A DNA stretch of 64,000 nucleotides. It comes from Natronomonas gomsonensis (GTDB taxonomy: Archaea; Halobacteriota; Halobacteria; Halobacteriales; Haloarculaceae). The notes beneath the pieces are model-generated. The model saw nothing but the letters and a program-made list of their open reading frames with translations, searched no databases and was not told where the DNA came from. Positions 1 to 64,000 of this stretch are shown one piece after another (positions within the stretch are counted from its first letter, which is position 1; every line of letters begins with the position of its first letter). Position numbers and translations under genes: made by a program. Where the stretch lies: assembly GCF_024300825.1 (NCBI RefSeq), contig NZ_CP101323.1, forward strand, positions 2,914,001-2,978,000, written 5' to 3'.

Positions 1-27
1 ACTAAACTCCAAGCTACACACCTCAGT

Positions 28-450
28 ATGCCCCCAGCAGATTCCTCCCAGCAACAGACGGACGACTTCCATAGTCATCCGCCTATCCAGTGTGATGCGT
101 GCGAGTCTGCTCTCCACTCTAACAGAGGTCACACAGTATCCTACCTTCTCGTGGATCAGCTCACACTCCCCCTTGTTGGATGTAATGAACACCTGGAGCA
201 GTTCGCCTCTGTCTGCGGATTCACTACCGAGAATACAGCCGAACTCATAGAGCATCGGCCAGCCGGCGGTATCAACTGTCCTAGTTGCCACCTCGCACCC
301 CATAATCCAGATCAACCTGTCGTTCCGGTACAGGACGGAGCAGTGGCAATCATTGCCTGCCCTGAGCATCAAGTAGAGATCGTCGATCGGTTCCACACAG
401 GTCTTGATATACAACAGCAGCTAACTGCTTCTCTCGATACGCTACAATAG
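28..450 (+). CDS. Small cysteine-rich (zinc-binding-like) hypothetical protein
   Basis: 140-aa acidic protein with four cysteine/histidine motifs: CDAC near residue 22, GCNEH near 51, CPSC near 84 and CPEH near 110. The paired CxxC and CxxH spacing suggests one or two structural zinc sites. I see no signal peptide and no membrane segment. I do not recognise a named family; small CxxC proteins of this kind are common on haloarchaeal plasmids and in proviruses. It ends 3 bp before the convergent gene at 454. The ATG at 28 leaves only 27 bp of upstream sequence in the window, so the promoter cannot be judged. Confidence 0.6.
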
Positions 451-453
451 GCT

Positions 454-939
454 TCACATATTCTGATTTACACGGAATAGTATCTGGACCACGTGACGGG
501 CTTGCTCCCTGTATTCCTTCATCTCGTCTTTAGTGATGTTGGTCTCGATGGAGTGGGCTTCTGCGTTGGCGTTCTGCCAGAAAGCGTCTAGTTCGTTAAT
601 GAAGTCGCTGTCAAGGCCTCCAGAGCTATGCTGGAAGTCGTCGAGATTTTCCTCGAAGGTATTGATGAGATCGTTGAACGTCCTGGACCGCCGGTTTTCA
701 AGAAGGTAGTACAGATCAATCTCCTGCTTCCCGTACTGGTCCCGGAAAATGTCGATAAGGAGATTCTCTAAGAGCTTCCATACCAGGACGTACGTAGCGT
801 CGTTAATCCCGATACGGTTGCACTGGTTGATGTCCTCAACCAGATCCGGGTAGAACGTGCCCGGGACGTTGTCGATGTCGAGAAACCGTTCGGAGCGAAA
901 CGTAGAGTGGAGCACTCCTGTACCATGTTCCTCGTCCAC
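454..939 (-). CDS. Hypothetical protein, DUF4145/HEPN-like helical
   Basis: 161-aa, mostly helical protein. Its middle (LVWKLLENLLIDIFRDQYG) and end (ANAEAHSI, then HVVQILFRV) resemble helical domains annotated as DUF4145-like or HEPN-like in defence-associated proteins. That assignment is from memory of the pattern. A GTG codon at 939 is the annotated start. The first 33 bp overlap an opposing remnant reading frame (907-1107), which suggests the locus was assembled by rearrangement. No partner gene lies beside it. Function unknown. Confidence 0.5.
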   Translation of the reverse strand: MDEEHGTGVLHSTFRSERFLDIDNVPGTFYPDLVEDINQCNRIGINDATYVLVWKLLENLLIDIFRDQYGKQEIDLYYLLENRRSRTFNDLINTFEENLDDFQHSSGGLDSDFINELDAFWQNANAEAHSIETNITKDEMKEYREQARHVVQILFRVNQNM

Positions 940-1107
940 GAGGGGATCGAGACCTACGACGCCTCGTACTACGAGACGCAGCTTATCAAAGCGGTCGAGA
1001 GCGTGCTTTCACCGCTCGGGTGGGACCGATCCGACATTCGCCGGGAGCTCTCCGGTGAGAGGGACGCCGTTTTGAGCTCGTTCGGAGCCTCCAACGAACC
1101 TTCGTAG
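907..1107 (+). pseudogene. Possible C-terminal remnant of a family B DNA polymerase
   Basis: The frame reads YDASYYETQLIKAVESVLSP followed by LGWDRSDIRREL and a short tail to the stop at 1105-1107. This looks like the extreme C-terminus of haloarchaeal plasmid-type family B DNA polymerases, where a YDxxYY segment precedes AxESVLxPLGW. The frame stays open upstream of 907 but soon loses polymerase-like sequence and overlaps the start of the opposing gene, so the polymerase body is missing. It lies just behind orc1/cdc6, a common polB position on haloarchaeal replicons. The assignment rests on remembered motif similarity; a chance short ORF is the alternative. Confidence 0.4.
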
Positions 1108-1115
1108 TGGACACC

Positions 1116-1219
1116 ACCCCTGGTTTCCGTCGTTTCGATCCAACCCCACGTTTCCGACGTAATTTTCGACCCCCCTCGTTTCCGTCGTTTCCTCACGCCC
1201 ACCCCGGATTTCCGTCGTC
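1116..1219 (-). repeat. Four tandem origin-recognition-like boxes (type A)
   Basis: Four copies of a box reading, on the minus strand, close to ACGACGGAAACGTGGGG lie at about 1116-1134, 1143-1162, 1170-1189 and 1201-1219. All have the same orientation, at 27-31 bp spacing, immediately downstream of the orc1/cdc6 stop. The same box recurs at 2529, 2683, 3002 and 3067 around the AT-rich spacer upstream of that gene. The GGAAAC core followed by a G-run is the known architecture of haloarchaeal ORBs. Regular spacing close to three helical turns suggests cooperative initiator binding. Confidence 0.75.
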
Positions 1220-1245
1220 CGCATCCACTCAGTAGTAGGGGGTCA

Positions 1246-2478
1246 CTACTCGCGAGTCCAATCCTGCATCCGGCTGTCCTCGAGGATCGTTTCGCGGACG
1301 ACCTGGGGATCTTCGATGAGTCGGTTCTGGAGGTGGATGCCGCCCGCACTCCCCTTGTTGATCTTCTCGATTTCGACAACCCCGAGGAAGGCTTGCTCTT
1401 TCAGGATGTCGCGGAACCGGCGGACTGAGAGGATATCCATATCGAGATGGTTGCAGATGCGTTCGTACTGGTCGTACACCCGACTCGTGAGGAACGCATC
1501 GTCGTTGCTGTTGACACTCAGCTCCGTGAGCGCCAGCAACGCTGCCTTCGCCTGCGTGGGTGCGCCGTTCACGAGTTCTCTGAACCGGTCCTTTTCGGCG
1601 TGCTGCTGTGCCTGGCGGACGTGTTCCTCCGTCACCTGCTCTGCTCCGGCCTCGTAGGCGACCTCCCCGGCGTGGCGAAGAATGTCGATCGCCTTCCGAG
1701 CGTCACCGTGCTCCTGCGCGGCGAAGGCCGCCGAGAGCGGAATCACGTCCTCGGAAAGGACGCCGTCCTGGAAGGCGTCCTCACGGTTGAACATAATCTC
1801 CCGTAACTGGTTGGCGTCGTATGGCTTGAAGAACAGCTCCTTGTGCTGGAAGCTGCTTTTCACGCGCTCGTTCACGTTGTCGACGTACTGGATCTTGTTG
1901 CTGATCGCGATGACACCGACGCTACAGTCGATTTTTCCCGCCTCCTCAGCGCGCGAGAGCTTCATCAGCACGCTGTCGTCGTTCATCAGATCGATCTCGT
2001 CGAGGATGATGATCACAGAATCAAATTGGGCGTCGAGCGTCTTCCAGAGGAGTTTGTAGTATTTCGACGTACTGAGGCCGGTATGTGGGACGGAGATTCC
2101 AGTCGAAGATTCATCGTTCAGCTTCGCGGCCAGTGAGGAGATTGCTTGAGTCTCCGTGTTGTCTTCAGCACAGTCGATATACGCGGTTCCAATCTCGACG
2201 CCATCCTGAGCGGCATTCTTAGCTCGTTGGCAGACGTGTTTTGAAACGAGAGATTTACCGGTCCCAGTTTTCCCGTAGATCATCACGTTTTCCGGGGAGT
2301 ACCCGTGGACAGCACCGTTGAGACGTTTCGCGAGCTTCGAGATTTCCTCGTCGCGACCGACGATCCGGTCAGCCTCCGGCACGTGGCCGATTTTCAGGAG
2401 ATCCTTGTTCGCGAAGATGCGATGCCCGGATTCAAAGAGTGGATCGTCGACAGAACTGGGTGAAGAGTCGGGCGTCAT
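1246..2478 (-). CDS. orc1: Orc1/Cdc6 replication initiator (replicator A)
   Basis: 410-aa archaeal Orc1/Cdc6-type AAA+ initiator that would bind ORB repeats and help load the MCM helicase. Visible are Walker A GKTGTGKS at residues 69-76, Walker B IIILDEID at 156-163, a sensor-like region around GVIAISN, and a C-terminal winged helix from about residue 310 (TSRVYDQYERIC, then SVRRFRDIL). Length is normal for the family. The ATG at 2478 lies directly beside the origin region, which carries boxes on both sides of an AT-rich stretch, and four more boxes follow the stop. It differs clearly from the second Orc1/Cdc6 at 9697, so each probably recognises its own box type. Confidence 0.95.
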   Translation of the reverse strand: MTPDSSPSSVDDPLFESGHRIFANKDLLKIGHVPEADRIVGRDEEISKLAKRLNGAVHGYSPENVMIYGKTGTGKSLVSKHVCQRAKNAAQDGVEIGTAYIDCAEDNTETQAISSLAAKLNDESSTGISVPHTGLSTSKYYKLLWKTLDAQFDSVIIILDEIDLMNDDSVLMKLSRAEEAGKIDCSVGVIAISNKIQYVDNVNERVKSSFQHKELFFKPYDANQLREIMFNREDAFQDGVLSEDVIPLSAAFAAQEHGDARKAIDILRHAGEVAYEAGAEQVTEEHVRQAQQHAEKDRFRELVNGAPTQAKAALLALTELSVNSNDDAFLTSRVYDQYERICNHLDMDILSVRRFRDILKEQAFLGVVEIEKINKGSAGGIHLQNRLIEDPQVVRETILEDSRMQDWTRE

Positions 2479-3108
2479 TGAATATCACACGGTGTGAGCG
2501 GGGGGAGTATAAATCTAGTGGAGAACGCCACCCCACGTTTCCGACGTTCCTTGTCCGAAACCGGCGGTGAAATGCCGTCATTCGGTGGAATTGGATTGCT
2601 GACAATATAGCCGGGTTTCCGAAGTGAGATAGGAAACCCGTAGACGGAAGCGATGCGTTGTTGTCGAATCACGAACCCACACACCCCACGTTTCCGTCGT
2701 AATCACCGAACAGGTGGGGAGGGGACTCGAAGAAGACGTCCATAACGAGATACCAAAGACGAGAGCGGCCTAACCGTCCAATACTGGCCGTCTACAGAAG
2801 CAGCTGGAAAGGATCGTTTCATCTGAGGGGGTGAAGTACTTCGCCCCTTTCATAGCTGAAGTGCACTTAATGAGCGTTTCTCAGCTATGCTACTTTAATC
2901 TATGTGTCCCAGATATTAGTTCATCTCTAGATTGGTTCTAGGTCAACATAATTAGTGGTTGCATACCACTATCGTAGCCTCTCCCTACGCCGTCGTGGAG
3001 AAACGACGGAAATGCGGGGGGTGTGGTCCCTTCGAAATCAACGTCACCCCCTCCACCCACATCCAGTTACGACGGAAACGTGGGGTGGGTGTCCTCCCTC
3101 ACCGCGTT
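2479..3108. other. Replication origin A: inverted ORB boxes around AT-rich spacer
   Basis: This 630-bp gene-free stretch has the layout of a haloarchaeal origin. Boxes at 2529-2548 and 2683-2702 read CCCCACGTTTCC on the plus strand, while boxes at 3002-3022 and 3067-3087 read in the opposite sense (GGAAACGTGGGG, or GGAAATGCGGGG), so they face each other across an AT-rich segment of about 2860-2960. That segment begins with a 9-bp inverted repeat, CATAGCTGA at 2851-2859 and TCAGCTATG at 2881-2889. Another inverted repeat, CGGGTTTCC at 2612-2620 and GGAAACCCG at 2632-2640, carries box-like cores. The AT-rich part is the likely unwinding element. Confidence 0.8.
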
Positions 3109-3432
3109 TTACTCGTCCGGGTTGACCGGGCCCTTGTACTGAGAACGAATCTTCTCTCCCTCCCGCCACTGCCAGTAGTAGTAGCGATTGTCGTTGATTT
3201 CCTTGATCGTGATCGTCGCTTTGGCCGGGACGTCGTCCGGAAGATTGTCTGGTCGTTCTTCGACCTCTTCTTGATCTGCCGACTCCTCGAGACGGGCCTC
3301 TCGTTCCTTGTGCTCGGCGAGCGCCTCAGCGTACGTTGCAACGTCTCGAAGCTGCTTCGGGTCCGACTCGTTGAGCGTGTTGACGATCTCCGTCGGGAGG
3401 TTCGCCGGTGGGGTCGGGGGTTCGTAGGACAT
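3109..3432 (-). CDS. Origin-linked small conserved protein (A copy)
   Basis: 107-aa acidic protein. The first half is helical and charged, and the C-terminus contains ATITIKEINDNRYYYW and ends SQYKGPVNPDE. The same tail pattern (YKGPV near the end) occurs in the 112-aa protein at 11785, which also adjoins an origin. The two therefore look like members of one family linked to Orc1/Cdc6 replicators; some relatives are annotated DUF6788 (from memory). No enzyme motif is visible. The ATG at 3432 is preceded 14 bp upstream by an inverted repeat (3447-3487), which suggests autoregulation. A role in copy control, partition or origin regulation is possible but not shown. Confidence 0.7.
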   Translation of the reverse strand: MSYEPPTPPANLPTEIVNTLNESDPKQLRDVATYAEALAEHKEREARLEESADQEEVEERPDNLPDDVPAKATITIKEINDNRYYYWQWREGEKIRSQYKGPVNPDE

Positions 3433-3446
3433 CGGCTACTCTCGTG

Positions 3447-3487
3447 TTAACCAACACGGCCCACGAATCCATAGTTTTGTTGGTTAA
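3447..3487. promoter_or_regulatory. Inverted repeat TTAACCAACA / TGTTGGTTAA
   Basis: Perfect 10-bp arms at 3447-3456 and 3478-3487, separated by 21 bp, directly upstream of the small gene ending at 3109. Position and symmetry fit an operator or other protein-binding site. A related but different repeat (TCTTACCAAACA / TGTTTGGTAAGA) holds the equivalent place in the second replicator. Confidence 0.65.
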
Positions 3488-3570
3488 GACGATGGAGACG
3501 ACTCTCGTGCCTGCTGGCTGTAACACTACTCGAAACTTCTTTATATACAAGTTTCGTACTATGTTACACC

Positions 3571-4497
3571 GTGCTCCGGCGTATCGAACTCGAGGTCCTC
3601 GCCACGGTCGAACGCGGCGACACGATCTCCGAACTCGCGACGAAGCTCAACCACAGCGAGAGCTACCTCTCTCGTGCCGTCGCCGACCTCGTCGAAAAGG
3701 GACTCGTCTACACGGAACGCGACGGCCGCCGAAAACGAGTCATCCCGTCAGACGCTCGTGCCGTCGAGCTCTACCAGGACCTCGTCCGCCAGCACTCCCA
3801 CATCGACTTCCCCGAGCTGCTGACCGGGAAGACACTCGAGGTGCTGTACTACCTCGACCAGCCGCGAACCGTCTCCGAGATCGCCGACCGGAGCGACAAC
3901 TACCGCAACACGGTCAATCGGGTCCTCAAGCGGTTTCGCGACCGTGGTCTCGTCGGGACGGCCGACGGCCACTACGAGTTCAACGCCGACTTCGACCGCC
4001 TCCACGAGTTCGCCCGTGAACTCGCACACCATCTGCATCGCCAGTGCCTCGAAGCCGTCGCCCCGAAGGGCACGATTCTCTGGGAAGACTACGACGAATT
4101 CCTCGCGCAGGCCGAGACGGAGATCGACGCAGCGGCGTTCCACGAAACAGGCCTCGCTCGGTTCGCGGCCTTCGACCTCCAGTTCCTGCTCACTGGCCAT
4201 CGCTACTACTTCTACTCAGAGGATCTCGACGCAGTCTCGCCGGCGGAACTTTGTTGTCACACGCTACTGATCGACGACGGCAGCCGCCACCGTTCGTACT
4301 GTCTCCTTCTACTCAGCCAAGTCGACGTCGACGAGGAGGATCTCCGAGAGCAGGGGGCGAAGTATGGCCTCGAAGACGAAATCGACGCCTTGCTGCGCTA
4401 CCTCGAGACGCACGGCGAGGTCGACGACGACCGGCTCCCGGGGTGGGACGAGTTTCAGGAGTTGGCGGCTGAGTACGAGGTGCCACTACCACAGTAA
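3571..4497 (+). CDS. Winged-helix regulator, AbiEi-like antitoxin candidate
   Basis: 308-aa protein with two winged-helix segments: residues about 1-65 (TISELATKLNHSESYLSRAV) and about 90-130 (RTVSEIADRSDNYRNTVNRV). A C-terminal part of unknown fold follows. Haloarchaeal proteins of this type are usually encoded just before a DUF6036-type nucleotidyltransferase, and such a gene lies at 5878 on the same strand. The arrangement resembles AbiE-type toxin-antitoxin pairs, with this gene as the antitoxin and repressor. A GTG at 3571 is the likely start: a TATA-like TTTATATA lies at about 3540-3547, giving a leaderless spacing, and the ATG at 3561 is out of frame. A TnpB element now separates it from its partner. 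Confidence 0.75.
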   Translation: MLRRIELEVLATVERGDTISELATKLNHSESYLSRAVADLVEKGLVYTERDGRRKRVIPSDARAVELYQDLVRQHSHIDFPELLTGKTLEVLYYLDQPRTVSEIADRSDNYRNTVNRVLKRFRDRGLVGTADGHYEFNADFDRLHEFARELAHHLHRQCLEAVAPKGTILWEDYDEFLAQAETEIDAAAFHETGLARFAAFDLQFLLTGHRYYFYSEDLDAVSPAELCCHTLLIDDGSRHRSYCLLLLSQVDVDEEDLREQGAKYGLEDEIDALLRYLETHGEVDDDRLPGWDEFQELAAEYEVPLPQ

Positions 4498-5873
4498 GCT
4501 CACTACGGCCTATGGGTCGTAGTGTTCACCGTGGACTCCCGCTCTGGCCGAATCCGGCAGGGGCTTAACCCCGTTCGCGTTCAGCATCCCGGTGTTTAAG
4601 CGCACGCCTACGGGTGCGCCTCCTTCGCCACCAGTTTGGTTGCGAAGGAGTCGATAGCCGATGTTCTTCGCTGCGTTGTAGTCCGCGTGGTTCTCGTATC
4701 CACAGGACTGACAGCGGAAGGTGTCCCGCGACGGGCGGTTGTCCTCGTGGGTGAACCCACACGACGAGCACCGTCGGGACGTGTTCTTCGGGTTTACCTG
4801 CTTAACCTGAATCCCGCGTCCCTTGGCCTTGTACGAGACGTAGTCGTACAGGCGACGGAACGCCCACTCGTGGAACTTACGGGCATCGGGCACCCGACGG
4901 CGGATATCCGTCAAGTTCTCGAAGGCTATCACCCTGCAGCCATTTTCAACTGCCTCGTCTACGAGTTCGTTCGCGACACGGTGAAGATACTGCTTGAAGC
5001 GTCCCTTCTCCTTTCGCCCGACCGCTTGGACGTTCTCGTGGGCCCACCGCGACCCACACTCTTCGAGTGACTTGCGGCGTTGGACGTACTCCGTTCGCCA
5101 GTGGTTGAGTTCGTCGGCAGACCAGAACGCGCCAGTCGAGGTGACGGCGATGTTCTCAATCCCGAGGTCCACACCGAGAACCGTTCCGTTCTCGGCCGGT
5201 TTGGGATCGTCCACGTCCGCCTTTGTTCGGACGTGGAGATAGAAATCGCCACGGCGATAATGGAGTGTCGCACCAGCAGTCTCCCACTTGTTGCACTGCA
5301 GATATTCGGAGAAGGGCGTTTCACGGGTTACCTCGGGAATGACGTATTCGACAATGACGCGTCCATCGACGGTAGATAACGAGGCATGGTCGTCGTGGAA
5401 TGTGGCGTTGCGCTGGTTATATTCCACGAAGTGCGAGGTGAACGTGGGCAATGAAGCATACTCTCCCTTCGACCACTTCGCGACCACACTTTCGAGTGCG
5501 TCAACGGCGCGGTCGCGAGCCGACTGAACGTGGTTGCTGTGAAGCCGTGTCTGCTCGCGTAGTTCGTCGTAGGTCAGGTCGTGAAGGACGGACTTTCGGG
5601 TCTCGGCCCATTCGCCGTCCCACGCGGTATCTACGACATAGTTGGCGGCCCACCGAAACTCGTCGATAGTCTCGTGAAGCAGTTCCGCCTGCTCTTCGGT
5701 CACATCGAGTTTGACCGGAACAGTGCGGTGGACCTCCATACATATCACAAAACAACCTGTGATTAAAAGTATTAATAAGGTCTAGTGGGGGGTCAACTCT
5801 GCCATGGACTGTAAGGCGGCTCACGAGTGTCGGTTTTCTCCCTCACCCGTAGTCTCGGGCACTCCTATTGATC
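4498..5873 (-). mobile_element. Lone-TnpB insertion element (IS200/IS605 superfamily, IS1341 type)
   Basis: An element of about 1.38 kb inserted between the wHTH gene (stop 4497) and the nucleotidyltransferase gene (start 5878). It encodes only tnpB; no TnpA tyrosine transposase is present. Near the right end a perfect hairpin, CACTACG at 4501-4507 and CGTAGTG at 4518-4524, overlaps the tnpB stop. Near the left end is a small hairpin, CCCG at 5846-5849 and CGGG at 5856-5859. Subterminal hairpins are typical of this superfamily. Exact ends are estimated from the flanking gene boundaries. Without TnpA, movement would need a transposase in trans. Confidence 0.7.
4510..5748 (-). CDS. tnpB: RNA-guided endonuclease TnpB
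   Basis: 412-aa TnpB of the IS200/IS605 superfamily. The RuvC-like triad is visible as Asp194 (GVDLGIENIAV), Glu277 (IAFENLTDIR) and Asp356 (HADYNAAKNIG). A zinc ribbon uses Cys327, Cys330, Cys346 and Cys349 between the last two RuvC motifs. All catalytic and zinc residues are present, so the nuclease may be active. The fourth residue (MEVHRTVPVKLDV) is an equally good start. TnpB proteins are guided by an omega-RNA transcribed across the 3' end of the gene and the element's right end, which here would lie around 4500-4700 on the minus strand. Confidence 0.92.
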   Translation of the reverse strand: MICMEVHRTVPVKLDVTEEQAELLHETIDEFRWAANYVVDTAWDGEWAETRKSVLHDLTYDELREQTRLHSNHVQSARDRAVDALESVVAKWSKGEYASLPTFTSHFVEYNQRNATFHDDHASLSTVDGRVIVEYVIPEVTRETPFSEYLQCNKWETAGATLHYRRGDFYLHVRTKADVDDPKPAENGTVLGVDLGIENIAVTSTGAFWSADELNHWRTEYVQRRKSLEECGSRWAHENVQAVGRKEKGRFKQYLHRVANELVDEAVENGCRVIAFENLTDIRRRVPDARKFHEWAFRRLYDYVSYKAKGRGIQVKQVNPKNTSRRCSSCGFTHEDNRPSRDTFRCQSCGYENHADYNAAKNIGYRLLRNQTGGEGGAPVGVRLNTGMLNANGVKPLPDSARAGVHGEHYDP

Positions 5874-5877
5874 TACT

Positions 5878-6681
5878 ATGAGACCAACATTCGGACGTGA
5901 GTACATCGAGAACGAATTCCAGCGAATCGGAGACGGGCTATCTGAACCGCTCACGGTCTACCTGATCGGTGGTGGCGCGATGTCGCTGCGCGACCTCAAG
6001 GGAGCGACGAAAGATATCGACCTGGTCGTCCCAGATGGCGACGCGTACGGCCAGCTGTGGGCCGTCCTGATGGACCTCGGGTATGCGGAAGTTCAATCGC
6101 TGGATCCAGATTACCGGGCGCTGGGGGCGACGAGCTGCGTCGAAAACGACGATGGGTGTCGCCTCGACATCTTCAACCAGCAGGTCGCGAACAAGCTCGT
6201 GCTCACCGACGGGATGCGAGAGCGCAGCGAGCCGTTCCTCGACACGGATCGACTGACGGTCCGGCTAGTCAGCAACGAGGATATCTTCCTGTTCAAGGCG
6301 ATCGCAGGCCGCGATGACGACATCGAGGACATGAATATGCTCGTGCAGGCCGGCCTCGATTACGACGTCGTCCGGGCTGAACTCGAAGCCCAGATCGAAC
6401 GCCTGGGGGACGATCAGTTCGCCACGTTCGCGAATGAGGCCCTGGTCGAACTCGAGGAGCGGTACGGAGTGACCACACCGATCGAGGACCGCGTCCAGGA
6501 GCTCACGAACAGGTACTACCGGGGGCTCGAAGTCCTCCAGGCACTCGACGAGCCGATGGCCGTCGACGAACTGGCCGCCGAACTGGAGTTGGGCACCGAC
6601 GAGGTTCACGACCGGCTCGCGTATCTCTCAACGTTCGACCGGGCCCAACGAGATGGCGACACGGTCCGTCCTGTGGAGTAG
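5878..6681 (+). CDS. DUF6036/AbiEii-like nucleotidyltransferase (toxin candidate)
   Basis: 267-aa protein with a minimal nucleotidyltransferase signature: GGGAMS at 31-36, then KDIDLVV with Asp46 and Asp48 as the metal-binding pair. The C-terminal region is helical and acidic. The family is known as the partner of winged-helix proteins in AbiE-like modules, where the enzyme acts as toxin or nucleotidylates cellular targets. Its natural partner is probably the gene at 3571, now 1.4 kb upstream because of the TnpB element. The ATG at 5878 immediately follows the estimated element boundary, so it may have lost its native promoter or translational coupling. Confidence 0.8.
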   Translation: MRPTFGREYIENEFQRIGDGLSEPLTVYLIGGGAMSLRDLKGATKDIDLVVPDGDAYGQLWAVLMDLGYAEVQSLDPDYRALGATSCVENDDGCRLDIFNQQVANKLVLTDGMRERSEPFLDTDRLTVRLVSNEDIFLFKAIAGRDDDIEDMNMLVQAGLDYDVVRAELEAQIERLGDDQFATFANEALVELEERYGVTTPIEDRVQELTNRYYRGLEVLQALDEPMAVDELAAELELGTDEVHDRLAYLSTFDRAQRDGDTVRPVE

Positions 6682-6694
6682 CTCAATCGTCGCC

Positions 6695-6906
6695 CTACGG
6701 GGAAGGAAGGCGGCCGTCTGGTCGGGGAACGCGGCCCCGTTTGATCTCGTGATCGACGCGGCGCAGGTGCTTGCAGCCGCCTTCGGGTGAACGTTGCTGC
6801 CAGTCGGGGCAGGTACACGATTCGTCGATGATGTCGACTTCGTACCTATTGACGGACGCGGACTGACTTCGTAGCGACCACCTTTCGAGAGGAGCGAGAC
6901 ATCCAT
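6695..6906 (-). pseudogene. SWIM zinc-finger protein remnant, frameshifted
   Basis: The C-terminal frame reads RYEVDIIDESCTCPDWQQ and later GGCKHLRRV, which is the CxC...CxH pattern of SWIM fingers in small haloarchaeal proteins. The preceding residues lie in another frame: MDVSLLSKGGRYEV starting at 6906. Joining the two frames near 6867 restores a typical small SWIM protein, so one base appears gained or lost there. The remnant sits 32 bp beyond the 3' end of the wHTH gene at 6939. It is most likely nonfunctional unless the frameshift is a sequencing error. Confidence 0.65.
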
Positions 6907-6938
6907 CGACAGTCGACACCTCACGATGAAGAATTGAA

Positions 6939-7388
6939 TTAAAATCCAGTAGGGACTTGGTTTTGATTGAGGTCGACAGTTTTCGCATCGATTTTTGGAC
7001 GAGGCTTTTCAAGTAGTTCACAGAACCGCTCAGTATGTTCGAGGCGGTTGAACATCTCCTTGAGCGGGTCTGGCGAGAACATCTGATTACGCGTAAAAAC
7101 CGCTCGCGCTGTTTCGGTTAAATAATAATACAGTCGATTGTCCGAAGAAGACTGTCTAGTCGACGTAGCTGTCGCGAGAACGCCTACCTTGGCGAGTGTG
7201 TCGAGTCGTTCTTGGAGGGTTCCCTCTGAAGTTTCAGGATTCAGGATAATGAGTTCTTCAAGTGAGACAGTGCCTTTCGGATGTGCAACTAAATCCATAA
7301 TTAGTGGTGCATACCCTTCATCAGATCCGTACCGTTGAATCTCTGCCGCTGTATCTTTTGAGATTGAAGGGGAGTCACGAGATGCCAT
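6939..7388 (-). CDS. Winged-helix DNA-binding protein
   Basis: 149-aa protein with a winged-helix fold (ArsR/MarR-like): HPKGTVSLEELIILNPETSE, then TLQERLDTLAKVGVL and a wing ending LYYYLTETARAVF. The N-terminal RYGSDEGYAPLIMDL is typical of haloarchaeal HTH proteins. The ATG at 7388 lies downstream of an AT-rich stretch. Neighbours are a broken SWIM gene downstream and a gene-free region with an ORB box and inverted repeat upstream. The target is unknown; a plasmid-borne local regulator is most likely. Confidence 0.75.
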   Translation of the reverse strand: MASRDSPSISKDTAAEIQRYGSDEGYAPLIMDLVAHPKGTVSLEELIILNPETSEGTLQERLDTLAKVGVLATATSTRQSSSDNRLYYYLTETARAVFTRNQMFSPDPLKEMFNRLEHTERFCELLEKPRPKIDAKTVDLNQNQVPTGF

Positions 7389-7809
7389 TGGCTCTAAATA
7401 GTGCTAAGGTCTAGCAATGTATGAATATTCGGCCACCACATCACTTGCCCATCGAAGGTTCCGCTCCGCAGCTTCCATGGTCTTGACTTGGTTTGGCGAG
7501 TAACGCCAAAACCATCCCAAACCGATTGATACCCTCTAAGAAAGCACTACAGACAACCTGTGTAGTATTTTCTATTATTCCAGATGCTTTTTTACCTCCA
7601 TCGTTTCCGAAGCTTCTGCTGGCAAGCCGCCTAGCTCTTACCAAACATTAGCACGGACTACTGAGCACTATTTGGTAAGACACACTCAAGATGTAGGGCG
7701 CGTATCGGTCACCGGAACCCAATCGAATTGCTCCAGAAGTCCACTGAACCGGCAAAGGACTACCTTACGAGCGAACTGAGTGAGTAATCCTGCCGATTTG
7801 TGGTCATGT
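7389..7809. other. Gene-free region holding a type B box and inverted repeat
   Basis: About 420 bp with no convincing gene. At 7595-7620 is a type B origin box (minus-strand core CTTCGGAAACGATGGAGG). At 7636-7645 and 7671-7680 are the perfect arms TCTTACCAAA and TTTGGTAAGA, 25 bp apart. The same box-plus-repeat pair recurs at 9477-9562 and 11706-11782. Short open frames here merely cross these repeats and show no protein family signal. Confidence 0.6.
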
Positions 7810-8646
7810 TCAAATCCCCTGCCACGCCCCGCCGGCGACGAGACCGCCCAACACAAATCCAGCACCATGCGCGAAGATATTCGTGAACGTCCCACCACTG
7901 ATAGGGTCTTCTGGGAATAGCGCAACCACAACCGTCAGCAGCACTATACCTACCCCGATAGCCAGCCAGATTTCTGTCCACCATGCTTCTCGTCGGTCCC
8001 AAGCGTCTCGCCACGATACCGCACGGAGCAGCAACACCCAACTGAGTGCCAGACCGAACGCGACGAGGGCAGTCACCCGAACATCGACCCAGCCGGAATA
8101 TATCACCGACAGTTCCCAGAGTATGAGCAATACGGCCATCTGCCCAACAGCCTGTGTCGCGGCGAGTCCGACCTCTCGGTTCACCCACATCAAGAACGCA
8201 ACAAAGACCAGCCCCGCGAACCCTGCCACCACACCGGAAAACCCACGCTCAACCGGCGTCGCCGCCGGCGCGAACCACCCAAGCAGCACATAACTCGATA
8301 GACTCACGAGCACTGGCAGGACTGTCAAGAACGCCACAGTTGATACCCAGAACCACCGCCGAGCGTTGAGTACCCGACAGAGGATGTATGCCACTCCGGC
8401 GATAGCCACGAACCCACCAACGTTCTGAAGCAGATGGGCCCACCCGTCGTGCACGTACGCGTGCGTCCACAGTGTCCAGGGAATGAACGCCCCGTGGTCA
8501 AATGCTAGCTGGGCCCGTAGACCCGATGGTAAGAGTACGCGGATACCCACGAGCACCCACGCAAGTAGGCTGAGAAGACCGGCGTCGACGACCAGCCGGC
8601 GGTCAACGACGTCGGGCATGGGTGTCAGAACGTTAGACCACTCCAC
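7810..8646 (-). CDS. Rhomboid-family intramembrane serine protease
   Basis: 278-aa polytopic membrane protein with about seven hydrophobic segments. The rhomboid signature is visible: HLLQN (His71, Asn75) at the start of an early helix, GFSG with the nucleophile Ser137, and the catalytic His260 in AHGAGFVLGG. The order and spacing fit an active rhomboid that cleaves membrane-anchored substrates within the bilayer. No accessory domain is fused. The downstream end faces the gene-free box/repeat region and the neighbour upstream is divergent, so it is probably monocistronic. Substrates cannot be inferred. Confidence 0.8.
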   Translation of the reverse strand: MEWSNVLTPMPDVVDRRLVVDAGLLSLLAWVLVGIRVLLPSGLRAQLAFDHGAFIPWTLWTHAYVHDGWAHLLQNVGGFVAIAGVAYILCRVLNARRWFWVSTVAFLTVLPVLVSLSSYVLLGWFAPAATPVERGFSGVVAGFAGLVFVAFLMWVNREVGLAATQAVGQMAVLLILWELSVIYSGWVDVRVTALVAFGLALSWVLLLRAVSWRDAWDRREAWWTEIWLAIGVGIVLLTVVVALFPEDPISGGTFTNIFAHGAGFVLGGLVAGGAWQGI

Positions 8647-8886
8647 AGATGGTCACCTCCAGGGACAGTGAGTCAATCCATACAGACACTCTTCGAGACT
8701 CGATACGCCTGTGTTGACCGCAAGCTCGGTTCGCGTTGAGCATCGACAGATCGATATATGCACATCAGGCATATAATAGAGAATCACCGTTCAAGCACCG
8801 CTACTGGGTGTTTGTGGCGACCAAGACGGTCTTGGTCACGGCCAAATGGGTGCCACTACCAGCAGTCACGCTCAAGTAGGCGCCGG

Positions 8887-9432
8887 ATGGTATATCAGAC
8901 GGCTATGGCAGAGCTGCCTGCCGAGTTCCGGGAGCAGTACGACCAGAAGGGCGATACCTTCGAGACGATTGCCGAAATCGTCCTCACGAATCACGGGCGG
9001 CAATTCACAGCCGATGACATCGCTGCCAAAGTCGAACCCAAACGGGAAGCGGTCCGGCAACATCTCAAGACACTCGAAGATGATGGCTGGATCGACGGTG
9101 CTGATGGCCCCAAACGGTATACCTGGAACACGCAGAATCACAACCCAGCAGAGCAGCAGGCCACTGAGGCTGTGGGGTCGGTCACTGACGACGCCCTCGC
9201 ACTCGCCTCACGAGCGACCAACAGTGTCCCAGAATTCTTTGCTGTTGTCGCGATACTCAGCGTAGTAACGGGGATGGTGTTAGCTGTGACTGCAATGGTC
9301 GCCATCCTGCTGCCAGTGGGTGCAGCAACGCCTCTTTCGTACGCGGCCATCGGGGGTGGCTACGCGCTCGGTGGGCTCGTCACGCTGGGGTTAGTCTGGC
9401 TTGCGGTCCAGTGGACGCGTCGTCAGCCTTAA
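8887..9432 (+). CDS. Winged-helix protein with two membrane segments
   Basis: About 181 aa from the ATG at 8887, or 175 aa from the ATG at 8905 (MAELPAEF). The N-terminal 70 residues form a winged helix (FTADDIAAKVEPKREAVRQH). The last 75 residues hold two hydrophobic segments, FFAVVAILSVVTGMVLAV and YALGGLVTLGLVWLAV, so the DNA-binding domain is probably tethered to the membrane. An open frame extends to 8758, but the TATA-like GATATATG at about 8752 argues against that long start. It is divergent from the rhomboid gene; a regulatory link is possible but not shown. Confidence 0.65.
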   Translation: MVYQTAMAELPAEFREQYDQKGDTFETIAEIVLTNHGRQFTADDIAAKVEPKREAVRQHLKTLEDDGWIDGADGPKRYTWNTQNHNPAEQQATEAVGSVTDDALALASRATNSVPEFFAVVAILSVVTGMVLAVTAMVAILLPVGAATPLSYAAIGGGYALGGLVTLGLVWLAVQWTRRQP

Positions 9433-9476
9433 GACTGTCAGAAACAGGACCATCTTCAATACTCACTGGTATCTAA

Positions 9477-9650
9477 CCCTCCACCGTTTCCGAAGCTTTC
9501 AGCTGGCAGATTTACTTACCTTACCAAACATACCGGAGGGGTAAAACGGTATGTTAGGTAAGACTGAATCGAAGGTATCCATTTCTCTCTCAATGGTTTC
9601 CAGCTCTTTTGGGGTGATTGAGACCCTCCACCGTTTCCGAAGCTTTCAGC
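9477..9650. repeat. Two type B origin boxes and an imperfect inverted repeat
   Basis: Boxes with plus-strand sequence CCCTCCACCGTTTCCGAAGC lie at 9477-9505 and 9623-9650, just downstream of the second orc1/cdc6 gene. Between them is an inverted repeat with 16-bp arms at 9520-9535 (CTTACCAAACATACCG) and 9547-9562, with one mismatch. This mirrors the box cluster behind the first orc1/cdc6 gene. Confidence 0.7.
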
Positions 9651-9696
9651 AACGAGAGATCACTCGATTTTTCCTTTGGAGACCGCAGAAACAGGC

Positions 9697-10953
9697 TTAA
9701 TAGTCGGAAATATCCGACTGAAGGAGATTGTTATCGTTGGCCGTCGACTGGATAATGTTCGCGAGGTCCTCGAATCGAGATGTCGAAAGAAGGACCTCAA
9801 GCACGGCTTTCAGCGGAACGTCAAGCTCGTATTCGTGATACCGGCCAGCCGAGAGCCCTTCATTCCGTTCATAGACGCTGATGAGCCCGAGCATATTCAT
9901 ATCCGAGAGGTGGTCGCGAACTCGCCGTTCGCTCACGCTGTCGGCGTCAAGCCGATCGCAGATTTTCGCGTACCGTTCGTAGAGATCACGGGATCGGATA
10001 GGGACGTCGTCGAGTGCCTGGTGATACGCGAGCGCACAGAGGACGGCATGTCCCTGGGTCGTGAGTTCCTGCATGCCCTCGTAGAGTTGATTTTTTTCGA
10101 GTTCGTCTTGGGCATCCCGGACGTGCTCCTCGGTCACAGTATCGGAATCGTCAGCTTGCGCGAGTTCGCCGGCCTCACGAAGCAGTCGGATCGCCTGTCG
10201 GGCCGATCCCGTGTCCTGAGCAGCAAACGCTGCACAGAGTGGAACAACATCGTCGTCGAGGACACCATCGTGGAACGCTTTCTCGGCGCGGGGGGTGAGA
10301 ATCGAGCGTAACTGATTCGCGTCGTATGGCGGGAAGAGAACCTCCTTTTCGGCGAGTGTGTCTTTGACTTTCGGCGAAAGATTATCGCGGAACTGGAAGT
10401 CGTTGCTGATACCGATTATCACCGGACGGACGTCGTCGACGTAGTCATTTGACCGCGCTCGAGGAAGCCCATAGAGGATGTCGTCGGAATGCCCGATGTT
10501 GTCAATCTCGTCGAGGACGATTACGACAGTACCACCGAGTGCGTCAAGTTCCTCGTAGAGGATGTCAAAGACTCGTTGCTGGGAGTAGCCAGTAGTACTG
10601 ATGCGGTCTTTGTCCTGGCTTTCACGGAGCTCGTTGACGAGGGCGACGGCGACTTGGTAGGACGAGGAGAGATTCTCACAGCTGACCCAGACAGTTGAGA
10701 GATCAACATCGTCGTACTCGGCAGCATCGGTCTCGAGATGGGATAGCATGAATTTCGTCGCGACGGTCTTCCCTGTTCCCGTCTTGCCATACAGAAAGAT
10801 GTTCGACGTCGGCCGGTTGTCGATAATCGGCTGGAGGGCTCGCTGATATTTCTCGAGTTCCTCGTCCCGTTCACGAATATCCTCGGGCTCGTATGAATCG
10901 TCAAGTGGTTCGGCGTCAGCGAACACCTGACGATCCCGTTGGAACATCCCCAT
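9697..10953 (-). CDS. orc1: Orc1/Cdc6 replication initiator (replicator B)
   Basis: 418-aa AAA+ initiator counted from MGMFQRDRQVF (ATG at 10953); the frame is open to 10995, with ATG also at 10959. Walker A GKTGTGKT lies at about residues 56-63 and Walker B VVIVLDEIDNI about 90 residues later. The C-terminal winged helix includes RSRDLYERYAKICDRL and SERRVRDHLSDM. It is only moderately similar to the initiator at 1246, with a different N-terminus and wing. Type B boxes flank it on both sides: 9477 and 9623 downstream, and 11084-11728 upstream. The short start is preferred because a TATA-like TTTATCATATT lies just upstream on the minus strand. Confidence 0.93.
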   Translation of the reverse strand: MGMFQRDRQVFADAEPLDDSYEPEDIRERDEELEKYQRALQPIIDNRPTSNIFLYGKTGTGKTVATKFMLSHLETDAAEYDDVDLSTVWVSCENLSSSYQVAVALVNELRESQDKDRISTTGYSQQRVFDILYEELDALGGTVVIVLDEIDNIGHSDDILYGLPRARSNDYVDDVRPVIIGISNDFQFRDNLSPKVKDTLAEKEVLFPPYDANQLRSILTPRAEKAFHDGVLDDDVVPLCAAFAAQDTGSARQAIRLLREAGELAQADDSDTVTEEHVRDAQDELEKNQLYEGMQELTTQGHAVLCALAYHQALDDVPIRSRDLYERYAKICDRLDADSVSERRVRDHLSDMNMLGLISVYERNEGLSAGRYHEYELDVPLKAVLEVLLSTSRFEDLANIIQSTANDNNLLQSDISDY

Positions 10954-11784
10954 GACCATGATAGGTTGCCACACAGCACAATATGATAAAACCACCGCTT
11001 CCTTAGCTTCCGAAGCGTCCTAAGCTAAACCATTTATATGCATTCCCATGACCAGCGCTTCCGGAGCTACGTTTCTTTATAATACCCTCTCACTCCACTA
11101 TTTCCGAAGCTATCGACAAGAGACGTGGTCCCGACATTAAGGAAAAGCTATCTAAAGCCAAAGAATTAAGACAATTACCTCACTACCATAGCCGCACTAG
11201 AGCTAAAACAATATTCTAGAAAGAGAATATGTTTAGTGTGAAAGAACAGAAGCCGTGTTGCTGTTGATTCTCTCGGCAATCTATGCCGCATCCGTTGTTA
11301 CCCCTTGTTTCTCTCGAGGATAGCTTCGGAAATAGTGGAGTGAGGGTTTTTGTAATCTCCCGCCAGCAATAGCTCCGGAAACAGTGGAGGGTTGCTGCAC
11401 TTCCCGTCCAGATGATTTCCGGAGATCTTCCCCTCGCGTCTAGTTTCTGCTTCGAGCTGGTTCCTACTGCCGAAGGAGGCGATTAGACCGAGTTACCACA
11501 TTGTTCAGCGATTACCCAAACGACGGTAGATTACTGTTCAGGACCAATCTAAACCGGGGGTAGCTCCGGAACTGGTGGAGGGCGAGCTTAACATCTCAGT
11601 CAAAAGCTTCGGAAATGACGGAGGGGGTGGAATATACGGTGAATCCACATCTTCCGCTGCTTCGAACCACCCGATAATCCTCCGGTGTCGTCTACCTTTC
11701 TGGTGTTTGCTTCGGAAATGGTGGGGGGTTGCAGAATCTTACCAAACATTTATTGCTTCAGTCCTTCGATTGTTTGGTAAGACA
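10954..11784. other. Replication origin B: inverted type B boxes around AT-rich spacer
   Basis: About 830 bp without genes. One full box on the left reads in the minus sense (about 11084-11112), with degenerate cores near 10991 and 11051. Five boxes on the right read in the plus sense: about 11317-11347, 11366-11394, 11559-11583, 11604-11628 and 11706-11728. Each has a core close to GCTTCGGAAATGGTGGAGGG. The stretch between the sets, about 11130-11260, is AT-rich (for example AAAACAATATTCTAGAAAG) and is the likely unwinding element. This is the standard layout of haloarchaeal origins with an Orc1/Cdc6 gene on one side. Confidence 0.78.
11737..11782. promoter_or_regulatory. Perfect inverted repeat TCTTACCAAACA / TGTTTGGTAAGA
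   Basis: 12-bp arms at 11737-11748 and 11771-11782, 22 bp apart, ending two bases before the ATG of the small gene at 11785. Copies lie at 7636-7680 and 9520-9562, each beside a type B box. The overlap with the start region suggests a repressor site for the downstream gene; repetition beside boxes suggests an added role at the origin. Confidence 0.7.
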
Positions 11785-12123
11785 ATGCCAACCCATCCCA
11801 CGGCTCCAGAGTCTTTGCCGCAGTATCTCGCTGAAGGAGTCCCGAAGCAAGACGACGAGGACTTACATGCCCTTCAGGACTGGATCGACGACCTCCTTGA
11901 GTACCGCCAAGACATCGCCGCCGAGGACATCGATGCCAGTGAGGGCGAGTCAATCGAAGCCGTCGAAGAATCGAGCAGTGGGACTGTGGTAATCAAGAAG
12001 GTCAGCTGCGGCAAGGATAACTGCAAGTGCCAGTCCGGCGAACTGCATGGCCCCTACAAGTACGTCGTCCGTCGACAAGGCAACAGTCTGAATTGGGATT
12101 ACAAAGGTCCAGTATCTGAATAG
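11785..12123 (+). CDS. Origin-linked small conserved protein (B copy)
   Basis: 112 aa from the ATG at 11785. A longer open frame exists from 11575 but would translate through origin boxes and the inverted repeat, so it is rejected. The C-terminal part has GTVVIKKVSCGKDNCKCQ followed by GPYKYVVRR and YKGPVSE. The CxxxxCxC cluster plus GPY...YKGPV is the pattern I associate with DUF6788-like proteins. The 107-aa gene at 3109 shares the tail and position but lacks the cysteines. Both sit on the far side of an origin from orc1/cdc6 and start right after an inverted repeat. Possible roles are autorepression, copy control or partition; none is demonstrated. Confidence 0.72.
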   Translation: MPTHPTAPESLPQYLAEGVPKQDDEDLHALQDWIDDLLEYRQDIAAEDIDASEGESIEAVEESSSGTVVIKKVSCGKDNCKCQSGELHGPYKYVVRRQGNSLNWDYKGPVSE

Positions 12124-12302
12124 ACCCGCATATGTTGCTCTATAGTGACGACTGCTGCTCTAGGCTGATGCCGACGTCATCGAAATCGCGCTTCTCCTCG
12201 ATCTGTGCACATGTGGAGTGTGTAGATTCTAGTGCCGATTGAATCAAGGAAGATTCCAGCCTTAGTGAGCAACAACCACATTCTCAGATAAATCCCGCGC
12301 GA

Positions 12303-12566
12303 TTACAGTTCCGTCCCATCCAATTTGCCGTCGAGGAACTGCCGGCCTTTCTTGGAGATTATGTAGTAGCCTGAGTCGTTGACTTCTTTGACGAGTTCGT
12401 GTTGAGTGAGCCGCTCGAGGCGGCGCTTTACCGTCGAGCGGTGAGGAGAGGCGACATCCCGCAGTTCCAGATTGAATAGGATTACCCGTGGGGGTACAGC
12501 GGCTCCACAGTCCGCTAAAAATTCCAGTATTGGACCGTCGTACTCGCTCCACCACCGGGGTTGCAC
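12303..12566 (-). CDS. PhiH1-like winged-helix repressor
   Basis: 87-aa winged-helix protein from a GTG at 12566 (product starting MQPRWWSEYDGPILEFL). The helix-turn-helix is in SPHRSTVKRRLERLTQHELV and the wing in SGYYIISKKGRQFL. This small single-domain form is typical of haloarchaeal virus and plasmid repressors related to that of phage PhiH1. It is divergent from the nuclease gene pair at 12754 and 13865, with two TTGCAAC direct repeats in between, so it probably represses that pair and itself. Confidence 0.75.
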   Translation of the reverse strand: MQPRWWSEYDGPILEFLADCGAAVPPRVILFNLELRDVASPHRSTVKRRLERLTQHELVKEVNDSGYYIISKKGRQFLDGKLDGTEL

Positions 12567-12610
12567 ACTTGAGTGTCCAAAACGCCGCTACATAATACGC
12601 GGCGAAAAAA

Positions 12611-12637
12611 TTGCAACAAAATAAATCAAGTTGCAAC
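12611..12637. promoter_or_regulatory. Direct repeats TTGCAAC (candidate operator)
   Basis: TTGCAAC occurs at 12611-12617 and 12631-12637, exactly 20 bp apart (two helical turns), in the 190-bp region between the divergent repressor gene and the nuclease genes. AT-rich promoter-like sequence (TTATCTTTATG) follows at about 12646. Spacing on one helix face fits two bound repressor units. Confidence 0.5.
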
Positions 12638-12753
12638 GAGATAGGTTATCTTTATGTCTGACGGGGGCATAGATGATTACTGGAGAGCGATAGGGCCGGC
12701 GGTACCCACGCCGGGTGAGCAGAGAGTCTCATCATCAATAGGGGTCAACAGCC

Positions 12754-13872
12754 ATGACGGCGACAGTACACGGACGGATAGACGATCGTATCGGCACGCT
12801 CATCGAAGCCATAACGGGGGATGCCTTCAGCGAGTGGTACCAAGACTGGCAGGTCAAACAGCACATGCGGGACGGCCAGCCGTGGCAACACACGCCGGCG
12901 TCGGTTACGCCGCCAGAGCGGCACTCTCCGAGTCAGTTGCTCAAATGCCAGCGGAAGGCATACTACTCAGCGCAGAACGCACCACAGGAAGATGAGGATC
13001 CCTCGGGTATATTCTGGGCAGGTACACGCATCGAGGAAGACATCGTCATGCCGTTTCTGGAGACCATCGCCGATCAGGTCGAGGAACCGGCCTACGTGCA
13101 GAACTCGATGTGGATCGATTACGGGCTTGACACCAAGGTAGGGCCGCTCCAGGTGTGCGGGGCGACTGACCCGGTGCTCTGTACGAGAGATGGGACACCG
13201 CTGTTGCCGACTGAAATCAAGACCAAAGAGTCCCTCGAAGGCTTCGACAGGGAATCACCGTCACCAAGTCGTCACCATCGGGCCCAGTTACACGCGTATC
13301 TTCGGGGGTTTCAGGCCGACGAAGAGGTGTCTCACCCTGTGGAGACAGGATTAATCATCTACGTGAGCCGCAAGCAGCACGATTTGCTGCCGATTCGTGT
13401 CGAGTTCGACGCGGAGTTCTTCCAAGAGACGGTCGTCAAGTGGGCGGCCGAGCAGACGACGTACCGGCTTGAGGAGTCACTCCCGCCGGCGGAGCCGGAG
13501 GCTTCCTGGGAGTGTGGCTATTGTTCGTATCGGGAGCGATGCGGCGTCGGCGAGGTACCGTATGAGGACACCCCGGCGCAGGAGTTTCTGCCGGGAGTTG
13601 TCTACCCGCAGCGGCAAGTCGATCGAGCGATTCGCGCTGAAGGGGGGGCAGCGGCTCTTACCCCGACGCTAGCGCATGAGTATCCGGAGCTGGCAGCCGA
13701 GTACGACGTCTTAGAGTGGCGGTGTCCGGTCTGTTCGTCGACGTATGCGTACGAGACGGTCGAGTGGAATGGACGTGTTGAGGCTCCCCCACCGTGTCCG
13801 AAGTGTACGGAGGCGACTCGATTCGTCCCACTGACGAGTGAATCACCGAAGCTGAACGCAACCAATGAGTGA
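12754..13872 (+). CDS. Cas4/RecB-like Fe-S PD-(D/E)XK nuclease with zinc ribbon
   Basis: 372-aa protein with the Cas4/AddB-type layout. Cys65 (KCQRKAYY) combines with a later ECGYCSYRERCG motif (Cys254, Cys257, Cys263) to give four iron-sulfur ligands. The nuclease core shows Asp139 (ATDPVLC), Glu154-Ile-Lys156 (TEIKTKES) and Gln178 (HRAQLHAYL). A C-terminal zinc ribbon follows: Cys323, Cys326, Cys347, Cys350. Such proteins process DNA ends in CRISPR adaptation, repair or plasmid/virus replication. No CRISPR array or other cas gene is visible, so a mobile-element or defence role is more likely. It overlaps the next gene by 8 bp. Confidence 0.8.
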   Translation: MTATVHGRIDDRIGTLIEAITGDAFSEWYQDWQVKQHMRDGQPWQHTPASVTPPERHSPSQLLKCQRKAYYSAQNAPQEDEDPSGIFWAGTRIEEDIVMPFLETIADQVEEPAYVQNSMWIDYGLDTKVGPLQVCGATDPVLCTRDGTPLLPTEIKTKESLEGFDRESPSPSRHHRAQLHAYLRGFQADEEVSHPVETGLIIYVSRKQHDLLPIRVEFDAEFFQETVVKWAAEQTTYRLEESLPPAEPEASWECGYCSYRERCGVGEVPYEDTPAQEFLPGVVYPQRQVDRAIRAEGGAAALTPTLAHEYPELAAEYDVLEWRCPVCSSTYAYETVEWNGRVEAPPPCPKCTEATRFVPLTSESPKLNATNE

Positions 13873-14458
13873 TTCTTCCGAAGGGGTGGTAGCGAACCCG
13901 GAAATAAAACTTGAAGACGTATCGCTTGAGCCAGAAGGGAATGTTTGCCTTGGGCGTGGACGAGGGACGGCATCTAGTCGAGGATACAACTCTAAGCGAC
14001 TCGCGCACGCTGTTCTAGATAATCTTTCTATTTTCTTTAGAACTGGTGGGCCATCTTGGTTTGATACAACGGTGTACCGTAACTATGAGACTTGGTGCGC
14101 GATTGAAGCCAAAAGCTGCATTCGTCGGTATCCTTCTGGAGGCTATGGCCGATTTCGGATTTGGAGACGGAATCATGAAACTCTAATCAAGAAGTCTGTG
14201 GAGAAGTGCGATAAGGAATACTTTTACTTTTTTGTAGTATATGAAATTGCTGGAAAAATTGAAACTGAGAAGGAAGTTGGGAAGCTTGTTGCCCCTGTTC
14301 AGGTAGTTGACGAGGTACTGAACAGTTGGTCGCTACGGAACCACGATACGATGGGGGAAGCAGAAGCTCGCGATATATCTTGGCACTACCTACTGAAGAA
14401 ACTCGACGTATCTAAGGAGCAGTTCGAAGCCGTGGATGCGGTAGATCTTACAAAGTAG
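13865..14458 (+). CDS. Putative PD-(D/E)XK-type nuclease, uncharacterised
   Basis: 197-aa protein translationally coupled to the Cas4-like gene (8-bp overlap). The core reads WCAIEAKSCIRRYPSGGYGR followed by FRIWRRNHETL and YFYFFVVYE. The ExK pair (Glu81, Lys83) after a beta-strand, then a conserved basic GRFRIW..H segment, resembles restriction-endonuclease-like folds. Upstream Asp67 could be the third acid. The family name is not recognised, and the fold call is from motif appearance only. Codon use is AT-richer than in surrounding genes (long A/T-ending runs around 14200-14290), suggesting separate acquisition. Confidence 0.5.
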   Translation: MSDSSEGVVANPEIKLEDVSLEPEGNVCLGRGRGTASSRGYNSKRLAHAVLDNLSIFFRTGGPSWFDTTVYRNYETWCAIEAKSCIRRYPSGGYGRFRIWRRNHETLIKKSVEKCDKEYFYFFVVYEIAGKIETEKEVGKLVAPVQVVDEVLNSWSLRNHDTMGEAEARDISWHYLLKKLDVSKEQFEAVDAVDLTK

Positions 14459-14659
14459 TCTATTCGACTCCTGATTGAGCTAAGATCTTTTCAAAGTCTC
14501 GGTAGAGAACGTCAGGTCGGTCTTCGTCTATGTTGTAGACTGAAAGCACGCAACCCCCGTATCTCTAGCACATCAAAATATAGTGATGTTCGGTGTTGCA
14601 CTACAGACGGAAAGTCCACAATTTCTGTTAAATAGCAATCAAATCAGCCGGAGAAACAT

Positions 14660-15988
14660 CTACTCTTCTTCGGCAATAGAGATTATATGTGGAAGCTCCT
14701 CAAAGAAATCCTTGCGACCTCGAATGTAACGTTCACACCGCTTGATACCCTCAAGATCCCTGAGATTTATCTCACCGTCAGATATGGCTCCAAGGAAGTC
14801 TTCAGTCCTGCAATCATTGCTGCCCATCGATAACTCAATCCGCTCGCTGCTGCTATCGGGAAGGCTTGCTGAGCACCAGATACAACTATCGAAGTGACGC
14901 TCAGTCCACCGTCCGCAGTTGTTATTTGTACACTCAATTGGAGCAATTGGAGAGGGCTTGTCGAATGAGTCAAAATCGGCGCCGTCGGCCGCTGCAACAT
15001 GTCGTGCAGTCTGCTGTGAGTAGTTAGCTATGTAATGTTTAGGTTTATCAGAACCAAAACTCCAACCACCAAGATTCCGGAGATCTTGCTCGTCGATTGT
15101 CGGCCGAGAGGCTAGCACACTAGCCCGACTACGGCGTAAATGTCGGCCGGTGACTGGCTTGTCGATATCCGCCCGTTCTGCGAGCTTTCCGAAGATTTTG
15201 GCATAGCTATTGTATCTCAGCAATTTATTCTCTTGCTGTTTAACCCATATATACGTATCTGGTGTCGGCCCATCGTTGACGCTATTCTGTGCTGGATGCT
15301 CATGATATAACCACTTCCGCAGTAGCGGCGCCCCAGCAAACAAATATGCAGTTCTGTAGCCGGTCTTTGAATCCTCTGGGATAGTCAACTTGATGTGACT
15401 ACCTTGGTCATCGACGTGACAGAACTGCATCGAATGCATTTCGGCCTCTGGTCGCGTCATAGCTGACCACTGTGTTGCCACGATTGCCTTGTCACGGATG
15501 TGTGAGCGAGTTTCGCACATATCGACGATATCGGACCATTCGACCACTTCACTCGGGAGCGGAACTGGGTTCAAATCACGAAAACTCCAAGGTGTGATGT
15601 CTGCAAATCTCTCTGGAAGATCTTTATCATCGACCTCGAGCATCGTCCGGGCGAAGTCCTTGAGCGCACCATATTTGATTTCAAGAGTAGTACCTGCGAC
15701 ATTCTCGTTTTCGTAATGTTCTAAAATTGAGTCGACAGCATTGACGCCTACTTGGCCACTCTCAAGGGTTTCGGCGAGCAGCTCAGTTTGAACTGCAATC
15801 AGTCGGTTCTGCTCAAGCAGTTGTGACTGTCGACCCTTCTGTTGGCTGGCATTCTGTCGGTTCCGGGCTGCGAGTCGGTCATAGTAGGTCAATAACAACT
15901 CTTGATCACAGTCACGAAGACGTGACTTCGGTGGATCTTTAATCCGCTTGACCGCTCGCCTGATTTTGTCGTCGTCCTGTGTCGCCAT
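14660..15988 (-). CDS. Tyrosine recombinase / integrase
   Basis: 442-aa site-specific recombinase of the haloarchaeal phage-integrase type. N-terminal SAM-like arm-binding region to about residue 130. Catalytic candidates are Arg179 (SAMTRPEAEMHS), Lys208 (EDSKTGYR), His283-x-Arg285 (GRHLRRSRAS), Trp309 at the second His/Trp position (LGGWSFGS) and a nucleophile at Tyr319 or Tyr323 (KHYIANYSQQT). A C-terminal extension carries two CxxC-like pairs (CTNNNC, CIWC), probably a zinc finger. I found no tRNA or obvious att duplication beside it. It marks the junction between the plasmid-like region and the metabolic genes. Confidence 0.85.
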   Translation of the reverse strand: MATQDDDKIRRAVKRIKDPPKSRLRDCDQELLLTYYDRLAARNRQNASQQKGRQSQLLEQNRLIAVQTELLAETLESGQVGVNAVDSILEHYENENVAGTTLEIKYGALKDFARTMLEVDDKDLPERFADITPWSFRDLNPVPLPSEVVEWSDIVDMCETRSHIRDKAIVATQWSAMTRPEAEMHSMQFCHVDDQGSHIKLTIPEDSKTGYRTAYLFAGAPLLRKWLYHEHPAQNSVNDGPTPDTYIWVKQQENKLLRYNSYAKIFGKLAERADIDKPVTGRHLRRSRASVLASRPTIDEQDLRNLGGWSFGSDKPKHYIANYSQQTARHVAAADGADFDSFDKPSPIAPIECTNNNCGRWTERHFDSCIWCSASLPDSSSERIELSMGSNDCRTEDFLGAISDGEINLRDLEGIKRCERYIRGRKDFFEELPHIISIAEEE

Positions 15989-16332
15989 ATTATTACCCCC
16001 AGTTGATTTTGGATAAAGATTGGGCGTAACTCAGACAATCAATTACAGACCCCCGAACGTTGCCGGGTGCGGAGCGAGTCTCGGTACTCCATCGCGAGTA
16101 CACCCAAAGCCAGTAGGAGTACACCGAATACAAGGAGTTCACCAAAGACCGGGATTTCCCCTAAAAATTAGATTTTGTGGAGCGAACACCGAGCGAGTTG
16201 GTGAAGCTCGATATTCGGCTCCATCCATCAGTACTATCATCCTCAAATATAATATATTAAATTGATATATTTGGTGTTAAACGGCCATGAATATCCGTTC
16301 ATAATTGGGTACAGAAGACCGATCTACAGTTG
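15989..16332. other. Intergenic region with a hydrophobic coding-like fragment
   Basis: 344 bp without a complete gene. On the minus strand, about 16042-16165 translates as VFGELLVFGVLLLALGVLAM followed by EYRDSLRTRQR and a stop. That is a plausible terminal transmembrane helix with a basic tail, as at the C-terminus of a membrane-anchored protein, but no body precedes it (an in-frame stop occurs shortly upstream). It is probably the remnant of a lost gene. The rest is AT-rich. Confidence 0.3.
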
Positions 16333-16749
16333 GCCGACGTTGCCAGTGCGGATCACGTTACGCTCGACGAAGCCGTGACCTGAATCAATGATCAGCAGTT
16401 TTGACTGTACGTTGCTGTCGATTCAGAAACGAACAAATTCCTATATTTGCGGCTATATACGGCCACTAAGACCGAATTAACATAGCGGTCACTGTGAGAG
16501 ATTCAGGAGAAACATGACCTCTCCGATGCCGTGTTTCTTGCCGATTACACTCAATATCTAGTGGCGGCCCTCCTCGGGGTAGGGCTCCGATTTCAGAGAA
16601 TTCCTCATGGAAACCGGGATGCTGTTAAATGTAATTTTACGATATAAATTGGTACACTTATTTGATTACTAATATTTCTACCACGTACAGCCGCCGACGG
16701 CAGAAACATGGCTGCAAGTCTTTGATGTCTAGTGATGTTCGCTTAACTA
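16333..16749 (+). pseudogene. Decayed IS6-family (DDE) transposase
   Basis: Reading from 16333 gives VASADHVTLDEAVT, a stop where a coding residue is expected, then LYVAVDSETNKFLYLR, EKHDLSDAVFLAD and LRFQRIPHGNRDAV. This is the core of haloarchaeal IS6-type transposases (DE, AVD, VFLVDGA and HGNRNA motifs). At least four in-frame stops interrupt it. The expected C-terminus (AETWLQVF) reappears in another frame at 16700-16733, also followed by stops. The element is thus dead, and the N-terminal third is absent. Confidence 0.75.
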
Positions 16750-16810
16750 AACACAACAATTCTATCGAAAAGAAAATTCTTCCGTCTGCCTGAAAATTCA
16801 ATCGACGAAA

Positions 16811-18244
16811 TTAGCGGTTCTCCTTGTACTCGGCAACGACCTCCTGCATCGACTGCTTGCCGTCGCCGAACAGCATCACCGTATTATCCCGAGCGAACAG
16901 GGGATTCGGGATACCCGAGAAGCCAGGGCTGAGACTCCGCTTGTTGACGACGACGGTGCCGGCTTCGTAGACGTTCAACACTGGCATCCCGGAGATGGGG
17001 CTGCCATCGGCCTCGTTGGCCCGCGGATTCACAACGTCGTTCGCGCCGATGACGATAACGACGTCCGTCTGGGAGAACGTCGGATTAATTTCCTCGAGTT
17101 CTTTCATCTTGTCGTAGGGAACGTCCGCCTCGGCCAGCAGCACGTTCATGTGGCCGGGCATTCGGCCAGCGACGGGGTGAATGCCGAACTCCACCTCGAC
17201 GCCGTCCTCATCGAGTAGCTCGGCGAATTCGGCGACAGCGTGCTGGGCCTGCGCGACTGCCATCCCGTAACCGGGCACGATGACGACGCGTTTGGCCGTA
17301 TCGAGCAGCATCTCGAGTTCCTCTGGGGATGTCTCGGTGATGTTGCCCTCGTAGATGTCGTCCATCTCCTCCGAGGTGGCCTCCTCGCCGAAGCCGCCGA
17401 ACAGCACATTGGCGAGCGACCGGTTCATCGACTCACACATGATGACCGTGAGGATCATCCCGGCAGCGCCCACGAGCGTCCCGGCGATAATCAGCGCGGT
17501 GTTGCTCAAGACGAAGCCGGTCCCTGCGGCGGCCAGCCCGGAGTAGGCGTTCAGCAACGCGATGACGACCGGCATGTCGGCGCCGCCGATCGAGATGACG
17601 AGCATCACGCCGAGAATCGACGCAGCGGCGATAAGTACCCAGAACGCCGGGACGACCGCCCCTTGGAGGACGCCCGCCAGCAGATCGGGCTGGATGACGA
17701 TGTAGGCGCCTGCGAGGACGGCAACCCCGAGTAACAGGGCCTTGACGACGTGTTCGCCGGTGTAGCGGATCGCCGATCCGGAGATCAGGCCGTGGAGTTT
17801 CCCAGCGGCGACCATACTCCCGGTGAACGTGACGGCGCCGATAATCCCCGAGGCGGCGGCCGCGATGGCCAGGTCTCCCGGGAACGCCCCGGCAGTCGTC
17901 GTCTGAAACTCAATCAACTCTGCACCAGCGACGAGTGCAGAGGCACCGCCGCCGAAGCCGTTGAAGACGCCGACGAGTTGCGGCATTTCGGTCATCTCTA
18001 CCTTAATTGCAAGGCCGGCACCAACGAGTCCGCCGACCGCAAGCCCGCCGATCAGCACTGCTGGCGAAAGAATCTCGAACCACAGCACTGTGGCGGTAAC
18101 GGCGATTAGCATCCCGCCGGCCGATGTGAGGTTCCCCCGGACCGCGGTTCTGGGATGGGTCATGTCGCGGAGCCCCTGGATAAACAGGATTGCTGCCAGC
18201 AGGTAGATTAGCCGGAGAATCGATTCGGAGAACAACTCGACCAT
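16811..18244 (-). CDS. pntB: NAD(P) transhydrogenase beta subunit
   Basis: 477-aa PntB. The first half is a membrane domain of about nine hydrophobic segments (NGFGGGASALVAGAELIEF is characteristic). The C-terminal NADP(H)-binding domain has VPGYGMAVAQAQHAVAE, HPVAGRMPGHMNVLLAEADV and IGANDVVNPRA, ending with KRSLSPGFSGIPNPLF. The enzyme couples hydride transfer between NADH and NADP+ to proton flow across the membrane. It is last in a three-gene operon, 1 bp behind pntAB. An NADPH supply for biosynthesis or for the neighbouring oxidative pathway is plausible. Confidence 0.95.
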   Translation of the reverse strand: MVELFSESILRLIYLLAAILFIQGLRDMTHPRTAVRGNLTSAGGMLIAVTATVLWFEILSPAVLIGGLAVGGLVGAGLAIKVEMTEMPQLVGVFNGFGGGASALVAGAELIEFQTTTAGAFPGDLAIAAAASGIIGAVTFTGSMVAAGKLHGLISGSAIRYTGEHVVKALLLGVAVLAGAYIVIQPDLLAGVLQGAVVPAFWVLIAAASILGVMLVISIGGADMPVVIALLNAYSGLAAAGTGFVLSNTALIIAGTLVGAAGMILTVIMCESMNRSLANVLFGGFGEEATSEEMDDIYEGNITETSPEELEMLLDTAKRVVIVPGYGMAVAQAQHAVAEFAELLDEDGVEVEFGIHPVAGRMPGHMNVLLAEADVPYDKMKELEEINPTFSQTDVVIVIGANDVVNPRANEADGSPISGMPVLNVYEAGTVVVNKRSLSPGFSGIPNPLFARDNTVMLFGDGKQSMQEVVAEYKENR

Positions 18245-18245
18245 C

Positions 18246-18530
18246 CTACCGACCCCCTCCGTGGAAGTCCTCGAGCATGAAGTGGCTCACGAGGTAGCCG
18301 CCGACGACGTTGATGGTCGCCATGACGACCGCTAGGAACCCCAGTACCGTTGCCACTGTCGTGGAACCGGAGCCAGCGACCACGACCGCACCGACGAGCG
18401 TAATCCCCGTGATGGCGTTGGCTCCGGACATCAGGGGCGTGTGCAGCGTCGCCGGGATCTTCGTTATGACCGAGTAGCCGAGGAACGCCGCCAAGACGAA
18501 CAGTGTCAGGTGGGTAATGATGTCGGCCAC
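18246..18530 (-). CDS. pntAB: NAD(P) transhydrogenase alpha-2 (membrane) subunit
   Basis: 94-aa membrane protein with three hydrophobic helices. The signature TKIPATLHTPLMSGANAITG and the ending VVGGYLVSHFMLEDF match the C-terminal membrane part of bacterial PntA, encoded separately in three-subunit enzymes. It sits between pntAA and pntB in the same direction, with 72 bp before it and 1 bp after it. It completes the proton channel with PntB. Confidence 0.93.
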   Translation of the reverse strand: MADIITHLTLFVLAAFLGYSVITKIPATLHTPLMSGANAITGITLVGAVVVAGSGSTTVATVLGFLAVVMATINVVGGYLVSHFMLEDFHGGGR

Positions 18531-18602
18531 GGCTACGCACCTCCCTCCAGGCGGACCGCTACATCCGCGGACGCATCACCACTCTCTGACGCCGGTTTTC
18601 GG

Positions 18603-19817
18603 TTAATCTTCATCATCGACCTCCACGTCGGCGGCCTCCTCGCCAGAACCGTCGTTCTGGTCATCTTCGGACGCCTCGTCCGGATCGGGTCGCTCCGCCG
18701 GGTGAGTCCACTGCACCTCCCCGGCGTGGGTGAGCATTGTCGAGTCCACGATTTCGTCGTCGGTGTCGATCTCGCCGGTGTCATCGTCGTAAAGATTTTC
18801 CAGGAAGTTCGCGATGTTGTTGCTGTATAGCTGGCTGGCGTGGTGGGAGACGGTCGCGGGCAGATTCGTCGGCCCGTGAATCGTGACGCCATCGTGTTCG
18901 ACCGTCTCGTCTGGAACGGTGAGTTCGCAATTCCCTCCCGTCGCGGCCGACAGGTCGATGATTACTGACCCGGAATCCATTCCTTCTACCATCTCGGTGG
19001 TCACCAACTCCGGGGCGGGCCTACCGGGGACAGCGGCGGTCGTGATGACGACGTCGGACTCTCCGACGACGCGGGTCAACTCCTTGCGCTGTTGTTCGAG
19101 GAACTCGTCGTCCATCTCCCGAGCGTACCCCTCTTCGTCGCCGGACCCCTCGGTCTCGAGGTCGAGTTCGACGAAGTCGGCACCGAGGCTCTCAACCTCC
19201 TGTTTGACCTCTAATCGGATGTCGTAGCCACGGACGGAGGCTCCGAGACGGTCGGCGGTTGCGATGGCCTGCAGCCCTGCAACACCGGCGCCGACGACGA
19301 ACACCTCCGCTGGCTGGACGGTTCCGGCGGCAGTCATCTGCAGCGGGTACATCTTCGGAAGCGCCTCGGCGGCCACGATCGCCGACTTGTAGCCGCCGAT
19401 ACTCGCCTGAGAGGTCAGCGCGTCCATGCTCTGTGCCCGGCTGATTCGCGGGATGAGCTCCAAGGCGAGGGTGGTGACGCCGCGGTCGGCCAGATCCTCT
19501 AGCTCCTCATCAAGTTCATAGGGACCGAGCTGGCCGACGACGATCTGCCCCTCCGTGTAGGGGTCGACGTCGCCGGGGGTAGCCCCGAGCGCACGGACCT
19601 GCACCACGATGTCCGCGCGCTCAAAAACGGTCTCGCGGTCGTCGACGATTTCACAGCCGACCTCGCGGTAGTCGGCGTCGGACCAGTCAGAGCCTTCGCC
19701 GGCACCCGCGGCGACGCAGACCTCGTGTCCGTCTTCGATGAGGTCCTCGGCGACGGAGGGAACAAGCGCGACCCGCGTCTCATCTCCAGCGGTCTCCCAG
19801 GGAACTCCGATTATCAC
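18603..19817 (-). CDS. pntAA: NAD(P) transhydrogenase alpha-1 (NAD-binding) subunit
   Basis: 404-aa soluble PntA domain I, homologous to alanine dehydrogenase. The N-terminus MIIGVPWETAGDETRVALVP, then SMDALTSQASIGGYKSAIVA, and the Rossmann segment VFVVGAGVAGLQAIATADRL lead to RGYDIR and VITTAAVPGRPAPELVT. It binds NADH and transfers hydride to NADP+ held by PntB. An acidic C-terminal tail of about 40 residues is haloarchaeal. First gene of the operon; its promoter must lie in the AT-rich region beyond 19818. Confidence 0.94.
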   Translation of the reverse strand: MIIGVPWETAGDETRVALVPSVAEDLIEDGHEVCVAAGAGEGSDWSDADYREVGCEIVDDRETVFERADIVVQVRALGATPGDVDPYTEGQIVVGQLGPYELDEELEDLADRGVTTLALELIPRISRAQSMDALTSQASIGGYKSAIVAAEALPKMYPLQMTAAGTVQPAEVFVVGAGVAGLQAIATADRLGASVRGYDIRLEVKQEVESLGADFVELDLETEGSGDEEGYAREMDDEFLEQQRKELTRVVGESDVVITTAAVPGRPAPELVTTEMVEGMDSGSVIIDLSAATGGNCELTVPDETVEHDGVTIHGPTNLPATVSHHASQLYSNNIANFLENLYDDDTGEIDTDDEIVDSTMLTHAGEVQWTHPAERPDPDEASEDDQNDGSGEEAADVEVDDED

Positions 19818-20125
19818 GCCCCATCACCCGGTAGGGGATTTCGATGGCAATAATCTGGAATCTGTGTTCCACACATGTTACTTACCGTATGTTTCATTCA
19901 TCTTTGTTTTGAACATACATTTTCTCCATCGAGGAATGTTACCATATCAGACTTAAATATTTAGGTAGAGGCGATATTACTATGACATTGTCCGCTTATC
20001 AGATTCGAGCGAAACTGAGAACGAAACGTTTGGAAATACATCCGTGAGAGCTGTTGATATGACGGCAGATACTGTTAAGGAGTAGCATGACGATAAACTC
20101 CGAATAGGGCGGAGGCTATAGTAAC
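19818..20125. other. AT-rich promoter region of the pnt operon
   Basis: 308 bp without a gene, between the divergent pntAA and the coiled-coil-like gene at 20126. It is notably AT-rich and contains the palindrome TAAATATTTA at about 19957-19966, a possible TATA element. No repeat shared with other promoters was noticed. Confidence 0.4.
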
Positions 20126-20902
20126 ATGGCCACTATGGAGCGAGGAAATAACATATTGAAGCAAGCAATCACACTTGTTAAAGAAGAACGCTCATCGATT
20201 AAGGCGGAGCAATGCGCCTTCAAGGCGTTCCGAGAGTCGGTCAGCCATGCCCAAACGACCACCGGAAACGGTGGAACACAGACCGGATGTCTCCTCGAAG
20301 CATACAAAGAGACGGTTATGTCGACACCGGACTTCGAGGCGGCCTACGATGAACCCGTTTCTGAAAGTCTCGAAGCCGAATTCACTCCTTCGATAGCGAA
20401 TGCGCTCCAGGAAAACGAACCGGTAACACAGCGGTTCAAGCGTAATCTGCTAGTTACGACGACCGCGGCTATCGAATCGCGCACCAGATTCGTCCGGGTG
20501 CTGGAGGCCGAACACGAATCGATTCAAACCGTTCGGGAGGCGGTTCTAGACATCGAGGACACGCTTCAGGAACTGCCGGCCTGCTCGTTGCAATGTCTCC
20601 AGTTCGAGCGGTTCGTCGACATCTGGGAGACCTGCGAAGAGGCCGTTGAGCGATGCGACCGGCTCTCCGAACAGCGGCAACGCCACATCGCCGAGCGACG
20701 GACCATCGACGAACGCGCGAACATCGAGGCACACGCACTCAACGCCTACCTCTACGACGACCTTGAAACCCAATTTCCAGCGTTGCATGCCCTCGCGGAA
20801 ACGCGACGACGTATCGAACGATGTCGTGGCGAGGCGACCGGACCGGCCAGCCACACACAAGACGGCAACTGCGACGGTGGCCTTGAGGCGTCGTCGAACT
20901 GA
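20126..20902 (+). CDS. Haloarchaeal hypothetical protein (DUF7260-like)
   Basis: 258-aa acidic, almost entirely helical protein with no membrane segments and long amphipathic stretches such as ILKQAITLVKEERSSIKAEQ, with RRRIERCRGEA near the end. It resembles a haloarchaea-specific family I remember as DUF7260; confidence in the name is modest. Starts at ATG 20126 (a second ATG follows at 20135). It stands alone between the divergent pnt operon and convergent mocA. Function unknown. Confidence 0.6.
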   Translation: MATMERGNNILKQAITLVKEERSSIKAEQCAFKAFRESVSHAQTTTGNGGTQTGCLLEAYKETVMSTPDFEAAYDEPVSESLEAEFTPSIANALQENEPVTQRFKRNLLVTTTAAIESRTRFVRVLEAEHESIQTVREAVLDIEDTLQELPACSLQCLQFERFVDIWETCEEAVERCDRLSEQRQRHIAERRTIDERANIEAHALNAYLYDDLETQFPALHALAETRRRIERCRGEATGPASHTQDGNCDGGLEASSN

Positions 20903-21043
20903 GGAAATCATCGCCGTCACCAAGGAGGTTACTGAGAACTACCGAAAGGCCAATCGCGTCGCCGACGCGAATGTGGTGATATCGACGAAGGTTAACCGAT
21001 TCACGAGCAGGTCGCCGCCGTGGCTGAGTGTATGAGAAACTGA

Positions 21044-21691
21044 CTATAGAAATTCATCTACATCGACCGGACGGTCGATGTCTTCTAGAACTCCCGGATT
21101 GCCAGTCTCGACCGCCCGCGCGCCAAAGCGTTCGGTCAGTAATCCCCGGCCGCCAACGTCGCCCTCGATATCCGCGAGTCGGTCAAAGAACCGCTCGTCG
21201 AATAGTACCGGATTGCCCCGTCGGCCGTCGCAAGCCGCAGCGAGGATATCCGCGACGCCGCGCTCATACGCTTCGAGCAGCAGGTTGATTGACGCGACAT
21301 CGACGGCCGGCATGTCCCCCAACGCTACGAGCACCGCGTCGGCGTCGTGGTCCCGGGCCGCTACCACGCCGTCGCGGACGGAAGTGCTCTGTCCCGCCTC
21401 GTAGTCGGAGTTCTCCCGAATCTCAACGGGCAAGTCGTTGAGCGCGTCTCGAACGCAGTCACCTTCGTAACCGACGATGACCGTCACGCCGTCGAGGGAA
21501 CTGCCGACCAGTGTCTTCGCCGCGTGACGGACGAGCGGCGCACCGTCGATGTCGGTGAGCAGTTTGTTGCTCTCGCCGTACCGGGTGCTCTTGCCGGCCG
21601 CGAGCACCACCCCCCAGGTTCGCTTGTCTGCACGTTCGCTGGTCTCCCGGATGGACTCGATCGAGACGGTGGGGAGGTCTTCGGGGGTCAT
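21044..21691 (-). CDS. mocA: MocA-like molybdenum cofactor nucleotidyltransferase
   Basis: 215-aa NTP-transferase of the MobA/MocA fold. The nucleotide-binding loop is VVLAAGKSTRYGESNKLL; the metal-binding region is VALGDMPAV; GRRGNPVLFDERFFDRLADI and GDVGGRGLL are typical of the MocA type, which forms molybdopterin cytosine dinucleotide for xanthine/CO dehydrogenase-family enzymes rather than MobA's guanine form. It overlaps moeA by 4 bp (ATGA), so the two are translationally coupled. The two molybdenum hydroxylases encoded within 15 kb are the obvious customers. Confidence 0.85.
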   Translation of the reverse strand: MTPEDLPTVSIESIRETSERADKRTWGVVLAAGKSTRYGESNKLLTDIDGAPLVRHAAKTLVGSSLDGVTVIVGYEGDCVRDALNDLPVEIRENSDYEAGQSTSVRDGVVAARDHDADAVLVALGDMPAVDVASINLLLEAYERGVADILAAACDGRRGNPVLFDERFFDRLADIEGDVGGRGLLTERFGARAVETGNPGVLEDIDRPVDVDEFL

Positions 21692-22905
21692 TCGAGGACT
21701 GGGTAAGGGACTACGCTGACCGTTTCACCCGCCGATAGCGACGACTCGGTGAGGATGAACCCGTCGGCCCTGGTTGCCCGCGTCGTCGACGACAGGACGC
21801 TCGGGTCGAACTGGTGGTTGTACACGTGGAGCCGGGAGTCGGCGTGACCAAGGGGGACCGCTGTGTCGCCATCAAAGACTACCGGAACGGCGTACTCGAA
21901 CCCTTCAGGACCCAAGTCGACAGCCGATCCCATCGTCGCATCGACTGTCGGGAGGAACGACGACCCAGTGAAGAAGGGTCGCGCGACGAGCGTCGTGATT
22001 GTGTGCGCTCCCAACGGTTTCCCGGGAATCGCAAACGCTACCGTGTTCTCTTTCTCTCCCACCGTTGCGGCAGCGATTGGTTTCCCCGGGCGGACACGCA
22101 CCCGGTGGAAGTGGACGGTACCGAGGTTGGCCAGCGCGCGGATTACGTAGTCCTTATGACCGACGCTTGTTCCCCCCGTTGTGAGGACGACATCGTGTCC
22201 GTCGGCCAAGTCAGCGATGGCCGCTTCGACCGCTTCGTAGTCGTCCGGTACGGTCCCCTCATAGGTCGGCTCGTGGCCCCACGACCGAACCAGAGCCGCG
22301 AGCATAGCGGAGTCGAGATCATCGCGCCGTCCCTCGTGAATCTCAGTGCCCGTCGCGAGAATCCCGACTGAGAACCGCTCGGCGACGGACACTTCGTCGT
22401 ACCCCAGGTCGCCGAGCAAAATCGCGTCTTTTGCCGAGAGCCGTTCGCCCGCCTCAAAGAGCCTCTCGCCCGCCCTAACATTGCTCCCACGGGCATAGGT
22501 GTACGTCCCTGGCTCTATTCTGGGTCCGTCAAGCTGTCCATCCTCGACTGTCGATTCCTCTCGTTTAAGCACCGCGTTCGCCGCCTCCGGGAGTGGTGCA
22601 CCGGTCGCAATCTCGACAGTCTGACCATCGTCCAAAGACGGTGGTTCGTCCTCAGGGAATACCTCTTCGTCGACGATCGAGAGCGGGTATTCGTCGCTTG
22701 CGTTGACGGCATATCCGTCCATCGTCGCGTAGTCGGTCGCCGGAATGTCCTGTTCTGCGACGATCGATGTCGCGAGGACACGTCCCGAGATATCGCCGAT
22801 TCCAACCGGTTCGGACTCGGTCCGGGTGAGTGCCGACCGACGGAGTTTGAGGACCGTTTCGACGGCCGCCGACCGCCAGACCATGTCCTCGTGTTCGTGA
22901 CCCAT
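21688..22905 (-). CDS. moeA: MoeA-like molybdopterin molybdotransferase
   Basis: 405 aa from MGHEHEDMV (ATG at 22905); an upstream ATG at 22947 is open, but a TATA-like CCTTTTGAG about 27 bp before 22905 supports the short start. Domain order is the MoeA N-terminal region (PATDYATMDGYAV), domain III with ILATGTEI and VLTTGGTSVGHKDYV, then a beta-barrel C-terminus. The usual PGNPVS loop reads PGKPLG here. MoeA inserts molybdate into adenylylated molybdopterin. Coupling to mocA suggests a cofactor module dedicated to the hydroxylases of this island. Confidence 0.87.
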   Translation of the reverse strand: MGHEHEDMVWRSAAVETVLKLRRSALTRTESEPVGIGDISGRVLATSIVAEQDIPATDYATMDGYAVNASDEYPLSIVDEEVFPEDEPPSLDDGQTVEIATGAPLPEAANAVLKREESTVEDGQLDGPRIEPGTYTYARGSNVRAGERLFEAGERLSAKDAILLGDLGYDEVSVAERFSVGILATGTEIHEGRRDDLDSAMLAALVRSWGHEPTYEGTVPDDYEAVEAAIADLADGHDVVLTTGGTSVGHKDYVIRALANLGTVHFHRVRVRPGKPIAAATVGEKENTVAFAIPGKPLGAHTITTLVARPFFTGSSFLPTVDATMGSAVDLGPEGFEYAVPVVFDGDTAVPLGHADSRLHVYNHQFDPSVLSSTTRATRADGFILTESSLSAGETVSVVPYPVLE

Positions 22906-23011
22906 ACCCAATCGAACGGATAGGTGGCTCAAAAGGGTTGTCGTCACTGATACAACCCTGACCGCGACATGAACCCATGGATTTTTGATGGCGGATGACT
23001 ATCGGTAACAC

Positions 23012-23332
23012 ATGTCTGACAGAGACCAACAAGCGGCAGGCTCGGAAGCGGCCGACGAAGACTACGTGTTCGACCCGACGGAGACGACGCTGAAACTCTC
23101 CGGGCGGCACGATGTCTCGAAGTTCGACGTCAAAGACATGGAGAAGATGGACCTCGCGACGGTGGAGACCGAAGAGCGCGACGGGGAGACGGTCGTCACC
23201 GAGTGTACGTTTAATATGACCGCGCTGGCGTCCGTCATCGGCGAACTCGACGTCGTCGAGCGCAAGATGGGCGACGACTGGCGAGAGACCAGTTGGAACC
23301 CACGGGTCCGGCTGAAGTACCTCGACGCCTGA
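23012..23332 (+). CDS. Small acidic hypothetical protein
   Basis: 106-aa acidic protein with a disordered N-terminus and a compact, predicted alpha/beta remainder (TVVTECTFNMTALASVIGEL). No motif or family is recognised. The ATG at 23012 has a TATA-like TTTTTGATGG about 30 bp upstream. It is divergent from moeA and convergent with the broken di-iron gene. Confidence 0.6.
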   Translation: MSDRDQQAAGSEAADEDYVFDPTETTLKLSGRHDVSKFDVKDMEKMDLATVETEERDGETVVTECTFNMTALASVIGELDVVERKMGDDWRETSWNPRVRLKYLDA

Positions 23333-23387
23333 ACGCTGTATGCGTTATCCGTTCCTGAAACCTCGATAAAAGCCAGTCAGCGTCGGC

Positions 23388-24088
23388 TCAGTCGCCGGCG
23401 GCCTGCGAGAATTCGTCGGGACGGGACATGGAGTCCATCTGCTTGCCGTGGAATTCGTAGGCGGCCTCGAATTTTGCGTCAACGATTTCCCAAACTCGTT
23501 CCTGGGTTGCGTCGTCGGTCGCGAAGCGCGCGAGCATCTTCTTGCCGAGATTGATGTGGTTTCCCTCATCGATTTTGGCTTTGTGAATCACGTCCTTGGT
23601 TCGGGGGTCGACGATGTCTTTCTCCATGATCGCCTTGAACGCCTCGGCCAGCGCTGGCTCGCCGGCGCAGTTCAGGGCGGTAATGATTTCGATTGGCTCG
23701 TCCCAGTCGGCGGTTCGCTCGAGCAGGAACAGGTCCTCGTCTGTCGGCTTGTAGTGGATTACGTTCGGGTCCCCACCCAACTCCTCGACCCGACGGGAGA
23801 AGAGCTTCGAGTGTTTGACCTCGTCACGAATCTGGTCCCCCAGGCCAAGCATGATGTCCATGTTTCGACGTCGATTTCGTAAGCACCGTCGTACATCATC
23901 GACATGACGCGCATCGGTGGGATGACGCCCAAGTAGAACTCCGACCACATGAACCCCTTGAGCATTGGGATGAGGTCGTCACCGGTAATCGTGTCGTCGG
24001 CGTCGAACACCTTCTCCGCGAGTTCCTTCCCGCGGCGGTTGGACTCCGCTATCACTTCCTTGGCGAATTCGTCGCTGTCCATAGCCAT
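23388..24088 (-). pseudogene. Ferritin-like di-iron protein split by one frameshift
   Basis: Two overlapping frames make one protein of about 230 aa. The first (ATG at 24088) runs from MAMDSDEFAKEVIAE to YDGAYEIDVE; the second continues NMDIMLGLGDQIRDEVKHSK to the stop at 23388. Joining them needs one base restored near 23863-23866, next to a TTT run. The joined protein has a four-helix carboxylate pattern: Glu in WSEFYLG, EVKH, Glu in GEPALAEAF and EGNH, as in ferritin-like oxidases or hydroxylases. All four metal motifs remain, so the break is recent or a sequencing error. The exact family is not recognised. Confidence 0.7.
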
Positions 24089-24464
24089 AACGGCCGATAC
24101 ACGGTTACGAACGCACTTATCGTTTGTGGTGCGTTATCATGGGTGTGGGTAGCATCGCCGGTGACGCGATAGCCGTGCTTCCGGAGTTGAACCTGTTGTT
24201 GCTTATCGCACCGACGCTAAGGAATGCATCTCGCCCCACGGTGGAGAGCATGTACGCGAGCACGATTATCGTCCCTGTTCGTAGGACAAGAAGACCGACT
24301 CCTCAGGCGTCACGGGGAGGGGGAACATGGTCGCCAGCATTGCTCATAAGGCGTATGCGACTTTCTCAAGGAAAGATTCAGTAGCACCAGCAAACTCGTT
24401 ATAAATCGATTAGTTCGTCGACTGAAACTGATGTGTCATCTCAGTATGTCACCTGTGGTTCGGC
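24089..24464. other. Intergenic region, no supported gene
   Basis: 376 bp between two minus-strand genes. Short open frames exist on both strands, but none has a recognisable family or promoter. A plus-strand frame beginning at 24124 contains a hydrophobic patch (PELNLLLLIAPTL) that could be a remnant of a membrane protein; support is weak. Confidence 0.3.
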
Positions 24465-24887
24465 TCAGTCGAACTGATCGTCGGCCCACTCGGCCTCGGC
24501 TTCGGTGAGTTCGCCCGATTCGACCCACTCCTCTAGGTGGGGGACGATTGCGAGGTCGTGTTCCGGACTCTCCTCGGTGATTTGGACCCACTCGGGCTCA
24601 TCGATGAGTTGGAGGTAGTAGAACTCCGTGTAGACGTCGCTCTCCCGGTAGCCGTACCTGATTGCGTCAGGTCGGCTCCGGACGATGACGCTCCGGCCGT
24701 AGTGGACATCGACGAGGATGGGCCGCTCGCCGCCGGCCAGCGCCAGCGGCGGTGTACGTCCCGACTCGTCCGGCCGCTGGACGAGAAATGAGTCCTCGTT
24801 GAGCCGTTCGATTCGTGCATCCCCCCAGTCCTCGGGCGGTGTAATCGAGGGCGTTGAGGTGTCACTGCGCTTGGGATCCTGTGACAT
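24465..24887 (-). CDS. Hypothetical acidic protein, divergent to molybdenum hydroxylase
   Basis: 140 aa from MSQDPKRSDTSTPSITPPED (ATG at 24887); a longer frame to 25172 overlaps the opposing hydroxylase gene and is rejected. The body (VDVHYGRSVIVRSRPDAIRY, then FYYLQLIDEPEWVQI) looks like a compact beta-rich domain with an acidic C-terminus. I do not recognise the family. It shares a 99-bp promoter region with the large hydroxylase subunit at 24987; repeated TTGGTAT/TTGGTAAT elements lie there. Confidence 0.6.
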   Translation of the reverse strand: MSQDPKRSDTSTPSITPPEDWGDARIERLNEDSFLVQRPDESGRTPPLALAGGERPILVDVHYGRSVIVRSRPDAIRYGYRESDVYTEFYYLQLIDEPEWVQITEESPEHDLAIVPHLEEWVESGELTEAEAEWADDQFD

Positions 24888-24986
24888 GCTATTCGTGATG
24901 TTGGTATCATTGGTAATATGTGTTCGGGGGCGCGAAGAACTTGGACTGTCGGTAGGTATAAGCAACAGGCTTGACTTGCTGTTGGT

Positions 24987-27314
24987 ATGGGTCAGCAAGA
25001 ACCAGTCGAACGACCGGCGGATACCGCCCAGGACGCGCCGGACGGACCCGTCGGTGAACGGGAGGTCCGCGTCGACGCCCTCGGAAAGGTAACCGGGGAC
25101 GCAGAGTACACGGGTGACATTCCATTCGATGACTTGGCACACGGCCATCTCGTGCGGAGCACCGTAGCGCACGGCCGCATCGAGTCGATCGATGCCGACG
25201 ATGCGCTCGCACTCGAAGGCGTAATCGACATCATCTTCGCCGACCAGATTCCCGGCGAGAAAAAAATCGGCTCGATTGTCCCAGATCAGCCCCTTTTCAA
25301 CGACAAAAAGGTCCGCTATCTGGGGGACCCTGTCGCCCTCGTCGTTGCGGAGGACGAGTCGACCGCCCGGGAAGCCGCCGACAAAGTCAATATCGAGTAC
25401 GACCGGCTACCGAAGGCACTCGACGCCGAGGAAGCGTTGGCCGAGGATGCGGAACCGATTCACGAGTCCGGGAACCTGATCGACGAGTACGAGTACACTC
25501 GCGGCGACCCCGAGGCCGCTTTTGAAGAAGCCGACGTAGTCGTCGAGGAGTCGTACCAAAGTTCGATGATTGACCACGTGCCCCTCGAACCGGAGGCCTC
25601 GACAGCCAAGCGGTGTTACGACGACACTGTCGAGGTATGGGCGAGCACGCAGCACCCCCACGGCGACCGTCAGAGTATCGCGCGCGTCCTTGACCTCCCT
25701 GAACGGGACATCGAGGTGCATCGTCCGGCGGTCGGTGGCGGGTTCGGCTCGAAACTCGAGCACAACCAGCCATGCTACGCTGCGGTGGCTGCTTGGGTGA
25801 CCGAGCGCCCAGTCCGAGTCAAATACAAGCGCGACGACGAGTTCCGCGGGACGGTCAAGCGGAACACGCTCACACTCGACTACCGCATCGCTGCTGATGA
25901 GGATGGTTCGTTGCGGGCGATTGAGGCCGACGTTACCGTCGACGGTGGCTCGTACGTCTCATTCTCCAGTGGTGTCGCGGTGCGTTCGTTGGTCCACTGC
26001 ACCGGCCCGTACTATGTCGACGCGGTTGAGGCCAGCGGACGGGCGGTCTACACGAACAAGCCTTGGGGCGGTGCTATGCGATCCTTCGACATGTTCCAGA
26101 CGACCTTTGCTATCGAGTCCACGCTGGACGTGCTAGCCGACGAACTCGATATTAGCCCGGGTGACCTCCGGGAATTGAACGCCTTTGACGGCTCCGAACC
26201 TGCTTCGACGACGGGCCAGGAAATCGAGGCAGCAGGGCTGCCCGAGACCATCGCGGATGTCCGGGCCGCCCTCGACGAACTCGACGTCGAACAGCCCGAC
26301 GACCCAGCCAAGCGCCGCGGCGTCGGTCTGGCGTCGATGTGGTATGGATGCGGCGAGACCGGGCACCATCACCCCTCGAGCGCGTTCTGTGAAGTCCACT
26401 CGGACGGTTCCGTTACCGTGCAGTGTGCCGCCGCGGAGATCGGGCAGGGATCGGACACTGCGCTCACCCAAATCGCGGCGGAGACCTTGGGACTCGACAC
26501 CGAAGATGTGAAACTCGTCACTGACAGCACGGTCGCGCCCAACGCCAACGAGACCTCCGCCAGCAGGCAGACGTTCGTCTCCGGAAACGCGGTCCGCCTG
26601 GCGGCCGAGGACGCCCTTGGGACAATTTTCGAGAAGGCGGCTGAGGTCTTCGAGGAGCAATTCGATGCATCGGTCTCGCCCGCGGACTTGCGCGCGACCG
26701 ACGGTGAAATCGTTGCTCCAGCGGTTGACGAGACCATCTCCTTTGAGAAGGCGGTGCTTGCCTGCAACAATGACGGCCTGCTCCTCACCGGGACGGCCGC
26801 GTATACGCCCCTGTTTGACTTCGACATCGAGACCTTCGAGGGTGCCCCCTACCCGACCTTCTCTTTCGCCACGCACGGTGTGGTCGTCGAGGTGGACGTC
26901 GAGACCGGTGTCGTCGAGGTCGAGCGCATCGTCGCCTCTCACGATGTCGGAACGGCAATCAACCCGGCTATGGTCGAAGGACAAATCGAGGGCGGTGCGG
27001 TGATGGGCATGGGCCACACGCTCATGGAGGAGGTCGAACTCGACAGCCAGGGTCAGATTCTCAATGCCTCGCTCATGGACTATCACATCCCTCAGAGCCG
27101 CCAGACACCCAAAATCGACACCCATCTCGTCGAGTCGGCGGCCGACGACGACGGCCCCTTCGGTGCAAAGGGCGTTGGCGAATCCGCGTTGATTCCCATC
27201 GGGCCGGCTATCGCAAACGCCGTGGCCGACGCCACCGACGCACGCATCACCGAACTGCCCCTAAAACCAGAGCGCGTCGTCCGTTCACTTCCACGGGACC
27301 TAATCTACCAGTAG
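24987..27314 (+). CDS. Molybdenum hydroxylase large subunit 1 (xanthine/CO dehydrogenase family)
   Basis: 775-aa molybdopterin-binding subunit with an aldehyde oxidase/xanthine dehydrogenase a/b hammerhead domain (residues about 25-140) followed by the cofactor domain. Motifs: GGGFGSKLEHN, KPWGGAMRSFDMFQ in place of the usual RGFG loop, AAEIGQGSDTAL with the Gln that contacts the Mo site, and the catalytic Glu in FGAKGVGESAL. Such enzymes hydroxylate N-heterocycles, purines or aldehydes with water as oxygen source, together with 2Fe-2S and FAD subunits. The matching small subunits are probably the pair at 28822/29337 or 35366/35851. Substrate unproven; N-heteroaromatic acid favoured by context. 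Confidence 0.88.
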   Translation: MGQQEPVERPADTAQDAPDGPVGEREVRVDALGKVTGDAEYTGDIPFDDLAHGHLVRSTVAHGRIESIDADDALALEGVIDIIFADQIPGEKKIGSIVPDQPLFNDKKVRYLGDPVALVVAEDESTAREAADKVNIEYDRLPKALDAEEALAEDAEPIHESGNLIDEYEYTRGDPEAAFEEADVVVEESYQSSMIDHVPLEPEASTAKRCYDDTVEVWASTQHPHGDRQSIARVLDLPERDIEVHRPAVGGGFGSKLEHNQPCYAAVAAWVTERPVRVKYKRDDEFRGTVKRNTLTLDYRIAADEDGSLRAIEADVTVDGGSYVSFSSGVAVRSLVHCTGPYYVDAVEASGRAVYTNKPWGGAMRSFDMFQTTFAIESTLDVLADELDISPGDLRELNAFDGSEPASTTGQEIEAAGLPETIADVRAALDELDVEQPDDPAKRRGVGLASMWYGCGETGHHHPSSAFCEVHSDGSVTVQCAAAEIGQGSDTALTQIAAETLGLDTEDVKLVTDSTVAPNANETSASRQTFVSGNAVRLAAEDALGTIFEKAAEVFEEQFDASVSPADLRATDGEIVAPAVDETISFEKAVLACNNDGLLLTGTAAYTPLFDFDIETFEGAPYPTFSFATHGVVVEVDVETGVVEVERIVASHDVGTAINPAMVEGQIEGGAVMGMGHTLMEEVELDSQGQILNASLMDYHIPQSRQTPKIDTHLVESAADDDGPFGAKGVGESALIPIGPAIANAVADATDARITELPLKPERVVRSLPRDLIYQ

Positions 27315-27399
27315 GCCGCCCTTTCGACGACTTTTTTACCGCTTTGAGACGTGACCTCTCTGACTTCGACTGATCTAACGAAATAATTTCGAGCGTCGG

Positions 27400-27813
27400 T
27401 TAGACGTGCTCGACCAGTTCGACCTGGAACCCGGCGGTGTGGCGTTCCTCAAGGAAGATGATACGGGTCCCGCCCGCACCGGGCATCGGATCGTCGCTTT
27501 GGAATGTGAAGCCGTCCTCACGGAGGGCCTCGACGGCCGCGTCGACGTCGGCGACTCGGTACGCCATGTGTTGATAGCCTGGTCCGTGACGTTCAAGAAA
27601 CGTCTTGACGTTCCCGGGACCAGTCGGTTCGAGGAATTCCAGATAGACGCCATCGAAGTCGAGGAAGACAGCGCGGATGTCGTACTCCGGCAGGTGCTCG
27701 TCGATGACTACCTCCTTGCCGAGGCGCTCGTAGAACGCGGTCGCCGCGTCGGCATCCCAGACGGGGGCACCGACGTGGTCGATGCCCTGTAACCTGATCT
27801 CGTCGTCACTCAT
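27400..27813 (-). CDS. VOC (glyoxalase-like) family protein
   Basis: 137-aa vicinal-oxygen-chelate protein resembling methylmalonyl-CoA epimerase. The N-terminal module has GIDHVGAPVWDADAATAFYE and the second half QHMAYRVADVDAAVEALRE, with EFLEP and QVELVEHV supplying the Glu/Gln positions usual for metal ligands (His9, Glu56, His77 and Glu134 by eye). It lies 10 bp downstream of the SDR gene in the same direction. Members are epimerases, dioxygenases or isomerases; the reaction here cannot be fixed. Confidence 0.8.
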   Translation of the reverse strand: MSDDEIRLQGIDHVGAPVWDADAATAFYERLGKEVVIDEHLPEYDIRAVFLDFDGVYLEFLEPTGPGNVKTFLERHGPGYQHMAYRVADVDAAVEALREDGFTFQSDDPMPGAGGTRIIFLEERHTAGFQVELVEHV

Positions 27814-27823
27814 TCGGAGCAGA

Positions 27824-28651
27824 TTAGTCCAGGTTCTCGCTCGCGGCGCGGATCGTATCGAACTCGAGGAGAGCCTTCTCTTGGCCGCCGTCGACGTCGA
27901 TGACGCCGCCGTTTACGAAGCTGGCCTGTTCGGAGGCCAGGAACGTCACGACGTTTGCGACCTCCTGTGGCTCACAGATACGACCGAGCGGGATGGAGTT
28001 TTCAGCGACCTCCATCGCTTGGTCGAAGGTCAGGCCCTGCTCCTCGGCCATAATCTCGACGAGGTAGTCCCAGCGGCCGGTCGCGACTGGACCGGGATTG
28101 ACGGCATTGACGCGGACGCCCTCGCGGCCGTACTGCTTTGCCAGCGCTTCAGTCATGTTGATGTCGCCGGCGTTGGCCGCACCGGGCGCTAGCTCGCCGG
28201 GGCTGGGTTTCGTCCCATCGTTGCCGACTAGGTTAACCAGCACTCCCTCGCTCTCGACGAGGTGGGGCATCGCTTCGGTCGCCCCGCGGACATGCCCCAT
28301 CAGCTTCAGGTCAAGCGCCTTATACCAGTCGTCCTCATCAAGGTTCTCGAGCAGGCCACCGGGCGCGCTGCCGGCGTTATTGACGAAGATGTCGATTCCC
28401 CCGTAGTGGTCCGCAACCGAATCGACGAACGCCGCCACGTCGTCACGCTCGGTGAAGTCGGCTGTCTTCGCGAAACACTCGACGCCGTGTTCGGCCTCGA
28501 TTTCCTCTGCAGCCTCCTCGAGCGGGCCTGCGCTCCGCGCACAGATCGCTAAGTCGGCACCTTCGCTCGCGAGCGTGTTCGCGATTGCGTTGCCGATCCC
28601 TTTACTCCCGCCCGTCACGACTGCAACTTTGCCAGTGATGCCTAGATCCAT
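27824..28651 (-). CDS. SDR-family protein lacking the usual catalytic Tyr/Lys
   Basis: 275-aa short-chain dehydrogenase/reductase fold. The cofactor motif TGGSKGIGNAIA and FVNNAGSAPGG are normal, and VRVNAVNPGPVATGRW is conserved. At the active site the expected Ser and YxxxK are replaced: VNLVGNDG stands where a catalytic Ser is expected, and the helix reads ELAPGAANAGDINMTEAL, with Pro and Asn at the Tyr and Lys positions. A classical dehydrogenase mechanism is therefore doubtful; another reaction or cofactor-binding role may apply. It is first in an operon with the VOC gene. A near-palindrome lies upstream at 28697-28709. Confidence 0.8.
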   Translation of the reverse strand: MDLGITGKVAVVTGGSKGIGNAIANTLASEGADLAICARSAGPLEEAAEEIEAEHGVECFAKTADFTERDDVAAFVDSVADHYGGIDIFVNNAGSAPGGLLENLDEDDWYKALDLKLMGHVRGATEAMPHLVESEGVLVNLVGNDGTKPSPGELAPGAANAGDINMTEALAKQYGREGVRVNAVNPGPVATGRWDYLVEIMAEEQGLTFDQAMEVAENSIPLGRICEPQEVANVVTFLASEQASFVNGGVIDVDGGQEKALLEFDTIRAASENLD

Positions 28652-28696
28652 TGTGTTACCTCGACCGAGGCAACACGCTAGTACTACAAAAATGTA

Positions 28697-28709
28697 TGGT
28701 ATAATACCA
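28697..28709. promoter_or_regulatory. TGGTA-TAA-TACCA near-palindrome in SDR promoter
   Basis: TGGTATAATACCA lies 46 bp upstream of the SDR start in AT-rich sequence. Similar TGGTA/TACCA arrangements occur upstream of the cupin/enamidase operon (42791-42805), before the acyl-CoA dehydrogenase (TGGTATCCACCA at about 48806) and as direct TTGGTA copies near 24902. It may be a shared operator, but it also overlaps a TATA-like element. Confidence 0.35.
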
Positions 28710-28821
28710 AATACTGAATATTTGAGATACCGATCAAAAGGGTCTCTGTGGGACAGAATCGACTGTTCGACCTTTGCAATGACGAGACATTGTTAGGTCT
28801 CAGGGCGGGTTGCGGCGCGTT

Positions 28822-29340
28822 CTAGTCGTCGCTCGTCGCAGTGTCGGCGTCCGGGTCGAGCGAGGTATCCTCGATTCGGTCGGCAGCGCCCAGCACCGCA
28901 TCGTAAATCTTAGCGTACCCGGTACAGCGACAGAGGTTGCCCTTGATACCGTGCTGGATTTCTTCGCGGGTCGGATCTGGGTTCTCCTCGAGTAAAGCGA
29001 CGGACATCATCGCAATGCCGGGGGTACAGTAGCCACACTGCATTCCGAACTCGTCGACGAACCCCTGTTGGACGGGGTGGAGATCCTCGCCTTCCTCGGC
29101 CCGGTCTGCGAGCCCCTCGATGGTCAGCACGTCCGTACCCTCGGCTTGGCCGGCGAGACGCTGACAGGACTTAGTCGCCTTTCCGTCGACGATTACCGTA
29201 CAAGCGCCGCACTTGCCCGTCTCGCAACCGCGTTTCGTTCCCTTGAGTTCGAGTTCCTCACGCAGGAGCTTCGATAGCGGCACCGTTGGGTCGACCTCGA
29301 CCTCCTTTTCCTCGCCATTGACGGTGAGCGTAACGGTCAT
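28822..29340 (-). CDS. Molybdenum hydroxylase 2Fe-2S subunit 1
   Basis: 172-aa small subunit (CoxS/XdhC-type). The plant-ferredoxin-like cluster is CETGKCGACTVIVDG with a fourth Cys in TKSCQRL. The helical C-terminal domain carries the second cluster, QCGYCTPGIAMM and LCRCTGYAKI. Both clusters look complete. It passes electrons from the Mo site to FAD. The start overlaps the end of the FAD-subunit gene by 4 bp, so the two are translated together. A short acidic tail (DPDADTATSDD) follows the domain. Confidence 0.93.
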   Translation of the reverse strand: MTVTLTVNGEEKEVEVDPTVPLSKLLREELELKGTKRGCETGKCGACTVIVDGKATKSCQRLAGQAEGTDVLTIEGLADRAEEGEDLHPVQQGFVDEFGMQCGYCTPGIAMMSVALLEENPDPTREEIQHGIKGNLCRCTGYAKIYDAVLGAADRIEDTSLDPDADTATSDD

Positions 29341-30218
29341 TCCGCCCCCTCCGTGGCCCGCTCGGCGGCGGTCCGAAGCACCTTCTCGGTCAGGCGCTCA
29401 GCTAGACGGTTCTTGTACTCAACGGAGGCGTGCTCTTCGCCCACCGGTTCGGTGAAATCATCGACGTGTTCTGCGACTGCGCGCTGACGGTCGGCATCGT
29501 GGACTGACGAACCCACGAGGGCTGCTTCCATCTTCTCCATCCGGAGTGGCGTCGGACCCATACAGCCGACGACGATGCGGGCCTCCGTTATTTCGGTTCC
29601 GTCAACGGACAGCCGCGCGGCGACGTTAACGAGCGACATATCACCCTTCCGCCAAGCGAACTTTTCGAAGGCGACGCCGGTCCCCGCAGGCGGGCGGGGA
29701 ATCCGGATGCCGGTGACTAGTTGGTCGGGGTCGAGGACAGTAACATACTCGCCGAGATAGAATTCTTCGAGGGGGACGTACTCGGTGGTCTCACCGTCCG
29801 AGCACTCAACCTCGGCATCCATCGCAATCATCGTGGGCGGATAGTCCAGCGACGGGTCGGCGTGGGCAATCGAGCCGCCTACAGTCCCCCAGTTTCGGAC
29901 TTGGCGGTCGCCGATCTCTTTAGCTGTCTCGATTAATGCGCTCCAAGGCGTCTCCTTGAGATCGCTCTCGATTAGCTCGCGGTGGGTCGCCAGGCCACCG
30001 AGGTAGAGGCTGTCGCCATCGGGGTTAATTTCGTTGTGACCGTCGATTGCCGAGACATCGACGATCATGTCCTTGTCGATTATACCTTGCCGGAGGAGCG
30101 GCATCAAGCTCTGTCCGCCGGCGATGATGGCGGCGTCGTGTTCGCGAAGGAGCGTGGCTGCCTCGGCGAACGAATCCGCCCTGCAAAAGCCGCTGTCGTT
30201 GCGCTGCTCTATCGCCAT
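29337..30218 (-). CDS. Molybdenum hydroxylase FAD subunit 1
   Basis: 293 aa from MAIEQRNDSGF (ATG at 30218), supported by a TATA-like ACATTTATG about 30 bp upstream; an open frame to 30248 is not needed. CoxM-type FAD domain: IIAGGQSLMPLLRQG binds FAD, followed by NWGTVGGSIAHADPSLDYPP, the second FAD motif. The C-terminal CO dehydrogenase flavoprotein domain ends the protein. It transfers electrons to the final acceptor. It is divergent from the large subunit at 30594, with 375 bp between, which suggests joint control and an enzyme made from both operons. Confidence 0.92.
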   Translation of the reverse strand: MAIEQRNDSGFCRADSFAEAATLLREHDAAIIAGGQSLMPLLRQGIIDKDMIVDVSAIDGHNEINPDGDSLYLGGLATHRELIESDLKETPWSALIETAKEIGDRQVRNWGTVGGSIAHADPSLDYPPTMIAMDAEVECSDGETTEYVPLEEFYLGEYVTVLDPDQLVTGIRIPRPPAGTGVAFEKFAWRKGDMSLVNVAARLSVDGTEITEARIVVGCMGPTPLRMEKMEAALVGSSVHDADRQRAVAEHVDDFTEPVGEEHASVEYKNRLAERLTEKVLRTAAERATEGAE

Positions 30219-30593
30219 GATAAGAAAACATTCCCGGCCCCGCATCATAAATGTATGTGCTGTGGTGTACCGTCTCTCACCATCTGCAGTTCACCGCGCG
30301 CAGGGAGACGAACCATGGGGTGACCACGGTGTAGCCGATTATACACCGTGCCAGCGGCGTATGACCACGCTAGGCTGAGATTTCGTCACTGTACCGTCGG
30401 CGCCTTCTGAGGTGGGTGGCGACTCCCGACAGAACATGGTTACAACCAGTACGGCGACGAATACGGCGGTTAGCGACCCATTGATACACCTCGTTTTGTA
30501 TTGAGATACACCTGTGCTGTTGCATCCGATTCCTCTGTGTCTCTAACAGCGAGACGAAAATATATATGCGACACCTCGCAATAGACGCATGGT
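30219..30593. promoter_or_regulatory. Divergent promoter region with perfect inverted repeat
   Basis: 375 bp between the FAD/2Fe-2S operon and the second large subunit. A perfect inverted repeat, CACGGTGTA at 30325-30333 and TACACCGTG at 30342-30350 (8-bp spacer), lies near the middle. TATA-like elements occur on both sides: AAAATATATATG at about 30556-30567 for the plus-strand gene and ACATTTATG at about 30246-30254 for the minus-strand gene. A shared regulator controlling both subunit operons is likely. Confidence 0.55.
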
Positions 30594-32990
30594 ATGAGTA
30601 AGCACGAAACCGTCTCTGAGGAGACGGTCGAGCAGGAACCCGACGAGGAAACCGATGTCGTCGGGTCCTCTGAAGAGCGCCTTGACGCCGTGAGCAAGAT
30701 CATCGGCGAGGCCGAGTACACGTACGACATCGAGAAGCCACGGATGTTGCACGTCGAACTCGTCCACAGTAAGCACGCACACGCGAAAATTCTGGATATA
30801 GACACGAGCAGCGCCGAAGCGATGACTGGCGTCGCGGCTGTCATCACCGGGGAGGACGTTCCGGACAACCGGTTCGGCTCGGGAATCGACGACGAGTACA
30901 TTCTCCCGAAGCAAAAGGTCAGGTTCGTGGGAGAACCGGTGGCGGCCGTCGCCGCTGAAACTGAGGAGATTGCCCGCAAGGCTACGGACGCCGTTGAGGT
31001 CGAGTATGAACCTCTCGATGCAGTCTTCGACACACGCGAGGCGCTCAAAAAGGACCCACCCGCTGTTGTCCACGATGACCTACACGAGTACGATACCAGT
31101 GACGTGCTCGAACCGCGCCTCGACCCCGATCGGCCGAATCTCTACGCCAACCATCGCATTCGGACCGGTGACATCGAAGCCGGCTTCGAGGAGGCCGACC
31201 ACGTGTATGAGGGTTCCTTCGACACGGACATGATGCATCACGTCCAGATGGAGCCCCACGTCAGCGTCGCCGAGTGGACACCCGAGGACGAACTGAAGGT
31301 GTGGACTTCCACCAACACGACCTACCGGGTGAAGAACATGCTCGCGGCAGCCTTCGACGTGCCATCCTCGTCGGTCAATCTCGAGGTTCCCTACGTCGGT
31401 GGGAGCTTTGGCGGCAAGGAGGGTGTCACTGAACCGCTTGCGGCCGCGGTCGCCCAGCACACTGACTACCGGCCCGTCAAGTTGGCCTTCACGCGTCAGG
31501 ACCAGTTCATCGAGGGAACCTACCGGACGCCGTTCGAGACGGACCTGAAGATTGGCGTCACCGACGATCAAAAAATCACTGGGCTCAAGATCGAGACCTA
31601 CCTCGGCGGCGGCGCCTACGCCGGAACCGGCTTCTTGGTTACTCGAAATTGTGGGTTCGCCGCTGTCGGAACCTACGACATCCCGAACCTGAAGTTCGAC
31701 TCCTACGGCGTCTATACGAACCTTCCCATCGCCGGTTCCTTCCGTGGCTTCGGGAACTCACAACTCATCTTCGCTATCGAGTCCCTAATCGAGGACATCG
31801 TCATGGACCAAGGCTGGGACCCGACCGCCTTCCGTGAGCGGAACACGATGGAGGAAGGTGACGAGAACCCGGCCGGTGAGGTGATGAAGAGCATGGGGGC
31901 AAAGGAGTGTCTGGACCGCGCGGCGAAGGCCATCGATATGGACAATCGCGAACGCGAAGCCGAGGACGACGAGTGGCTCCGCGGCGTCGGCCTCGCGCAG
32001 GGAAGCAAGTACAGCATGGCCCCGACCGCCTCCAGCGCGTTCGTGAAGGTCCACGGCGACGGCAAGATCGAGGTGCGAACCACGGCGGAGGAAATCGGCA
32101 CCGGGTCGATGACAGTCCTCGCCCAGATCGCCGCCGAGGAGTTCGGCGTCGACTTGGACGACGTGCGCGTCCTCCGTGGGAACACGGAGGTCACGCCCTA
32201 CGACGACGGATCGATTTCCAGCCGGCTGACGTTCAACACTGGCAATGCCGTCCGGAAGGCCTGCCACGACGCCAAAGAACAGCTGTACCAGCACGCCGCC
32301 GCGAAGTTCGACGTTGAACCGGAGGACCTCGCGACCGACGACGGTGAGGTGTACGTTCAGGGCGAAGGCGATGGCCAGCGGATGCCTTTCGCAGACCTGT
32401 TCGAGCCGACCGTATTCGCCGGCGGTGGGTTCCTGAAGGAAGGCGGTGAGATCTTGGGGAAAGCGACGTGGCACTCACCGGTGAAGAACGTCGACCCCGA
32501 AACGGGACGGGGAGACCGCTTGACGGCGTTCTACACGCACGGGGCGCAGGCTTGTGACCTCGAGATCAACAAGTACACCGGCGAAGTCCGATTCAACAAG
32601 TTCGTCTCAGTGTACGACGTCGGCAACGCGATCAACCCGAAGATGGTCGAGGGCCAACTCGAGGGCGGCATCAGCATGGGCATCGGCTCCACGCTATACG
32701 AGGCGCTTACCCACGACAACGGCCGCATCGACAACGCAAACCTGCTGGACTACAAGGTTCCGTTCTCGACGGAACACCCGCTGAACATCGAGACACAGAT
32801 CGTTGAATCGGCCCACGAGGACGGTCCGTACGGCGCGAAGGGAGTTGGCGAGGCGGTCTTAATCCCCAGTGCCGCTGCAATCGGGAATGCAGTCAAAGAC
32901 GCGACTGGCGGCCGGATGGGGAAGATTCCCTTTACACCGGAAATGCTACTGGATGCGGTCGAAAAAGGTCCCGACTACGGATCCGAGTGA
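30594..32990 (+). CDS. Molybdenum hydroxylase large subunit 2 (xanthine/CO dehydrogenase family)
   Basis: 798-aa molybdopterin-binding subunit. An acidic N-terminal extension of about 25 residues precedes the a/b hammerhead domain. Motifs: VGGSFGGKEGV, SFRGFGNSQLIF (the usual RGFG loop, unlike subunit 1), AEEIGTGSMTVLAQ with Thr in place of the Gln of subunit 1, and catalytic Glu in YGAKGVGEAVL. These differences suggest that the two hydroxylases act on different substrates, perhaps successive ring positions. A TATA-like box about 30 bp upstream supports the start at 30594. Confidence 0.9.
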   Translation: MSKHETVSEETVEQEPDEETDVVGSSEERLDAVSKIIGEAEYTYDIEKPRMLHVELVHSKHAHAKILDIDTSSAEAMTGVAAVITGEDVPDNRFGSGIDDEYILPKQKVRFVGEPVAAVAAETEEIARKATDAVEVEYEPLDAVFDTREALKKDPPAVVHDDLHEYDTSDVLEPRLDPDRPNLYANHRIRTGDIEAGFEEADHVYEGSFDTDMMHHVQMEPHVSVAEWTPEDELKVWTSTNTTYRVKNMLAAAFDVPSSSVNLEVPYVGGSFGGKEGVTEPLAAAVAQHTDYRPVKLAFTRQDQFIEGTYRTPFETDLKIGVTDDQKITGLKIETYLGGGAYAGTGFLVTRNCGFAAVGTYDIPNLKFDSYGVYTNLPIAGSFRGFGNSQLIFAIESLIEDIVMDQGWDPTAFRERNTMEEGDENPAGEVMKSMGAKECLDRAAKAIDMDNREREAEDDEWLRGVGLAQGSKYSMAPTASSAFVKVHGDGKIEVRTTAEEIGTGSMTVLAQIAAEEFGVDLDDVRVLRGNTEVTPYDDGSISSRLTFNTGNAVRKACHDAKEQLYQHAAAKFDVEPEDLATDDGEVYVQGEGDGQRMPFADLFEPTVFAGGGFLKEGGEILGKATWHSPVKNVDPETGRGDRLTAFYTHGAQACDLEINKYTGEVRFNKFVSVYDVGNAINPKMVEGQLEGGISMGIGSTLYEALTHDNGRIDNANLLDYKVPFSTEHPLNIETQIVESAHEDGPYGAKGVGEAVLIPSAAAIGNAVKDATGGRMGKIPFTPEMLLDAVEKGPDYGSE

Positions 32991-33124
32991 TGTCGCGGTT
33001 GTCGAATCGCTGCTGAACGGATTCGCGTTCGCGTTCTTCTTCGTTTCGGGCCGTGGTCGCTTGCCTTTCGGTTCCGAAGGTGTCGATCCCTTACGTCAGC
33101 GTTGCATCGGTCAGTCCGAACGTC

Positions 33125-33607
33125 TTAGCCGAGGAGGCCACCGGACTCTTCGGTTTCGACTTCACCGAGTTCACCCTTGAAGTTGTCAATGGCCTTGTTC
33201 GTCTGGCGCATACCGACGCTCTTGACGATTCGGCTGCCCATGTTCATGATGCGGCCGGTGACGTCGACGTGGTTCTCCCATTTGATGTCGGTCACATTCG
33301 GGTCGTCTCCCTCAGACATGCGGACCGTGACGTTGGATTCCATCCGACTGTCGCCCTCCTTGGCGTTGCCGGTAAGGCGGAACTTCAGCAGTTCTTCTTC
33401 GATTTCCTCGGTGATTTCGGCGTTCACGTCGAAGGTCACCGAGATATGTGACACCGAGACTCCAATCTCGGCGGTGTAGTGCGTGTCGTCGATAACTTTG
33501 ATGTCTTGGCAGTTGGGAATGACTGTTCCGATCTGCTCGGGGTCCTGCAAAAAGGCCCAAGTCTCCGACGGACTGCTCGTGACACTAAATTCTCCTTCGA
33601 ATTCCAT
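33125..33607 (-). CDS. CoxG-like SRPBCC protein
   Basis: 160 aa from MEFEGEFSV (ATG at 33607; 33619 is an alternative). START/SRPBCC fold of the CO dehydrogenase subunit G family: SPSETWAFLQDPEQIGTVIP near the N-terminus, then FRLTGNAKEGDSRMESNVTV and a C-terminal helix NKAIDNFKGEL. In CO oxidisers CoxG recruits the enzyme to the membrane. Similar genes accompany many molybdenum hydroxylase clusters. It lies convergently behind large subunit 2. Confidence 0.85.
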   Translation of the reverse strand: MEFEGEFSVTSSPSETWAFLQDPEQIGTVIPNCQDIKVIDDTHYTAEIGVSVSHISVTFDVNAEITEEIEEELLKFRLTGNAKEGDSRMESNVTVRMSEGDDPNVTDIKWENHVDVTGRIMNMGSRIVKSVGMRQTNKAIDNFKGELGEVETEESGGLLG

Positions 33608-33762
33608 GCAAGTGTTCACACACGAACAACCGACTTAATTCTTCTCCCGATCGCTACCCGACGAATCGGAATACACCGCCAACACCTATGAGATTTAACA
33701 ATAGCACACGGGCTTAGGGCGTGGGATAGTGTCGAATCCCTTAACAAAACGCCGCCCCCCAA

Positions 33763-34593
33763 TCAGATTGACTCGAGGTCTGGTAGTAATTCGCGCCTGA
33801 TATCGTTTAGGTGTTTCGTCGTGCGCCTAACATTGGTAACCTTTGACGGGGAGATATCGGTGGTGAGGGTGTCGGGTTCGGTGCCGAGGGTGCCGAGTTC
33901 CTCGCCGCGGGGGTCGATTACGGTAGAGGCCCCGAAGTGGGTCTGGCCCCCCTCGGTGCCCGCGCGGTTGACACCGACCACGTAGACGGAGCTCGAGACG
34001 GCAATGCCGGTGAGTTCTTTCACCCACACTTCGTCGCGATTCTCCTCACCGAAACTGCAGGTCGGCACGAAGACCACGTCGGCCCCACGGAGCGCCTGGA
34101 CGCGGGCGATCTCGGGAAAGTGGCGGTCGAAGCAAATCATAACGCCGATTGTGAGACCACCAACGTCGAACACCGGCGCCCCCAAGTCACCGGGTGAGAA
34201 GTAGTAGGTCTCGTTGTAGCCGGGGCGCTGGAAGGGGTGGAGTTTGCGGTACTTGCCCGTAAGCTCTCCCCCGTCGTCGATTATCAGCGCCGTGTTGTAG
34301 TTGCGGCCGCCCGGGTATCCCTCTTCGAACACCGGTGCGACGATAGCGGTGTCGAGGTCAGCTGCGGTTTCCCGGATTCGGTCCACGAATTCGCTGTCGT
34401 CGCGGACGGCAAGCTCGAAATTGTCCGGGTCCTGCTCGGCCGGGAAGTATGGCGTGGCGAAGTACTCGGGAAGACAGGCCACGTCCGCGTCGGCCGCAGT
34501 CTCCCGCAACTCGTCTATCGCGCGCTCGAGATTCTCCTCCGGCGAGGCGTCCGGACCGGCCTCGAACTGCACAGCGGCGATGGTCGGGCTCAT
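33763..34593 (-). CDS. Nitrilase-superfamily amidohydrolase (ureidopropionase-like)
   Basis: 276-aa carbon-nitrogen hydrolase. The Glu-Lys-Cys triad is visible: Glu43 in LPEYF, Lys117 in YRKLHPFQ and Cys154 in MICFDRHFPE. ICFDxHFPE and the KLHPF context resemble N-carbamoyl amino acid hydrolases and beta-ureidopropionases. It would hydrolyse an amide or carbamoyl product of ring cleavage. Its start overlaps the cyclase-family gene end by 4 bp, so the two hydrolases are probably co-translated. Confidence 0.85.
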   Translation of the reverse strand: MSPTIAAVQFEAGPDASPEENLERAIDELRETAADADVACLPEYFATPYFPAEQDPDNFELAVRDDSEFVDRIRETAADLDTAIVAPVFEEGYPGGRNYNTALIIDDGGELTGKYRKLHPFQRPGYNETYYFSPGDLGAPVFDVGGLTIGVMICFDRHFPEIARVQALRGADVVFVPTCSFGEENRDEVWVKELTGIAVSSSVYVVGVNRAGTEGGQTHFGASTVIDPRGEELGTLGTEPDTLTTDISPSKVTNVRRTTKHLNDIRRELLPDLESI

Positions 34594-35234
34594 TTGTCGC
34601 GGATCACGAAGACCCGTGCTGGCGCACCGTCGCCGTTGGCCAGTCGCATCGGGACAACGTACGTAGTGAACTCGTCGGGTAGTCCGTCGCAGTTGACCAC
34701 GTTCTCAACGATGACCTTGTCGGCCTCGAGCAGAGTGTAGTGGTTCCGATACCCCTCGTCGCCGGGGTCGATCGCCGCGTCGGTAATCAGACCGCGCGCG
34801 CCGCGCTCAACGACGTACTCCGCGATCCCCTCCGAGTAGTAGGGGTTATCGCCGTAGAACGACTGCGTCCCTTCGTGTTCGTCGCTCCAGCCCGTGTGGA
34901 CGAAGAGGAACTCTCCTTCTTCGAGTGGGCTGGACAGGCGCTCTTTCACCTGATCGAGCGTAATCTCCGTGTTGGGTTCGGCAACGTCGCGCACGTCGGC
35001 GCGTTTCGTGGGTCGAATCGTCTCCGTCAGCTCGATGTCACCGATTCTTCGGCCGTCGGCATCGAAGTGGTACGGGGCGTCCATGTGTGTGCCGATGTGA
35101 GTCGTGGTGGCCATGAAGTCGCTCTCGTAGTCCGATTCTTCGTGTCGGACGACCCGACCTTGCCGGAACGTCGGCAGCTTCGGTGGGACGCTCGTCTCTT
35201 CGTCGACGCGGATAGATAGGTCTTGAATCTCCAT
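34590..35234 (-). CDS. Cyclase-family metal hydrolase (kynurenine formamidase-like)
   Basis: 214 aa from MEIQDLSIR (ATG at 35234); the open frame reaches 35309, but the family usually starts close to this point. The PF04199 signature HIGTHMDAPYHF (His46, His50, Asp52, His56) supplies metal ligands. Members open cyclic amides, hydrolyse formamides or act as isatin hydrolases. ATGA overlap with the nitrilase gene indicates an operon of two C-N hydrolases. The substrate is probably a lactam or formyl-amide intermediate. Confidence 0.85.
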   Translation of the reverse strand: MEIQDLSIRVDEETSVPPKLPTFRQGRVVRHEESDYESDFMATTTHIGTHMDAPYHFDADGRRIGDIELTETIRPTKRADVRDVAEPNTEITLDQVKERLSSPLEEGEFLFVHTGWSDEHEGTQSFYGDNPYYSEGIAEYVVERGARGLITDAAIDPGDEGYRNHYTLLEADKVIVENVVNCDGLPDEFTTYVVPMRLANGDGAPARVFVIRDK

Positions 35235-35365
35235 CTCCGACTCGACGTGGTTGAGCGAGATATAAATAGATTCCCACCAGACGCGATCGATTTCGGATAT
35301 CCGGCACACACGACAAGTACGGCCATCCGGTCGTCGCTTGAGCGACAGGGAGTCTACCGAGCTCG

Positions 35366-35854
35366 TCAGCCTTCGTACTCTTCGGCCGCGTGCTCGACGG
35401 CGTCGAAGATTTTGGTGTAGCCGGTGCAGCGACAGAGGTTCCCCTTGAGGTATTGTTTGATTTCCTCGCGGGTTGGGTCTGGGTTCTCCTCAAGTAGCGC
35501 CACGGTGGAGACAACGAAGCCGGGCGTGCAGTAGCCACACTGCATCCCGAACTCCTCGATGAATCCCTCTTGGACGGGGTGAAGGTCCACGCCGTCTCCA
35601 TTGTGGTCCGCCAAGCCCTCAACCGTCGTAACCTCCTTACCGTCGGCTTGGTGGGCCGGAATCAGACAGGACTTGACCGGCGTACCGTCGACGAGGGTCA
35701 TGCAGGAGCCGCACTCGCCGACCTCGCAGGCCTCCTTGGTCCCGGTCAGTTCGAGTTCGTTCCGGATGGCGTCCCGAAGCGGAACGCCGGGTTCAACCGA
35801 GAACGTCTGTTCTTCGCCGTTCAACTCGACCGTAATGTTGTCGATCGTGCTCAT
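35366..35854 (-). CDS. Molybdenum hydroxylase 2Fe-2S subunit 2
   Basis: 162-aa CoxS-type subunit, closely related to the one at 28822. First cluster CEVGECGSCMTLVDG with the later Cys in KSCLIP; second cluster QCGYCTPGFVVS and LCRCTGYTKI. The linker is the main difference between the two copies. It is coupled to the FAD subunit by a 4-bp overlap. With the other set this makes two complete heterotrimers in the island. Confidence 0.93.
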   Translation of the reverse strand: MSTIDNITVELNGEEQTFSVEPGVPLRDAIRNELELTGTKEACEVGECGSCMTLVDGTPVKSCLIPAHQADGKEVTTVEGLADHNGDGVDLHPVQEGFIEEFGMQCGYCTPGFVVSTVALLEENPDPTREEIKQYLKGNLCRCTGYTKIFDAVEHAAEEYEG

Positions 35855-36744
35855 TGTGCTGGCTCCGTGAGAGGGGGTGCATCAGACCGTCGTAGAGCGG
35901 TGGTAATCGCACGCTTAGTCATGACCCTGAATAGGTGTTTCCGGTACTCAACGTCGTCATCCACATCGTCGATCAGTTCGAGGTCCTCGACGATTGCCAT
36001 TGCGACCTCGTCAACGGTTTCCCGGTCGATTCGGTCGCCGACCAACTGCGATTCGATTTCCTCTGGGACGCGCTTCGGGACCGGTGCACCGGCGCAGTAG
36101 GCGAGTTGAGCGTCAGTGCACGTCTCACCATCGTCCGCGTCGGGGACTATCAACGCGGCGACACCGGCCGTCGACCAGCCGCCGGGGGCCTCGGTGTCGC
36201 TCGCGTACGCACCTCCTGCCCGTGCGGGCGGTCGCTCGAACTTGATTCCGGTGACGATCTCGTGGGGTTCGAGTTCCGTCAGGTAGTAATCAAGGAAGAA
36301 CTCCGAGAGGTCGTGGTGGCGGGTCTCGTCCCCATCAAAGCTGACTGCCTTGGCATCAAGACACTGGAGCGCCGGAGGCAGGTCTTGGGCCGGGTCGGCG
36401 TGAGAGACACCGCCACCGATCGTCCCTGCGTTGCGCACCGGCACGTCGCCAATCGCCTTCACGGCGTCACTGAGCAGGTCGAGGTCAGCACAAATCTCGG
36501 TCTCGAGCAACTCGGAGTAAGTCACGAGCGCGCCGATTTCGACGGTTCCATCGGTTACCGTCACCGCGTCTAGGTCGGGTATCTCGGTGATGTCTACGAG
36601 CGCGTCAGGGGAGATGAGCCCCTGCCGTAGCAGGGGCATCATGCTCTGGCCGCCGGCGACTATCTTTGCCTCGTCGGCCTCCTTCAGACGGTCCACCGCG
36701 TCGGCGAGCGAACCGGGTTGGTAATACTGCACGGAATCACCCAT
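35851..36744 (-). CDS. Molybdenum hydroxylase FAD subunit 2
   Basis: 297 aa from MGDSVQYYQPGSLAD (ATG at 36744); the open frame to 36921 begins with non-homologous sequence and is rejected. FAD motifs are IVAGGQSMMPLLRQGLI and NAGTIGGGVSHADPAQDLPP. The C-terminal domain ends with EYRKHLFRVMTKRAI. It is divergent from the first binding-protein gene at 36962, with 217 bp between. Pairing with large subunit 1 or 2 cannot be decided from sequence alone. Confidence 0.92.
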   Translation of the reverse strand: MGDSVQYYQPGSLADAVDRLKEADEAKIVAGGQSMMPLLRQGLISPDALVDITEIPDLDAVTVTDGTVEIGALVTYSELLETEICADLDLLSDAVKAIGDVPVRNAGTIGGGVSHADPAQDLPPALQCLDAKAVSFDGDETRHHDLSEFFLDYYLTELEPHEIVTGIKFERPPARAGGAYASDTEAPGGWSTAGVAALIVPDADDGETCTDAQLAYCAGAPVPKRVPEEIESQLVGDRIDRETVDEVAMAIVEDLELIDDVDDDVEYRKHLFRVMTKRAITTALRRSDAPPLTEPAQ

Positions 36745-36961
36745 GCGTTGGAGTCTCAATACTGCAAGGTAAATGTACCGGATACCCCAATCATGCCGGA
36801 TTACAGTCCCATTACCCCACCGTACCCCGCACCCTGTGGCTGGTGGCTCAGGAGCGGCGGCTACACTATGGTTGCCCCTGAATTGACCTCCAGCCAGCCT
36901 TCGAACGACCCAAACCTCCAAAAAGTATAAATAGAAACCCCATATCTCTTAATGCAGACAT

Positions 36962-38260
36962 ATGAGTAACCATGACAACCCCAGCGAGGGGAACAGCGAC
37001 CGAACTGTCACTCGGAGATCAACCCTGAAGGGACTCACTGCGGTAGCCGGCGTAGGATCGGTCGGCCTATCGGGCTGTCTCGGCGGCAACGGGGGAGGGA
37101 ACGGCAACGGCGGCGATGGCGAAGGCGGCACAATCAAAATCGGTCTTCAGGCCGATCTCACCGGTGCGCTGTCGATATACGGATTCTGGCACCGTCGCGT
37201 CCTTGAGAACTACGTCGAGGCGGTCAACGAGGACGGTGGTATCGACGGCCGTGAGGTGGAACTACTCGTCGAGGACACTGAGACCGACGCCGAAACCGGC
37301 GGGCAGGTCTTCCGGCGCCTCGTCCAACAAGAGGACGTCGACTTCGTCATCGGTTCGCAGTCCTCTGGCGTCTCAATCGCGACGAACCCGCTGGCCAAGC
37401 AGATGCAAGTACCGTACTTCCCGCTGGGAGAGGCGCCCTCGATTACCGGCGAGGACGGTAACCGCTGGGTGGTGCGAAACAACCACAGCACGGAGCACGC
37501 CGCTGAAATCGCCGTTGAACACGGGATTGAGAGCGGTTCGAAGTGGACGATTATCTACCAGGACTACGCGTTCGGCCAACAGTATCGAGACGCGGTGACC
37601 GCCGCCGTCGAACGGCGCGACGGTGAAGTACTCCAAAGCATCGGCGTGCCGGTGGGTGAAAGTGACCTGAACTCCTACCTGAACTCAGTGCCAGAGGATA
37701 CTGAAGTCCTGTTCAACGCGTTGATTGGTGCCTCGTCGCTGGGCTTCCTCCAGCAGAGCGCGGACCTCAACACGCCAGGCCAGCGACTCGGTGCCATTGC
37801 CTCCATCGAGGGCGTAGATGTCAGCGAGACCGGCAAGGGCGCGGAGGGTGCGGAGTATGTGACGATGCTCCCGCGTGACACGAGCGACGTGGACGTAGAC
37901 GGTGTCGAACAACTACGTGAGATGGCGAACCCGTCGGACAGCGACAACATCTACCTCGGTGGCCACATCAACGCTTCTTACGAGGCACTTTCGTGGATCG
38001 AAGACGCGGTAACCGCGACCGAGTGGTCCGGGTCGGGGGATCACCAGGCGCTCATCGAGTGGTTCGAGGGCGGTCCCTCGGTTGAAGGCAGCGAGCGGTA
38101 CCCACAGGGGCCGAAGTTCTTCCGCGGGGAGGACCACCAGGCGTTCATGGACATGCACATCGAGCGCATCGAGGACGGCCAGCTAACCAACGCTAAGCGG
38201 GTCGAGGTCGACGAACCCAGCTTCGAGGCGCGGGCGAACCTGGCCAGCCAGGAGTTCTGA
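36962..38260 (+). CDS. Tat-lipoprotein substrate-binding protein 1 (Leu/amide type)
   Basis: 432-aa ABC-transporter receptor. A twin-arginine signal (TRRSTLKG) and lipobox LSGC place it as a lipid-anchored surface protein, followed by a Gly/Asn linker. The body begins TIKIGLQADLTGALSIYGF, the type 1 periplasmic-binding fold of branched-chain amino acid, amide and urea receptors. TATA-like GTATAAATAG lies about 30 bp upstream. It is followed by a close paralogue at 38454. The matching permeases and ATPases are at 43093-46460. Confidence 0.9.
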   Translation: MSNHDNPSEGNSDRTVTRRSTLKGLTAVAGVGSVGLSGCLGGNGGGNGNGGDGEGGTIKIGLQADLTGALSIYGFWHRRVLENYVEAVNEDGGIDGREVELLVEDTETDAETGGQVFRRLVQQEDVDFVIGSQSSGVSIATNPLAKQMQVPYFPLGEAPSITGEDGNRWVVRNNHSTEHAAEIAVEHGIESGSKWTIIYQDYAFGQQYRDAVTAAVERRDGEVLQSIGVPVGESDLNSYLNSVPEDTEVLFNALIGASSLGFLQQSADLNTPGQRLGAIASIEGVDVSETGKGAEGAEYVTMLPRDTSDVDVDGVEQLREMANPSDSDNIYLGGHINASYEALSWIEDAVTATEWSGSGDHQALIEWFEGGPSVEGSERYPQGPKFFRGEDHQAFMDMHIERIEDGQLTNAKRVEVDEPSFEARANLASQEF

Positions 38261-38453
38261 GCCCGGAGTCGTCTGTCCGAATCACTGTTGGGCCACACAC
38301 TGTCGCATTTCTCATCCTACGAGTCGGAGTAGTGTGCCGATAGAAACTACTGTCCCTCTCGTCACAAGTTTTATGACAAGCGGGTTTATCTATGGGTTGA
38401 AGACACATACCACAGTGTGGATTGTGTTCAAAACGCCACAGAGGTAAACAAGC

Positions 38454-39704
38454 ATGAAGGGTACGAGACAATTCGTTAACAGACGTAACGTTATTCGAAC
38501 AATCGGCGCAGGGAGCGCCGTGGGTCTGGCGGGCTGTCTGGGCGGCGGCAATGGCAACGGCAATGGCAACGGCGGCGATAGCGACACCATCAAGGTTGGC
38601 CTCCAGGCTGACCTCACTGGTGCGCTGTCGACGTACGGCTTCTGGTTCAGGCGGGTACTGGAGGCATACGTTGAGGAGATTAACGAGGACGGCGGAATCG
38701 ACGGTCGCGAGGTGGAACTGCTCGTTGAGGACACCGAGACTGACGCCGAAACTGGCGGGCAGGTCTTCCGGCGACTGGCTCAGCAAGAAGGGGTCGACTT
38801 CGTCATCGGCTCCTTCTCCTCCGGTGTTAACATCGCGACGATTCCACTTGCCAAGCAGATGCAGGTGCCGTACTTCCCGGCCGGTTCGGCGCCGTCGACG
38901 ACGGGTGAGGACGGCAACCGTTGGACGATTCGGACCGCACACGAAATCACGCAGAATGCGGCGCTGGGTGTCGAGTGGGGGCTGGAGAACCTCGGGACGA
39001 ACTGGACCATCATGTACCAAGACTACGCGTTCGGCCAGCAGTGGCGGGATGCGATTCAGGAAACCATGGGTGACGACGGCGAGATTTTGGAAACGATTGG
39101 CGTCCCTGTCGGCGAGAGCGACCTCAACTCGTATCTGAACGGAGTCCCCGAGGACACCGATGTCCTGTTCAACGCTCTAATCCTGCCGTCCTCGATTAGC
39201 TTCCTGCAACAGAGCGCCGACCTGGACACCCCGGGGGCCCGCTTCGGCGACATTTCCGGAATCGAGGGGACGAACGTCTCGGACATCCAAGACGCGGGGC
39301 AGGGCGCTTCGTACATCACTGGACTCCCCCCGACGCTGGACACGGAGGGGAACAACCACCTCCGGGAACTCGCGGATGTCGAAGGTGCAAGCGAGGCGCT
39401 TGTCCGCCAGTACTGGGTCGCCTACGAGGCGATGTCGTTCATCCGTGATGGTATCGAGGCCTCCGACTGGGAGAGCCAAAAAGATCACCAGGCGTTCATC
39501 GAGTGGTTCGAGAGCGGACCATCGGTCGATGAGGGGATTTCCTACCCACAGGGTGATAAGTTCATCCGTGGAGAAGATCACCAGGCGTTCATGAACCGCT
39601 ACATCACCCAAATTTCGGGCTCGGAGCTAGATGTCGTTACGCAGATGGAACTGACGGAGCCACCGCGGCCCCCCCGCGCGAACCTTGCCGGCCAGGAGTT
39701 CTGA
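38454..39704 (+). CDS. Tat-lipoprotein substrate-binding protein 2, paralogue
   Basis: 416-aa paralogue of the preceding gene; large blocks match (for example GREVELLVEDTETDAETGGQ in both). The N-terminus has a twin-Arg motif (VNRRNVIRTIGAG) and lipobox LAGC, then a Gly/Asn linker. Differences cluster in the pocket-facing middle (NNHSTEHAAE versus TAHEITQNAA), so the two may bind different ligands and share one permease. A palindrome CCACAGTGTGG lies 34 bp upstream at 38410-38420. Confidence 0.9.
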   Translation: MKGTRQFVNRRNVIRTIGAGSAVGLAGCLGGGNGNGNGNGGDSDTIKVGLQADLTGALSTYGFWFRRVLEAYVEEINEDGGIDGREVELLVEDTETDAETGGQVFRRLAQQEGVDFVIGSFSSGVNIATIPLAKQMQVPYFPAGSAPSTTGEDGNRWTIRTAHEITQNAALGVEWGLENLGTNWTIMYQDYAFGQQWRDAIQETMGDDGEILETIGVPVGESDLNSYLNGVPEDTDVLFNALILPSSISFLQQSADLDTPGARFGDISGIEGTNVSDIQDAGQGASYITGLPPTLDTEGNNHLRELADVEGASEALVRQYWVAYEAMSFIRDGIEASDWESQKDHQAFIEWFESGPSVDEGISYPQGDKFIRGEDHQAFMNRYITQISGSELDVVTQMELTEPPRPPRANLAGQEF

Positions 39705-39768
39705 CCGACAACACGCGGGTTACTGGCACCGATAGAACGAACACGGATGGCTACGACCGACCGAACAA

Positions 39769-40659
39769 ATGGTCGAGTTACTCGGGCCTGGGCTGGCTGT
39801 CGCGGCCGCGCTATTCTTAGCGATTCAGGTCGGCTGCATCCGCATCGGAACGGATAGCGGCCGGTCGAACGACGCTCTAATCGTCGTCCTGCTTGTCAAC
39901 ATTACCGTGCTGGTTCCCGTCGCACTCGTGGTCGGTTATCCTGACTACAGCCTATCGAGGAACTCGCTGCTTGCGTTCGCTGCGGCAGGCTTGGTCGGGA
40001 CGATGATGGGCCGTGCCTTCGAGTACGCGGGCATCGAGCGAATCGGTGCGAGCCGGTCGGAACCGATTAAGGCATCCCAGCCACTTCACGCGGCCGTCCT
40101 CGCAGTGCTTGTCCTCGGAGAGACGCTGACACCAGTGATGGCCGTCGGCACGGTCCTGGTGGTGGTCGGCGTCGCCATCATCTCTTGGGAGAGTCGCAGT
40201 TCTTCGACCGGGCTCGAGTCGATTTCGTGGTCGTACCTCGCGCTACCACTGGCCTCCGCATTCCTGTACGGTATCGAGCCCATCTTCGCGAAAGTCGGAT
40301 TAGCGACCGGCACCTCGCCGTTCGTCGGCCTCGGTGTCAAGACGGTGACGGCGACGGTCGCCTTCTACGCGTATCTGCGGTACCGCGGTGTGCTGCCGGA
40401 ACGCGGCGTGTTCGAGTCAGTCAACACGAAATGGTATGTGGCGGCTGGCCTCGCCAACTCCGCGTTCCTGCTCAGCTACTATGCGGCACTGGCGGTGGCG
40501 CCAGTCGTGCTGGTCCAGCCGGTCTTGCAGACGAGCCCGCTGTTCGTGATCCTCATCTCCTACGTCTTTCTCCAGCGGCTCGAACGGGTCACGTGGAAAA
40601 TCGTCGCCGCAGCCGGCATAGTCGCGCTCGGAGCCGGCTTAGTAGCGCTGCAGGTCTAA
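39769..40659 (+). CDS. EamA/DMT-family transporter
   Basis: 296-aa membrane protein with ten predicted helices in two EamA repeats (residues about 5-140 and 155-295). Each repeat ends in the typical pattern, such as VLGETLTPVMAVGTVLVVVG and VFLQRLERVTWKIVAAAGIV. DMT transporters export or import small metabolites and amino acids. It lies 65 bp behind the second binding-protein gene and could be co-transcribed. A role in moving the substrate or an end product is plausible but not shown. Confidence 0.85.
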   Translation: MVELLGPGLAVAAALFLAIQVGCIRIGTDSGRSNDALIVVLLVNITVLVPVALVVGYPDYSLSRNSLLAFAAAGLVGTMMGRAFEYAGIERIGASRSEPIKASQPLHAAVLAVLVLGETLTPVMAVGTVLVVVGVAIISWESRSSSTGLESISWSYLALPLASAFLYGIEPIFAKVGLATGTSPFVGLGVKTVTATVAFYAYLRYRGVLPERGVFESVNTKWYVAAGLANSAFLLSYYAALAVAPVVLVQPVLQTSPLFVILISYVFLQRLERVTWKIVAAAGIVALGAGLVALQV

Positions 40660-40665
40660 GCCAGC

Positions 40666-41235
40666 TCAGTCCTCAAGATCGTCAACCTGCAGACCACCGA
40701 TTCGCGGGTGGGGCCGGCCGCCGTCCGTCACGACGACAATCAACACGAGTTCGTCTGCCGCGGGCGCGTCCTCAATACGGACCGGCATCGCGTCGTAGTG
40801 GGTCCGGACGTAGGCCTCGTCCTTGTAGTGGGTCGGGACGTCGAGGACTGTCCCCGGCCCGCCGTGTTTTTTCGCGCTCGGGATGATGGCGTCGCCGCCG
40901 CCGACGGCCTCTCGCAGCGGCGTCCCGAGTTCGGGGTGGAGCATCGCCGCGACGTGTTCGAGTTCGCCGTCGGTTCCGACGATACCCCCTTTCCCGTAGC
41001 TCTCGACCCGGTCAGGTCCACCGAGCCTGTCGACGGCCGTCTCGGCGAGCTGTCCGCCCAGGTCGGCGCCCCACTCGGTGAGTAGCGACAAATCCTCCTG
41101 CCACTCCCTCGCATAGGGATTGTCGATTACGGCCGCTGCAGCGACCTTCGTGACCGGGTCGTCGAGCGCCCGTTCGCCGTCGCGTTCGGTCTTCGATTCG
41201 ATTACTGTCTGCGTCCGGATGGTCGGGTCAGTCAT
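40666..41235 (-). CDS. PF06684 (amino acid synthesis) family protein
   Basis: 189 aa from MTDPTIRTQTVIESKTERDG (ATG at 41235); a frame open to 41478 overlaps the enamidase gene and is rejected. The pattern VTKVAAAAVIDNPYA, then YGKGGIVGTDGELEHVAAML and GTVLDVPTHYKDEAYVRTHY matches the family annotated as amino acid synthesis protein, whose biochemical role is unclear. The start overlaps the enamidase stop by 4 bp, so both are made from one mRNA. Context suggests a role in handling the ring-opening intermediate. Confidence 0.8.
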   Translation of the reverse strand: MTDPTIRTQTVIESKTERDGERALDDPVTKVAAAAVIDNPYAREWQEDLSLLTEWGADLGGQLAETAVDRLGGPDRVESYGKGGIVGTDGELEHVAAMLHPELGTPLREAVGGGDAIIPSAKKHGGPGTVLDVPTHYKDEAYVRTHYDAMPVRIEDAPAADELVLIVVVTDGGRPHPRIGGLQVDDLED

Positions 41236-42377
41236 GTGTGTTCGATGGTCGCGGTCTGTTTCGCAGGGGCGGTGTTCCGGCTCCCATCGACGTGGACCTC
41301 GCCATCGACGAGCACCGTTGCTATCGCCGGATACGAGCCGGCATCGAGCGCCTCGAGAGCCGTCTCGGCTGCACTCCCTTTCGGCGCACCCATCAGCGTC
41401 AGGTCCGCCGGCCGTCCCTCCTCGATTCGGCCGGTGTCGAGGCCGTGGTGGCGGGCCGTGGTGCCGGTGGCTAGACAAAGAACCTCCTCGGGGGATACGT
41501 CGGTCATGCCACAGAGTGTTGCGGCCTCAAGCAGTACTCCGAGCGGCGTCACCCCGGTTCCGGAAGGAGTGTCGGTGCCAATCTGGATGCGGTTGAGTTC
41601 GTCGCGGTCGGCAGCCATCTCCAGTACGTCGACCGCGACGCGCTGATTTCCGGCGAGCACTAAATCTAGAACGATTTCCGTCTCGGTGACCAGTTTCGTC
41701 ACCTCATCGTCCGGGATTGGCGTCGGGCCGCCGTTGACATGGGCCGCGATATCGGGGCCGATGTCGACGAACATCTCGGCGTCTGTTGACTTCACGCCGG
41801 GAAGGCTCGTGCCGCCGCAGTGCATCAGGACTATCATGTCCCGCTCGTGACCCCAGGAGATGAGATTTCGGGCGCGTTGGCGTTCCTCAACCGGCATGAG
41901 GAATTTCAAGCGCTCGACGCCTTCCCGGTGGACATCCTCGATGTCATCCTCAGTCATGTCGCCGTCGAGAATCAGCGTGCCGCCCCTGACCTTGACGCCG
42001 CCGGGGCGGTCATTAGCGAGTGACTTCCGGGCGAGCGTGGCTAGGGACTTGGCGCTCTCGACGTCATCAGGTCGTCCGGGAAGGTGAGGTTCTCCGTTTG
42101 AGATCATCGAGGTAATCCCACCGTGCAGATAGCTCTCACACCAACCGAGCGTTTGCTGCCGTGGGGTGTAGTCGCCGAACACCGGGTGGATGTGGGAGTC
42201 GATCAGACCGGGTGTCAGGGTGAGACCGCCGGCGTCGATCTTCGTGTCCGCGGTGGTGATTGTCGTGCCCAGTTCACGAATTTTCCCGTTCTCGATATAC
42301 ACCGAATCCCCGTCGAGAATCGGCTCCTCCAGCCGCCCGGTGATAATCCGGCCGATGTTCGTGACGAGCGTGCTCAC
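41232..42377 (-). CDS. Enamidase-like amidohydrolase
   Basis: 381 aa from a GTG at 42377 (GTGA overlap with the cupin gene). A metal-dependent amidohydrolase whose motifs closely follow my memory of Eubacterium barkeri enamidase, which hydrolyses 1,4,5,6-tetrahydro-6-oxonicotinate to 2-formylglutarate. Matching points: GLIDSHIHP (His62, His64), GDYTPRQQT, HGGITSMISNGEPHLPGRP, MHCGGTSLPG (His186), AHVNGGPTPIP (His213), GTDTPSGTGVTPLG (Asp269) and the ending SRNTAPAKQ. All metal ligands are present. It sits in an operon with a cupin and a PF06684 protein. Exact substrate is inferred. Confidence 0.82.
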   Translation of the reverse strand: MSTLVTNIGRIITGRLEEPILDGDSVYIENGKIRELGTTITTADTKIDAGGLTLTPGLIDSHIHPVFGDYTPRQQTLGWCESYLHGGITSMISNGEPHLPGRPDDVESAKSLATLARKSLANDRPGGVKVRGGTLILDGDMTEDDIEDVHREGVERLKFLMPVEERQRARNLISWGHERDMIVLMHCGGTSLPGVKSTDAEMFVDIGPDIAAHVNGGPTPIPDDEVTKLVTETEIVLDLVLAGNQRVAVDVLEMAADRDELNRIQIGTDTPSGTGVTPLGVLLEAATLCGMTDVSPEEVLCLATGTTARHHGLDTGRIEEGRPADLTLMGAPKGSAAETALEALDAGSYPAIATVLVDGEVHVDGSRNTAPAKQTATIEHT

Positions 42378-42763
42378 GACTCGGACACCTCCCGGTCTCT
42401 GATTGCTGCTTCCGGGCCCTGTGGTGCAAAGATCCACAGTTTCCGGAGCGGTTCGGTCCCGACGTTGACGTGTTTGTGCTGTACGCCAGGTGGAATCACG
42501 GCCGCCTGATTCGCTGTTAGCCTGTACGTCTCGTCGTCGGTGACGATCTCCGCCTCGCCCTCAAGAACGTACACTATCTCTTCGACTTCGCGTACGTGTG
42601 GAGAGCCCTCCGCGCCCGGTTCGAAGGTGACGACCCCGACGCTGACATTCTCGACACCGACGCTTTCGTCGGCTACGATTTGACTCGCGAACGCACCGCT
42701 GCCGTATTGCGGGAGTGTCGCGGTGTCCCGTACGACGATTCCGCCGTCGCTTTCGTCGGTCAC
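42374..42763 (-). CDS. Cupin-domain protein
   Basis: 129-aa single cupin. Motif 1 is HVREVEEIVYVLEGEAEIV and motif 2 is PPGVQHKHVNVG, with His and Glu positioned to bind one metal ion. Small cupins act as dioxygenases, isomerases or sensors. It is first in the operon cupin-enamidase-PF06684, overlapping the enamidase start by 4 bp. It could process or sense the ring-opened intermediate. Confidence 0.82.
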   Translation of the reverse strand: MTDESDGGIVVRDTATLPQYGSGAFASQIVADESVGVENVSVGVVTFEPGAEGSPHVREVEEIVYVLEGEAEIVTDDETYRLTANQAAVIPPGVQHKHVNVGTEPLRKLWIFAPQGPEAAIRDREVSES

Positions 42764-43092
42764 GGGCGACCAACCTCATTGGATATGTGTTGGTAACTCA
42801 TACCACGGATTGTCGTTTCAGGAGATGAAATATATAGCTTGTCCATACTCTGGCGGGTACAGCAAGCCAACGGGCGGCCGCTGTTCGTGACCGTTCAGGC
42901 GACTGGGGCTTCCAGCAACATTTATATCAACGGCGTTGAAACTACTGGACCAAGCCATGAGAGTGCATCACAGTGGCACGTGTGCCACAACGAGGTGCCG
43001 GATAACTGGACGGATTCACGGAGTACTGTCGAGGAACTGGCCGCTGTTAACCGGTACTCACGCAGCGGGCCGTTCGCCCGCCAACAAATAGT
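42764..43092. promoter_or_regulatory. Divergent promoter region, cupin operon and ABC transporter operon
   Basis: 329 bp without a gene. TGGTA at 42791-42795 and TACCA at 42801-42805 form an inverted repeat near the cupin start. TATA-like elements GAAATATATAGC (about 42827-42838) and CATTTATATC (about 42919-42928) occur on the plus strand toward the transporter operon. A plus-strand open frame over 42839-43129 has no family signal and overlaps the permease start, so it is not called. Confidence 0.45.
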
Positions 43093-43959
43093 ATGGCGCT
43101 GGGAAGTGACCTCGCGGTGGCGATACTGAACGGCGTCACTTGGGGACTTATCGTGGCGCTGATCGCATTAGGACTCAACCAAATCTACGGGCTGCTTGAA
43201 ATCGTCAATATGGCCCACGGATCGCTGTATATGCTCGGTGCTGTCATCGGCTGGTTTATGATAGATGCCACCGGGAGCTTCGGCGCGGCGCTGCTGGTCG
43301 CGCCCCTTGCCGTCGGCGTCATCGGGATGACCGTCGAGCGCACAATCCTCCGGCCGATTGAGGACGACCTCACGATCACTCTGATCGCGACGTTCGGCCT
43401 ATTGTTGATCTTCGATCACTTGGCGCTGATGACGTTCGGCCCCGGTACCCGCTCGGTATCCGCGCCAGTCGGTGGCACGGTGTCGTTTGCGGGCATCTCG
43501 TACTCGAAGTACCGTCTTGTCGTCGGCGTCGTCTCCATCGTCCTGATGGTATGTCTATACCTGTTCCTCTTCCGGACCCGCTATGGGACCTGGATGCGGG
43601 GCGTCCGTCAGGACCGAGAAACCGCAAGTGCGCTCGGAATTCCCACTTCGAAAGTGTTCGTCTTCACGTTCGGCCTAGGCTCGTTCTTGGCCGCGCTGGC
43701 CGGCGTGTTGCTGGCACCGATCGTCAGTGTGGGCCACCTGATGGGGCTCGACATCCTTGCGGTGGCCTTCATGGTGGTAATCGTCGGCGGCTTAGGCTCT
43801 CTGCGCGGCGTCCTCGTCGCCAGTTTGATATACGCACTCGTCGAGAACGTGAGTTCATTATTCATGACCCCCATAGAGGCACGCATCCTGACATTCGCGC
43901 TCATGATCGCATTCGTATTGGTTCGCCCTGACGGCATCTTCCGGGGTGCATCCGCGTGA
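43093..43959 (+). CDS. livH: LivH-type ABC permease
   Basis: 288-aa membrane protein of the branched-chain amino acid/urea permease family, with about eight helices. NGVTWGLIVALIALGLNQIY and GLLEIVNMAHGSLYMLG are diagnostic. VVIVGGLGSLRGVLVASLIY near the end is the coupling-region pattern. First gene of a five-gene operon with overlaps throughout (GTGA with livM). It is probably served by the two lipoprotein receptors at 36962 and 38454. Confidence 0.92.
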   Translation: MALGSDLAVAILNGVTWGLIVALIALGLNQIYGLLEIVNMAHGSLYMLGAVIGWFMIDATGSFGAALLVAPLAVGVIGMTVERTILRPIEDDLTITLIATFGLLLIFDHLALMTFGPGTRSVSAPVGGTVSFAGISYSKYRLVVGVVSIVLMVCLYLFLFRTRYGTWMRGVRQDRETASALGIPTSKVFVFTFGLGSFLAALAGVLLAPIVSVGHLMGLDILAVAFMVVIVGGLGSLRGVLVASLIYALVENVSSLFMTPIEARILTFALMIAFVLVRPDGIFRGASA

Positions 43960-45020
43960 CCCGGAACATCGAGACGCCACTCGGAACGCTGACTCCCACG
44001 AACGGGGCCTGGATTGCGCTTGCGGCTATCGCCGTAATCTACCCCTTCACTGTGGACAACTTCCTGTTGTTCTTAGGCGCGTCAGTCCTGGCGCTGGGGC
44101 TGTATGGGGCTTCCTTCGACCTAATCTACGGCTACACAGGATTGTTGAGCTTCGGTCACGCCGCGTTCTATGGCGTCGGCGCGTACGCGGCGACATTCGC
44201 AATCCAAGACTACGGTCAGGGCGTTCTCACCGCCATGCTCGTTGGATTCCTCGTTACCGCCGTCATCGCCATCGGTCTGGGTCTCATCGCGATTCGAGTC
44301 AGTTCGCACGGATTCGTGATCGTTACGATCCTGATCGTCCTAATCGCGAACCTCGCCGCGGTGAGCTTGACGTCGATTACCGGCGGTACCGACGGGATGA
44401 GCGTCATCATTCCTGAACTCGCGCTACCGATGCTCGGGGAGTTCTCGATGCTAAACCCGATGTTCAGGTACTTCTTCGTCTTGGCCGTGGTCGGAGTCTC
44501 GCTCATGGCTATGAACCGCCTCGTGAACTCGCCGATTGGCCTCGTGTTCCGAATGATCCGTGACAATGAACAGCGCGCGCGGATGCTCGGGTACAACGTT
44601 ACGGTTTACAAGCTGATTGCCTTCAGCGTCAGTGGCGCATTCGCCGGTGTGGCGGGTGTGCTCAGCATGTACGTCACTGGGTTCGTGAGCGCCTCGCACT
44701 TCGCTCTCATTGTCTCTGGTGACGCGGTCATCTACACGCTTGTTGGCGGCCGAGCGACGCTGATCGGCGCTATCTTAGGCGCGGTCCTGATCGAAGGAGC
44801 CTCGAACTTCGTGAGCGGGATTACCGATGTCTACCCGCTGATTATCGGCGCAATCTTGTTATTCACCGTGATCTTCGAGCCGGAGGGTGTCGTTGGGATG
44901 TCCCACCGCGTTCGCGACTGGCTCCAAGACCGCGGCGTATTGCCTGGGGGAGACGAACCTGAGTCGCCGACAGACCCCGATGCTGATCCCGGCGCTACCG
45001 AGGTGACTACCGATGAGTGA
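43956..45020 (+). CDS. livM: LivM-type ABC permease
   Basis: 354-aa permease partner of LivH starting at a GTG (43956) overlapping the livH stop. About ten helices; LIYGYTGLLSFGHAAFYGVG and RMIRDNEQRARMLGYNV are family hallmarks. The C-terminal 30 residues are acidic and probably cytosolic. It overlaps the ATPase gene livG by 8 bp. Confidence 0.92.
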   Translation: MTRNIETPLGTLTPTNGAWIALAAIAVIYPFTVDNFLLFLGASVLALGLYGASFDLIYGYTGLLSFGHAAFYGVGAYAATFAIQDYGQGVLTAMLVGFLVTAVIAIGLGLIAIRVSSHGFVIVTILIVLIANLAAVSLTSITGGTDGMSVIIPELALPMLGEFSMLNPMFRYFFVLAVVGVSLMAMNRLVNSPIGLVFRMIRDNEQRARMLGYNVTVYKLIAFSVSGAFAGVAGVLSMYVTGFVSASHFALIVSGDAVIYTLVGGRATLIGAILGAVLIEGASNFVSGITDVYPLIIGAILLFTVIFEPEGVVGMSHRVRDWLQDRGVLPGGDEPESPTDPDADPGATEVTTDE

Positions 45021-45759
45021 GACCATACTCAGGACGGACGGATTGACCCGCAGGTTCGGCTCACTGGTCGCTGTCAACGATGTTGACCTCGAGATTTACG
45101 AGGGCGAGATTCGTGGATTGATCGGCCCGAACGGGGCCGGTAAGACCACCGTGTTTAACATGCTCTCAGGGATGCTTGATCCGTCGTCCGGCGAAATCTG
45201 GTTTCACGATGAGGAGATTACGGACATGCCGCCGCACCAGATCACTTCTCGTGGGATGGCTCTCGCCTTTCAGATCACCAGTATCTTCCCCGAACTGACG
45301 GTCACGGAGAACGTCCTCGGGGCTATCAATGGCCAGAAGCGCTTTCTGAACCCGCTTGAACGCTACAGCGACGACGAAGCCGGCCACGAGCGTGTGATGG
45401 AACTCTTGGAGCGCGTCGGTCTCATGGAACATGCAGAAGAGACAGCAGAGAACCTCTCACACGGCGACCAGAAGGTCCTTGAGATGGCGCTCGCGCTCGC
45501 GAGCGATCCGGATATGCTCCTTCTCGACGAGCCCGCGGCAGGGCTCTCAGCCAGTGAGACACGGACCGTGGTCAACCTGCTTGAGGAACTCCACGGAGAG
45601 GTTACGATCATGCTCATCGAACACGACATGGATTTGGTGATGGAACTCGTCGATAGCCTTACCGTGCTTCATCACGGCGAGATCATTTCAGAGGGGAAAC
45701 CCTCGGAGATCAAGACGGACGAACAAGTGCAAGAAGTCTACTTCGGGAGGGAGTACTAA
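45013..45759 (+). CDS. livG: LivG-type ABC ATPase
   Basis: 248-aa ATPase. Walker A is GPNGAGKTT; the signature NLSHGDQKVLEMALALA replaces the common LSYG; Walker B is MLLLDEPAAGLS, and the switch His lies in LIEHDMDLVMEL. The C-terminal helix-loop ending VQEVYFGREY is typical of LivG. It shares one base with the livF start. Confidence 0.93.
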   Translation: MSETILRTDGLTRRFGSLVAVNDVDLEIYEGEIRGLIGPNGAGKTTVFNMLSGMLDPSSGEIWFHDEEITDMPPHQITSRGMALAFQITSIFPELTVTENVLGAINGQKRFLNPLERYSDDEAGHERVMELLERVGLMEHAEETAENLSHGDQKVLEMALALASDPDMLLLDEPAAGLSASETRTVVNLLEELHGEVTIMLIEHDMDLVMELVDSLTVLHHGEIISEGKPSEIKTDEQVQEVYFGREY

Positions 45760-46460
45760 TGCTGGAAGTGGACGCCATCAACACCTACTACGGGAAGAGC
45801 CACATCCTCCACGATGTCAGCTTCGAGGCTGACAACGACGAGGTGGTCGCTCTCCTCGGTCGCAATGGTGTCGGAAAAACCACCACCATGAAATCAATCA
45901 TCGGGTTAACCCCTCCGCGAACTGGAACGGTCCGATTCGAGGATGAGGTAATTTCAGGCAACTCAGCGAGCGAGATTGCCAACCGTGGAATCGGTTATGT
46001 CCCGCAGGACAGGGGAATGTTTCCCGACTTGACTGTCGAGGAGAACCTGACGATGGGGCTCGGGACGGCGACCCGGGATCAGAGTATCCTCGACCAGATT
46101 TACGAGCGATTCCCCCGCGTCGAGGAACGGCTCCAGCAAAAGGCCGGCACCCTCTCGGGCGGTGAACAGCAGATGGTGGCGATGGCCCGCGCACTGATGC
46201 GGGACCCGAAACTCGTGTTGATGGACGAACCCACCGAGGGGCTGATGCCCTCGTTGATTCCCGAAATCGCCGATATCACCGAAGAGATCGCCGATTCGGG
46301 ATACACTATCGTTATCGTCGAACAGAACGTTGACCTGGTAATGGACATCGCCGACCGCGTCTACCTGATGGACAACGGCCGGATCCACGAGCAGGCAACG
46401 CCAGCTGAACTGCGCGAGAATGAAGCGATCCTCGAGAAGTACCTTGGAGTTGGTATCTAA
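45759..46460 (+). CDS. livF: LivF-type ABC ATPase
   Basis: 233-aa ATPase. Walker A is GRNGVGKTT, signature LSGGEQQMVAMARALM, Walker B LVLMDEPTEGLMP, and the switch His position of LivG is replaced by Gln in VEQNVDLV, as in many LivF proteins. It ends ILEKYLGVGI, typical of the family. Stop and the next start overlap as TAATG, so the metalloenzyme gene at 46460 is translationally linked to the transporter. Confidence 0.93.
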   Translation: MLEVDAINTYYGKSHILHDVSFEADNDEVVALLGRNGVGKTTTMKSIIGLTPPRTGTVRFEDEVISGNSASEIANRGIGYVPQDRGMFPDLTVEENLTMGLGTATRDQSILDQIYERFPRVEERLQQKAGTLSGGEQQMVAMARALMRDPKLVLMDEPTEGLMPSLIPEIADITEEIADSGYTIVIVEQNVDLVMDIADRVYLMDNGRIHEQATPAELRENEAILEKYLGVGI

Positions 46461-47458
46461 TGATAGACTTCGAACTCAGTCCGATTTCGCGACGCATCGT
46501 CGAAGAACTGGCAACGGTTACTGCAGAGGAGGAGGTGCTCGTCATCTCCGATCCGGAGAAGGTGAGCGTGGGGCGTGCAATCACCAACGCAGCGCGGTCG
46601 ACGGGTGCGAACGCAACCCTATCGATAATGCCGCGACTGGATGCCCACGGGAACGAACCACCGGAACCGGTTGCCGCCGCGATGAAGGCCGCTGACGTGG
46701 CCTTCACTGCAACGACCCACGCGATCACGCACACGCAGTCCCGACTCGCGGCCTCAGACGCCGGCACGCGTGTCGTTGTCCTTCGGGGCGTCACGGAAGA
46801 CATGCTGATTGAAGGGGGCATGAACACCGACTACGAGCGGCTTCGTGAGGTCACCGCTGCTACGCGTGATGTCCTTGACGCTGCCAGCGAGGCCCACGTT
46901 ACCAGCCCTGCCGGAACGGACATCGACCTGAACTTGGAGGGCAGCTCGGCGTTCTCCCTCGATGGCTACTTCCATGATTACGGCTTCTCCGCGCTTCCAG
47001 GTGGGGAGTCGCCGACCTGTCCGCAAAAGAAACCAGGCACTGACGGGACCGTCGTCATCGACTACTCGATGGACAACATCGGCCATCTCGACGAACCGAT
47101 CGAACTCACGTTCGAGGCGGGAACGCTGACCGATATTTCGGGTGGTAGCGAGGCCGACGAGTTACAGGCTATTGTCGACGATGCTGGCAAGAACGCCGGC
47201 AATCTCGCCGAGTTCGCAATCGGGACCAACCCCGACGCGCGCCTGATCGGCAACCTCGCCGAGGACAAAAAGAAGGCCGGTACCGTCCACTTCGCTATCG
47301 GCGACGACACCAGTCTTGGTGGCACCCTAGAGAGCGAAATCCACTTCGACGGTCTCGTCCTCGACCCGACCGTCGAACTCGACGGCACCGTTGTCCTTGA
47401 CGAGGGGACGCTGGACATTGAAGGCATCCTCGACTTGGCGGACGAACTCCGGGACTAA
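46460..47458 (+). CDS. M29/NicX-family metalloenzyme
   Basis: 332-aa protein of the fold shared by M29 aminopeptidases (AmpS, aminopeptidase T) and 2,5-dihydroxypyridine 5,6-dioxygenase NicX. Metal-ligand candidates are Glu183 (LPGGESPTCPQ), Glu251 (EFAIGTNP), His277 (GTVHFAIGDD), His295 and Asp297 (EIHFDGLVLDP). The motifs favour the peptidase-like side, but the N-terminal half differs from classical M29 enzymes. It is last in the Liv-type transporter operon, so it probably acts on the imported compound or a derivative. Peptidase, amidase and dioxygenase activities remain open. Confidence 0.78.
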   Translation: MIDFELSPISRRIVEELATVTAEEEVLVISDPEKVSVGRAITNAARSTGANATLSIMPRLDAHGNEPPEPVAAAMKAADVAFTATTHAITHTQSRLAASDAGTRVVVLRGVTEDMLIEGGMNTDYERLREVTAATRDVLDAASEAHVTSPAGTDIDLNLEGSSAFSLDGYFHDYGFSALPGGESPTCPQKKPGTDGTVVIDYSMDNIGHLDEPIELTFEAGTLTDISGGSEADELQAIVDDAGKNAGNLAEFAIGTNPDARLIGNLAEDKKKAGTVHFAIGDDTSLGGTLESEIHFDGLVLDPTVELDGTVVLDEGTLDIEGILDLADELRD

Positions 47459-47524
47459 CCGGCAGAGCCGCCGCTCCCTATTCTGCAGTTCCGTTACCGC
47501 CGAAAACGTGCGTCGGCCGACCGA

Positions 47525-48655
47525 TCACCCGTCTTCGCGGTTGTGGATCGCCCCGTCGCGCGCTGAGAGATGCTGTGGATCCCGGTCGTTCGCGACGGCC
47601 AGAAGTTCGGCGACGATGCTGTGGGCGATTCCATAGGGCGTACTCCCACCTAAATCGAGACCGATCGGGGTGTAAACCCGCTCCAGATCGGTCTCGGTTG
47701 GTGTCGTGGCGGTCTCATCGTCGTCCATCGCCGCGAGCAGTTCCTCGAAGCGCTCGCGCGGGCCCATGAGCCCGATGTATGGAACAGGGGTCTCGAGTAG
47801 TTCCTCAAGCGCGAGTCGGTCGTCGACGAAGTTATGCGTCATAATGACGACGTAGGTGTCCTCGTCGAAGGACTCGGTGTCCCGAATCCGTGCCGGTGAG
47901 GTCGAATTAACCTCGGTGGCGGAGGGGAACTGATCCGAGTCCGTGGTTCCCCGGAACCCGACGACGTGGACGCGGAAGTCGGCGTTCGCGGCCAATTCGA
48001 CCACGGGACCGACGTCGTGGCCGGAGCCGACGACGACGAGTTTTGGGGCCGGCGTGAGCGCATCTACGAACACCTCGGCTGCCCCCGCGTCGGTTTCGAC
48101 ACGGACCACGCCACTGCGTTCTTGTTCAAGGTGGTCTTTGACCTCAGATTCGACTGCGTCCCGGACCCACGCAGGTGCGTCCGATCCCTCGACGAATCCC
48201 TTGCCGGGGCGGTAGTTTCCCCGACTCCAGGCTGGGGCGTTCCCGTCGAGAACCGTGACGACGCCGACGGGCTCATTCGCGGCAACACTGTCGAGGGCCG
48301 GCCGGTAGTCTGCAGTCAGCGGCTCAAGGAGGACATCGATGATTCCGTTACAGCCGACGCCGAGCCCCCAGACGTCCTCGTCGTCCTCCATCATGTCGTA
48401 CGTTTCAATTCGTGGACAGCCGCTATCAAGGACATCCGCTGCAATGCGATTGATTTGGTCCTCCAGACACCCAGCTGTGATGCTGCCGAGGCCATCGCCA
48501 TCGGGCGTGACGAGCATCTTCGCACCAGGACGCCGATAGGCGTTCCCTTCGACATCGGTTACGGTCGCGAGGACCGCCGGTTTATCTGCTTCGAGCAATT
48601 CGCGAGCCCGGGCATACACCGTCGACTCGGGAACGCTCCATCTGCTGTCTGTCAT
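47525..48655 (-). CDS. XdhC/CoxI-family molybdenum-enzyme maturation protein
   Basis: 376-aa protein. The N-terminal XdhC/CoxI domain has ADKPAVLATVTDVEGNAYRR and LGSITAGCLEDQI, followed by LGVGCNGIIDVLLEPL. A C-terminal Rossmann domain follows (LVVVGSGHDVGPVVELA), ending with VYTPIGLDLGGSTPYGIAHS. Such proteins bind the molybdenum cofactor and promote its sulfuration and insertion into xanthine-dehydrogenase-type enzymes. It is convergent with the transporter operon. Its presence supports the two large subunits being true sulfurated Mo hydroxylases. Confidence 0.9.
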   Translation of the reverse strand: MTDSRWSVPESTVYARARELLEADKPAVLATVTDVEGNAYRRPGAKMLVTPDGDGLGSITAGCLEDQINRIAADVLDSGCPRIETYDMMEDDEDVWGLGVGCNGIIDVLLEPLTADYRPALDSVAANEPVGVVTVLDGNAPAWSRGNYRPGKGFVEGSDAPAWVRDAVESEVKDHLEQERSGVVRVETDAGAAEVFVDALTPAPKLVVVGSGHDVGPVVELAANADFRVHVVGFRGTTDSDQFPSATEVNSTSPARIRDTESFDEDTYVVIMTHNFVDDRLALEELLETPVPYIGLMGPRERFEELLAAMDDDETATTPTETDLERVYTPIGLDLGGSTPYGIAHSIVAELLAVANDRDPQHLSARDGAIHNREDG

Positions 48656-48849
48656 TGCTAAAGGAGTCGCGTCCCTTGATTGTAAGCGTTTTCCCCGCTA
48701 AAGTGGCCCGAATGGGCCGAACAGACTGAATACGGCTCATCTGGCCATCTCCCGTCAGCGCTAAAATCGCGGCTGCTCAGGACCGTAAACCGACAGGGTA
48801 CCGGGTGGTATCCACCATCATTATTACCGGGCCCGCGCAATAGGTTGCA

Positions 48850-50013
48850 ATGCTCGACTACTTCGATGTAGAATCGGATGTGTCCGCAGAGGAGCGGATG
48901 ATCCGGGACACGGCCCGAGAATTCGTGGAAGAGAAGGTACACCCCAATATCGGCGAGCACTGGATTGAGGGAACCTTTCCCACTCAATTGATCTCTGAAA
49001 TGGGTGAGATGGGGTTCTATGCACCCAACTTGGAGGGATATGGCTCTCCAAACGTCTCTGAGACCGCGTATGGTCTCCTGATGCAGGAACTGGAGGCCTG
49101 TGACTCTGGCCTGCGCTCGATGGCCTCCGTTCAGGGTGCGCTCGTAATGTACCCAATCCACGCCTACGGCTCGGAGGCACAGAAAGACGAGTGGCTGCCC
49201 AAACTCGGCAGGGGAGACGCGGTGGGCTGTTTCGGCCTCACCGAACCCGAACACGGTTCCAATCCGACGGCGATGGAGACCTACGCTGAGGAGGCCGATG
49301 GCGGCTACCGACTGAAGGGTGCGAAGACATGGATTACGAACTCCCCGATTGCGGATGTCGCCATCGTCTGGGCGCGTGACCGGACCGACCCTGACACGCC
49401 CGTCCGGGGATTCCTCGTGGAGACCGATCGCGACGGCGTCTCGACGAACAAGATTACCGAGAAACTCTCGCTTCGGGCCTCTATCACTGGTGAAATCGGT
49501 CTCAACGACGTGTTTGTTCCCGAGGAGAACCTGCTGCCCGGCGCGGAAGGTATGGGTGGACCACTCGGATGTTTAACACAAGCTCGTTACGGCATCGCCT
49601 GGGGCGCTATCGGCGCCGCACGTGATTGCTTCGAAACCGCCAGACAGTACGCAGAAGACCGCGACCAGTTCGGTGGCCCCATCGGTCGGTTCCAGCTACA
49701 GCAGGACAAACTCGCCGAGATGGCCACCCAGATAACGCTCGCCCAACTGCTCGCGCACCGCCTCGCGGACCTCAAAGAACGCGGCGCGATGCGCCCCCAG
49801 CACGTTTCGATGGCCAAGCGCAACAACGTCCGGATGGCCCGCGACCAGTCCCGCATCGCTCGCGAGATGCTCGGCGGTAACGGCATCACCGCCGACTACT
49901 CGCCGATGCGACACATGGCCAACCTCGAGACAGTGTATACCTACGAAGGGACCCACGACATTCATACTCTGATTCTTGGGGAAGACCTGACTGGCATCGC
50001 CGCCTACGAGTGA
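48850..50013 (+). CDS. gcdH: Glutaryl-CoA dehydrogenase (decarboxylating)
   Basis: 387-aa acyl-CoA dehydrogenase. The catalytic Glu366 is in TYEGTHDIHTLILG and the FAD contact region is GCFGLTEPEHGSNP. The residues that bind the distal carboxylate in glutaryl-CoA dehydrogenase, Arg94 and Ser98 in the human enzyme, have counterparts Arg89 and Ser93 (GLRSMASVQGALV). KRNNVRMARDQSR and MLGGNGI are further family matches. It converts glutaryl-CoA to crotonyl-CoA and CO2. Its stop overlaps the CoA-transferase start by 4 bp. A palindrome GGTGG-TAT-CCACC lies at 48804-48816. Confidence 0.87.
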   Translation: MLDYFDVESDVSAEERMIRDTAREFVEEKVHPNIGEHWIEGTFPTQLISEMGEMGFYAPNLEGYGSPNVSETAYGLLMQELEACDSGLRSMASVQGALVMYPIHAYGSEAQKDEWLPKLGRGDAVGCFGLTEPEHGSNPTAMETYAEEADGGYRLKGAKTWITNSPIADVAIVWARDRTDPDTPVRGFLVETDRDGVSTNKITEKLSLRASITGEIGLNDVFVPEENLLPGAEGMGGPLGCLTQARYGIAWGAIGAARDCFETARQYAEDRDQFGGPIGRFQLQQDKLAEMATQITLAQLLAHRLADLKERGAMRPQHVSMAKRNNVRMARDQSRIAREMLGGNGITADYSPMRHMANLETVYTYEGTHDIHTLILGEDLTGIAAYE

Positions 50014-51242
50014 CTATGGTGGGCGAAGCCAAATCCTCCGAGACCGACGTCGGCCCGCTGGATGGGCTGACGGTGCTTGACGCATCGCGGGTGCTGGTCG
50101 GCCCGTTCTGTACGATGCAACTGGGAGACCTCGGCGCGGAAGTCGTCAAGGTCGAACATCCGAAAGGGGGCGACCAGACCCGTGGCTGGCACCCGCCAAC
50201 CTACGGCGACAGCGAGGAGAGCGCCTACTACATGAGCGTCAACCGGAACAAGCGCTCTATCACGCTCAACCTCGCCAGTGAAGATGGACGGGACCTGTTC
50301 CGCGAACTCGCCGCGAAGGCTGACGTAGTCGTCGAGAACTTCCGTGTCGGACAGATGGACGAGTGGGATCTGGGCTATCAGGACCTCCGCGCGGAGAACC
50401 CCGAACTGATCTACTGCTCGCTGTCGGGATACGGCGAGTGGGGCCCGGATCGGGACCGTCCGGCCTACGACATCATCATGCAGGCCGAGGGCGGTATGAT
50501 GTCGATTACCGGCGCGGAAGACGGCCCGCCGGTCAGAATCGGCGTGGCCATCGCGGATATCGGGGCGGGGATGTACGCCGCACAGGCCATCTTGGCTGCG
50601 CTCCTAGAGCGGGAACTCGGCGACGGCACCGGTCAGAAGGTCGACGTCAGCCTGCTTGACGGCCAGGTTGCCTGGATGACCTACATGGCCTCGAACTATT
50701 TCGCGACCGGCGAATCGCCCGGGCGGATGGGGAGCAAACATCCCACCATTGCCCCCTACCAAGCGTTCCCGACCACCGACGGCTACGTCGTGGTGGCTGT
50801 GGCTTCCGAAAACATCTGGCCACGGTTCTGTAAGGCGATGGACCGGCCGGATCTCGTGGCAGACGAACGGTTTGAGACGAACGCCGACCGTGTCGAGAAT
50901 CGAGACGACCTCGACGCGATTATCGAGGCCGAAATCTCGGCGTACACGACCGCAGATATGCTCAAACTGTTGGACGAGCACGGTGTCCCAGCCTCGGATG
51001 TCAAGGAAATGGCGGAAGTCTTCGACAATCCACAGGTGCAGGCCAGAGGGATGTACCGGACTATCTCTCACCCTACGGCTGGCGAGGTGGAGATGCCGGG
51101 AAGTCCCATGCACTTCTCGCGGACGCCGACATCGATCAGACAGTACCCACCCGCACTGGGTGAACAGACAGAGGCCATCCTTCGTGAACTCGGTTACTCG
51201 AGCGAGGAGATTGAACGACTGCGAGAAGAAGACGTGCTGTGA
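50010..51242 (+). CDS. Class III (CaiB/BaiF) CoA-transferase, glutarate-type candidate
   Basis: 410-aa family III CoA-transferase: LDGLTVLDASRVLVGPFCTM at the N-terminus, then VEHPKGGDQTRGWHPP, NRNKRSITLNL, and the catalytic Asp candidate Asp154 in RPAYDIIMQAEGG. Coupling to glutaryl-CoA dehydrogenase (ATGA overlap) is the arrangement seen for glutarate:succinyl-CoA transferases (SUGCT-like). It would activate free glutarate or a derivative for the dehydrogenase. Substrate is inferred from this pairing. Confidence 0.85.
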   Translation: MTMVGEAKSSETDVGPLDGLTVLDASRVLVGPFCTMQLGDLGAEVVKVEHPKGGDQTRGWHPPTYGDSEESAYYMSVNRNKRSITLNLASEDGRDLFRELAAKADVVVENFRVGQMDEWDLGYQDLRAENPELIYCSLSGYGEWGPDRDRPAYDIIMQAEGGMMSITGAEDGPPVRIGVAIADIGAGMYAAQAILAALLERELGDGTGQKVDVSLLDGQVAWMTYMASNYFATGESPGRMGSKHPTIAPYQAFPTTDGYVVVAVASENIWPRFCKAMDRPDLVADERFETNADRVENRDDLDAIIEAEISAYTTADMLKLLDEHGVPASDVKEMAEVFDNPQVQARGMYRTISHPTAGEVEMPGSPMHFSRTPTSIRQYPPALGEQTEAILRELGYSSEEIERLREEDVL

Positions 51243-51871
51243 TGCGATGACCGATACGTGCTCGTGTTAAACCATCCACGATTCCGCCAGACGAGCCGAT
51301 TTGGGGAACGGTTCTGCAATCTTCGACTATCCATGGTAGAATATATTAAGAAAATATTATATAGTATCTGATATATGGGGCACGTGCTTAGTGGTGTTCT
51401 CCTTGTCAAAAAGAGTCGCTGGTAATGATATCTGTTTATATCTAAACTGATAGTAGTGTCTAGTCCTCAACTTCATTACAGAATTAGACCACGGCATCGT
51501 CAAGCGCGATGTGACTTGTCTGTTTCTCAGAGTTCGGCTGTAAATCGTTATTCTGTATCTTGCTGTGGATGCTGTTTAGATTCAACAACCTCCCTCAATT
51601 ATAAATATTCTTATTTATATTTGCAAATGATAAATCGGCCAGATGCAGACGAGTACTGTCTCCAATTATTTCTTCTGGGTCATGTTTGTGCCCAACAAAC
51701 TGTAAGCCGATCCAACCGCTTTAACTGGTGATTATCAATATGGCGGCATATACACGCAGAAAGCGACCGCTTCACTCCTGAGTTAATACGACGCCGGAAC
51801 GGACTCTAAATGCTTCGTGGTCGCCTACACAATAGTCACATTTTTATTTTGCACGCGAGAAAATTTCCGTA
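51243..51871. other. AT-rich intergenic region, no gene seen
   Basis: 629 bp of AT-rich sequence with no convincing gene on either strand. A 91-codon frame at 51456 is cysteine/tyrosine-rich with no family resemblance and AT-driven codon use. A TATA-like CACATTTTTATTTTGC at about 51837-51852 serves the rdfA gene. The region separates the catabolic genes from the cell-shape pair. Confidence 0.45.
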
Positions 51872-52513
51872 ATGACTAAATGCAAAATCGAGATCGTCGC
51901 CGACAGGTACGACCTCGATGCGTCCGAGGGTCGGTACGGGACCGTTGACGAGCGTCTTCTGACCCGTTGGACTGGTGCGGACGGACGCGACCCCGACGGA
52001 TACCGGACGCTCACTGAGTGGTTCAACAAACGGTTGCTCAAGTCCGTCTACGACGAGTACGGGCGGGACACGACCGGGACACGGGTGAGTAGCGATTACG
52101 CGGCGCTGACCGGGGACGACAAACTCCTCCAAGAAGAGGTGATGGACGACCTCCGAGCCGACGGAATCGACCCAGAGCGGGTCCAAAGCGACATGGTCTC
52201 TTGGAGCACAATGCGAGAACACCTCAACTCATGCCTCGATGGCGAGAAAGAAGTCAAGAACTCAGAATCGGACTGGGAGCGCCGCAGCCTTGAGGTTGCA
52301 AAGAGCCTCACCCGGTCGAAGGTTCGGGATGCGTTGTCTTCTCTTGATACGAAGGACGAGTTGCCCGAAGGCAATCGGGCTGAAATCGAGATTCAGATTC
52401 TCCTGAGTTGTCCGGACTGCCCGATTCGGATTCCGATTGAGGATGCCGTTGAGCGGGGGTTCGTCTGCAAGGACCACTTCCCGGTCGCGCCGTCTGTGGG
52501 GGTGGAGAGCTAA
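51872..52513 (+). CDS. rdfA: RdfA-family (rod-determining factor) protein
   Basis: 213-aa protein matching the haloarchaeal RdfA pattern: ADRYDLDASEGRYG, RLLTRWTGADGRDP and LTEWFNKRLLKSVYDEYG near the N-terminus, and a C-terminal cysteine pair (SCPDCPIRIPIEDAVERGFV). RdfA influences rod/disk shape in Haloferax volcanii; many genomes have several paralogues next to SMC-like genes, as here. One base separates its stop from the SMC-like start, so the pair is one unit. Confidence 0.78.
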   Translation: MTKCKIEIVADRYDLDASEGRYGTVDERLLTRWTGADGRDPDGYRTLTEWFNKRLLKSVYDEYGRDTTGTRVSSDYAALTGDDKLLQEEVMDDLRADGIDPERVQSDMVSWSTMREHLNSCLDGEKEVKNSESDWERRSLEVAKSLTRSKVRDALSSLDTKDELPEGNRAEIEIQILLSCPDCPIRIPIEDAVERGFVCKDHFPVAPSVGVES

Positions 52514-52514
52514 G

Positions 52515-54302
52515 ATGACCTGGAACCTTGAATTCGAGAACATCGCTGGCATTCGCGAAGGTGCTGCGTCGCTCGAACCCGGAATCAATGCTGTCCGCGG
52601 GACCAACTGGCAGGGGAAGTCCAGCTTCGTAACCGCCATCGAGACAGTGATGGGAACGGAGACGGTCCTAACGGAAGGCGAGGACTCCGGTGCGGTCCAG
52701 CTAGAAACCGCCGCGGAGACTTATCGGGTCGAACTCAACCGCGATGGGGAGACGATTGTCCGGTCGGGTGAACCCTATCTCGAATCCGAGAAGGCGCGAG
52801 TAACTGCGTCGCTGTATGCCTTCCTTGACGATACAAACGATGTCCGCGAGGCAGTACGCCAAGATGACAACCTTGAGACTGTGCTCACTCGGCCGCTAGA
52901 CCTAGAGAACATCGATGAACGAATTGCCGAATTAAGTCGGGAACGCGACCAGGTCGAGACAGAACTCCAGCGTGCCGAGAAGGCAGCCGAACAACTCTCG
53001 GACACCCAAGTGACGATAGAGCGCCTAGAGGACGAACTTGAGGAGCTGGAAACGCGGCGCGAGGACATCAAAGAGGGGCGTCAAGACGAGGAGTCGGTTT
53101 CGGACCGTCGCGACGAACTAAGTGATGCGAAAGCCAAACGTGACTCCGTTGAGAAGCGCATCGAGCGGCTTGAGCAGACAATCGACCGGACCACAGAGAA
53201 ACTCGAAGAAAAGCGCGAGGAACTAGATGCCCTTGAGGTTCCGGCGGAAGACGAGGATTTAGCGAGCCGAATCAAGGAACGCAAGGACCGCCTGAACCGC
53301 GTCGAACAGGACGCGGAGCTACTGCAGTCGGTGTACGCACCGACCAAGCGCCTCATCGATGAGGACCGGGTAGAGCTGATTACAGACATCGATCGGGACC
53401 TCCTTGAGGACTCGATTCACTGCTGGACGTGTGGCTCCGAGACAAGCAAAGCGGCTGTTGAAGAGAATCTCGACGCTCTTGGTGAACGAATCTCGGAACT
53501 CAGAGAACAGGCGAACGAGTACCGGAGCGAGGTCACGGACTTGCAGGAACGTCAAGAGAAGGTAAAGCAGGCCCAACGCCGTGAATCCGACCTCGAGGAC
53601 GAAATCGCACGCCTCGAATCCACGATCGAAGAGCGCGAGACGAGCCTTGAGGGGGCCCGGGAGCGACGCGAGGAACTGGCGAGCCGGATCGACGAACTCT
53701 CGGAGATTGTCGAGGCTGAGGACGACGAATTGACCGAAGTCGAGAGCCAGATTAAGTACACGGAGACGCGGCTCGAAGAGGTCCAGGAGGAACTTGAGAC
53801 GCTCGAATCGCAGGCCGAGCAGCGTGACACCCTTGAGGCCGAGCGCAAGGAGATGACCGACGAAATCAATCGGCTGCGCGACCGGAAGTCGGAGATTAAA
53901 CGGCGGACACGCGAAGCTTTCGACGACGCTATTCAGGATATTCTCGCGAAGTTCGACGTCGGATTCGAGATGGTTCGGCTCACTTCGGAATTCGAACTCG
54001 TTGTTGCCAGAGACGGCCGAGAGGCCAGCCTCGACGCCCTGAGTGAAGGCGAACTTGAACTGCTTGGCATCGTCGCAGCATTGGCTGGCTATGAAGCCTT
54101 CGACGCCACCGACGACATCCCGGTAATGCTTCTCGACGGTCTCGGCGGCCTTGCCGACGAGAATCTGCAGACGCTGATTCAGTATCTCGAGGACCGGGTT
54201 GACTTCTTGGTCTTCACGACCTATCCCGAGACGACTTCGTTCGAGGCGAACACGATTGATCCCCGAGAGTGGTCCGTCGTCTCGCCGATGACTGCGAACT
54301 GA
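52515..54302 (+). CDS. Archaeal SMC/Rad50-like coiled-coil ATPase
   Basis: 595 aa from the ATG at 52515 (open frame to 52437). A Rad50/SMC-type ATPase: Walker A GTNWQGKSS at residues 29-37, about 180 residues of coiled coil, a CWTC zinc hook (Cys303, Cys306), a second coiled coil, a signature-like ALSEGELELLGIVAAL and Walker B IPVMLLDGLGGL. It is short for SMC proteins but fits the archaea-specific SMC-related family found beside rdfA. A role in DNA or membrane-associated organisation linked to cell shape is possible. Confidence 0.85.
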   Translation: MTWNLEFENIAGIREGAASLEPGINAVRGTNWQGKSSFVTAIETVMGTETVLTEGEDSGAVQLETAAETYRVELNRDGETIVRSGEPYLESEKARVTASLYAFLDDTNDVREAVRQDDNLETVLTRPLDLENIDERIAELSRERDQVETELQRAEKAAEQLSDTQVTIERLEDELEELETRREDIKEGRQDEESVSDRRDELSDAKAKRDSVEKRIERLEQTIDRTTEKLEEKREELDALEVPAEDEDLASRIKERKDRLNRVEQDAELLQSVYAPTKRLIDEDRVELITDIDRDLLEDSIHCWTCGSETSKAAVEENLDALGERISELREQANEYRSEVTDLQERQEKVKQAQRRESDLEDEIARLESTIEERETSLEGARERREELASRIDELSEIVEAEDDELTEVESQIKYTETRLEEVQEELETLESQAEQRDTLEAERKEMTDEINRLRDRKSEIKRRTREAFDDAIQDILAKFDVGFEMVRLTSEFELVVARDGREASLDALSEGELELLGIVAALAGYEAFDATDDIPVMLLDGLGGLADENLQTLIQYLEDRVDFLVFTTYPETTSFEANTIDPREWSVVSPMTAN

Positions 54303-54426
54303 CCGGGTAGGGAAACTGACCGAGATTTCCGTGGAGACTTTTGTCGTTGTCCCATTTAAAACCGGATTTAGAAGACCTCGGGTCGTCGGGAAACAGGGCG
54401 ACTATAGAGATGGTATCTCCAGATAA

Positions 54427-54846
54427 CTATTCAGAGAATACCTTCACATCCCCTTCCGTAGTCAGCCCGACTCTAACTTCGGTGCATAAACGACTCTCAT
54501 GAGCAACCTCTTTGAGGAGGCTGTACAGGTGTGCGTAGAGTTCGGGGCGACAGTAGCGAATTTTCACCCCTGCGTCGTCACCGTGAGCGTATACTTGGTC
54601 GACGAGTTCGTTGAACTCAGTCCCTGACGAAACGGTGAATTGTGCAGGTGCACGAATCGTACGGAGGAGTTCAAGCGTCCGACGTGCTTTCTCGATGTTT
54701 TTTTCGGCTGCCCGCTCGATAGCACTCACATTTGAGTCCGTGGTCCCCAACTCGTTAGCGACTTCTTGTTGCGTGTACCCCTGTTCCCGGAGTTCTATCA
54801 CCTCGACTTGCCGGTCAGTCAGTACTGTCGTATCTATTTCCACCAC
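54427..54846 (-). CDS. tfx: Tfx-family transcription regulator
   Basis: 139-aa protein. The N-terminal HTH (LTDRQVEVIELREQGYTQQE, then VANELGTTDSNVSAIERAAEKNIEKARRT) is characteristic of Tfx, first described at the molybdenum formylmethanofuran dehydrogenase operon of Methanothermobacter. The C-terminal domain (about 70 residues) probably senses a ligand. The gene is divergent from a molybdate/tungstate-type ABC transporter, with a perfect palindrome between them. A role as metal-responsive repressor or activator is likely. Confidence 0.88.
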   Translation of the reverse strand: MVEIDTTVLTDRQVEVIELREQGYTQQEVANELGTTDSNVSAIERAAEKNIEKARRTLELLRTIRAPAQFTVSSGTEFNELVDQVYAHGDDAGVKIRYCRPELYAHLYSLLKEVAHESRLCTEVRVGLTTEGDVKVFSE

Positions 54847-54849
54847 ATA

Positions 54850-54873
54850 AACTCAAACAGAAGTGTTTGAGTT
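54850..54873. promoter_or_regulatory. Perfect palindrome AACTCAAACA-GAAG-TGTTTGAGTT (Tfx operator candidate)
   Basis: Two 10-bp arms with a 4-bp spacer begin 4 bp upstream of the tfx start and end 33 bp before the transporter start at 54907. A further half site, TCAAACA, lies at about 54885-54891. The symmetry and place between regulator and target make it the best operator candidate in the window. Confidence 0.7.
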
Positions 54874-54906
54874 AAGCTTATTGGTCAAACAGGGCATCCT
54901 CTTCAT

Positions 54907-55821
54907 GTGGTCGGTGATACATCAATTGGCCGCCGCCAGGTCCTTGCGGGAATCGCTTCGGGACTCGCCGGTACCGCTGGCTGTTTTCGAACGAGGGGTG
55001 GTGGCGGCGAATCGGCGACAGTCTCGATGCTCGCTGCGGGAAGTCTGAATAACGCCCTCGAAAACGGTCTTCGATCGAACGTTGACGCGACCATCCAGGT
55101 TGAAGCCCACGGCTCTGCTGAGGCCGCTCGCCTCGTCGCAGAGGGGCAAAAAGACCCTGCCATCGTCTCCCTCGCGGATATCGCCCTCTTTGACTCTCCG
55201 CTCAGTCCGGAATGGTTCGCCGAGTTCGCCACCAACTCCATCGTCATCGCATACAACTCAGACACCGATGGGGGACAACGCCTCGCCGAAGCCGGTTCCA
55301 AGAACTGGTTTAATCCGATTTTGGATGATGACGTTACTCTCGGCCGCACGGATCCCGAGTTGGATCCGCTTGGGTACCGGTCTCTTTTCATGCTCGGACT
55401 AGCGACCGAATATTATGGAACCGGGGCAGATTTGCGGGCGGCGATCCCGACACGGGAACAGATTTACCCCGAAACACAGCTTATCAGCCAGTTCGAAACC
55501 GGCTCTATCGACGCGGCGATTGCGTACCGAAATATGGCTGTCGAGCGCGGCTACGATTACGTTGATCTCCCGGTAGAGATCGACCTCAGCGACCCGGCGT
55601 ACAGCGATGCCTATTCGACCGCCAGCTATGAACTACCAAGCGGGAAGGTCGTTCAAGGAGGAGTAATCAGCTACGGCTCGACTATCCGTCATCAGTCTCC
55701 CGCTGTTGTGGACGTATTCAACGCGCACACGACGAGCCAGTATCTGAGTGAGTTTGGTTTCGTCGTGCCAAAGGACTACCCTCGATTTACTGCTAATGTT
55801 CCCCATGATGTCACGGACTGA
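54907..55821 (+). CDS. Molybdate/tungstate-type binding lipoprotein
   Basis: 304-aa receptor starting at GTG 54907 (a nearby ATG at 54905 is out of frame). Tat motif GRRQVLAG and lipobox GTAGC anchor it outside the membrane. SMLAAGSLNNALEN, HGSAEAARLVAEG and NSIVIAYNSDTDGG match WtpA/ModA-type oxyanion receptors. GRTDPELDPLGYRS is a strong WtpA-like motif. It is the first gene of a three-gene transporter operon. Confidence 0.85.
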   Translation: MVGDTSIGRRQVLAGIASGLAGTAGCFRTRGGGGESATVSMLAAGSLNNALENGLRSNVDATIQVEAHGSAEAARLVAEGQKDPAIVSLADIALFDSPLSPEWFAEFATNSIVIAYNSDTDGGQRLAEAGSKNWFNPILDDDVTLGRTDPELDPLGYRSLFMLGLATEYYGTGADLRAAIPTREQIYPETQLISQFETGSIDAAIAYRNMAVERGYDYVDLPVEIDLSDPAYSDAYSTASYELPSGKVVQGGVISYGSTIRHQSPAVVDVFNAHTTSQYLSEFGFVVPKDYPRFTANVPHDVTD

Positions 55822-56605
55822 AGACGCCGTCAAGCGATTCGACTGGCTGTCAGTAGCGTTCCTACTCGGCGCGGCCTTGCTGTGTTACTATTTATTGCCA
55901 CTGCTTTCGCTCGTTGTCAGTCAACCACCTGGAATCGTTATTCAGCGGCTCACGACCCCAGACGTAGTTTCTGCTGCGACCACGTCAACAACGGCATCAT
56001 TCACGAGTACGGCCCTCGCGACGCTGTTCGGACTTCCCCTCGCATACTGGTTGGCTCGTACCGATAGTGGCATCCAGACGCTCGTCACTGCGCTCGTCGT
56101 GTTGCCGCTCGTCCTTCCGCCGATTGTTAGCGGGATGGTGTTGCTCACGGTTGTCGGGCCAAATACGCTTCTCGGTGAGCTGGCGGCCGCTAACGGAGTT
56201 CCGCTAACCAGATCGATCGTCGGGGTGGTCCTTGCGCAGACGTTCGTTGCCTCACCCTTCGTCGTTATTACGGCGAAGGCAGCTTTCGAGAGCGTCGACC
56301 GCCAATTGGAGCACGCTTCACGCTCCCTCGGAAAGAGTCGATTGACGACCGTCCGACAGGTGACACTCCCTATCGCATGGCCCGGTATTCTCGCCGGGGT
56401 CACACTCGCGTTCGCCCGTGCTATCGGTGAGTTTGGCGCGACGATCATGCTCGCATATTATCCCCGAACGATGCCAGTCCAGATATGGGTATCATTCACG
56501 ACGCTCGGACTAGACAATGCCTTTCCCATTGCTGTTATTCTCGTTGGGATTGCAGTGGCAACCCTCGTCGTTCTCCACGTACTGGGAACGAACCCTTTGG
56601 AGTGA
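55805..56605 (+). CDS. Molybdate/tungstate-type ABC permease
   Basis: 266 aa from MMSRTEDAVKRF (ATG at 55805; ATGs at 55796 and 55808 are alternatives). It overlaps the receptor gene by about 17 bp. Five or six helices; the coupling motif EHASRSLGKSRLTTVRQVTL and PIAWPGILAGVTLAFARAIG are ModB/WtpB hallmarks. Confidence 0.85.
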   Translation: MMSRTEDAVKRFDWLSVAFLLGAALLCYYLLPLLSLVVSQPPGIVIQRLTTPDVVSAATTSTTASFTSTALATLFGLPLAYWLARTDSGIQTLVTALVVLPLVLPPIVSGMVLLTVVGPNTLLGELAAANGVPLTRSIVGVVLAQTFVASPFVVITAKAAFESVDRQLEHASRSLGKSRLTTVRQVTLPIAWPGILAGVTLAFARAIGEFGATIMLAYYPRTMPVQIWVSFTTLGLDNAFPIAVILVGIAVATLVVLHVLGTNPLE

Positions 56606-56608
56606 CTC

Positions 56609-57649
56609 ATGCTTGAATTAACTTCCCTCACGAAGATGTACGATGGCTTCGAGTTCGGTCCGGTTGACCTCTCTGTCGAGACCGAAGTACTCTCAGTGCT
56701 CGGCCCATCCGGAAGTGGCAAGACAACACTACTTTCGATGATTGCGGGGATTGTTGATCCCGATTCGGGAACTATTTCTCTGAACGGTCGGTCTCTCGAA
56801 GACACGCCTATCGAGGAGCGCCGGGCTGGGCTTGTTTTTCAGGAGGGGGCATTGTTCCCCCATATGACTGCAAGGGAAAATATTCAGTACGCAGCGACCG
56901 ACTCGGGTCGTGTCGACACTCTCGCCTCGCTACTGGAGATCAGCGACATACTGAATCAGCGGCCGGCAACGCTTTCAGGCGGTGAGCGGCAGCGAATTGC
57001 TCTCGCTCGTACGCTAGCGGCAGACCCGGATGTACTGCTCCTTGATGAGCCACTGTCGAGTCTCGACGCGCCGATTCGGCGTCGGTTGCGCCGTGATCTC
57101 GCTGATTTACTCGCGTCGCTTGATGTTCCCGTCGTCTACGTCACACACGACCAACGAACGGCAACAGCGGTCGGTGACCGCCTCGCCGTCTTTCATAATG
57201 GATCGGTTGAGCAGGTTGGGCCGCCGTCAACTGTGCTTAACCGTCCTGCTACCCGATTCGTCGCACGATTCACCGGCACAGAAAACATCCTCGAAGCATC
57301 GGTTGTTGACCGAGATGCAAGCGTAACAACGATCGAAATCGGAGACATCCATCTTCGAGCATCTGCGACAGAACTCACCCATACTGAGGTCACGGCATGT
57401 ATCCATCCCTCGCGTGTACAGTTGGCTATGACTGCCCCAGATGACGCGCCGAGTCGTGGGAACACTATCTCTGGGATGGTCACCGATTGGTTGAACGTGG
57501 GTACACAGTATCGTCTTTCAATATATATCGATGGCTTTTCAGACCAAATCATGGTCACTGCACAGCCGTCTGTTTTTGAGCAATTTGAGATGGAATCTGG
57601 GCACAACCTGCAGGTCACTATTCCGCCAGAAGCGATTCATTTGATATAA
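56609..57649 (+). CDS. Molybdate/tungstate-type ABC ATPase
   Basis: 346-aa ATPase. Walker A is GPSGSGKTTLLS, signature LSGGERQRIALARTL, Walker B VLLLDEPLSSLD, and switch His in VYVTHDQRTA. A C-terminal regulatory domain from about residue 235 resembles the TOBE/MOP oxyanion-binding module of ModC/WtpC (ISGMVTDWLNVGTQYRLSI). It completes the importer that would supply Mo or W for the hydroxylases. Confidence 0.88.
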   Translation: MLELTSLTKMYDGFEFGPVDLSVETEVLSVLGPSGSGKTTLLSMIAGIVDPDSGTISLNGRSLEDTPIEERRAGLVFQEGALFPHMTARENIQYAATDSGRVDTLASLLEISDILNQRPATLSGGERQRIALARTLAADPDVLLLDEPLSSLDAPIRRRLRRDLADLLASLDVPVVYVTHDQRTATAVGDRLAVFHNGSVEQVGPPSTVLNRPATRFVARFTGTENILEASVVDRDASVTTIEIGDIHLRASATELTHTEVTACIHPSRVQLAMTAPDDAPSRGNTISGMVTDWLNVGTQYRLSIYIDGFSDQIMVTAQPSVFEQFEMESGHNLQVTIPPEAIHLI

Positions 57650-57764
57650 CAACTATCCCAGTCCGGATACTATATAGATTCAAAGTACCTGATGGAGATC
57701 TGTGTGAGCAGATCAGCTCCTTTTCATGGCACGACTCTGTTTGGTCGTGTTAAATTAACTATAA

Positions 57765-58165
57765 CTCCACTAAGCGGCGTGGGTTTGTGACCACGTTTTT
57801 GCGGCCAGTCGGTCGATGTGACTGAACCAATTTGAAAGCAAACAAGTTCTCCAATATATTTTAAAAATGATGAATTGAGCAACGCTTCTGGGGGCGTGTT
57901 GTTGGACGCAGGGGCCGAGGTTTTCTCGTCGGAGACTACCGAGAAAACCGTCTGCGTCATCGACGAGAAACATGGCGTTTTCGATATTGTGCTTCTCGGT
58001 GAGTTCGGTGAGAAATCCTCGTGTGATTGGATATTAACACGGAAAAAGCCGTGAATGAATGGTTTTGTTCGTTTACGGTTACCCGTGGTGGACAGCCAGT
58101 ACCGCTCGTTGTTGACTCGGATAGTCTTTTAATCGACAGCGACCCGATCCGGGCTTTCGCCGCCA
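57765..58165 (-). pseudogene. Decayed IS6-family (DDE) transposase
   Basis: On the minus strand GGESPDRVAVD, a stop, then KTIRVNNERYWL is followed in another frame by TRIFLTELTEKHNIENAMFL and VDDADGFL, and finally LLSNWFSHIDRLAAKTW. These are the ordered DDE and C-terminal motifs of haloarchaeal IS6-type transposases, broken by an early stop and at least one frameshift, and missing the N-terminus. It differs in sequence from the remnant at 16333. The surrounding 57650-58340 is AT-rich and holds no other gene that I can support. Confidence 0.7.
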
Positions 58166-58340
58166 GTTGGCCATAGGTTAGCTTTCTATCCCAATTGTGA
58201 ACAGCAACTCGACTCTACTGATATCTAAATAATAAAATAATTATATATAATATTGATAATACTGCGAGATAGTGGTGGATGCCCTTTCAACGGTCTCGCG
58301 GGGTATCCTCTCTCGCTCTATAAGTCCCAAGTCGATCTAC

Positions 58341-58611
58341 TCAGTAGTGAACGGCATTCCCTATAGGACCAATAGTGGGGTTCCCGATAATCGATGGTGT
58401 GTCGCTTTCAGGATTGCGGATTTTCTGTTCTCGATGGCACAGAACGCCTCCAGGAACGGGCGTGTCGACGTCGATCACCGGGTCGTAGGAACGTAGCGTC
58501 CCGTCGAAAGCCGGGCCGTCGCGCAACTATCTCGGTCGCGACGACGCCGTCGGCGGTTATCTCCCACTCTAGGACGCGGCCGTCACCCAAGAAGTCAATC
58601 GTGAATGGCAT
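58341..58611 (-). pseudogene. Small haloarchaeal protein gene broken by a frameshift
   Basis: One frame starts MPFTIDFLGDGRVLEWEITA at 58611; after VATEIVAR the sense continues in another frame as DGPAFDGTLRSYDPVIDV to HREQKIRNPESDTPSIIG and a stop at 58341. Joining them near 58518 gives a protein of about 90 aa with consistent acidic composition. The family is not recognised. A single-base change would restore it, so a sequencing error is possible. Confidence 0.45.
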
Positions 58612-58824
58612 CTGATAATCATCTCCTCCTATACGTTACAGAACAGCCGAATGTCCGATAAGCTACGGCGTGTCTCCATGTTTCTGGAAGCGAGTCGAGA
58701 ACACGAACGATGACGTCTCTCCTCTATTTTTTGTGTTCTCTTTTCTTCCGGAATGATTCGTGCCGAGTCCTCCCGACATCGTCAAGTCGATATATTTATA
58801 CATATTCCATCATGTTTTGTGGTA

Positions 58825-60786
58825 ATGACTGACGAATGCAAATTATCCGTCAGTTGGCAGGATTTGGCCCGGTCGGTTTCCGGGGGTGTCGGGATTCAAC
58901 AGGGTGAGCATCTAGTATATGTTTCACCAAGATTCGCGGAGATAGCCGGAATGGAACCCGAGGAGTTAGAGGACTACCCGTGGAAGGTGGTGTTCGAACC
59001 GAGACGAATAGAAAAAATACAGGCTGCCCTTGATACCGCTCTGGCAGGGGGCCGCTGGCAGGGGGAAGCACGAGTGGGTGGAATAGATGGGTCCCACGTT
59101 GAATTGACCCTCTCCTCTTTGGACGAGGACGACATCGTCGTCTGGTCGCTCAGCGAAACCAGTTCGGCGGAAGAAATAGAGCAGGCGGATTCAGAAACAC
59201 TCCTATTAGCGGAGTCACCTCGGTTGGCGCGAACTGTGTTGAGCACTATCGACGATGTCGTCTACGTCATCGGCGACGATGGCCGGTTCTGGTTCTGGAA
59301 CGAATGTCTCGCCGAAACGACGGGATACACCTACGAGGAAATCGGAGAGATGAATCCTCGGGACTTCATACCGGAAGATCAATACGAGTACGTTCCGGGG
59401 TTGATGCAGTCGATCGGAGGCATCGATGACCGGCGCGTCAGAGTCGATATACTTACCGCCGAAGGTGAGCGGATCCCTCACGAGTTCGACGGGACGACAT
59501 TTGAGGACCCCGAGACGGGGCGTTCGTTCAGATGCGGCATCGCGCGTGATATCTCCAAGCGATTGGAACGGGAACAGAAAATACGACGCCAGCGTGATGA
59601 GTTGGCGACGCTGAACCGTCTCAATACCCTTCTCTTCGAAACTACTCAGGAGGTGATTCGGACCGGAAACGAGGGGCCGATTATGCAGATTCTCTGTGAG
59701 CACGCCGTGGAATCGGACATCTATCGGTGCGCATGGGTCGGTCAGCGTGAACGGGGTGCGGTTCGGTTTACTTGTGTTGCCTCCGAAGGGTTCGAAGGAG
59801 ACTGCGAGACGATACAGACAGATGAGATGACCAATGGTGGCGGATACGAAATAATACGAGAGGCGATAAATACGGATAACCCCAAGGTATCGATTTGTCG
59901 AGACCCCTCGACAGTGCAGTGGTTAGAAACTGAACACGAAGACGACATCGAGTCGCTTGCTGCCGTTCCACTCGGTCACGGTGATACCGTCTATGGCTGT
60001 CTCGTGCTCGGTACTAAACGTCCCAACGCGTTCAGTAGTCGAGAACAAACTGCACTGGCTGTTCTCGGTCATATGCTCGGAACCGTGCTACACGCGGCCA
60101 GAACCCAGGAACTGGTGTCCGCGACCTCGGTCGTCGAACTCGAATTCGAGGCGACACACGGGGAACACCTACCCCTCTTTTTTGGGTCCGACATCGATGG
60201 GACTCTATCGCTCGAGGGGTCCGTGCCGGGCAGCGAGGGGTGGATACTCTATCTATCCGTCGAAGGGGTGGACCCAGCCAGTGCTGCGGATGCGCTCCGG
60301 GCAACGACAGCAGTCGAACGCACTCGGGTAATCACCGACGGTTCCACATCGGGGCGACTGGAAGTCGTCTTCTCCCCACCGTCACTACCCGATGTCGTCA
60401 GCGCCGCGGGTGCAACCCTTCAGGAGGCTACTTTGACTCCGGACGGTGCGCGATTCGTCGTCGAGGCGCCGACTGATTCCGACATTTCACATATCGTCGA
60501 CCATATCAACGAAAAGTACCCCGAAGTGGACTTACTGGCTACTCGTAAGCGAGACCGCGACCCAGCGATGATTCCACAACCGGGCAGTATCCTCGACGAG
60601 TTGACGCCCCGTCAACGGGAAGTGCTCGAAGTCGCCTACCGGGCGGGCTACTTCGACTGGCCACGCGAAAGTACTGCCGAAGAGGTCGCAGACGCGCTCA
60701 AGCTCGCACGTCCGACTGTCCACGCACATCTCCGGAAGGGAGTGCTGCGAATCCTGTCAGAACATCTCGACATTAACAAGCAGTAA
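58825..60786 (+). CDS. PAS/GAF/HTH_10 (Bat-type) transcription regulator
   Basis: 653 aa from MTDECKLSVSW (ATG at 58825); the frame opens at 58753, but the TATA-like GATATATTTATAC at 58789-58801 implies the later, leaderless start. Domains: a PAS-like region (about 15-110), a second PAS (about 135-260; NECLAETTGYTYEEIGEMNP), a GAF domain (about 280-440), a Bat-associated domain, and a C-terminal HTH_10 (LTPRQREVLEVAYRAGYFDW, then PTVHAHL). Proteins of this type sense light, redox or small ligands and switch transcription, as bacterio-opsin activator does. The target is not evident. Confidence 0.87.
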   Translation: MTDECKLSVSWQDLARSVSGGVGIQQGEHLVYVSPRFAEIAGMEPEELEDYPWKVVFEPRRIEKIQAALDTALAGGRWQGEARVGGIDGSHVELTLSSLDEDDIVVWSLSETSSAEEIEQADSETLLLAESPRLARTVLSTIDDVVYVIGDDGRFWFWNECLAETTGYTYEEIGEMNPRDFIPEDQYEYVPGLMQSIGGIDDRRVRVDILTAEGERIPHEFDGTTFEDPETGRSFRCGIARDISKRLEREQKIRRQRDELATLNRLNTLLFETTQEVIRTGNEGPIMQILCEHAVESDIYRCAWVGQRERGAVRFTCVASEGFEGDCETIQTDEMTNGGGYEIIREAINTDNPKVSICRDPSTVQWLETEHEDDIESLAAVPLGHGDTVYGCLVLGTKRPNAFSSREQTALAVLGHMLGTVLHAARTQELVSATSVVELEFEATHGEHLPLFFGSDIDGTLSLEGSVPGSEGWILYLSVEGVDPASAADALRATTAVERTRVITDGSTSGRLEVVFSPPSLPDVVSAAGATLQEATLTPDGARFVVEAPTDSDISHIVDHINEKYPEVDLLATRKRDRDPAMIPQPGSILDELTPRQREVLEVAYRAGYFDWPRESTAEEVADALKLARPTVHAHLRKGVLRILSEHLDINKQ

Positions 60787-61041
60787 GCGGCCGAGTTCCC
60801 GTTAGACGTACTTGGTTGAGCGATTTCGATGGACGCGGCAAACAGAAGCCAGTAGTGCCCACTCATTGGCCGCGACGTTGAGGATTCAGCAGAGGTCTCG
60901 CATGGACGCTACATACGTAGACTCGTCATTGATGTGGGGTGGAAGTGAACACCCGATTATGATGTCGCGACGTGCGTCTCTAGTGGGTACGTGGAACCGC
61001 TTGCTTGATCAACGGTGTCCCTCGATGGGTGGTGAATCGCT

Positions 61042-61662
61042 GTGACCTACGGCCACGAGAGGACAGGCGGTCGTCCGGCCAGCCCCCCGGCGCTGACGCG
61101 GCGGGAGGTGCTGGCCACGTCCGGTGCGCTGGCCCTCGGCGGTGTGCTCTCGGGTACGCCCGAGGATGCGAGCGTTTCTTCTGAGGACTCCACTCCGGTG
61201 CTCGCTGCTGGCGACCTCGTCCAGAGCGATGCCTACGTCGAGTGGCAGGTGAACGCCGAGATGTCGGCGCTCGTCGAACACCTGCGGGCGACCGTCGACG
61301 CCTTCGAAGGCGCCGGGAGCGCCGCCACGGCGTTCGTGAGTACGGGCGCCGACGGGATTCCCCAGTACGTCGAGAGTGCGACGTTCGCGGATGCCGACGC
61401 CTGGCCCGCCGTTGGTGAGCAGACCGCAGCCTGGTTTGCCGAGCGACATGGGACCGCGGCGACAGCGGAGCGACGGGAAGCGGATGTCGGGGCGTGGACG
61501 TTTGCTGCCGGCGACGGCACGCTCGACGCAGTCCGCCTCGATAAGGTCGACGACAGAGTCGTCCTCACTATCGTCGGCGGCGAGAACGCGGCTGCACTCG
61601 ATCCACTGACGGCCGCACGCCAGTACGCGGCCGTTGTACGCGGCCGAATCGGCGGGCGGTAG
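61042..61662 (+). CDS. Tat-exported hypothetical protein
   Basis: 206 aa from a GTG at 61042. A twin-arginine signal (LTRREVLATSGALALGGVLS) without an obvious lipobox predicts export. The mature part (VEWQVNAEMSALVEHLRATV, EQTAAWFAERHG) is Ala-rich and of unknown fold. It converges on the RHS gene with a 25-bp gap. Its Ala/Arg-rich, strongly GC-biased codons resemble the RHS gene more than the regulator upstream. An immunity role for the RHS protein is possible only by position. Confidence 0.55.
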   Translation: MTYGHERTGGRPASPPALTRREVLATSGALALGGVLSGTPEDASVSSEDSTPVLAAGDLVQSDAYVEWQVNAEMSALVEHLRATVDAFEGAGSAATAFVSTGADGIPQYVESATFADADAWPAVGEQTAAWFAERHGTAATAERREADVGAWTFAAGDGTLDAVRLDKVDDRVVLTIVGGENAAALDPLTAARQYAAVVRGRIGGR

Positions 61663-61687
61663 CGCATCAGAAACTCGGTTTTGAGTC

Positions 61688-64000
61688 TCAGCAGTTGTCC
61701 GGACTCTTCGAACCGCAGTCGCCACTCCCGGGACCGATAAAGGGATTCTCTGGATCGTCTACAGTCTGCAGGCCGAGCGGGTCGGCTTCGAACAAGGTGG
61801 ACGCGATGCCGTCAGTCACCGAGATGTCTGAGAGGTTACTGAGCATCGATGTCCCGTAGATAGATCCACGCAGCGAGATTTCGAGGGCGGCAGCCTGGCC
61901 GACGGCTGTCGCTCCAGCAGTCGCGCCAGTGGTTGCGGCCGCAGAGGCGGCCGCCGACCGCGAAGCCCCTTTACCCAGTTGTTCGATGCCTTCCTTGGCA
62001 CCCTCCTTGAGTGCCGTCTTAGCGCCGTTTTTAAGCGTCTCCTCGGTGTTGCCCTGTGGTGCCGTCACGTCGCCCGAAATCTCGTCGATGGCGTTTCGGA
62101 CCGGACTGATATTGTCCATGGTCATGTTGTAGTCCTCGTTTACGTCCTCCCAGTAACACGAGAGGCCGCTCCGGTCCAACGCGTTGACCGGGTCGCTGTG
62201 GGCGTACGCATAGAAGTTGTACTGTCCACCGGCTTGGAGAATCGGATCGCGTGCCGTAAACCGGCCCGTCTCCGGCTCGTAGTCCCTGAGGCCGAACCGA
62301 ACCAGGCCCGTGTCCGGGTCGCGGACACCACCGCCGAAGCCGACGTGGAGTCTGAATCCGGGCGCCGAGTCGTTCTGGACGGCGCCGAAGCTGTCGCGAA
62401 CGATTTCCTTCTCGACGGTGCCGTCGGTCGCGGCGACTACGCGCGGTGACCCGGCCTGATCGGTGGCCACGTAGTGCCAAGTGCCGTCGCGGTCAAACGC
62501 GATGAGTCGGCCCGACGGGTCGTAGTAGTAGCGGGTTCGAGTGCCGTCCGGGTCACGGGCGACAGTCAGTTGCCACGGTCGGTTCGGGTCGCCGTACAGG
62601 TACTCCGTCGTGTTCCCGCTTACCGTCCGGCCAATGAGACGCCCGTGTGCGTCGTTCGTATATGTGACCGTGGACCCACCATTGGGTGTCGCCGTGAGGA
62701 GATGTCCCTTCGGTGAGTAGCTGAAGGTGTCGCTGCCGCGGCCGCTGAGAAAGCCGTCCTTGTCGTAGCTGTAGGCGACCGTGGTTCTACTGCCACTCGA
62801 CTCTTTCTCGCACGCTTTCAGGCGGTCCCCGGTACGGTACGTCGCGTCCAACGTCGCGGGCCCGAGCGTTCGCGAGACGCGGTTGCCGTTCGCGTCGTAG
62901 TCGTAGGACTCGTCGGGACCGTGCCCGAGGGTACGACCGGCGAGTCGCCCGGCCTCGTCGTAGGAGAACGTCTCCGTCGTCAACTGACTGCCGTCGACGG
63001 TCTCGGTCCGTGTTTCGATTCGACCGGCGTCGTCGTAGGTGTAATCTGCGGCGTAGATCGCCGTCCCACCGACCTCGTGTGTCCGCGTATCGACTCGACC
63101 GCGACTGTCGTAGGTGATCGTGATCGTCAGCGTGCCGTCGGTGATCGTCGTGGGAGCACCATCGGGACCGTCTCTGGTCAGGGTGAACGGGCCGTACTCT
63201 GTCGTCAGGCCGTCGTCGTCGTGGCTCAGCGAGTGCGTCTGGGAGCTACCGACGTCCTCCGGGAACGTGATCCCCGTGACGAAGCCGTCGTCGTCGTGGC
63301 TGTACTCGAACCGACCGGAGACGGCTCCGCCGTACTCCAGTCCCGTCGTGGCCATGCCGTCGCGGTCGAACGAGACCGTCTGGTCCGTGCCGCCATCGGG
63401 CGACCAGGTCAGCGTGTCCACGCGACCGGCGGCGTTCCAGTCGTAGGATACAGAGGGCAGTCCCGACCCGCTCGCCCCGGGGGTAGTGCCCGTGCGACGG
63501 CCGCCGGTGTCGTAGCTGTTCGTCATCGTCCGACCGCTCGCTGGGTCGAGGTCGGTCAGCAGGCCGTCGCCGTCGTAGCTCATCGAGACGCCCTCGCCGT
63601 CGGGCAGCTCCGGCGGCTCGTACCCCGTGAGGCGACCGGCGGCGTCGTGGCTGAACCGGTGGACGTCGCCGTTCGGACGCTCGAACTCGGTGAGGTTGCC
63701 AGCATCGTCGTACTCGAAGGCCTCCGTCGCGGCATCGGCGCTTCCGGCAGCCGTCGTGGCAGTCTGGATACGACCCAGCACGTCGCGGTCGAACTCGACC
63801 CGACGGCCGGTCTCGTCCTCGGCAGCCTCGAGGTAGCCGTTGGTGTCGTACTCGAATTTGAACACCGTCCCCGCCTGTTTGCGCTCGCTGATTCGACCGT
63901 TGCCGTTGCGCTCTATCGACACCGGATCGACGCCGTCGGCCGACAACTCCGACACGTCGCCGTTGTCATCGAGCGTCAGGACAGTGGACCGACCCTCAGG
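61688..64000 (-). CDS. RHS/YD-repeat protein, C-terminal part (runs off window)
   Basis: More than 770 residues of tyrosine-aspartate repeats (YDANGNRVSRTLG, YTYDDAGRIETR, FEYDDAGNLTEF), followed by the RHS-associated core (FGLRDYEPETGRFTARDPIL, then YNFYAYAHSDPVNALDRSG). The frame stays open past the GTG at 63955 to the end of the window, so the N-terminus lies outside. The last 157 residues (from about 62158 down) are unrelated to the repeats and include an Ala/Gly-rich, possibly membrane-active, segment. This is the variable toxin position in polymorphic toxins. No recognised toxin motif is seen. Confidence 0.88.
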   Translation of the reverse strand, partial: PEGRSTVLTLDDNGDVSELSADGVDPVSIERNGNGRISERKQAGTVFKFEYDTNGYLEAAEDETGRRVEFDRDVLGRIQTATTAAGSADAATEAFEYDDAGNLTEFERPNGDVHRFSHDAAGRLTGYEPPELPDGEGVSMSYDGDGLLTDLDPASGRTMTNSYDTGGRRTGTTPGASGSGLPSVSYDWNAAGRVDTLTWSPDGGTDQTVSFDRDGMATTGLEYGGAVSGRFEYSHDDDGFVTGITFPEDVGSSQTHSLSHDDDGLTTEYGPFTLTRDGPDGAPTTITDGTLTITITYDSRGRVDTRTHEVGGTAIYAADYTYDDAGRIETRTETVDGSQLTTETFSYDEAGRLAGRTLGHGPDESYDYDANGNRVSRTLGPATLDATYRTGDRLKACEKESSGSRTTVAYSYDKDGFLSGRGSDTFSYSPKGHLLTATPNGGSTVTYTNDAHGRLIGRTVSGNTTEYLYGDPNRPWQLTVARDPDGTRTRYYYDPSGRLIAFDRDGTWHYVATDQAGSPRVVAATDGTVEKEIVRDSFGAVQNDSAPGFRLHVGFGGGVRDPDTGLVRFGLRDYEPETGRFTARDPILQAGGQYNFYAYAHSDPVNALDRSGLSCYWEDVNEDYNMTMDNISPVRNAIDEISGDVTAPQGNTEETLKNGAKTALKEGAKEGIEQLGKGASRSAAASAAATTGATAGATAVGQAAALEISLRGSIYGTSMLSNLSDISVTDGIASTLFEADPLGLQTVDDPENPFIGPGSGDCGSKSPDNC

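Follow-up and report, generated by a model that had tools for sequence, protein, structure and literature searches.

A conserved haloarchaeal gene island that looks like an aerobic nicotinate-type pathway without the known ring-reducing enzyme

Known routes of nicotinate breakdown

In Eubacterium barkeri, which ferments nicotinate, 6-hydroxynicotinate reductase (Hnr) takes its electrons from ferredoxin, and the reduction of 6-hydroxynicotinate is a low-potential step. Aerobic nicotinate breakdown via THON and glutarate is known from Azorhizobium, as described in the available part of PMC3511419. Since bacteria already possess this aerobic route, the novelty of the locus described here would lie in a haloarchaeal, reductase-free version of it. 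No haloarchaeal nicotinate pathway appears among the literature matches listed, and if the reading set out below is true, nicotinate-type ring catabolism extends to the haloarchaea.

The locus lies in a window (the whole stretch of DNA analysed, 64,000 nucleotides) on the forward strand of Natronomonas gomsonensis GCF_024300825.1, NZ_CP101323.1, positions 2,914,001-2,978,000; the genome is labelled G000 in our set. It looks like an island for aerobic breakdown of a nicotinate-like ring, akin to the known bacterial route without the ring-reducing enzyme. Nicotinate clusters of the Azorhizobium/Bradyrhizobium type, such as those of Sulfitobacter P4 and Rhizobium etli 8C-3, also combine a Mo enzyme resembling the island's MoCo_L1 with an enamidase, a PF06684 protein and a LIV-type ABC transporter. 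Unlike them, N. gomsonensis has no match to Hnr, and none in its genome to UPF0280 (a query that matched R. etli and Sulfitobacter, here run without a genome-level positive control). The island holds one PF06684 copy where that type has two, and carries as extras a second Mo enzyme, a cyclase, a CN-hydrolase, an SDR, a VOC protein, an M29-like protein and the proteins u1 and u2. With E. barkeri it shares the enamidase and a nicotinate-dehydrogenase-like Mo subunit, but this subunit is unsplit, the enamidase has Lys for Glu at beta4, Hnr is undetected, and a Pfam scan of the island ORFs gave no match to the B12-mutase, PrpF or hydroxymethylglutarate-dehydrogenase families of the E. barkeri route. 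The Pseudomonas NicX (2,5-dihydroxypyridine) route has one M29-fold protein in common, at an E value of only 3.4e-6.

The island and its conservation

The original prediction proposed a search for conserved synteny in other haloarchaea, and gene-neighbourhood comparison uncovered it: five haloarchaeal genomes (N. gomsonensis, Salinigranum salinum, G086, G352 and G125) share the same 23-gene set, in two arrangements. The island is a real, conserved unit, beyond what chance would give, and is probably mobile. Four of the 391 Halobacteria genomes searched are carriers, and relatives of its cyclase (E<=1e-30) and of its PF06684 protein (E<=1e-10) each occur in exactly four of the 391, all of them carriers. 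Two further conserved genes (23388-24088 and 24465-24887) lie beyond the predicted span of 24987-51242, and four genes had gone unmentioned, encoding the PF06684 protein (40666-41235), the SDR (27824-28651), the VOC protein (27400-27813) and an EamA transporter (39769-40659). A cupin, also predicted, must be dropped, as none of the 30 ORFs in the Pfam scan hit a cupin family.

A proposed route

Judging from sequence, we give somewhat less than an even chance to an island that imports nicotinate, or a pyridine-carboxylate close to it, and degrades it aerobically, with the SDR in place of Hnr and a glutarate exit. A LIV-type ABC transporter served by two binding proteins would import the substrate, and MoCo_L1, with FAD and FeS partners, would hydroxylate the ring beside the nitrogen, giving 6-hydroxynicotinate if the substrate is nicotinate. 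The atypical SDR may then reduce the conjugated C=C of the pyridone by hydride transfer from NAD(P)H, leaving a tetrahydro-oxo ring whose lactam the Lys-type enamidase would open, with ammonia released together with the overlapping PF06684 protein. The remaining acid would lose CO2 and be oxidized to glutarate, a step for which one candidate is MoCo_L2, a member of the xanthine/aldehyde-oxidase family; the CoA-transferase and then glutaryl-CoA dehydrogenase (GCDH) would lead to crotonyl-CoA. Of the predicted nicotinate-like substrate, enamidase opening and glutarate exit, part stands: the Mo enzyme, the enamidase and the pair of GCDH and CoA-transferase match the bacterial route.

Molybdenum enzymes

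Molybdenum-enzyme genes of the island and its upstream flank are as follows.

21044-22947: MobA- and MoeA-family genes, just upstream of the island (family matches)
24987..27314, + strand: MoCo_L1, Mo-hydroxylase large subunit, nicotinate-dehydrogenase-like (Pfam; solved-structure comparison)
28822..29340, - strand: [2Fe-2S] subunit, MoCo_L2 partner by adjacency (Pfam; pairing from the islands' gene order)
29337..30248, - strand: FAD subunit, MoCo_L2 partner by adjacency (same evidence)
30594..32990, + strand: MoCo_L2, second Mo-enzyme large subunit (Pfam; plasmid-record relatives)
33125..33619, - strand: CoxG-like protein (Pfam)
35366..35854, - strand: [2Fe-2S] subunit, MoCo_L1 partner by adjacency (Pfam; pairing from the islands' gene order)
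35851..36921, - strand: FAD subunit, MoCo_L1 partner by adjacency (same evidence)
47525..48655, - strand: XdhC-family Mo-enzyme maturation factor (family match; 3/5 islands)

As predicted, there are two complete Mo hydroxylases (two large, two FAD and two [2Fe-2S] subunits) and maturation genes, of the CoxG and XdhC types with the MobA/MoeA families just upstream. The N-terminal 461 residues of MoCo_L1 have nicotinate dehydrogenase (NDH; 3hrd_A) as top solved relative, at 278 versus 195 bits. At full length 4-hydroxybenzoyl-CoA reductase (1rm6) ranks first with 350 bits, the NDH chains scoring 277 and 265, because NDH is split over two chains. The Mo-enzyme tree, in which rows from the related loci described below were thinned by removing every second name (30/60), leaves its deep branches unresolved; a joint clade of L1 and NDH is not rejected (p-AU 0.467), but the tree does not resolve L1 as an NDH member. 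The full-length ranking and this tree both count against the proposed route. One row of this tree is a third Mo protein of the N. gomsonensis genome. Among the Mo large-subunit ORFs of one cluster from the related loci, 79 of 80 score higher with MoCo_L1 than with MoCo_L2, whose closest relatives among plasmid records are enzymes of Natrinema gelatinilyticum (48%) and Rhizobium (41-42%).

The two Mo enzymes also fit a different route, which we consider unlikely, in which L1 and L2 hydroxylate both sides of the nitrogen to a 2,6-dihydroxynicotinate-like product without Hnr-type reduction. Ring opening of the resulting imide, reduced or not, would fall to the PF04199 cyclase and deamidation to the CN-hydrolase, and glutarate or glutaconate would pass through CoA transfer and GCDH. 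The two hydrolases concerned are:

33763..34593, - strand: CN_hydrolase, nitrilase-fold amidase (Pfam, motif check)
34590..35309, - strand: PF04199 cyclase/kynurenine-formamidase-like metal hydrolase (Pfam; HxGTHxDxPxH)

Their genes overlap by 4 bp and occur in 5/5 islands, the cyclase is exclusive to island carriers at the threshold given above, and isatin hydrolase is among its weak relatives. Formation of 2,6-dihydroxynicotinate by a further hydroxylation is already known as a pathway branch (available part of PMC3511419), and a PF04199 gene also follows the enamidase homologue of another haloarchaeon, G026. Such a route would nevertheless leave no role for the enamidase and PF06684, the strongest link to nicotinate loci, and the Pfam scan of island ORFs turned up no flavin monooxygenase family. 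Only one of the "two C-N hydrolases" of the original prediction is a nitrilase-fold CN_hydrolase, the second being the cyclase-like protein. Strict patterns recover the Glu motif of the CN_hydrolase in 5/5, the Lys motif in 4/5 and the Cys motif in 3/5 islands.

Enamidase and PF06684

40666..41235, - strand: PF06684 "AA_synth" protein (Pfam; 4-bp overlap with the enamidase gene)
41232..42437, - strand: enamidase homologue, beta4 Lys type (phmmer, alignment)

The predicted enamidase homologue is clearly present, being 44% identical over its full length to the E. barkeri enamidase (2vun; phmmer E 2.8e-99). H82, H84, H206, H233 and D289, which we take to be the HxH, H, H and D metal ligands of the amidohydrolase fold, are invariant in seven aligned sequences, and of the 137 alignment columns conserved to 93% or more among 73 Hnr-linked enamidases, 98 are identical in all five island proteins. 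At beta4 the two groups part: Glu, presumably with a bridging role in E. barkeri-type enamidases, is found in 73/73 Hnr-linked enamidases, while 8/8 haloarchaeal proteins have Lys, one alignment column off. Such a substitution at the metal site may point to another substrate, and we count it against the proposed route. The Glu/Lys split also provides a sequence marker that tracks reductase-linked and most reductase-free loci.

Comparison was made with the best 79 of 255 enamidase loci, bacterial and archaeal and including S. salinum, so the counts describe close relatives only. Mo enzymes of the same type stand beside the enamidase in 63/79, an Hnr homologue (identified via a protein so annotated elsewhere) is found in 70/79, and PF06684 lies near the enamidase in 62/79. 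The Mo and Hnr linkage of the bacterial relatives, with the types of the exit enzymes, upholds the predicted N-heterocycle island with a glutarate or glutaryl-CoA exit. Also counting against the proposed route, the enamidase homologues of G323, G026 and Haloarcula GH36, likewise haloarchaeal, have no PF06684. PrpF- and PEP-mutase-family genes lie close to the G323 homologue. Enamidase homologues also occur in 25 plasmid records, 12 of them Sulfitobacter; neighbourhoods were read for ten, including one from Sulfitobacter.

Lys is the usual beta4 residue of hydantoinase/dihydroorotase-type amidohydrolases, and this speaks for a non-pyridine substrate. The enamidase homologue would then have a different lactam, imide or hydantoin as its substrate, and aldehydes or purines would be oxidized by the Mo enzymes. 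The top models are of glyceraldehyde dehydrogenase for the two FAD subunits and one of the FeS subunits, and of xanthine dehydrogenase for the other FeS subunit, all under cut-off; in the stretches read around the G323, G026 and GH36 homologues no Mo hydroxylase was matched. We nonetheless hold this to be very unlikely, given that phmmer sets the enamidase well apart from dihydroorotases (best E 6e-6) and that the linkage of an NDH-like Mo enzyme, PF06684 and LIV ABC genes mirrors bacterial nicotinate clusters.

PF06684 is a structural-genomics family whose role was guessed from its fold and from branched-chain amino-acid transporter neighbours (available part of PMC2954203). The proposed route, if true, would give it a testable function.

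An oxygen-dependent alternative

23388..24088, - strand: u2, ferritin-like/diiron protein (two ExxH; weak AurF match under cut-off)
24465..24887, - strand: u1, small conserved protein (no family; the longer ORF has no Pfam match)

The haloarchaeal enamidase may instead belong to a reductase-free type that acts after an O2-dependent step, here catalysed by the putative diiron protein u2. In Mariluticola and Agrobacterium vitis an FAD monooxygenase gene accompanies the enamidase and PF06684, in Thermomicrobium a Rieske dioxygenase gene does so, Rieske genes lie close to the enamidase in Rhodococcus USK13, and all four have the beta4 Lys of the haloarchaea. KpiC, a ring-opening dioxygenase, is 28% identical to the E. 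barkeri enamidase (available part of PMC7356986). Moreover, u2 is kept in 5/5 islands, the G352, G125 and S. salinum copies being 82-92% identical to that of G086. It reads FRAMESHIFTED in the N. gomsonensis genome, where it is frameshifted, and is intact in the four other islands. The frameshift tells against this alternative, as it does against the proposed route; the family match of u2 falls under the curated cut-off, and a single-sequence AlphaFold model of the S. salinum copy is unusable (mean pLDDT 42). Overall we regard an oxygenase step as improbable. Relatives of u2 also occur in G384 and G118, with LIV ABC genes near one of them.

The missing reductase

The ring reductase was not visible to the original prediction, and the known Hnr indeed gave 0 matches genome-wide in N. 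gomsonensis. Of three further genomes given the same query, C. magnum and Hydrothermarchaeum had a match and S. salinum had none. In the proposed route the step would fall to the following protein.

27824..28651, - strand: SDR without Tyr-x-x-x-Lys, candidate ring C=C reductase (Pfam, motif check, structure-chain search)

The classical YxxxK motif is missing from the SDR in 5/5 islands. Its top solved relative is 6jh7 (39% identity; E 7.8e-49, runner-up 9.5e-38), which we take to be AerF, a double-bond reductase, and which has likewise lost Tyr and Lys; ywfH (3u49), presumably BacG, is also among its solved relatives. BacG is a reductase whose substrate contains a dihydro ring (available part of PMC9147277). 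AerF and BacG belong to a biosynthetic setting, unlike the catabolic-looking one of the island SDR. Given the ferredoxin use and low potential of 6-hydroxynicotinate reduction, NAD(P)H may not be a strong enough donor unless the enamidase provides a pull, which counts against the proposed route. If that route is true, an NAD(P)H enzyme would be proposed for a pyridine-ring reduction that is, to our knowledge, otherwise ferredoxin-dependent. Rather unlikely, in our judgement, is the fuller picture of an oxygen-compatible archaeal nicotinate pathway with the YxxxK-less NAD(P)H SDR as dearomatiser, a Lys-type enamidase and PF06684 as enamine/imine deaminase, on an island that moves whole between haloarchaeal genera.

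Proposed glutarate exit and transport

36962..38260, + strand: ABC substrate-binding protein 1, Peripla_BP_6 (Pfam)
38454..39704, + strand: ABC substrate-binding protein 2, Peripla_BP_6 (Pfam)
39769..40659, + strand: EamA-family transporter (Pfam; 3/5 islands)
43093..43959, + strand: LIV-type ABC permease (Pfam)
43956..45020, + strand: LIV-type ABC permease (Pfam)
45013..45759, + strand: ABC ATPase (Pfam)
45759..46460, + strand: ABC ATPase (Pfam)
48850..50013, + strand: GCDH, decarboxylating type by nearest solved relatives (family match, solved relatives)
50010..51242, + strand: class-III CoA-transferase, SUGCT-like (family match, solved relatives)

The GCDH and CoA-transferase genes overlap by 4 bp, in keeping with their predicted coupling, and fit the Azorhizobium-type glutarate exit (available part of PMC3511419). 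The best solved relative of GCDH is 1siq, nine of the ten best are named GCDH, and the aligned Arg and Glu are both kept. We number these residues, by assumption, Arg94 and Glu370. The CoA-transferase best matches 9br6, named succinate--hydroxymethylglutarate CoA-transferase, and its best NCBIfam model is succinate--glutarate (387 bits versus 750 needed). Two points count against the proposed route: neither exit enzyme reaches any NCBIfam cut-off, and close CoA-transferase copies (86-89%), found in G086 and G352 only among the five islands compared, are absent from those of S. salinum and G125. In G125 a 45% relative lies about 16 kb away.

The dedicated importer with two receptors is as predicted, a LIV-type system with two permeases, two ATPases and two binding proteins. 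The osmolytes homarine and trigonelline were considered as alternative substrates.

Other conserved proteins

27400..27813, - strand: VOC/glyoxalase-fold protein (Pfam; methylmalonyl-CoA-epimerase-like, under cut-off)
46460..47458, + strand: M29-like protein (Pfam, alignment with NicX)

The cyclase, CN-hydrolase, M29-like protein and u2 are kept in 5/5 islands though the simple scheme assigns them no step, and this too weighs against the proposed route; these proteins and the VOC protein may have parts in it. A single-sequence AlphaFold model of the cyclase was unusable (mean pLDDT 35). Of the predicted "M29/NicX-type enzyme" the M29 fold stands and NicX does not. Taking the Fe ligands of NicX to be His265, His318 and Asp320, the HxD is kept and Glu aligns with His265. 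We reject a NicX role on this metal position and on the gene surroundings of the two plasmid proteins closest to the M29-like protein (57-60%), which have enolase-, PrpF- and TcuA-type genes as neighbours and no pyridine genes that could be recognised.

Content and conservation of the island

The island is a real, conserved catabolic unit, and its most likely substrate is a nicotinate-like ring degraded through glutaryl-CoA. The host genome is haloarchaeal (3.65 Mb, completeness rating 99.99%), the window covering positions 2914001-2978000 of its contig C1, and gene families were called with Pfam and NCBIfam, the Pfam scan covering 30 ORFs.

Gene families of the island (Pfam/NCBIfam)
24987-27314: MoCo_L1, large subunit of one Mo hydroxylase
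30594-32990: MoCo_L2, large subunit of the other Mo hydroxylase
Island: Mo-enzyme small subunits, two FAD and two [2Fe-2S]
Island: Mo-enzyme accessory genes CoxG and XdhC
Island: hydrolase-type genes, comprising CN_hydrolase, PF04199 cyclase, enamidase homologue and M29-like protein
Island: two Peripla_BP_6 receptors with a LIV-type ABC importer; EamA transporter
Island: PF06684 protein, SDR, VOC protein, glutaryl-CoA dehydrogenase (GCDH) and class-III CoA-transferase

Much of the original prediction is recovered in this inventory: two Mo hydroxylases, whose large subunits account for two of the three MoCoBD_1 matches in the genome, Mo-enzyme maturation genes, an ABC importer with two receptors, and an enamidase homologue that is 44% identical to the E. 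barkeri enamidase over its full length. One of the two C-N hydrolases it named is indeed a CN_hydrolase and the other proved to be the PF04199 cyclase; the cupin fell away, no cupin family being matched among the 30 ORFs.

The enamidase was detected in six of 391 Halobacteria genomes, a set that contains the window genome itself. The whole island recurs in the window's gene order in the genomes G086 and G352 (inverted in the latter) and is rearranged in G125, where it is spread over both ends of a 404-kb contig and GCDH spans the join of those ends, as in a circle. A fifth island, found separately in Salinigranum salinum, has the G125 arrangement. The proposed search for synteny in other haloarchaea brings the number of islands to five, in two arrangements. 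In G323 and G026, the remaining two carriers, the enamidase occurs without the island. Twenty-three genes are common to all five islands, while XdhC, EamA and a close CoA-transferase occur in three of the five. The cyclase (at E<=1e-30) and PF06684 (at E<=1e-10) are each found in exactly the four island carriers among the 391 genomes; distant cyclase-family proteins, of about 30% identity, are common. SDR copies of at least 82% identity are confined to the same four carriers, with 38-41% relatives in nine other genomes. Copies of u2, a ferritin-like/diiron protein, reach at least 82% in the other three carriers, and relatives of 25-40% occur in five further genomes. In the window genome u2 (23388-24088) lies in two frameshifted pieces, through either real decay or sequencing error, and it is intact in the four other islands.

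The island is probably mobile. In 19 of 22 core genes the window's copy is nearer to that of G086, a member of another genus, than to that of its congener G352; u1 (a small conserved protein), ATP2 (an ABC ATPase) and CoxG go the opposite way, and u2 was excluded because its query was taken from G086. An RpoB-region frame of 634 residues, partly outside the gene, is 94.6% identical to G352 and 88.6% to G086, and this discordance in sequence similarity suggests horizontal transfer. The enamidase is present in two of 12 sampled same-genus genomes, counting the window's own.

RdfA (rod-determining factor) and a coiled-coil gene (window 51872-54302) flank the island in all five genomes, despite the differing gene order, and in Halorussus RdfA lies about 6 kb from a relative of the M29 protein. 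Both genes may move together with catabolic islands.

Relationship to nicotinate loci

From 255 enamidase relatives found by an alignment-based scan, the 79 best loci were retained; going by title, most are Desulfobacterota and Firmicutes. In the DNA available per locus, these 79 include an L1-type Mo subunit in 63, a PF06684 gene in 62 and an ATP2-type ABC ATPase in 24. Frequent neighbours are a ferredoxin-domain family of 505 residues and an ApbE-like one; Aldedh, TRAP, NAD-binding (Hgd-like), PrpF and B12-binding families are found repeatedly as well. Among plasmid records, 25 contain an enamidase homologue, and the neighbourhoods of 10 of these were examined. One Sulfitobacter plasmid carries a gene annotated as 6-hydroxynicotinate reductase (Hnr), which corresponds to the 505-residue family, and one annotated as UPF0280, which corresponds to the ApbE-like family; beside them lie an enamidase, two PF06684 genes, a LIV ABC importer and a Mo enzyme of the L1 type. 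R. etli 8C-3 has matches to the same gene set. That aerobic variants reach glutarate, taken as known in the original prediction, agrees with PMC3511419, which reports a nicotinate pathway in aerobic bacteria via the intermediate THON and then glutarate; its gene cluster also encodes an ABC transporter and two conserved proteins of unknown function (see also PMC9304392). No haloarchaeal nicotinate pathway is described among the literature matches listed, most subscription papers lying outside the search. We know of no such description.

Among solved structures, nicotinate dehydrogenase (3hrd_A) is the best match to the N-terminal 461 residues of MoCo_L1, at 278 versus 195 bits. At full length 1rm6 (4-hydroxybenzoyl-CoA reductase) is top at 350 bits, the nicotinate dehydrogenase match being split over two chains (277 and 265 bits). 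A tree constrained to group MoCo_L1 with nicotinate dehydrogenase is not rejected (p-AU 0.467); this permits the grouping and does not prove it.

The PF06684 gene start, at 41235, overlaps the stop of the enamidase gene, which ends at 41232. By analogy, the PF06684 protein might hydrolyse the enamine or imine remaining after lactam opening, a proposal made because RidA-type deaminases share its general chorismate-mutase-like fold. Crystal structures of the family show that fold, with function not known and branched-chain amino acid transporter neighbours (PMC2954203). The enamidase homologues of G323, G026 and Haloarcula GH36, three haloarchaeal cases without the island, lack PF06684.

Several other loci deserve mention. 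A 13-kb MAG contig of Hydrothermarchaeum profundi (L046), a second archaeal lineage with a reductase-type set, carries an enamidase, PF06684, a LIV ABC importer and a homologue of Hnr (49% identity to the query). In G323 (L016 8420-18467, L017 913-2181) the enamidase homologue lies near PrpF- and PEP-mutase-family genes and NMT1/phosphonate-type binding proteins; these families resemble the E. barkeri lower pathway, and the stretch examined has no Mo hydroxylase match. In G026 the enamidase homologue is followed directly, on the same strand, by a PF04199 cyclase gene (L019 659-1363), an independent enamidase-cyclase pairing. An unannotated region of a Natrinema gelatinilyticum plasmid (L140, L141) encodes two large subunits of Mo enzymes that share 48% identity with MoCo_L2, with XdhC and EamA relatives (51-54%) nearby.

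The undetected reductase

The bacterial nicotinate route has Hnr, whereas none was detected in the haloarchaeal island, and the pathway is most likely a variant of that route without its reductase. The original prediction had already failed to identify a ring reductase, and an Hnr query indeed matches nothing anywhere in the window genome, nor in S. salinum; the same query matched Clostridium magnum and Hydrothermarchaeum.

Among the best 79 loci, 70 are linked to Hnr, three are without it (L023, L043 and L073, at least 6 kb being available on each side) and six were not judgeable. An enamidase tree of 96 rows was built by a quick method, with weak deep branches and long-branch warnings; its E. 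barkeri row takes the Hnr-linked label from the literature. All eight haloarchaeal rows, with Hnr absent in the stretches examined, fall in one set (support 100). The beta4 residue, which we take to bridge two metals in enamidase, is Glu in 73 of 73 Hnr-linked rows and in all six undecided ones. The 17 rows without Hnr comprise six with Lys (aerobic bacteria), three with Glu, and the eight haloarchaeal rows, where the column holds Phe or Ile and a Lys sits one alignment column off. Two of the Glu-bearing rows, L043 and L073, nest among Hnr-linked rows, and the third (Rhodococcus qingshengii) is a long branch.

A candidate replacement is the SDR, which lacks Tyr-x-x-x-Lys in all five islands. 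Its best solved relative is 6jh7 (E 7.8e-49; next 9.5e-38), presumably AerF, which is 39% identical and likewise without the motif; ywfH (3u49), which we take to be BacG, was also matched. The SDR would carry out conjugate hydride addition to C4=C5 of the pyridone form of 6-hydroxynicotinate, giving the enamidase substrate. An oxygenase route is a possible alternative to SDR reduction, because some reductase-free aerobic enamidase loci have FAD monooxygenases instead of Hnr (L131 and L137; Mariluticola and Agrobacterium vitis) and others have Rieske dioxygenases with ordinary YxxxK SDRs (L136 and L138; Thermomicrobium and Rhodococcus USK13). PF06684 adjoins the enamidase in L131, L137 and L136.

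Probable exit through glutaryl-CoA

The best matches of the island GCDH are 1siq, which we take to be human GCDH, and other solved GCDHs (E 3.4e-123). The window copy keeps the aligned Arg and the catalytic Glu; the Glu motif is present in five of five islands and the Arg motif in four, the G125 match covering part of the gene only. Neither GCDH nor the CoA-transferase reaches the NCBIfam cut-offs. The nearest chain to the latter is named succinate--hydroxymethylglutarate CoA-transferase, presumably SUGCT. In keeping with the predicted coupling of the two enzymes, the CoA-transferase gene overlaps that for GCDH by 4 bp.

Follow-up and report, generated by a model that had tools for sequence, protein, structure and literature searches.

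Analysis of a 64,000-nucleotide stretch of DNA (the window) from Natronomonas gomsonensis, a salt-loving haloarchaeon, revealed a 381-amino-acid protein (41232-42377, minus strand) that belongs to the enamidase family and carries lysine instead of glutamic acid at one of the six metal-ligand positions. We judge this Lys-type protein to be a new variant within the known enamidase family, with a substrate that can be proposed from its sequence and its neighbours. The best explanation, and one that we consider fairly probable, is that it acts as a ring C-N amide hydrolase with a binuclear centre on a carboxylated N-heterocycle hydroxylated by molybdenum (Mo) hydroxylases, with a drain at the level of glutaryl-CoA.

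The open reading frame at 41232-42377 is genuine. It begins with GTG at position 42377, has a GGAGGTG motif ahead of the start and ends with a TGA stop at 41232. An upstream start at 42437 was rejected, since it runs into the cupin gene and the homologues start at the position of 42377. The start of the gene overlaps the stop of a gene for a Cupin_2 protein of 129 amino acids (42374-42763, minus strand; PF07883, E 2.5e-20) by 4 bp (GTGA), and its end overlaps the start of a gene for a protein of 189 amino acids (40666-41235, minus strand) by 4 bp (ATGA). The latter belongs to PF06684 (DUF1185, 'amino acid synthesis'; E 3.3e-64) and matches PDB entry 2qtp (E 4.7e-55). Because of the 4-bp overlaps at both junctions, the cupin, enamidase homologue and PF06684 genes are one operon, and they are probably translationally coupled. 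The same gene order was found in three further loci (L032, L034 and L036). PF06684 genes adjoin enamidase genes at 28 loci in total (19 Glu-type and nine Lys-type), and the partnership with the cupin and PF06684 proteins claimed in the preliminary description is thus borne out by both the overlaps and the recurrent neighbourhood.

All the motifs on which the preliminary description had based the enamidase assignment are present in the protein, and the assignment itself was confirmed by sequence search in the PDB and by structure prediction. The closest PDB relative is the enamidase of Eubacterium barkeri (Ena; 2VUN; E 2.5e-99, approximately 42% identity), followed by a dihydroorotase (E 5e-6). 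An AlphaFold2 model, built from an alignment of 37 natural sequences with plasmid rows left out, reached a pLDDT of 92 and a pTM of 0.93. A Foldseek search with this model gave 2VUN as the best match (E 1.1e-47, TM 0.94/0.93, 42% identity) and imidazolonepropionase as the runner-up (TM 0.67); the other solved structures listed had TM values of approximately 0.70 or below and identities below 20%. Since 2VUN is far ahead in both the sequence match and the fold match, the family call is correct. In Pfam the protein falls in Amidohydro_1, and none of the NCBIfam equivalogs reached its cut-off. A closer match to dihydroorotase, hydantoinase or imidazolonepropionase, which would have spoken for another family, was looked for; these models scored far under the cut-off (best 39 bits against a curated cut-off of 298) and these identities were rejected. 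The three enzymes share the amidohydrolase superfamily with the protein but differ in that their fold matches have less than 20% identity and a TM of approximately 0.70 or less. The enamidase family is rarely described in the literature that was searched. Scanning of viral contigs found no relatives, and scanning of genome contigs found one distant relative at full length, the remaining matches being partial.

Amino acids at the metal site were compared in an alignment of 52 rows and the 2VUN sequence, with homologues from haloarchaea, other archaea of the phylum, plasmids, Chloroflexota and Bacillota; among haloarchaea, homologues are present in six of 391 genomes. H62, H64, H186, H213 and D269 of the N. 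gomsonensis protein correspond to H67, H69, H193, H220 and D276 of Ena and are conserved in every one of the 52 rows. The sixth residue, Glu164 of 2VUN, which we take to be the bridging metal ligand of enamidase, is Lys158 in the N. gomsonensis protein. The earlier statement that all expected metal ligands are present thus holds for five of them and fails for the sixth. Glutamic acid occupies this position in 33 of the 52 rows and lysine in 19, the N. gomsonensis protein included; Lys158 is invariant in the aligned Lys-type rows (18/18). The profile alignment sets Lys158 on Glu164 of Ena, and in the AlphaFold2 model the residue lies on strand 156-159, the place of the bridging lysine or glutamic acid in the superfamily. 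The model strands carrying HxH, Lys, His, His and Asp are 58-63, 156-159, 182-186, 210-212 and 264-267, which is the pattern of a carboxy-Lys binuclear amidohydrolase: HxH, lysine ending strand 4, histidines on strands 5 and 6 and aspartic acid on strand 8. A bridging carboxy-Lys is known in dihydroorotase and hydantoinase. In the superfamily at large, the two metals are bridged by a carboxylated lysine or by glutamate (PMC4407906). Lys158 is most likely a carboxylated lysine. Because Glu164 is replaced by Lys158, a complete metal site of the E. barkeri type is not present, and a carboxy-Lys site is the reading we infer as best. Glu155 (in ERLKF) was considered as a shifted bridging residue and rejected, as it is unconserved outside haloarchaea whereas Lys158 is conserved.

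The Glu/Lys split follows the enamidase family tree. On a tree built without the columns concerned the trait needs two changes, and none of 500 shuffles gave a number as low. Hnr is the 6-hydroxynicotinate reductase, the maker of the enamidase substrate THON (1,4,5,6-tetrahydro-6-oxonicotinate). Scanning of all sampled loci revealed Hnr at 17 Glu-type and no Lys-type loci, and UPF0280 at 16 Glu-type and no Lys-type loci; the loci of Sulfitobacter and Comamonadaceae with annotated Hnr are Glu-type and also contain UPF0280 and two PF06684 genes. Whole-genome search found Hnr in none of the 12 genomes possessing only a Lys-type enzyme, six of which are haloarchaea including N. gomsonensis. In the six haloarchaea, a profile of 12 Hnr sequences matched nothing but short ferredoxin stretches; the same profile recovers the archaeal Hnr of genome G573 at 6.8e-231. 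At genome level the association of Lys/Glu with Hnr gave p = 0.0006 (Fisher test), with poor independence of the genomes (one to two changes). Because only one to two independent changes underlie it, the association is clade-level. The Glu/Lys split offers a one-residue marker that distinguishes a second functional group from the enamidases linked to Hnr, and this second, Lys-type group spans Haloarchaea, Chloroflexota, Actinomycetota and Alphaproteobacteria.

The operon is part of an island whose gene order is common to two other haloarchaeal genomes (G086 and G352). The island (20101-51300) has a G+C content of 60.6% compared with 56.2% in the rest of the window. Two sets of Mo-hydroxylase genes were identified. 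Set A consists of a large subunit (24987-27314, plus strand), a [2Fe-2S] subunit (28822-29340, minus strand) and a FAD subunit (29337-30248, minus strand); set B of a large subunit of the 4-hydroxybenzoyl-CoA reductase/xanthine dehydrogenase family (30594-32990, plus strand), a [2Fe-2S] subunit (35366-35854, minus strand) and a FAD subunit (35851-36741, minus strand). An XdhC-family Mo-hydroxylase maturation factor (47525-48655, minus strand) and MocA and MoeA homologues are also present. A carbon-nitrogen hydrolase (amidase; 33763-34593, minus strand; PF00795, E 4e-50) is a candidate for a side-chain amide, and next to it lies a PF04199 cyclase-family hydrolase of the kynurenine formamidase/isatin hydrolase family (34590-35309, minus strand). 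Genes of the latter family recur near Lys-type enamidase genes (L032, L034, L039, L044 and L103 in addition to this island) and occur at no Glu-type locus of the sample. Transport is represented by two LIV/urea-type ABC substrate-binding proteins (36962-39704, plus strand), the first assigned by family match and the second through paralogy found with phmmer, with synteny of both in L032 and L034, and by four genes (43093-46460, plus strand) read by sequence type, from open reading frames and synteny, as LIV-type permeases and ATPases. For the M29-family protein (46460-47458, plus strand) the only PDB match is a weak one (3.4e-6) to NicX, the 2,5-dihydroxypyridine dioxygenase. A NicX-type dioxygenase route was rejected, the similarity being weak and the same gene occurring in the Hnr cluster of G573, beside a Glu-type enamidase. 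The island also contains a glutaryl-CoA dehydrogenase homologue (48850-50013, plus strand; PDB 1siq, E 3.4e-123) and a family III CoA-transferase (50010-51242, plus strand) whose best family is succinate--glutarate CoA-transferase, below the curated cut-off. The dehydrogenase gene is the second close copy in N. gomsonensis, as is also the case in G352. Because the enzyme is common in the genus (18/20 genomes), its link to a ring pathway is indirect.

In the mechanism that we propose, a binuclear metal centre composed of H62, H64, H186, H213 and D269 and bridged by carboxylated Lys158 would activate water, and attack of the metal-hydroxide on the lactam or imide carbonyl of the ring would hydrolyse the ring C-N amide bond. 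A Mo-hydroxylase would beforehand have oxidised the substrate, a carboxy-pyridine, which is most likely a lactam or imide derived from nicotinate. The product of ring opening would then be handled by the PF06684 protein and perhaps by the cupin, and carbon would leave through the CoA-transferase and glutaryl-CoA dehydrogenase of the island as crotonyl-CoA. Proteins of PF06684 have a chorismate-mutase-like fold (PMC2954203). Their recurrence beside enamidase genes suggests that they act on the ring-opening product, for instance an enamine, and this family of unknown function thereby gains a testable context as a recurrent partner of ring-opening amidohydrolases.

The enamidase of E. barkeri opens and deaminates the THON ring (PMC9304392). 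Three fates of 6-hydroxynicotinate are described: it can be decarboxylated, hydroxylated a second time to 2,6-dihydroxynicotinate or reduced to THON, and Azorhizobium catabolises nicotinate via THON and glutarate (PMC3511419). THON, the substrate implied by the preliminary description, is weakened by the absence of Hnr from N. gomsonensis and from the five other haloarchaeal genomes with the gene and by the Glu-type nature of all 17 Hnr loci. Because one of six metal ligands has changed and Hnr is missing, the substrate is probably a related nitrogen ring other than THON, and THON reached by the known route is unlikely. Since Hnr is absent, a THON route would have to do without its known entry; the two Mo-hydroxylases could supply a second-hydroxylation route instead.

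The best-surviving alternative, to which we give roughly a minor share of belief, is that the protein is a true THON enamidase that follows the Azorhizobium route by way of (S)-2-formylglutarate and glutarate, with the lysine neutral and THON made by an unrelated reductase. The identity of 42% and the TM of 0.94 to 2VUN are consistent with it, as are the retained GDYTPRQ, PGRP, NGGPT and GTGxxP motifs and the glutarate arm within the island. Outside haloarchaea, the large subunit of Mo-hydroxylase A is nearest, among the relatives sampled, to large subunits that adjoin Hnr and Glu-type enamidases (41% to L097, and 43-48% to clostridial medium subunits), and a LIV transporter and an M29-like gene also lie beside the Glu-type enamidase and Hnr of G573. 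However, neither Hnr nor UPF0280 occurs at any Lys-type locus, Hnr is absent genome-wide in the six haloarchaea, Glu164 has given way to lysine and the loop that follows strand 4 is shorter.

Within the preferred reading, a concrete candidate is a haloarchaeal nicotinate-type pathway that needs no reductase, with the Lys-type enzyme opening the imide ring of 2,6-dihydroxynicotinate; we regard this specific form as more doubtful. Nicotinate would undergo two Mo-hydroxylations to 2,6-dihydroxynicotinate, whose imide tautomer would be hydrolysed by the Lys-type enzyme. The carbon-nitrogen hydrolase would then act as the amidase, and the product would be decarboxylated, activated by CoA transfer and passed on to glutaryl-CoA dehydrogenase. 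If this were true, the Glu-to-Lys switch would mark a change from enamide to imide chemistry.

It is improbable that the enzyme hydrolyses an unrelated cyclic amide of the hydantoin, dihydropyrimidine or lactam type, its homology to enamidase being one of fold only. A lysine bridge is typical of other amidohydrolases such as metallo-BSH (PMC13081902), and some Lys-type loci contain cytosine-deaminase-like genes or FAD monooxygenases related to PnpA/HspB; against this, the dihydroorotase, hydantoinase and imidazolonepropionase models do not come near their cut-offs, and the two Mo-hydroxylases, together with MocA, MoeA and XdhC, speak for an aromatic N-heterocycle. A mononuclear centre with uncarboxylated lysine, and hence different or weak catalysis, has a precedent in molinate hydrolase (PMC4407906) but is very improbable, as the Lys group retains the other five ligands without exception, whereas molinate hydrolase has also lost an M-alpha histidine.

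Comparison of the preferred ring C-N amide hydrolase with known systems revealed likeness to E. barkeri Ena in fold, identity, five metal ligands, substrate-side motifs and an adjoining Mo-hydroxylase, and clostridial relatives of Ena likewise have PF06684 alongside. The N. gomsonensis protein differs from Ena in Lys158 for Glu164, the shorter loop after strand 4 and the change of T194 to C187, and its locus differs in lacking Hnr and UPF0280 and in belonging to a haloarchaeal island of aerobic type that includes glutaryl-CoA dehydrogenase. Clusters of the THON type, represented by Azorhizobium in published work and by Sulfitobacter, Comamonadaceae and Rhizobium plasmids in our sample, share the combination of enamidase, Mo-hydroxylase and PF06684, in some cases with an ABC transporter, but those sampled have a Glu-type enamidase with Hnr and UPF0280, whereas the N. 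gomsonensis locus has neither gene. The PF06684-amidohydrolase pairs of Thermomicrobium, Agrobacterium, Shinella, Mariluticola and Mesorhizobium plasmids resemble the N. gomsonensis locus in that a Lys-type homologue is directly coupled to PF06684 with no Hnr at the locus; these pairs differ in their reversed gene order, lack of a cupin and other partners, such as a FAD monooxygenase in Agrobacterium and Mariluticola. No description of an archaeal pathway for nicotinate or pyridine catabolism was found in a limited literature search, and the N. gomsonensis island constitutes a complete-looking candidate for one.

Several observations concern related loci. The PF06684 gene of the same-genus relative G352 (C1:1688287-1688811, L064) contains one in-frame TGA, which may be a sequencing error or may mark the gene as a pseudogene. 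Among the haloarchaeal Lys-type loci, the more distant ones (G323, G026 and a Haloarcula plasmid) have no PF06684 nearby and have other neighbours, which counts against the preferred mechanism. Cytosine-deaminase-like amidohydrolases (L037:17124-18407 and L044:23193-24440) lie near the distant homologues of G323 and Haloarcula, hinting at other ring substrates. The locus of G573 is a candidate archaeal nicotinate cluster with a Glu-type enamidase; besides the LIV transporter and M29-like gene it contains UPF0280, an aldehyde ferredoxin oxidoreductase and a DHDPS-family gene. The archaeal Hnr proteins of G573 and G565 (L041:13963-15717 and L042:2746-4482) have long N-termini, and Pfam identified in that of G573 a ThiS/MoaD-like domain ahead of the ferredoxin domain. 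One clostridial cluster (L107 and L108) contains two different Glu-type enamidase paralogues, one beside PF06684 and the other beside Hnr.
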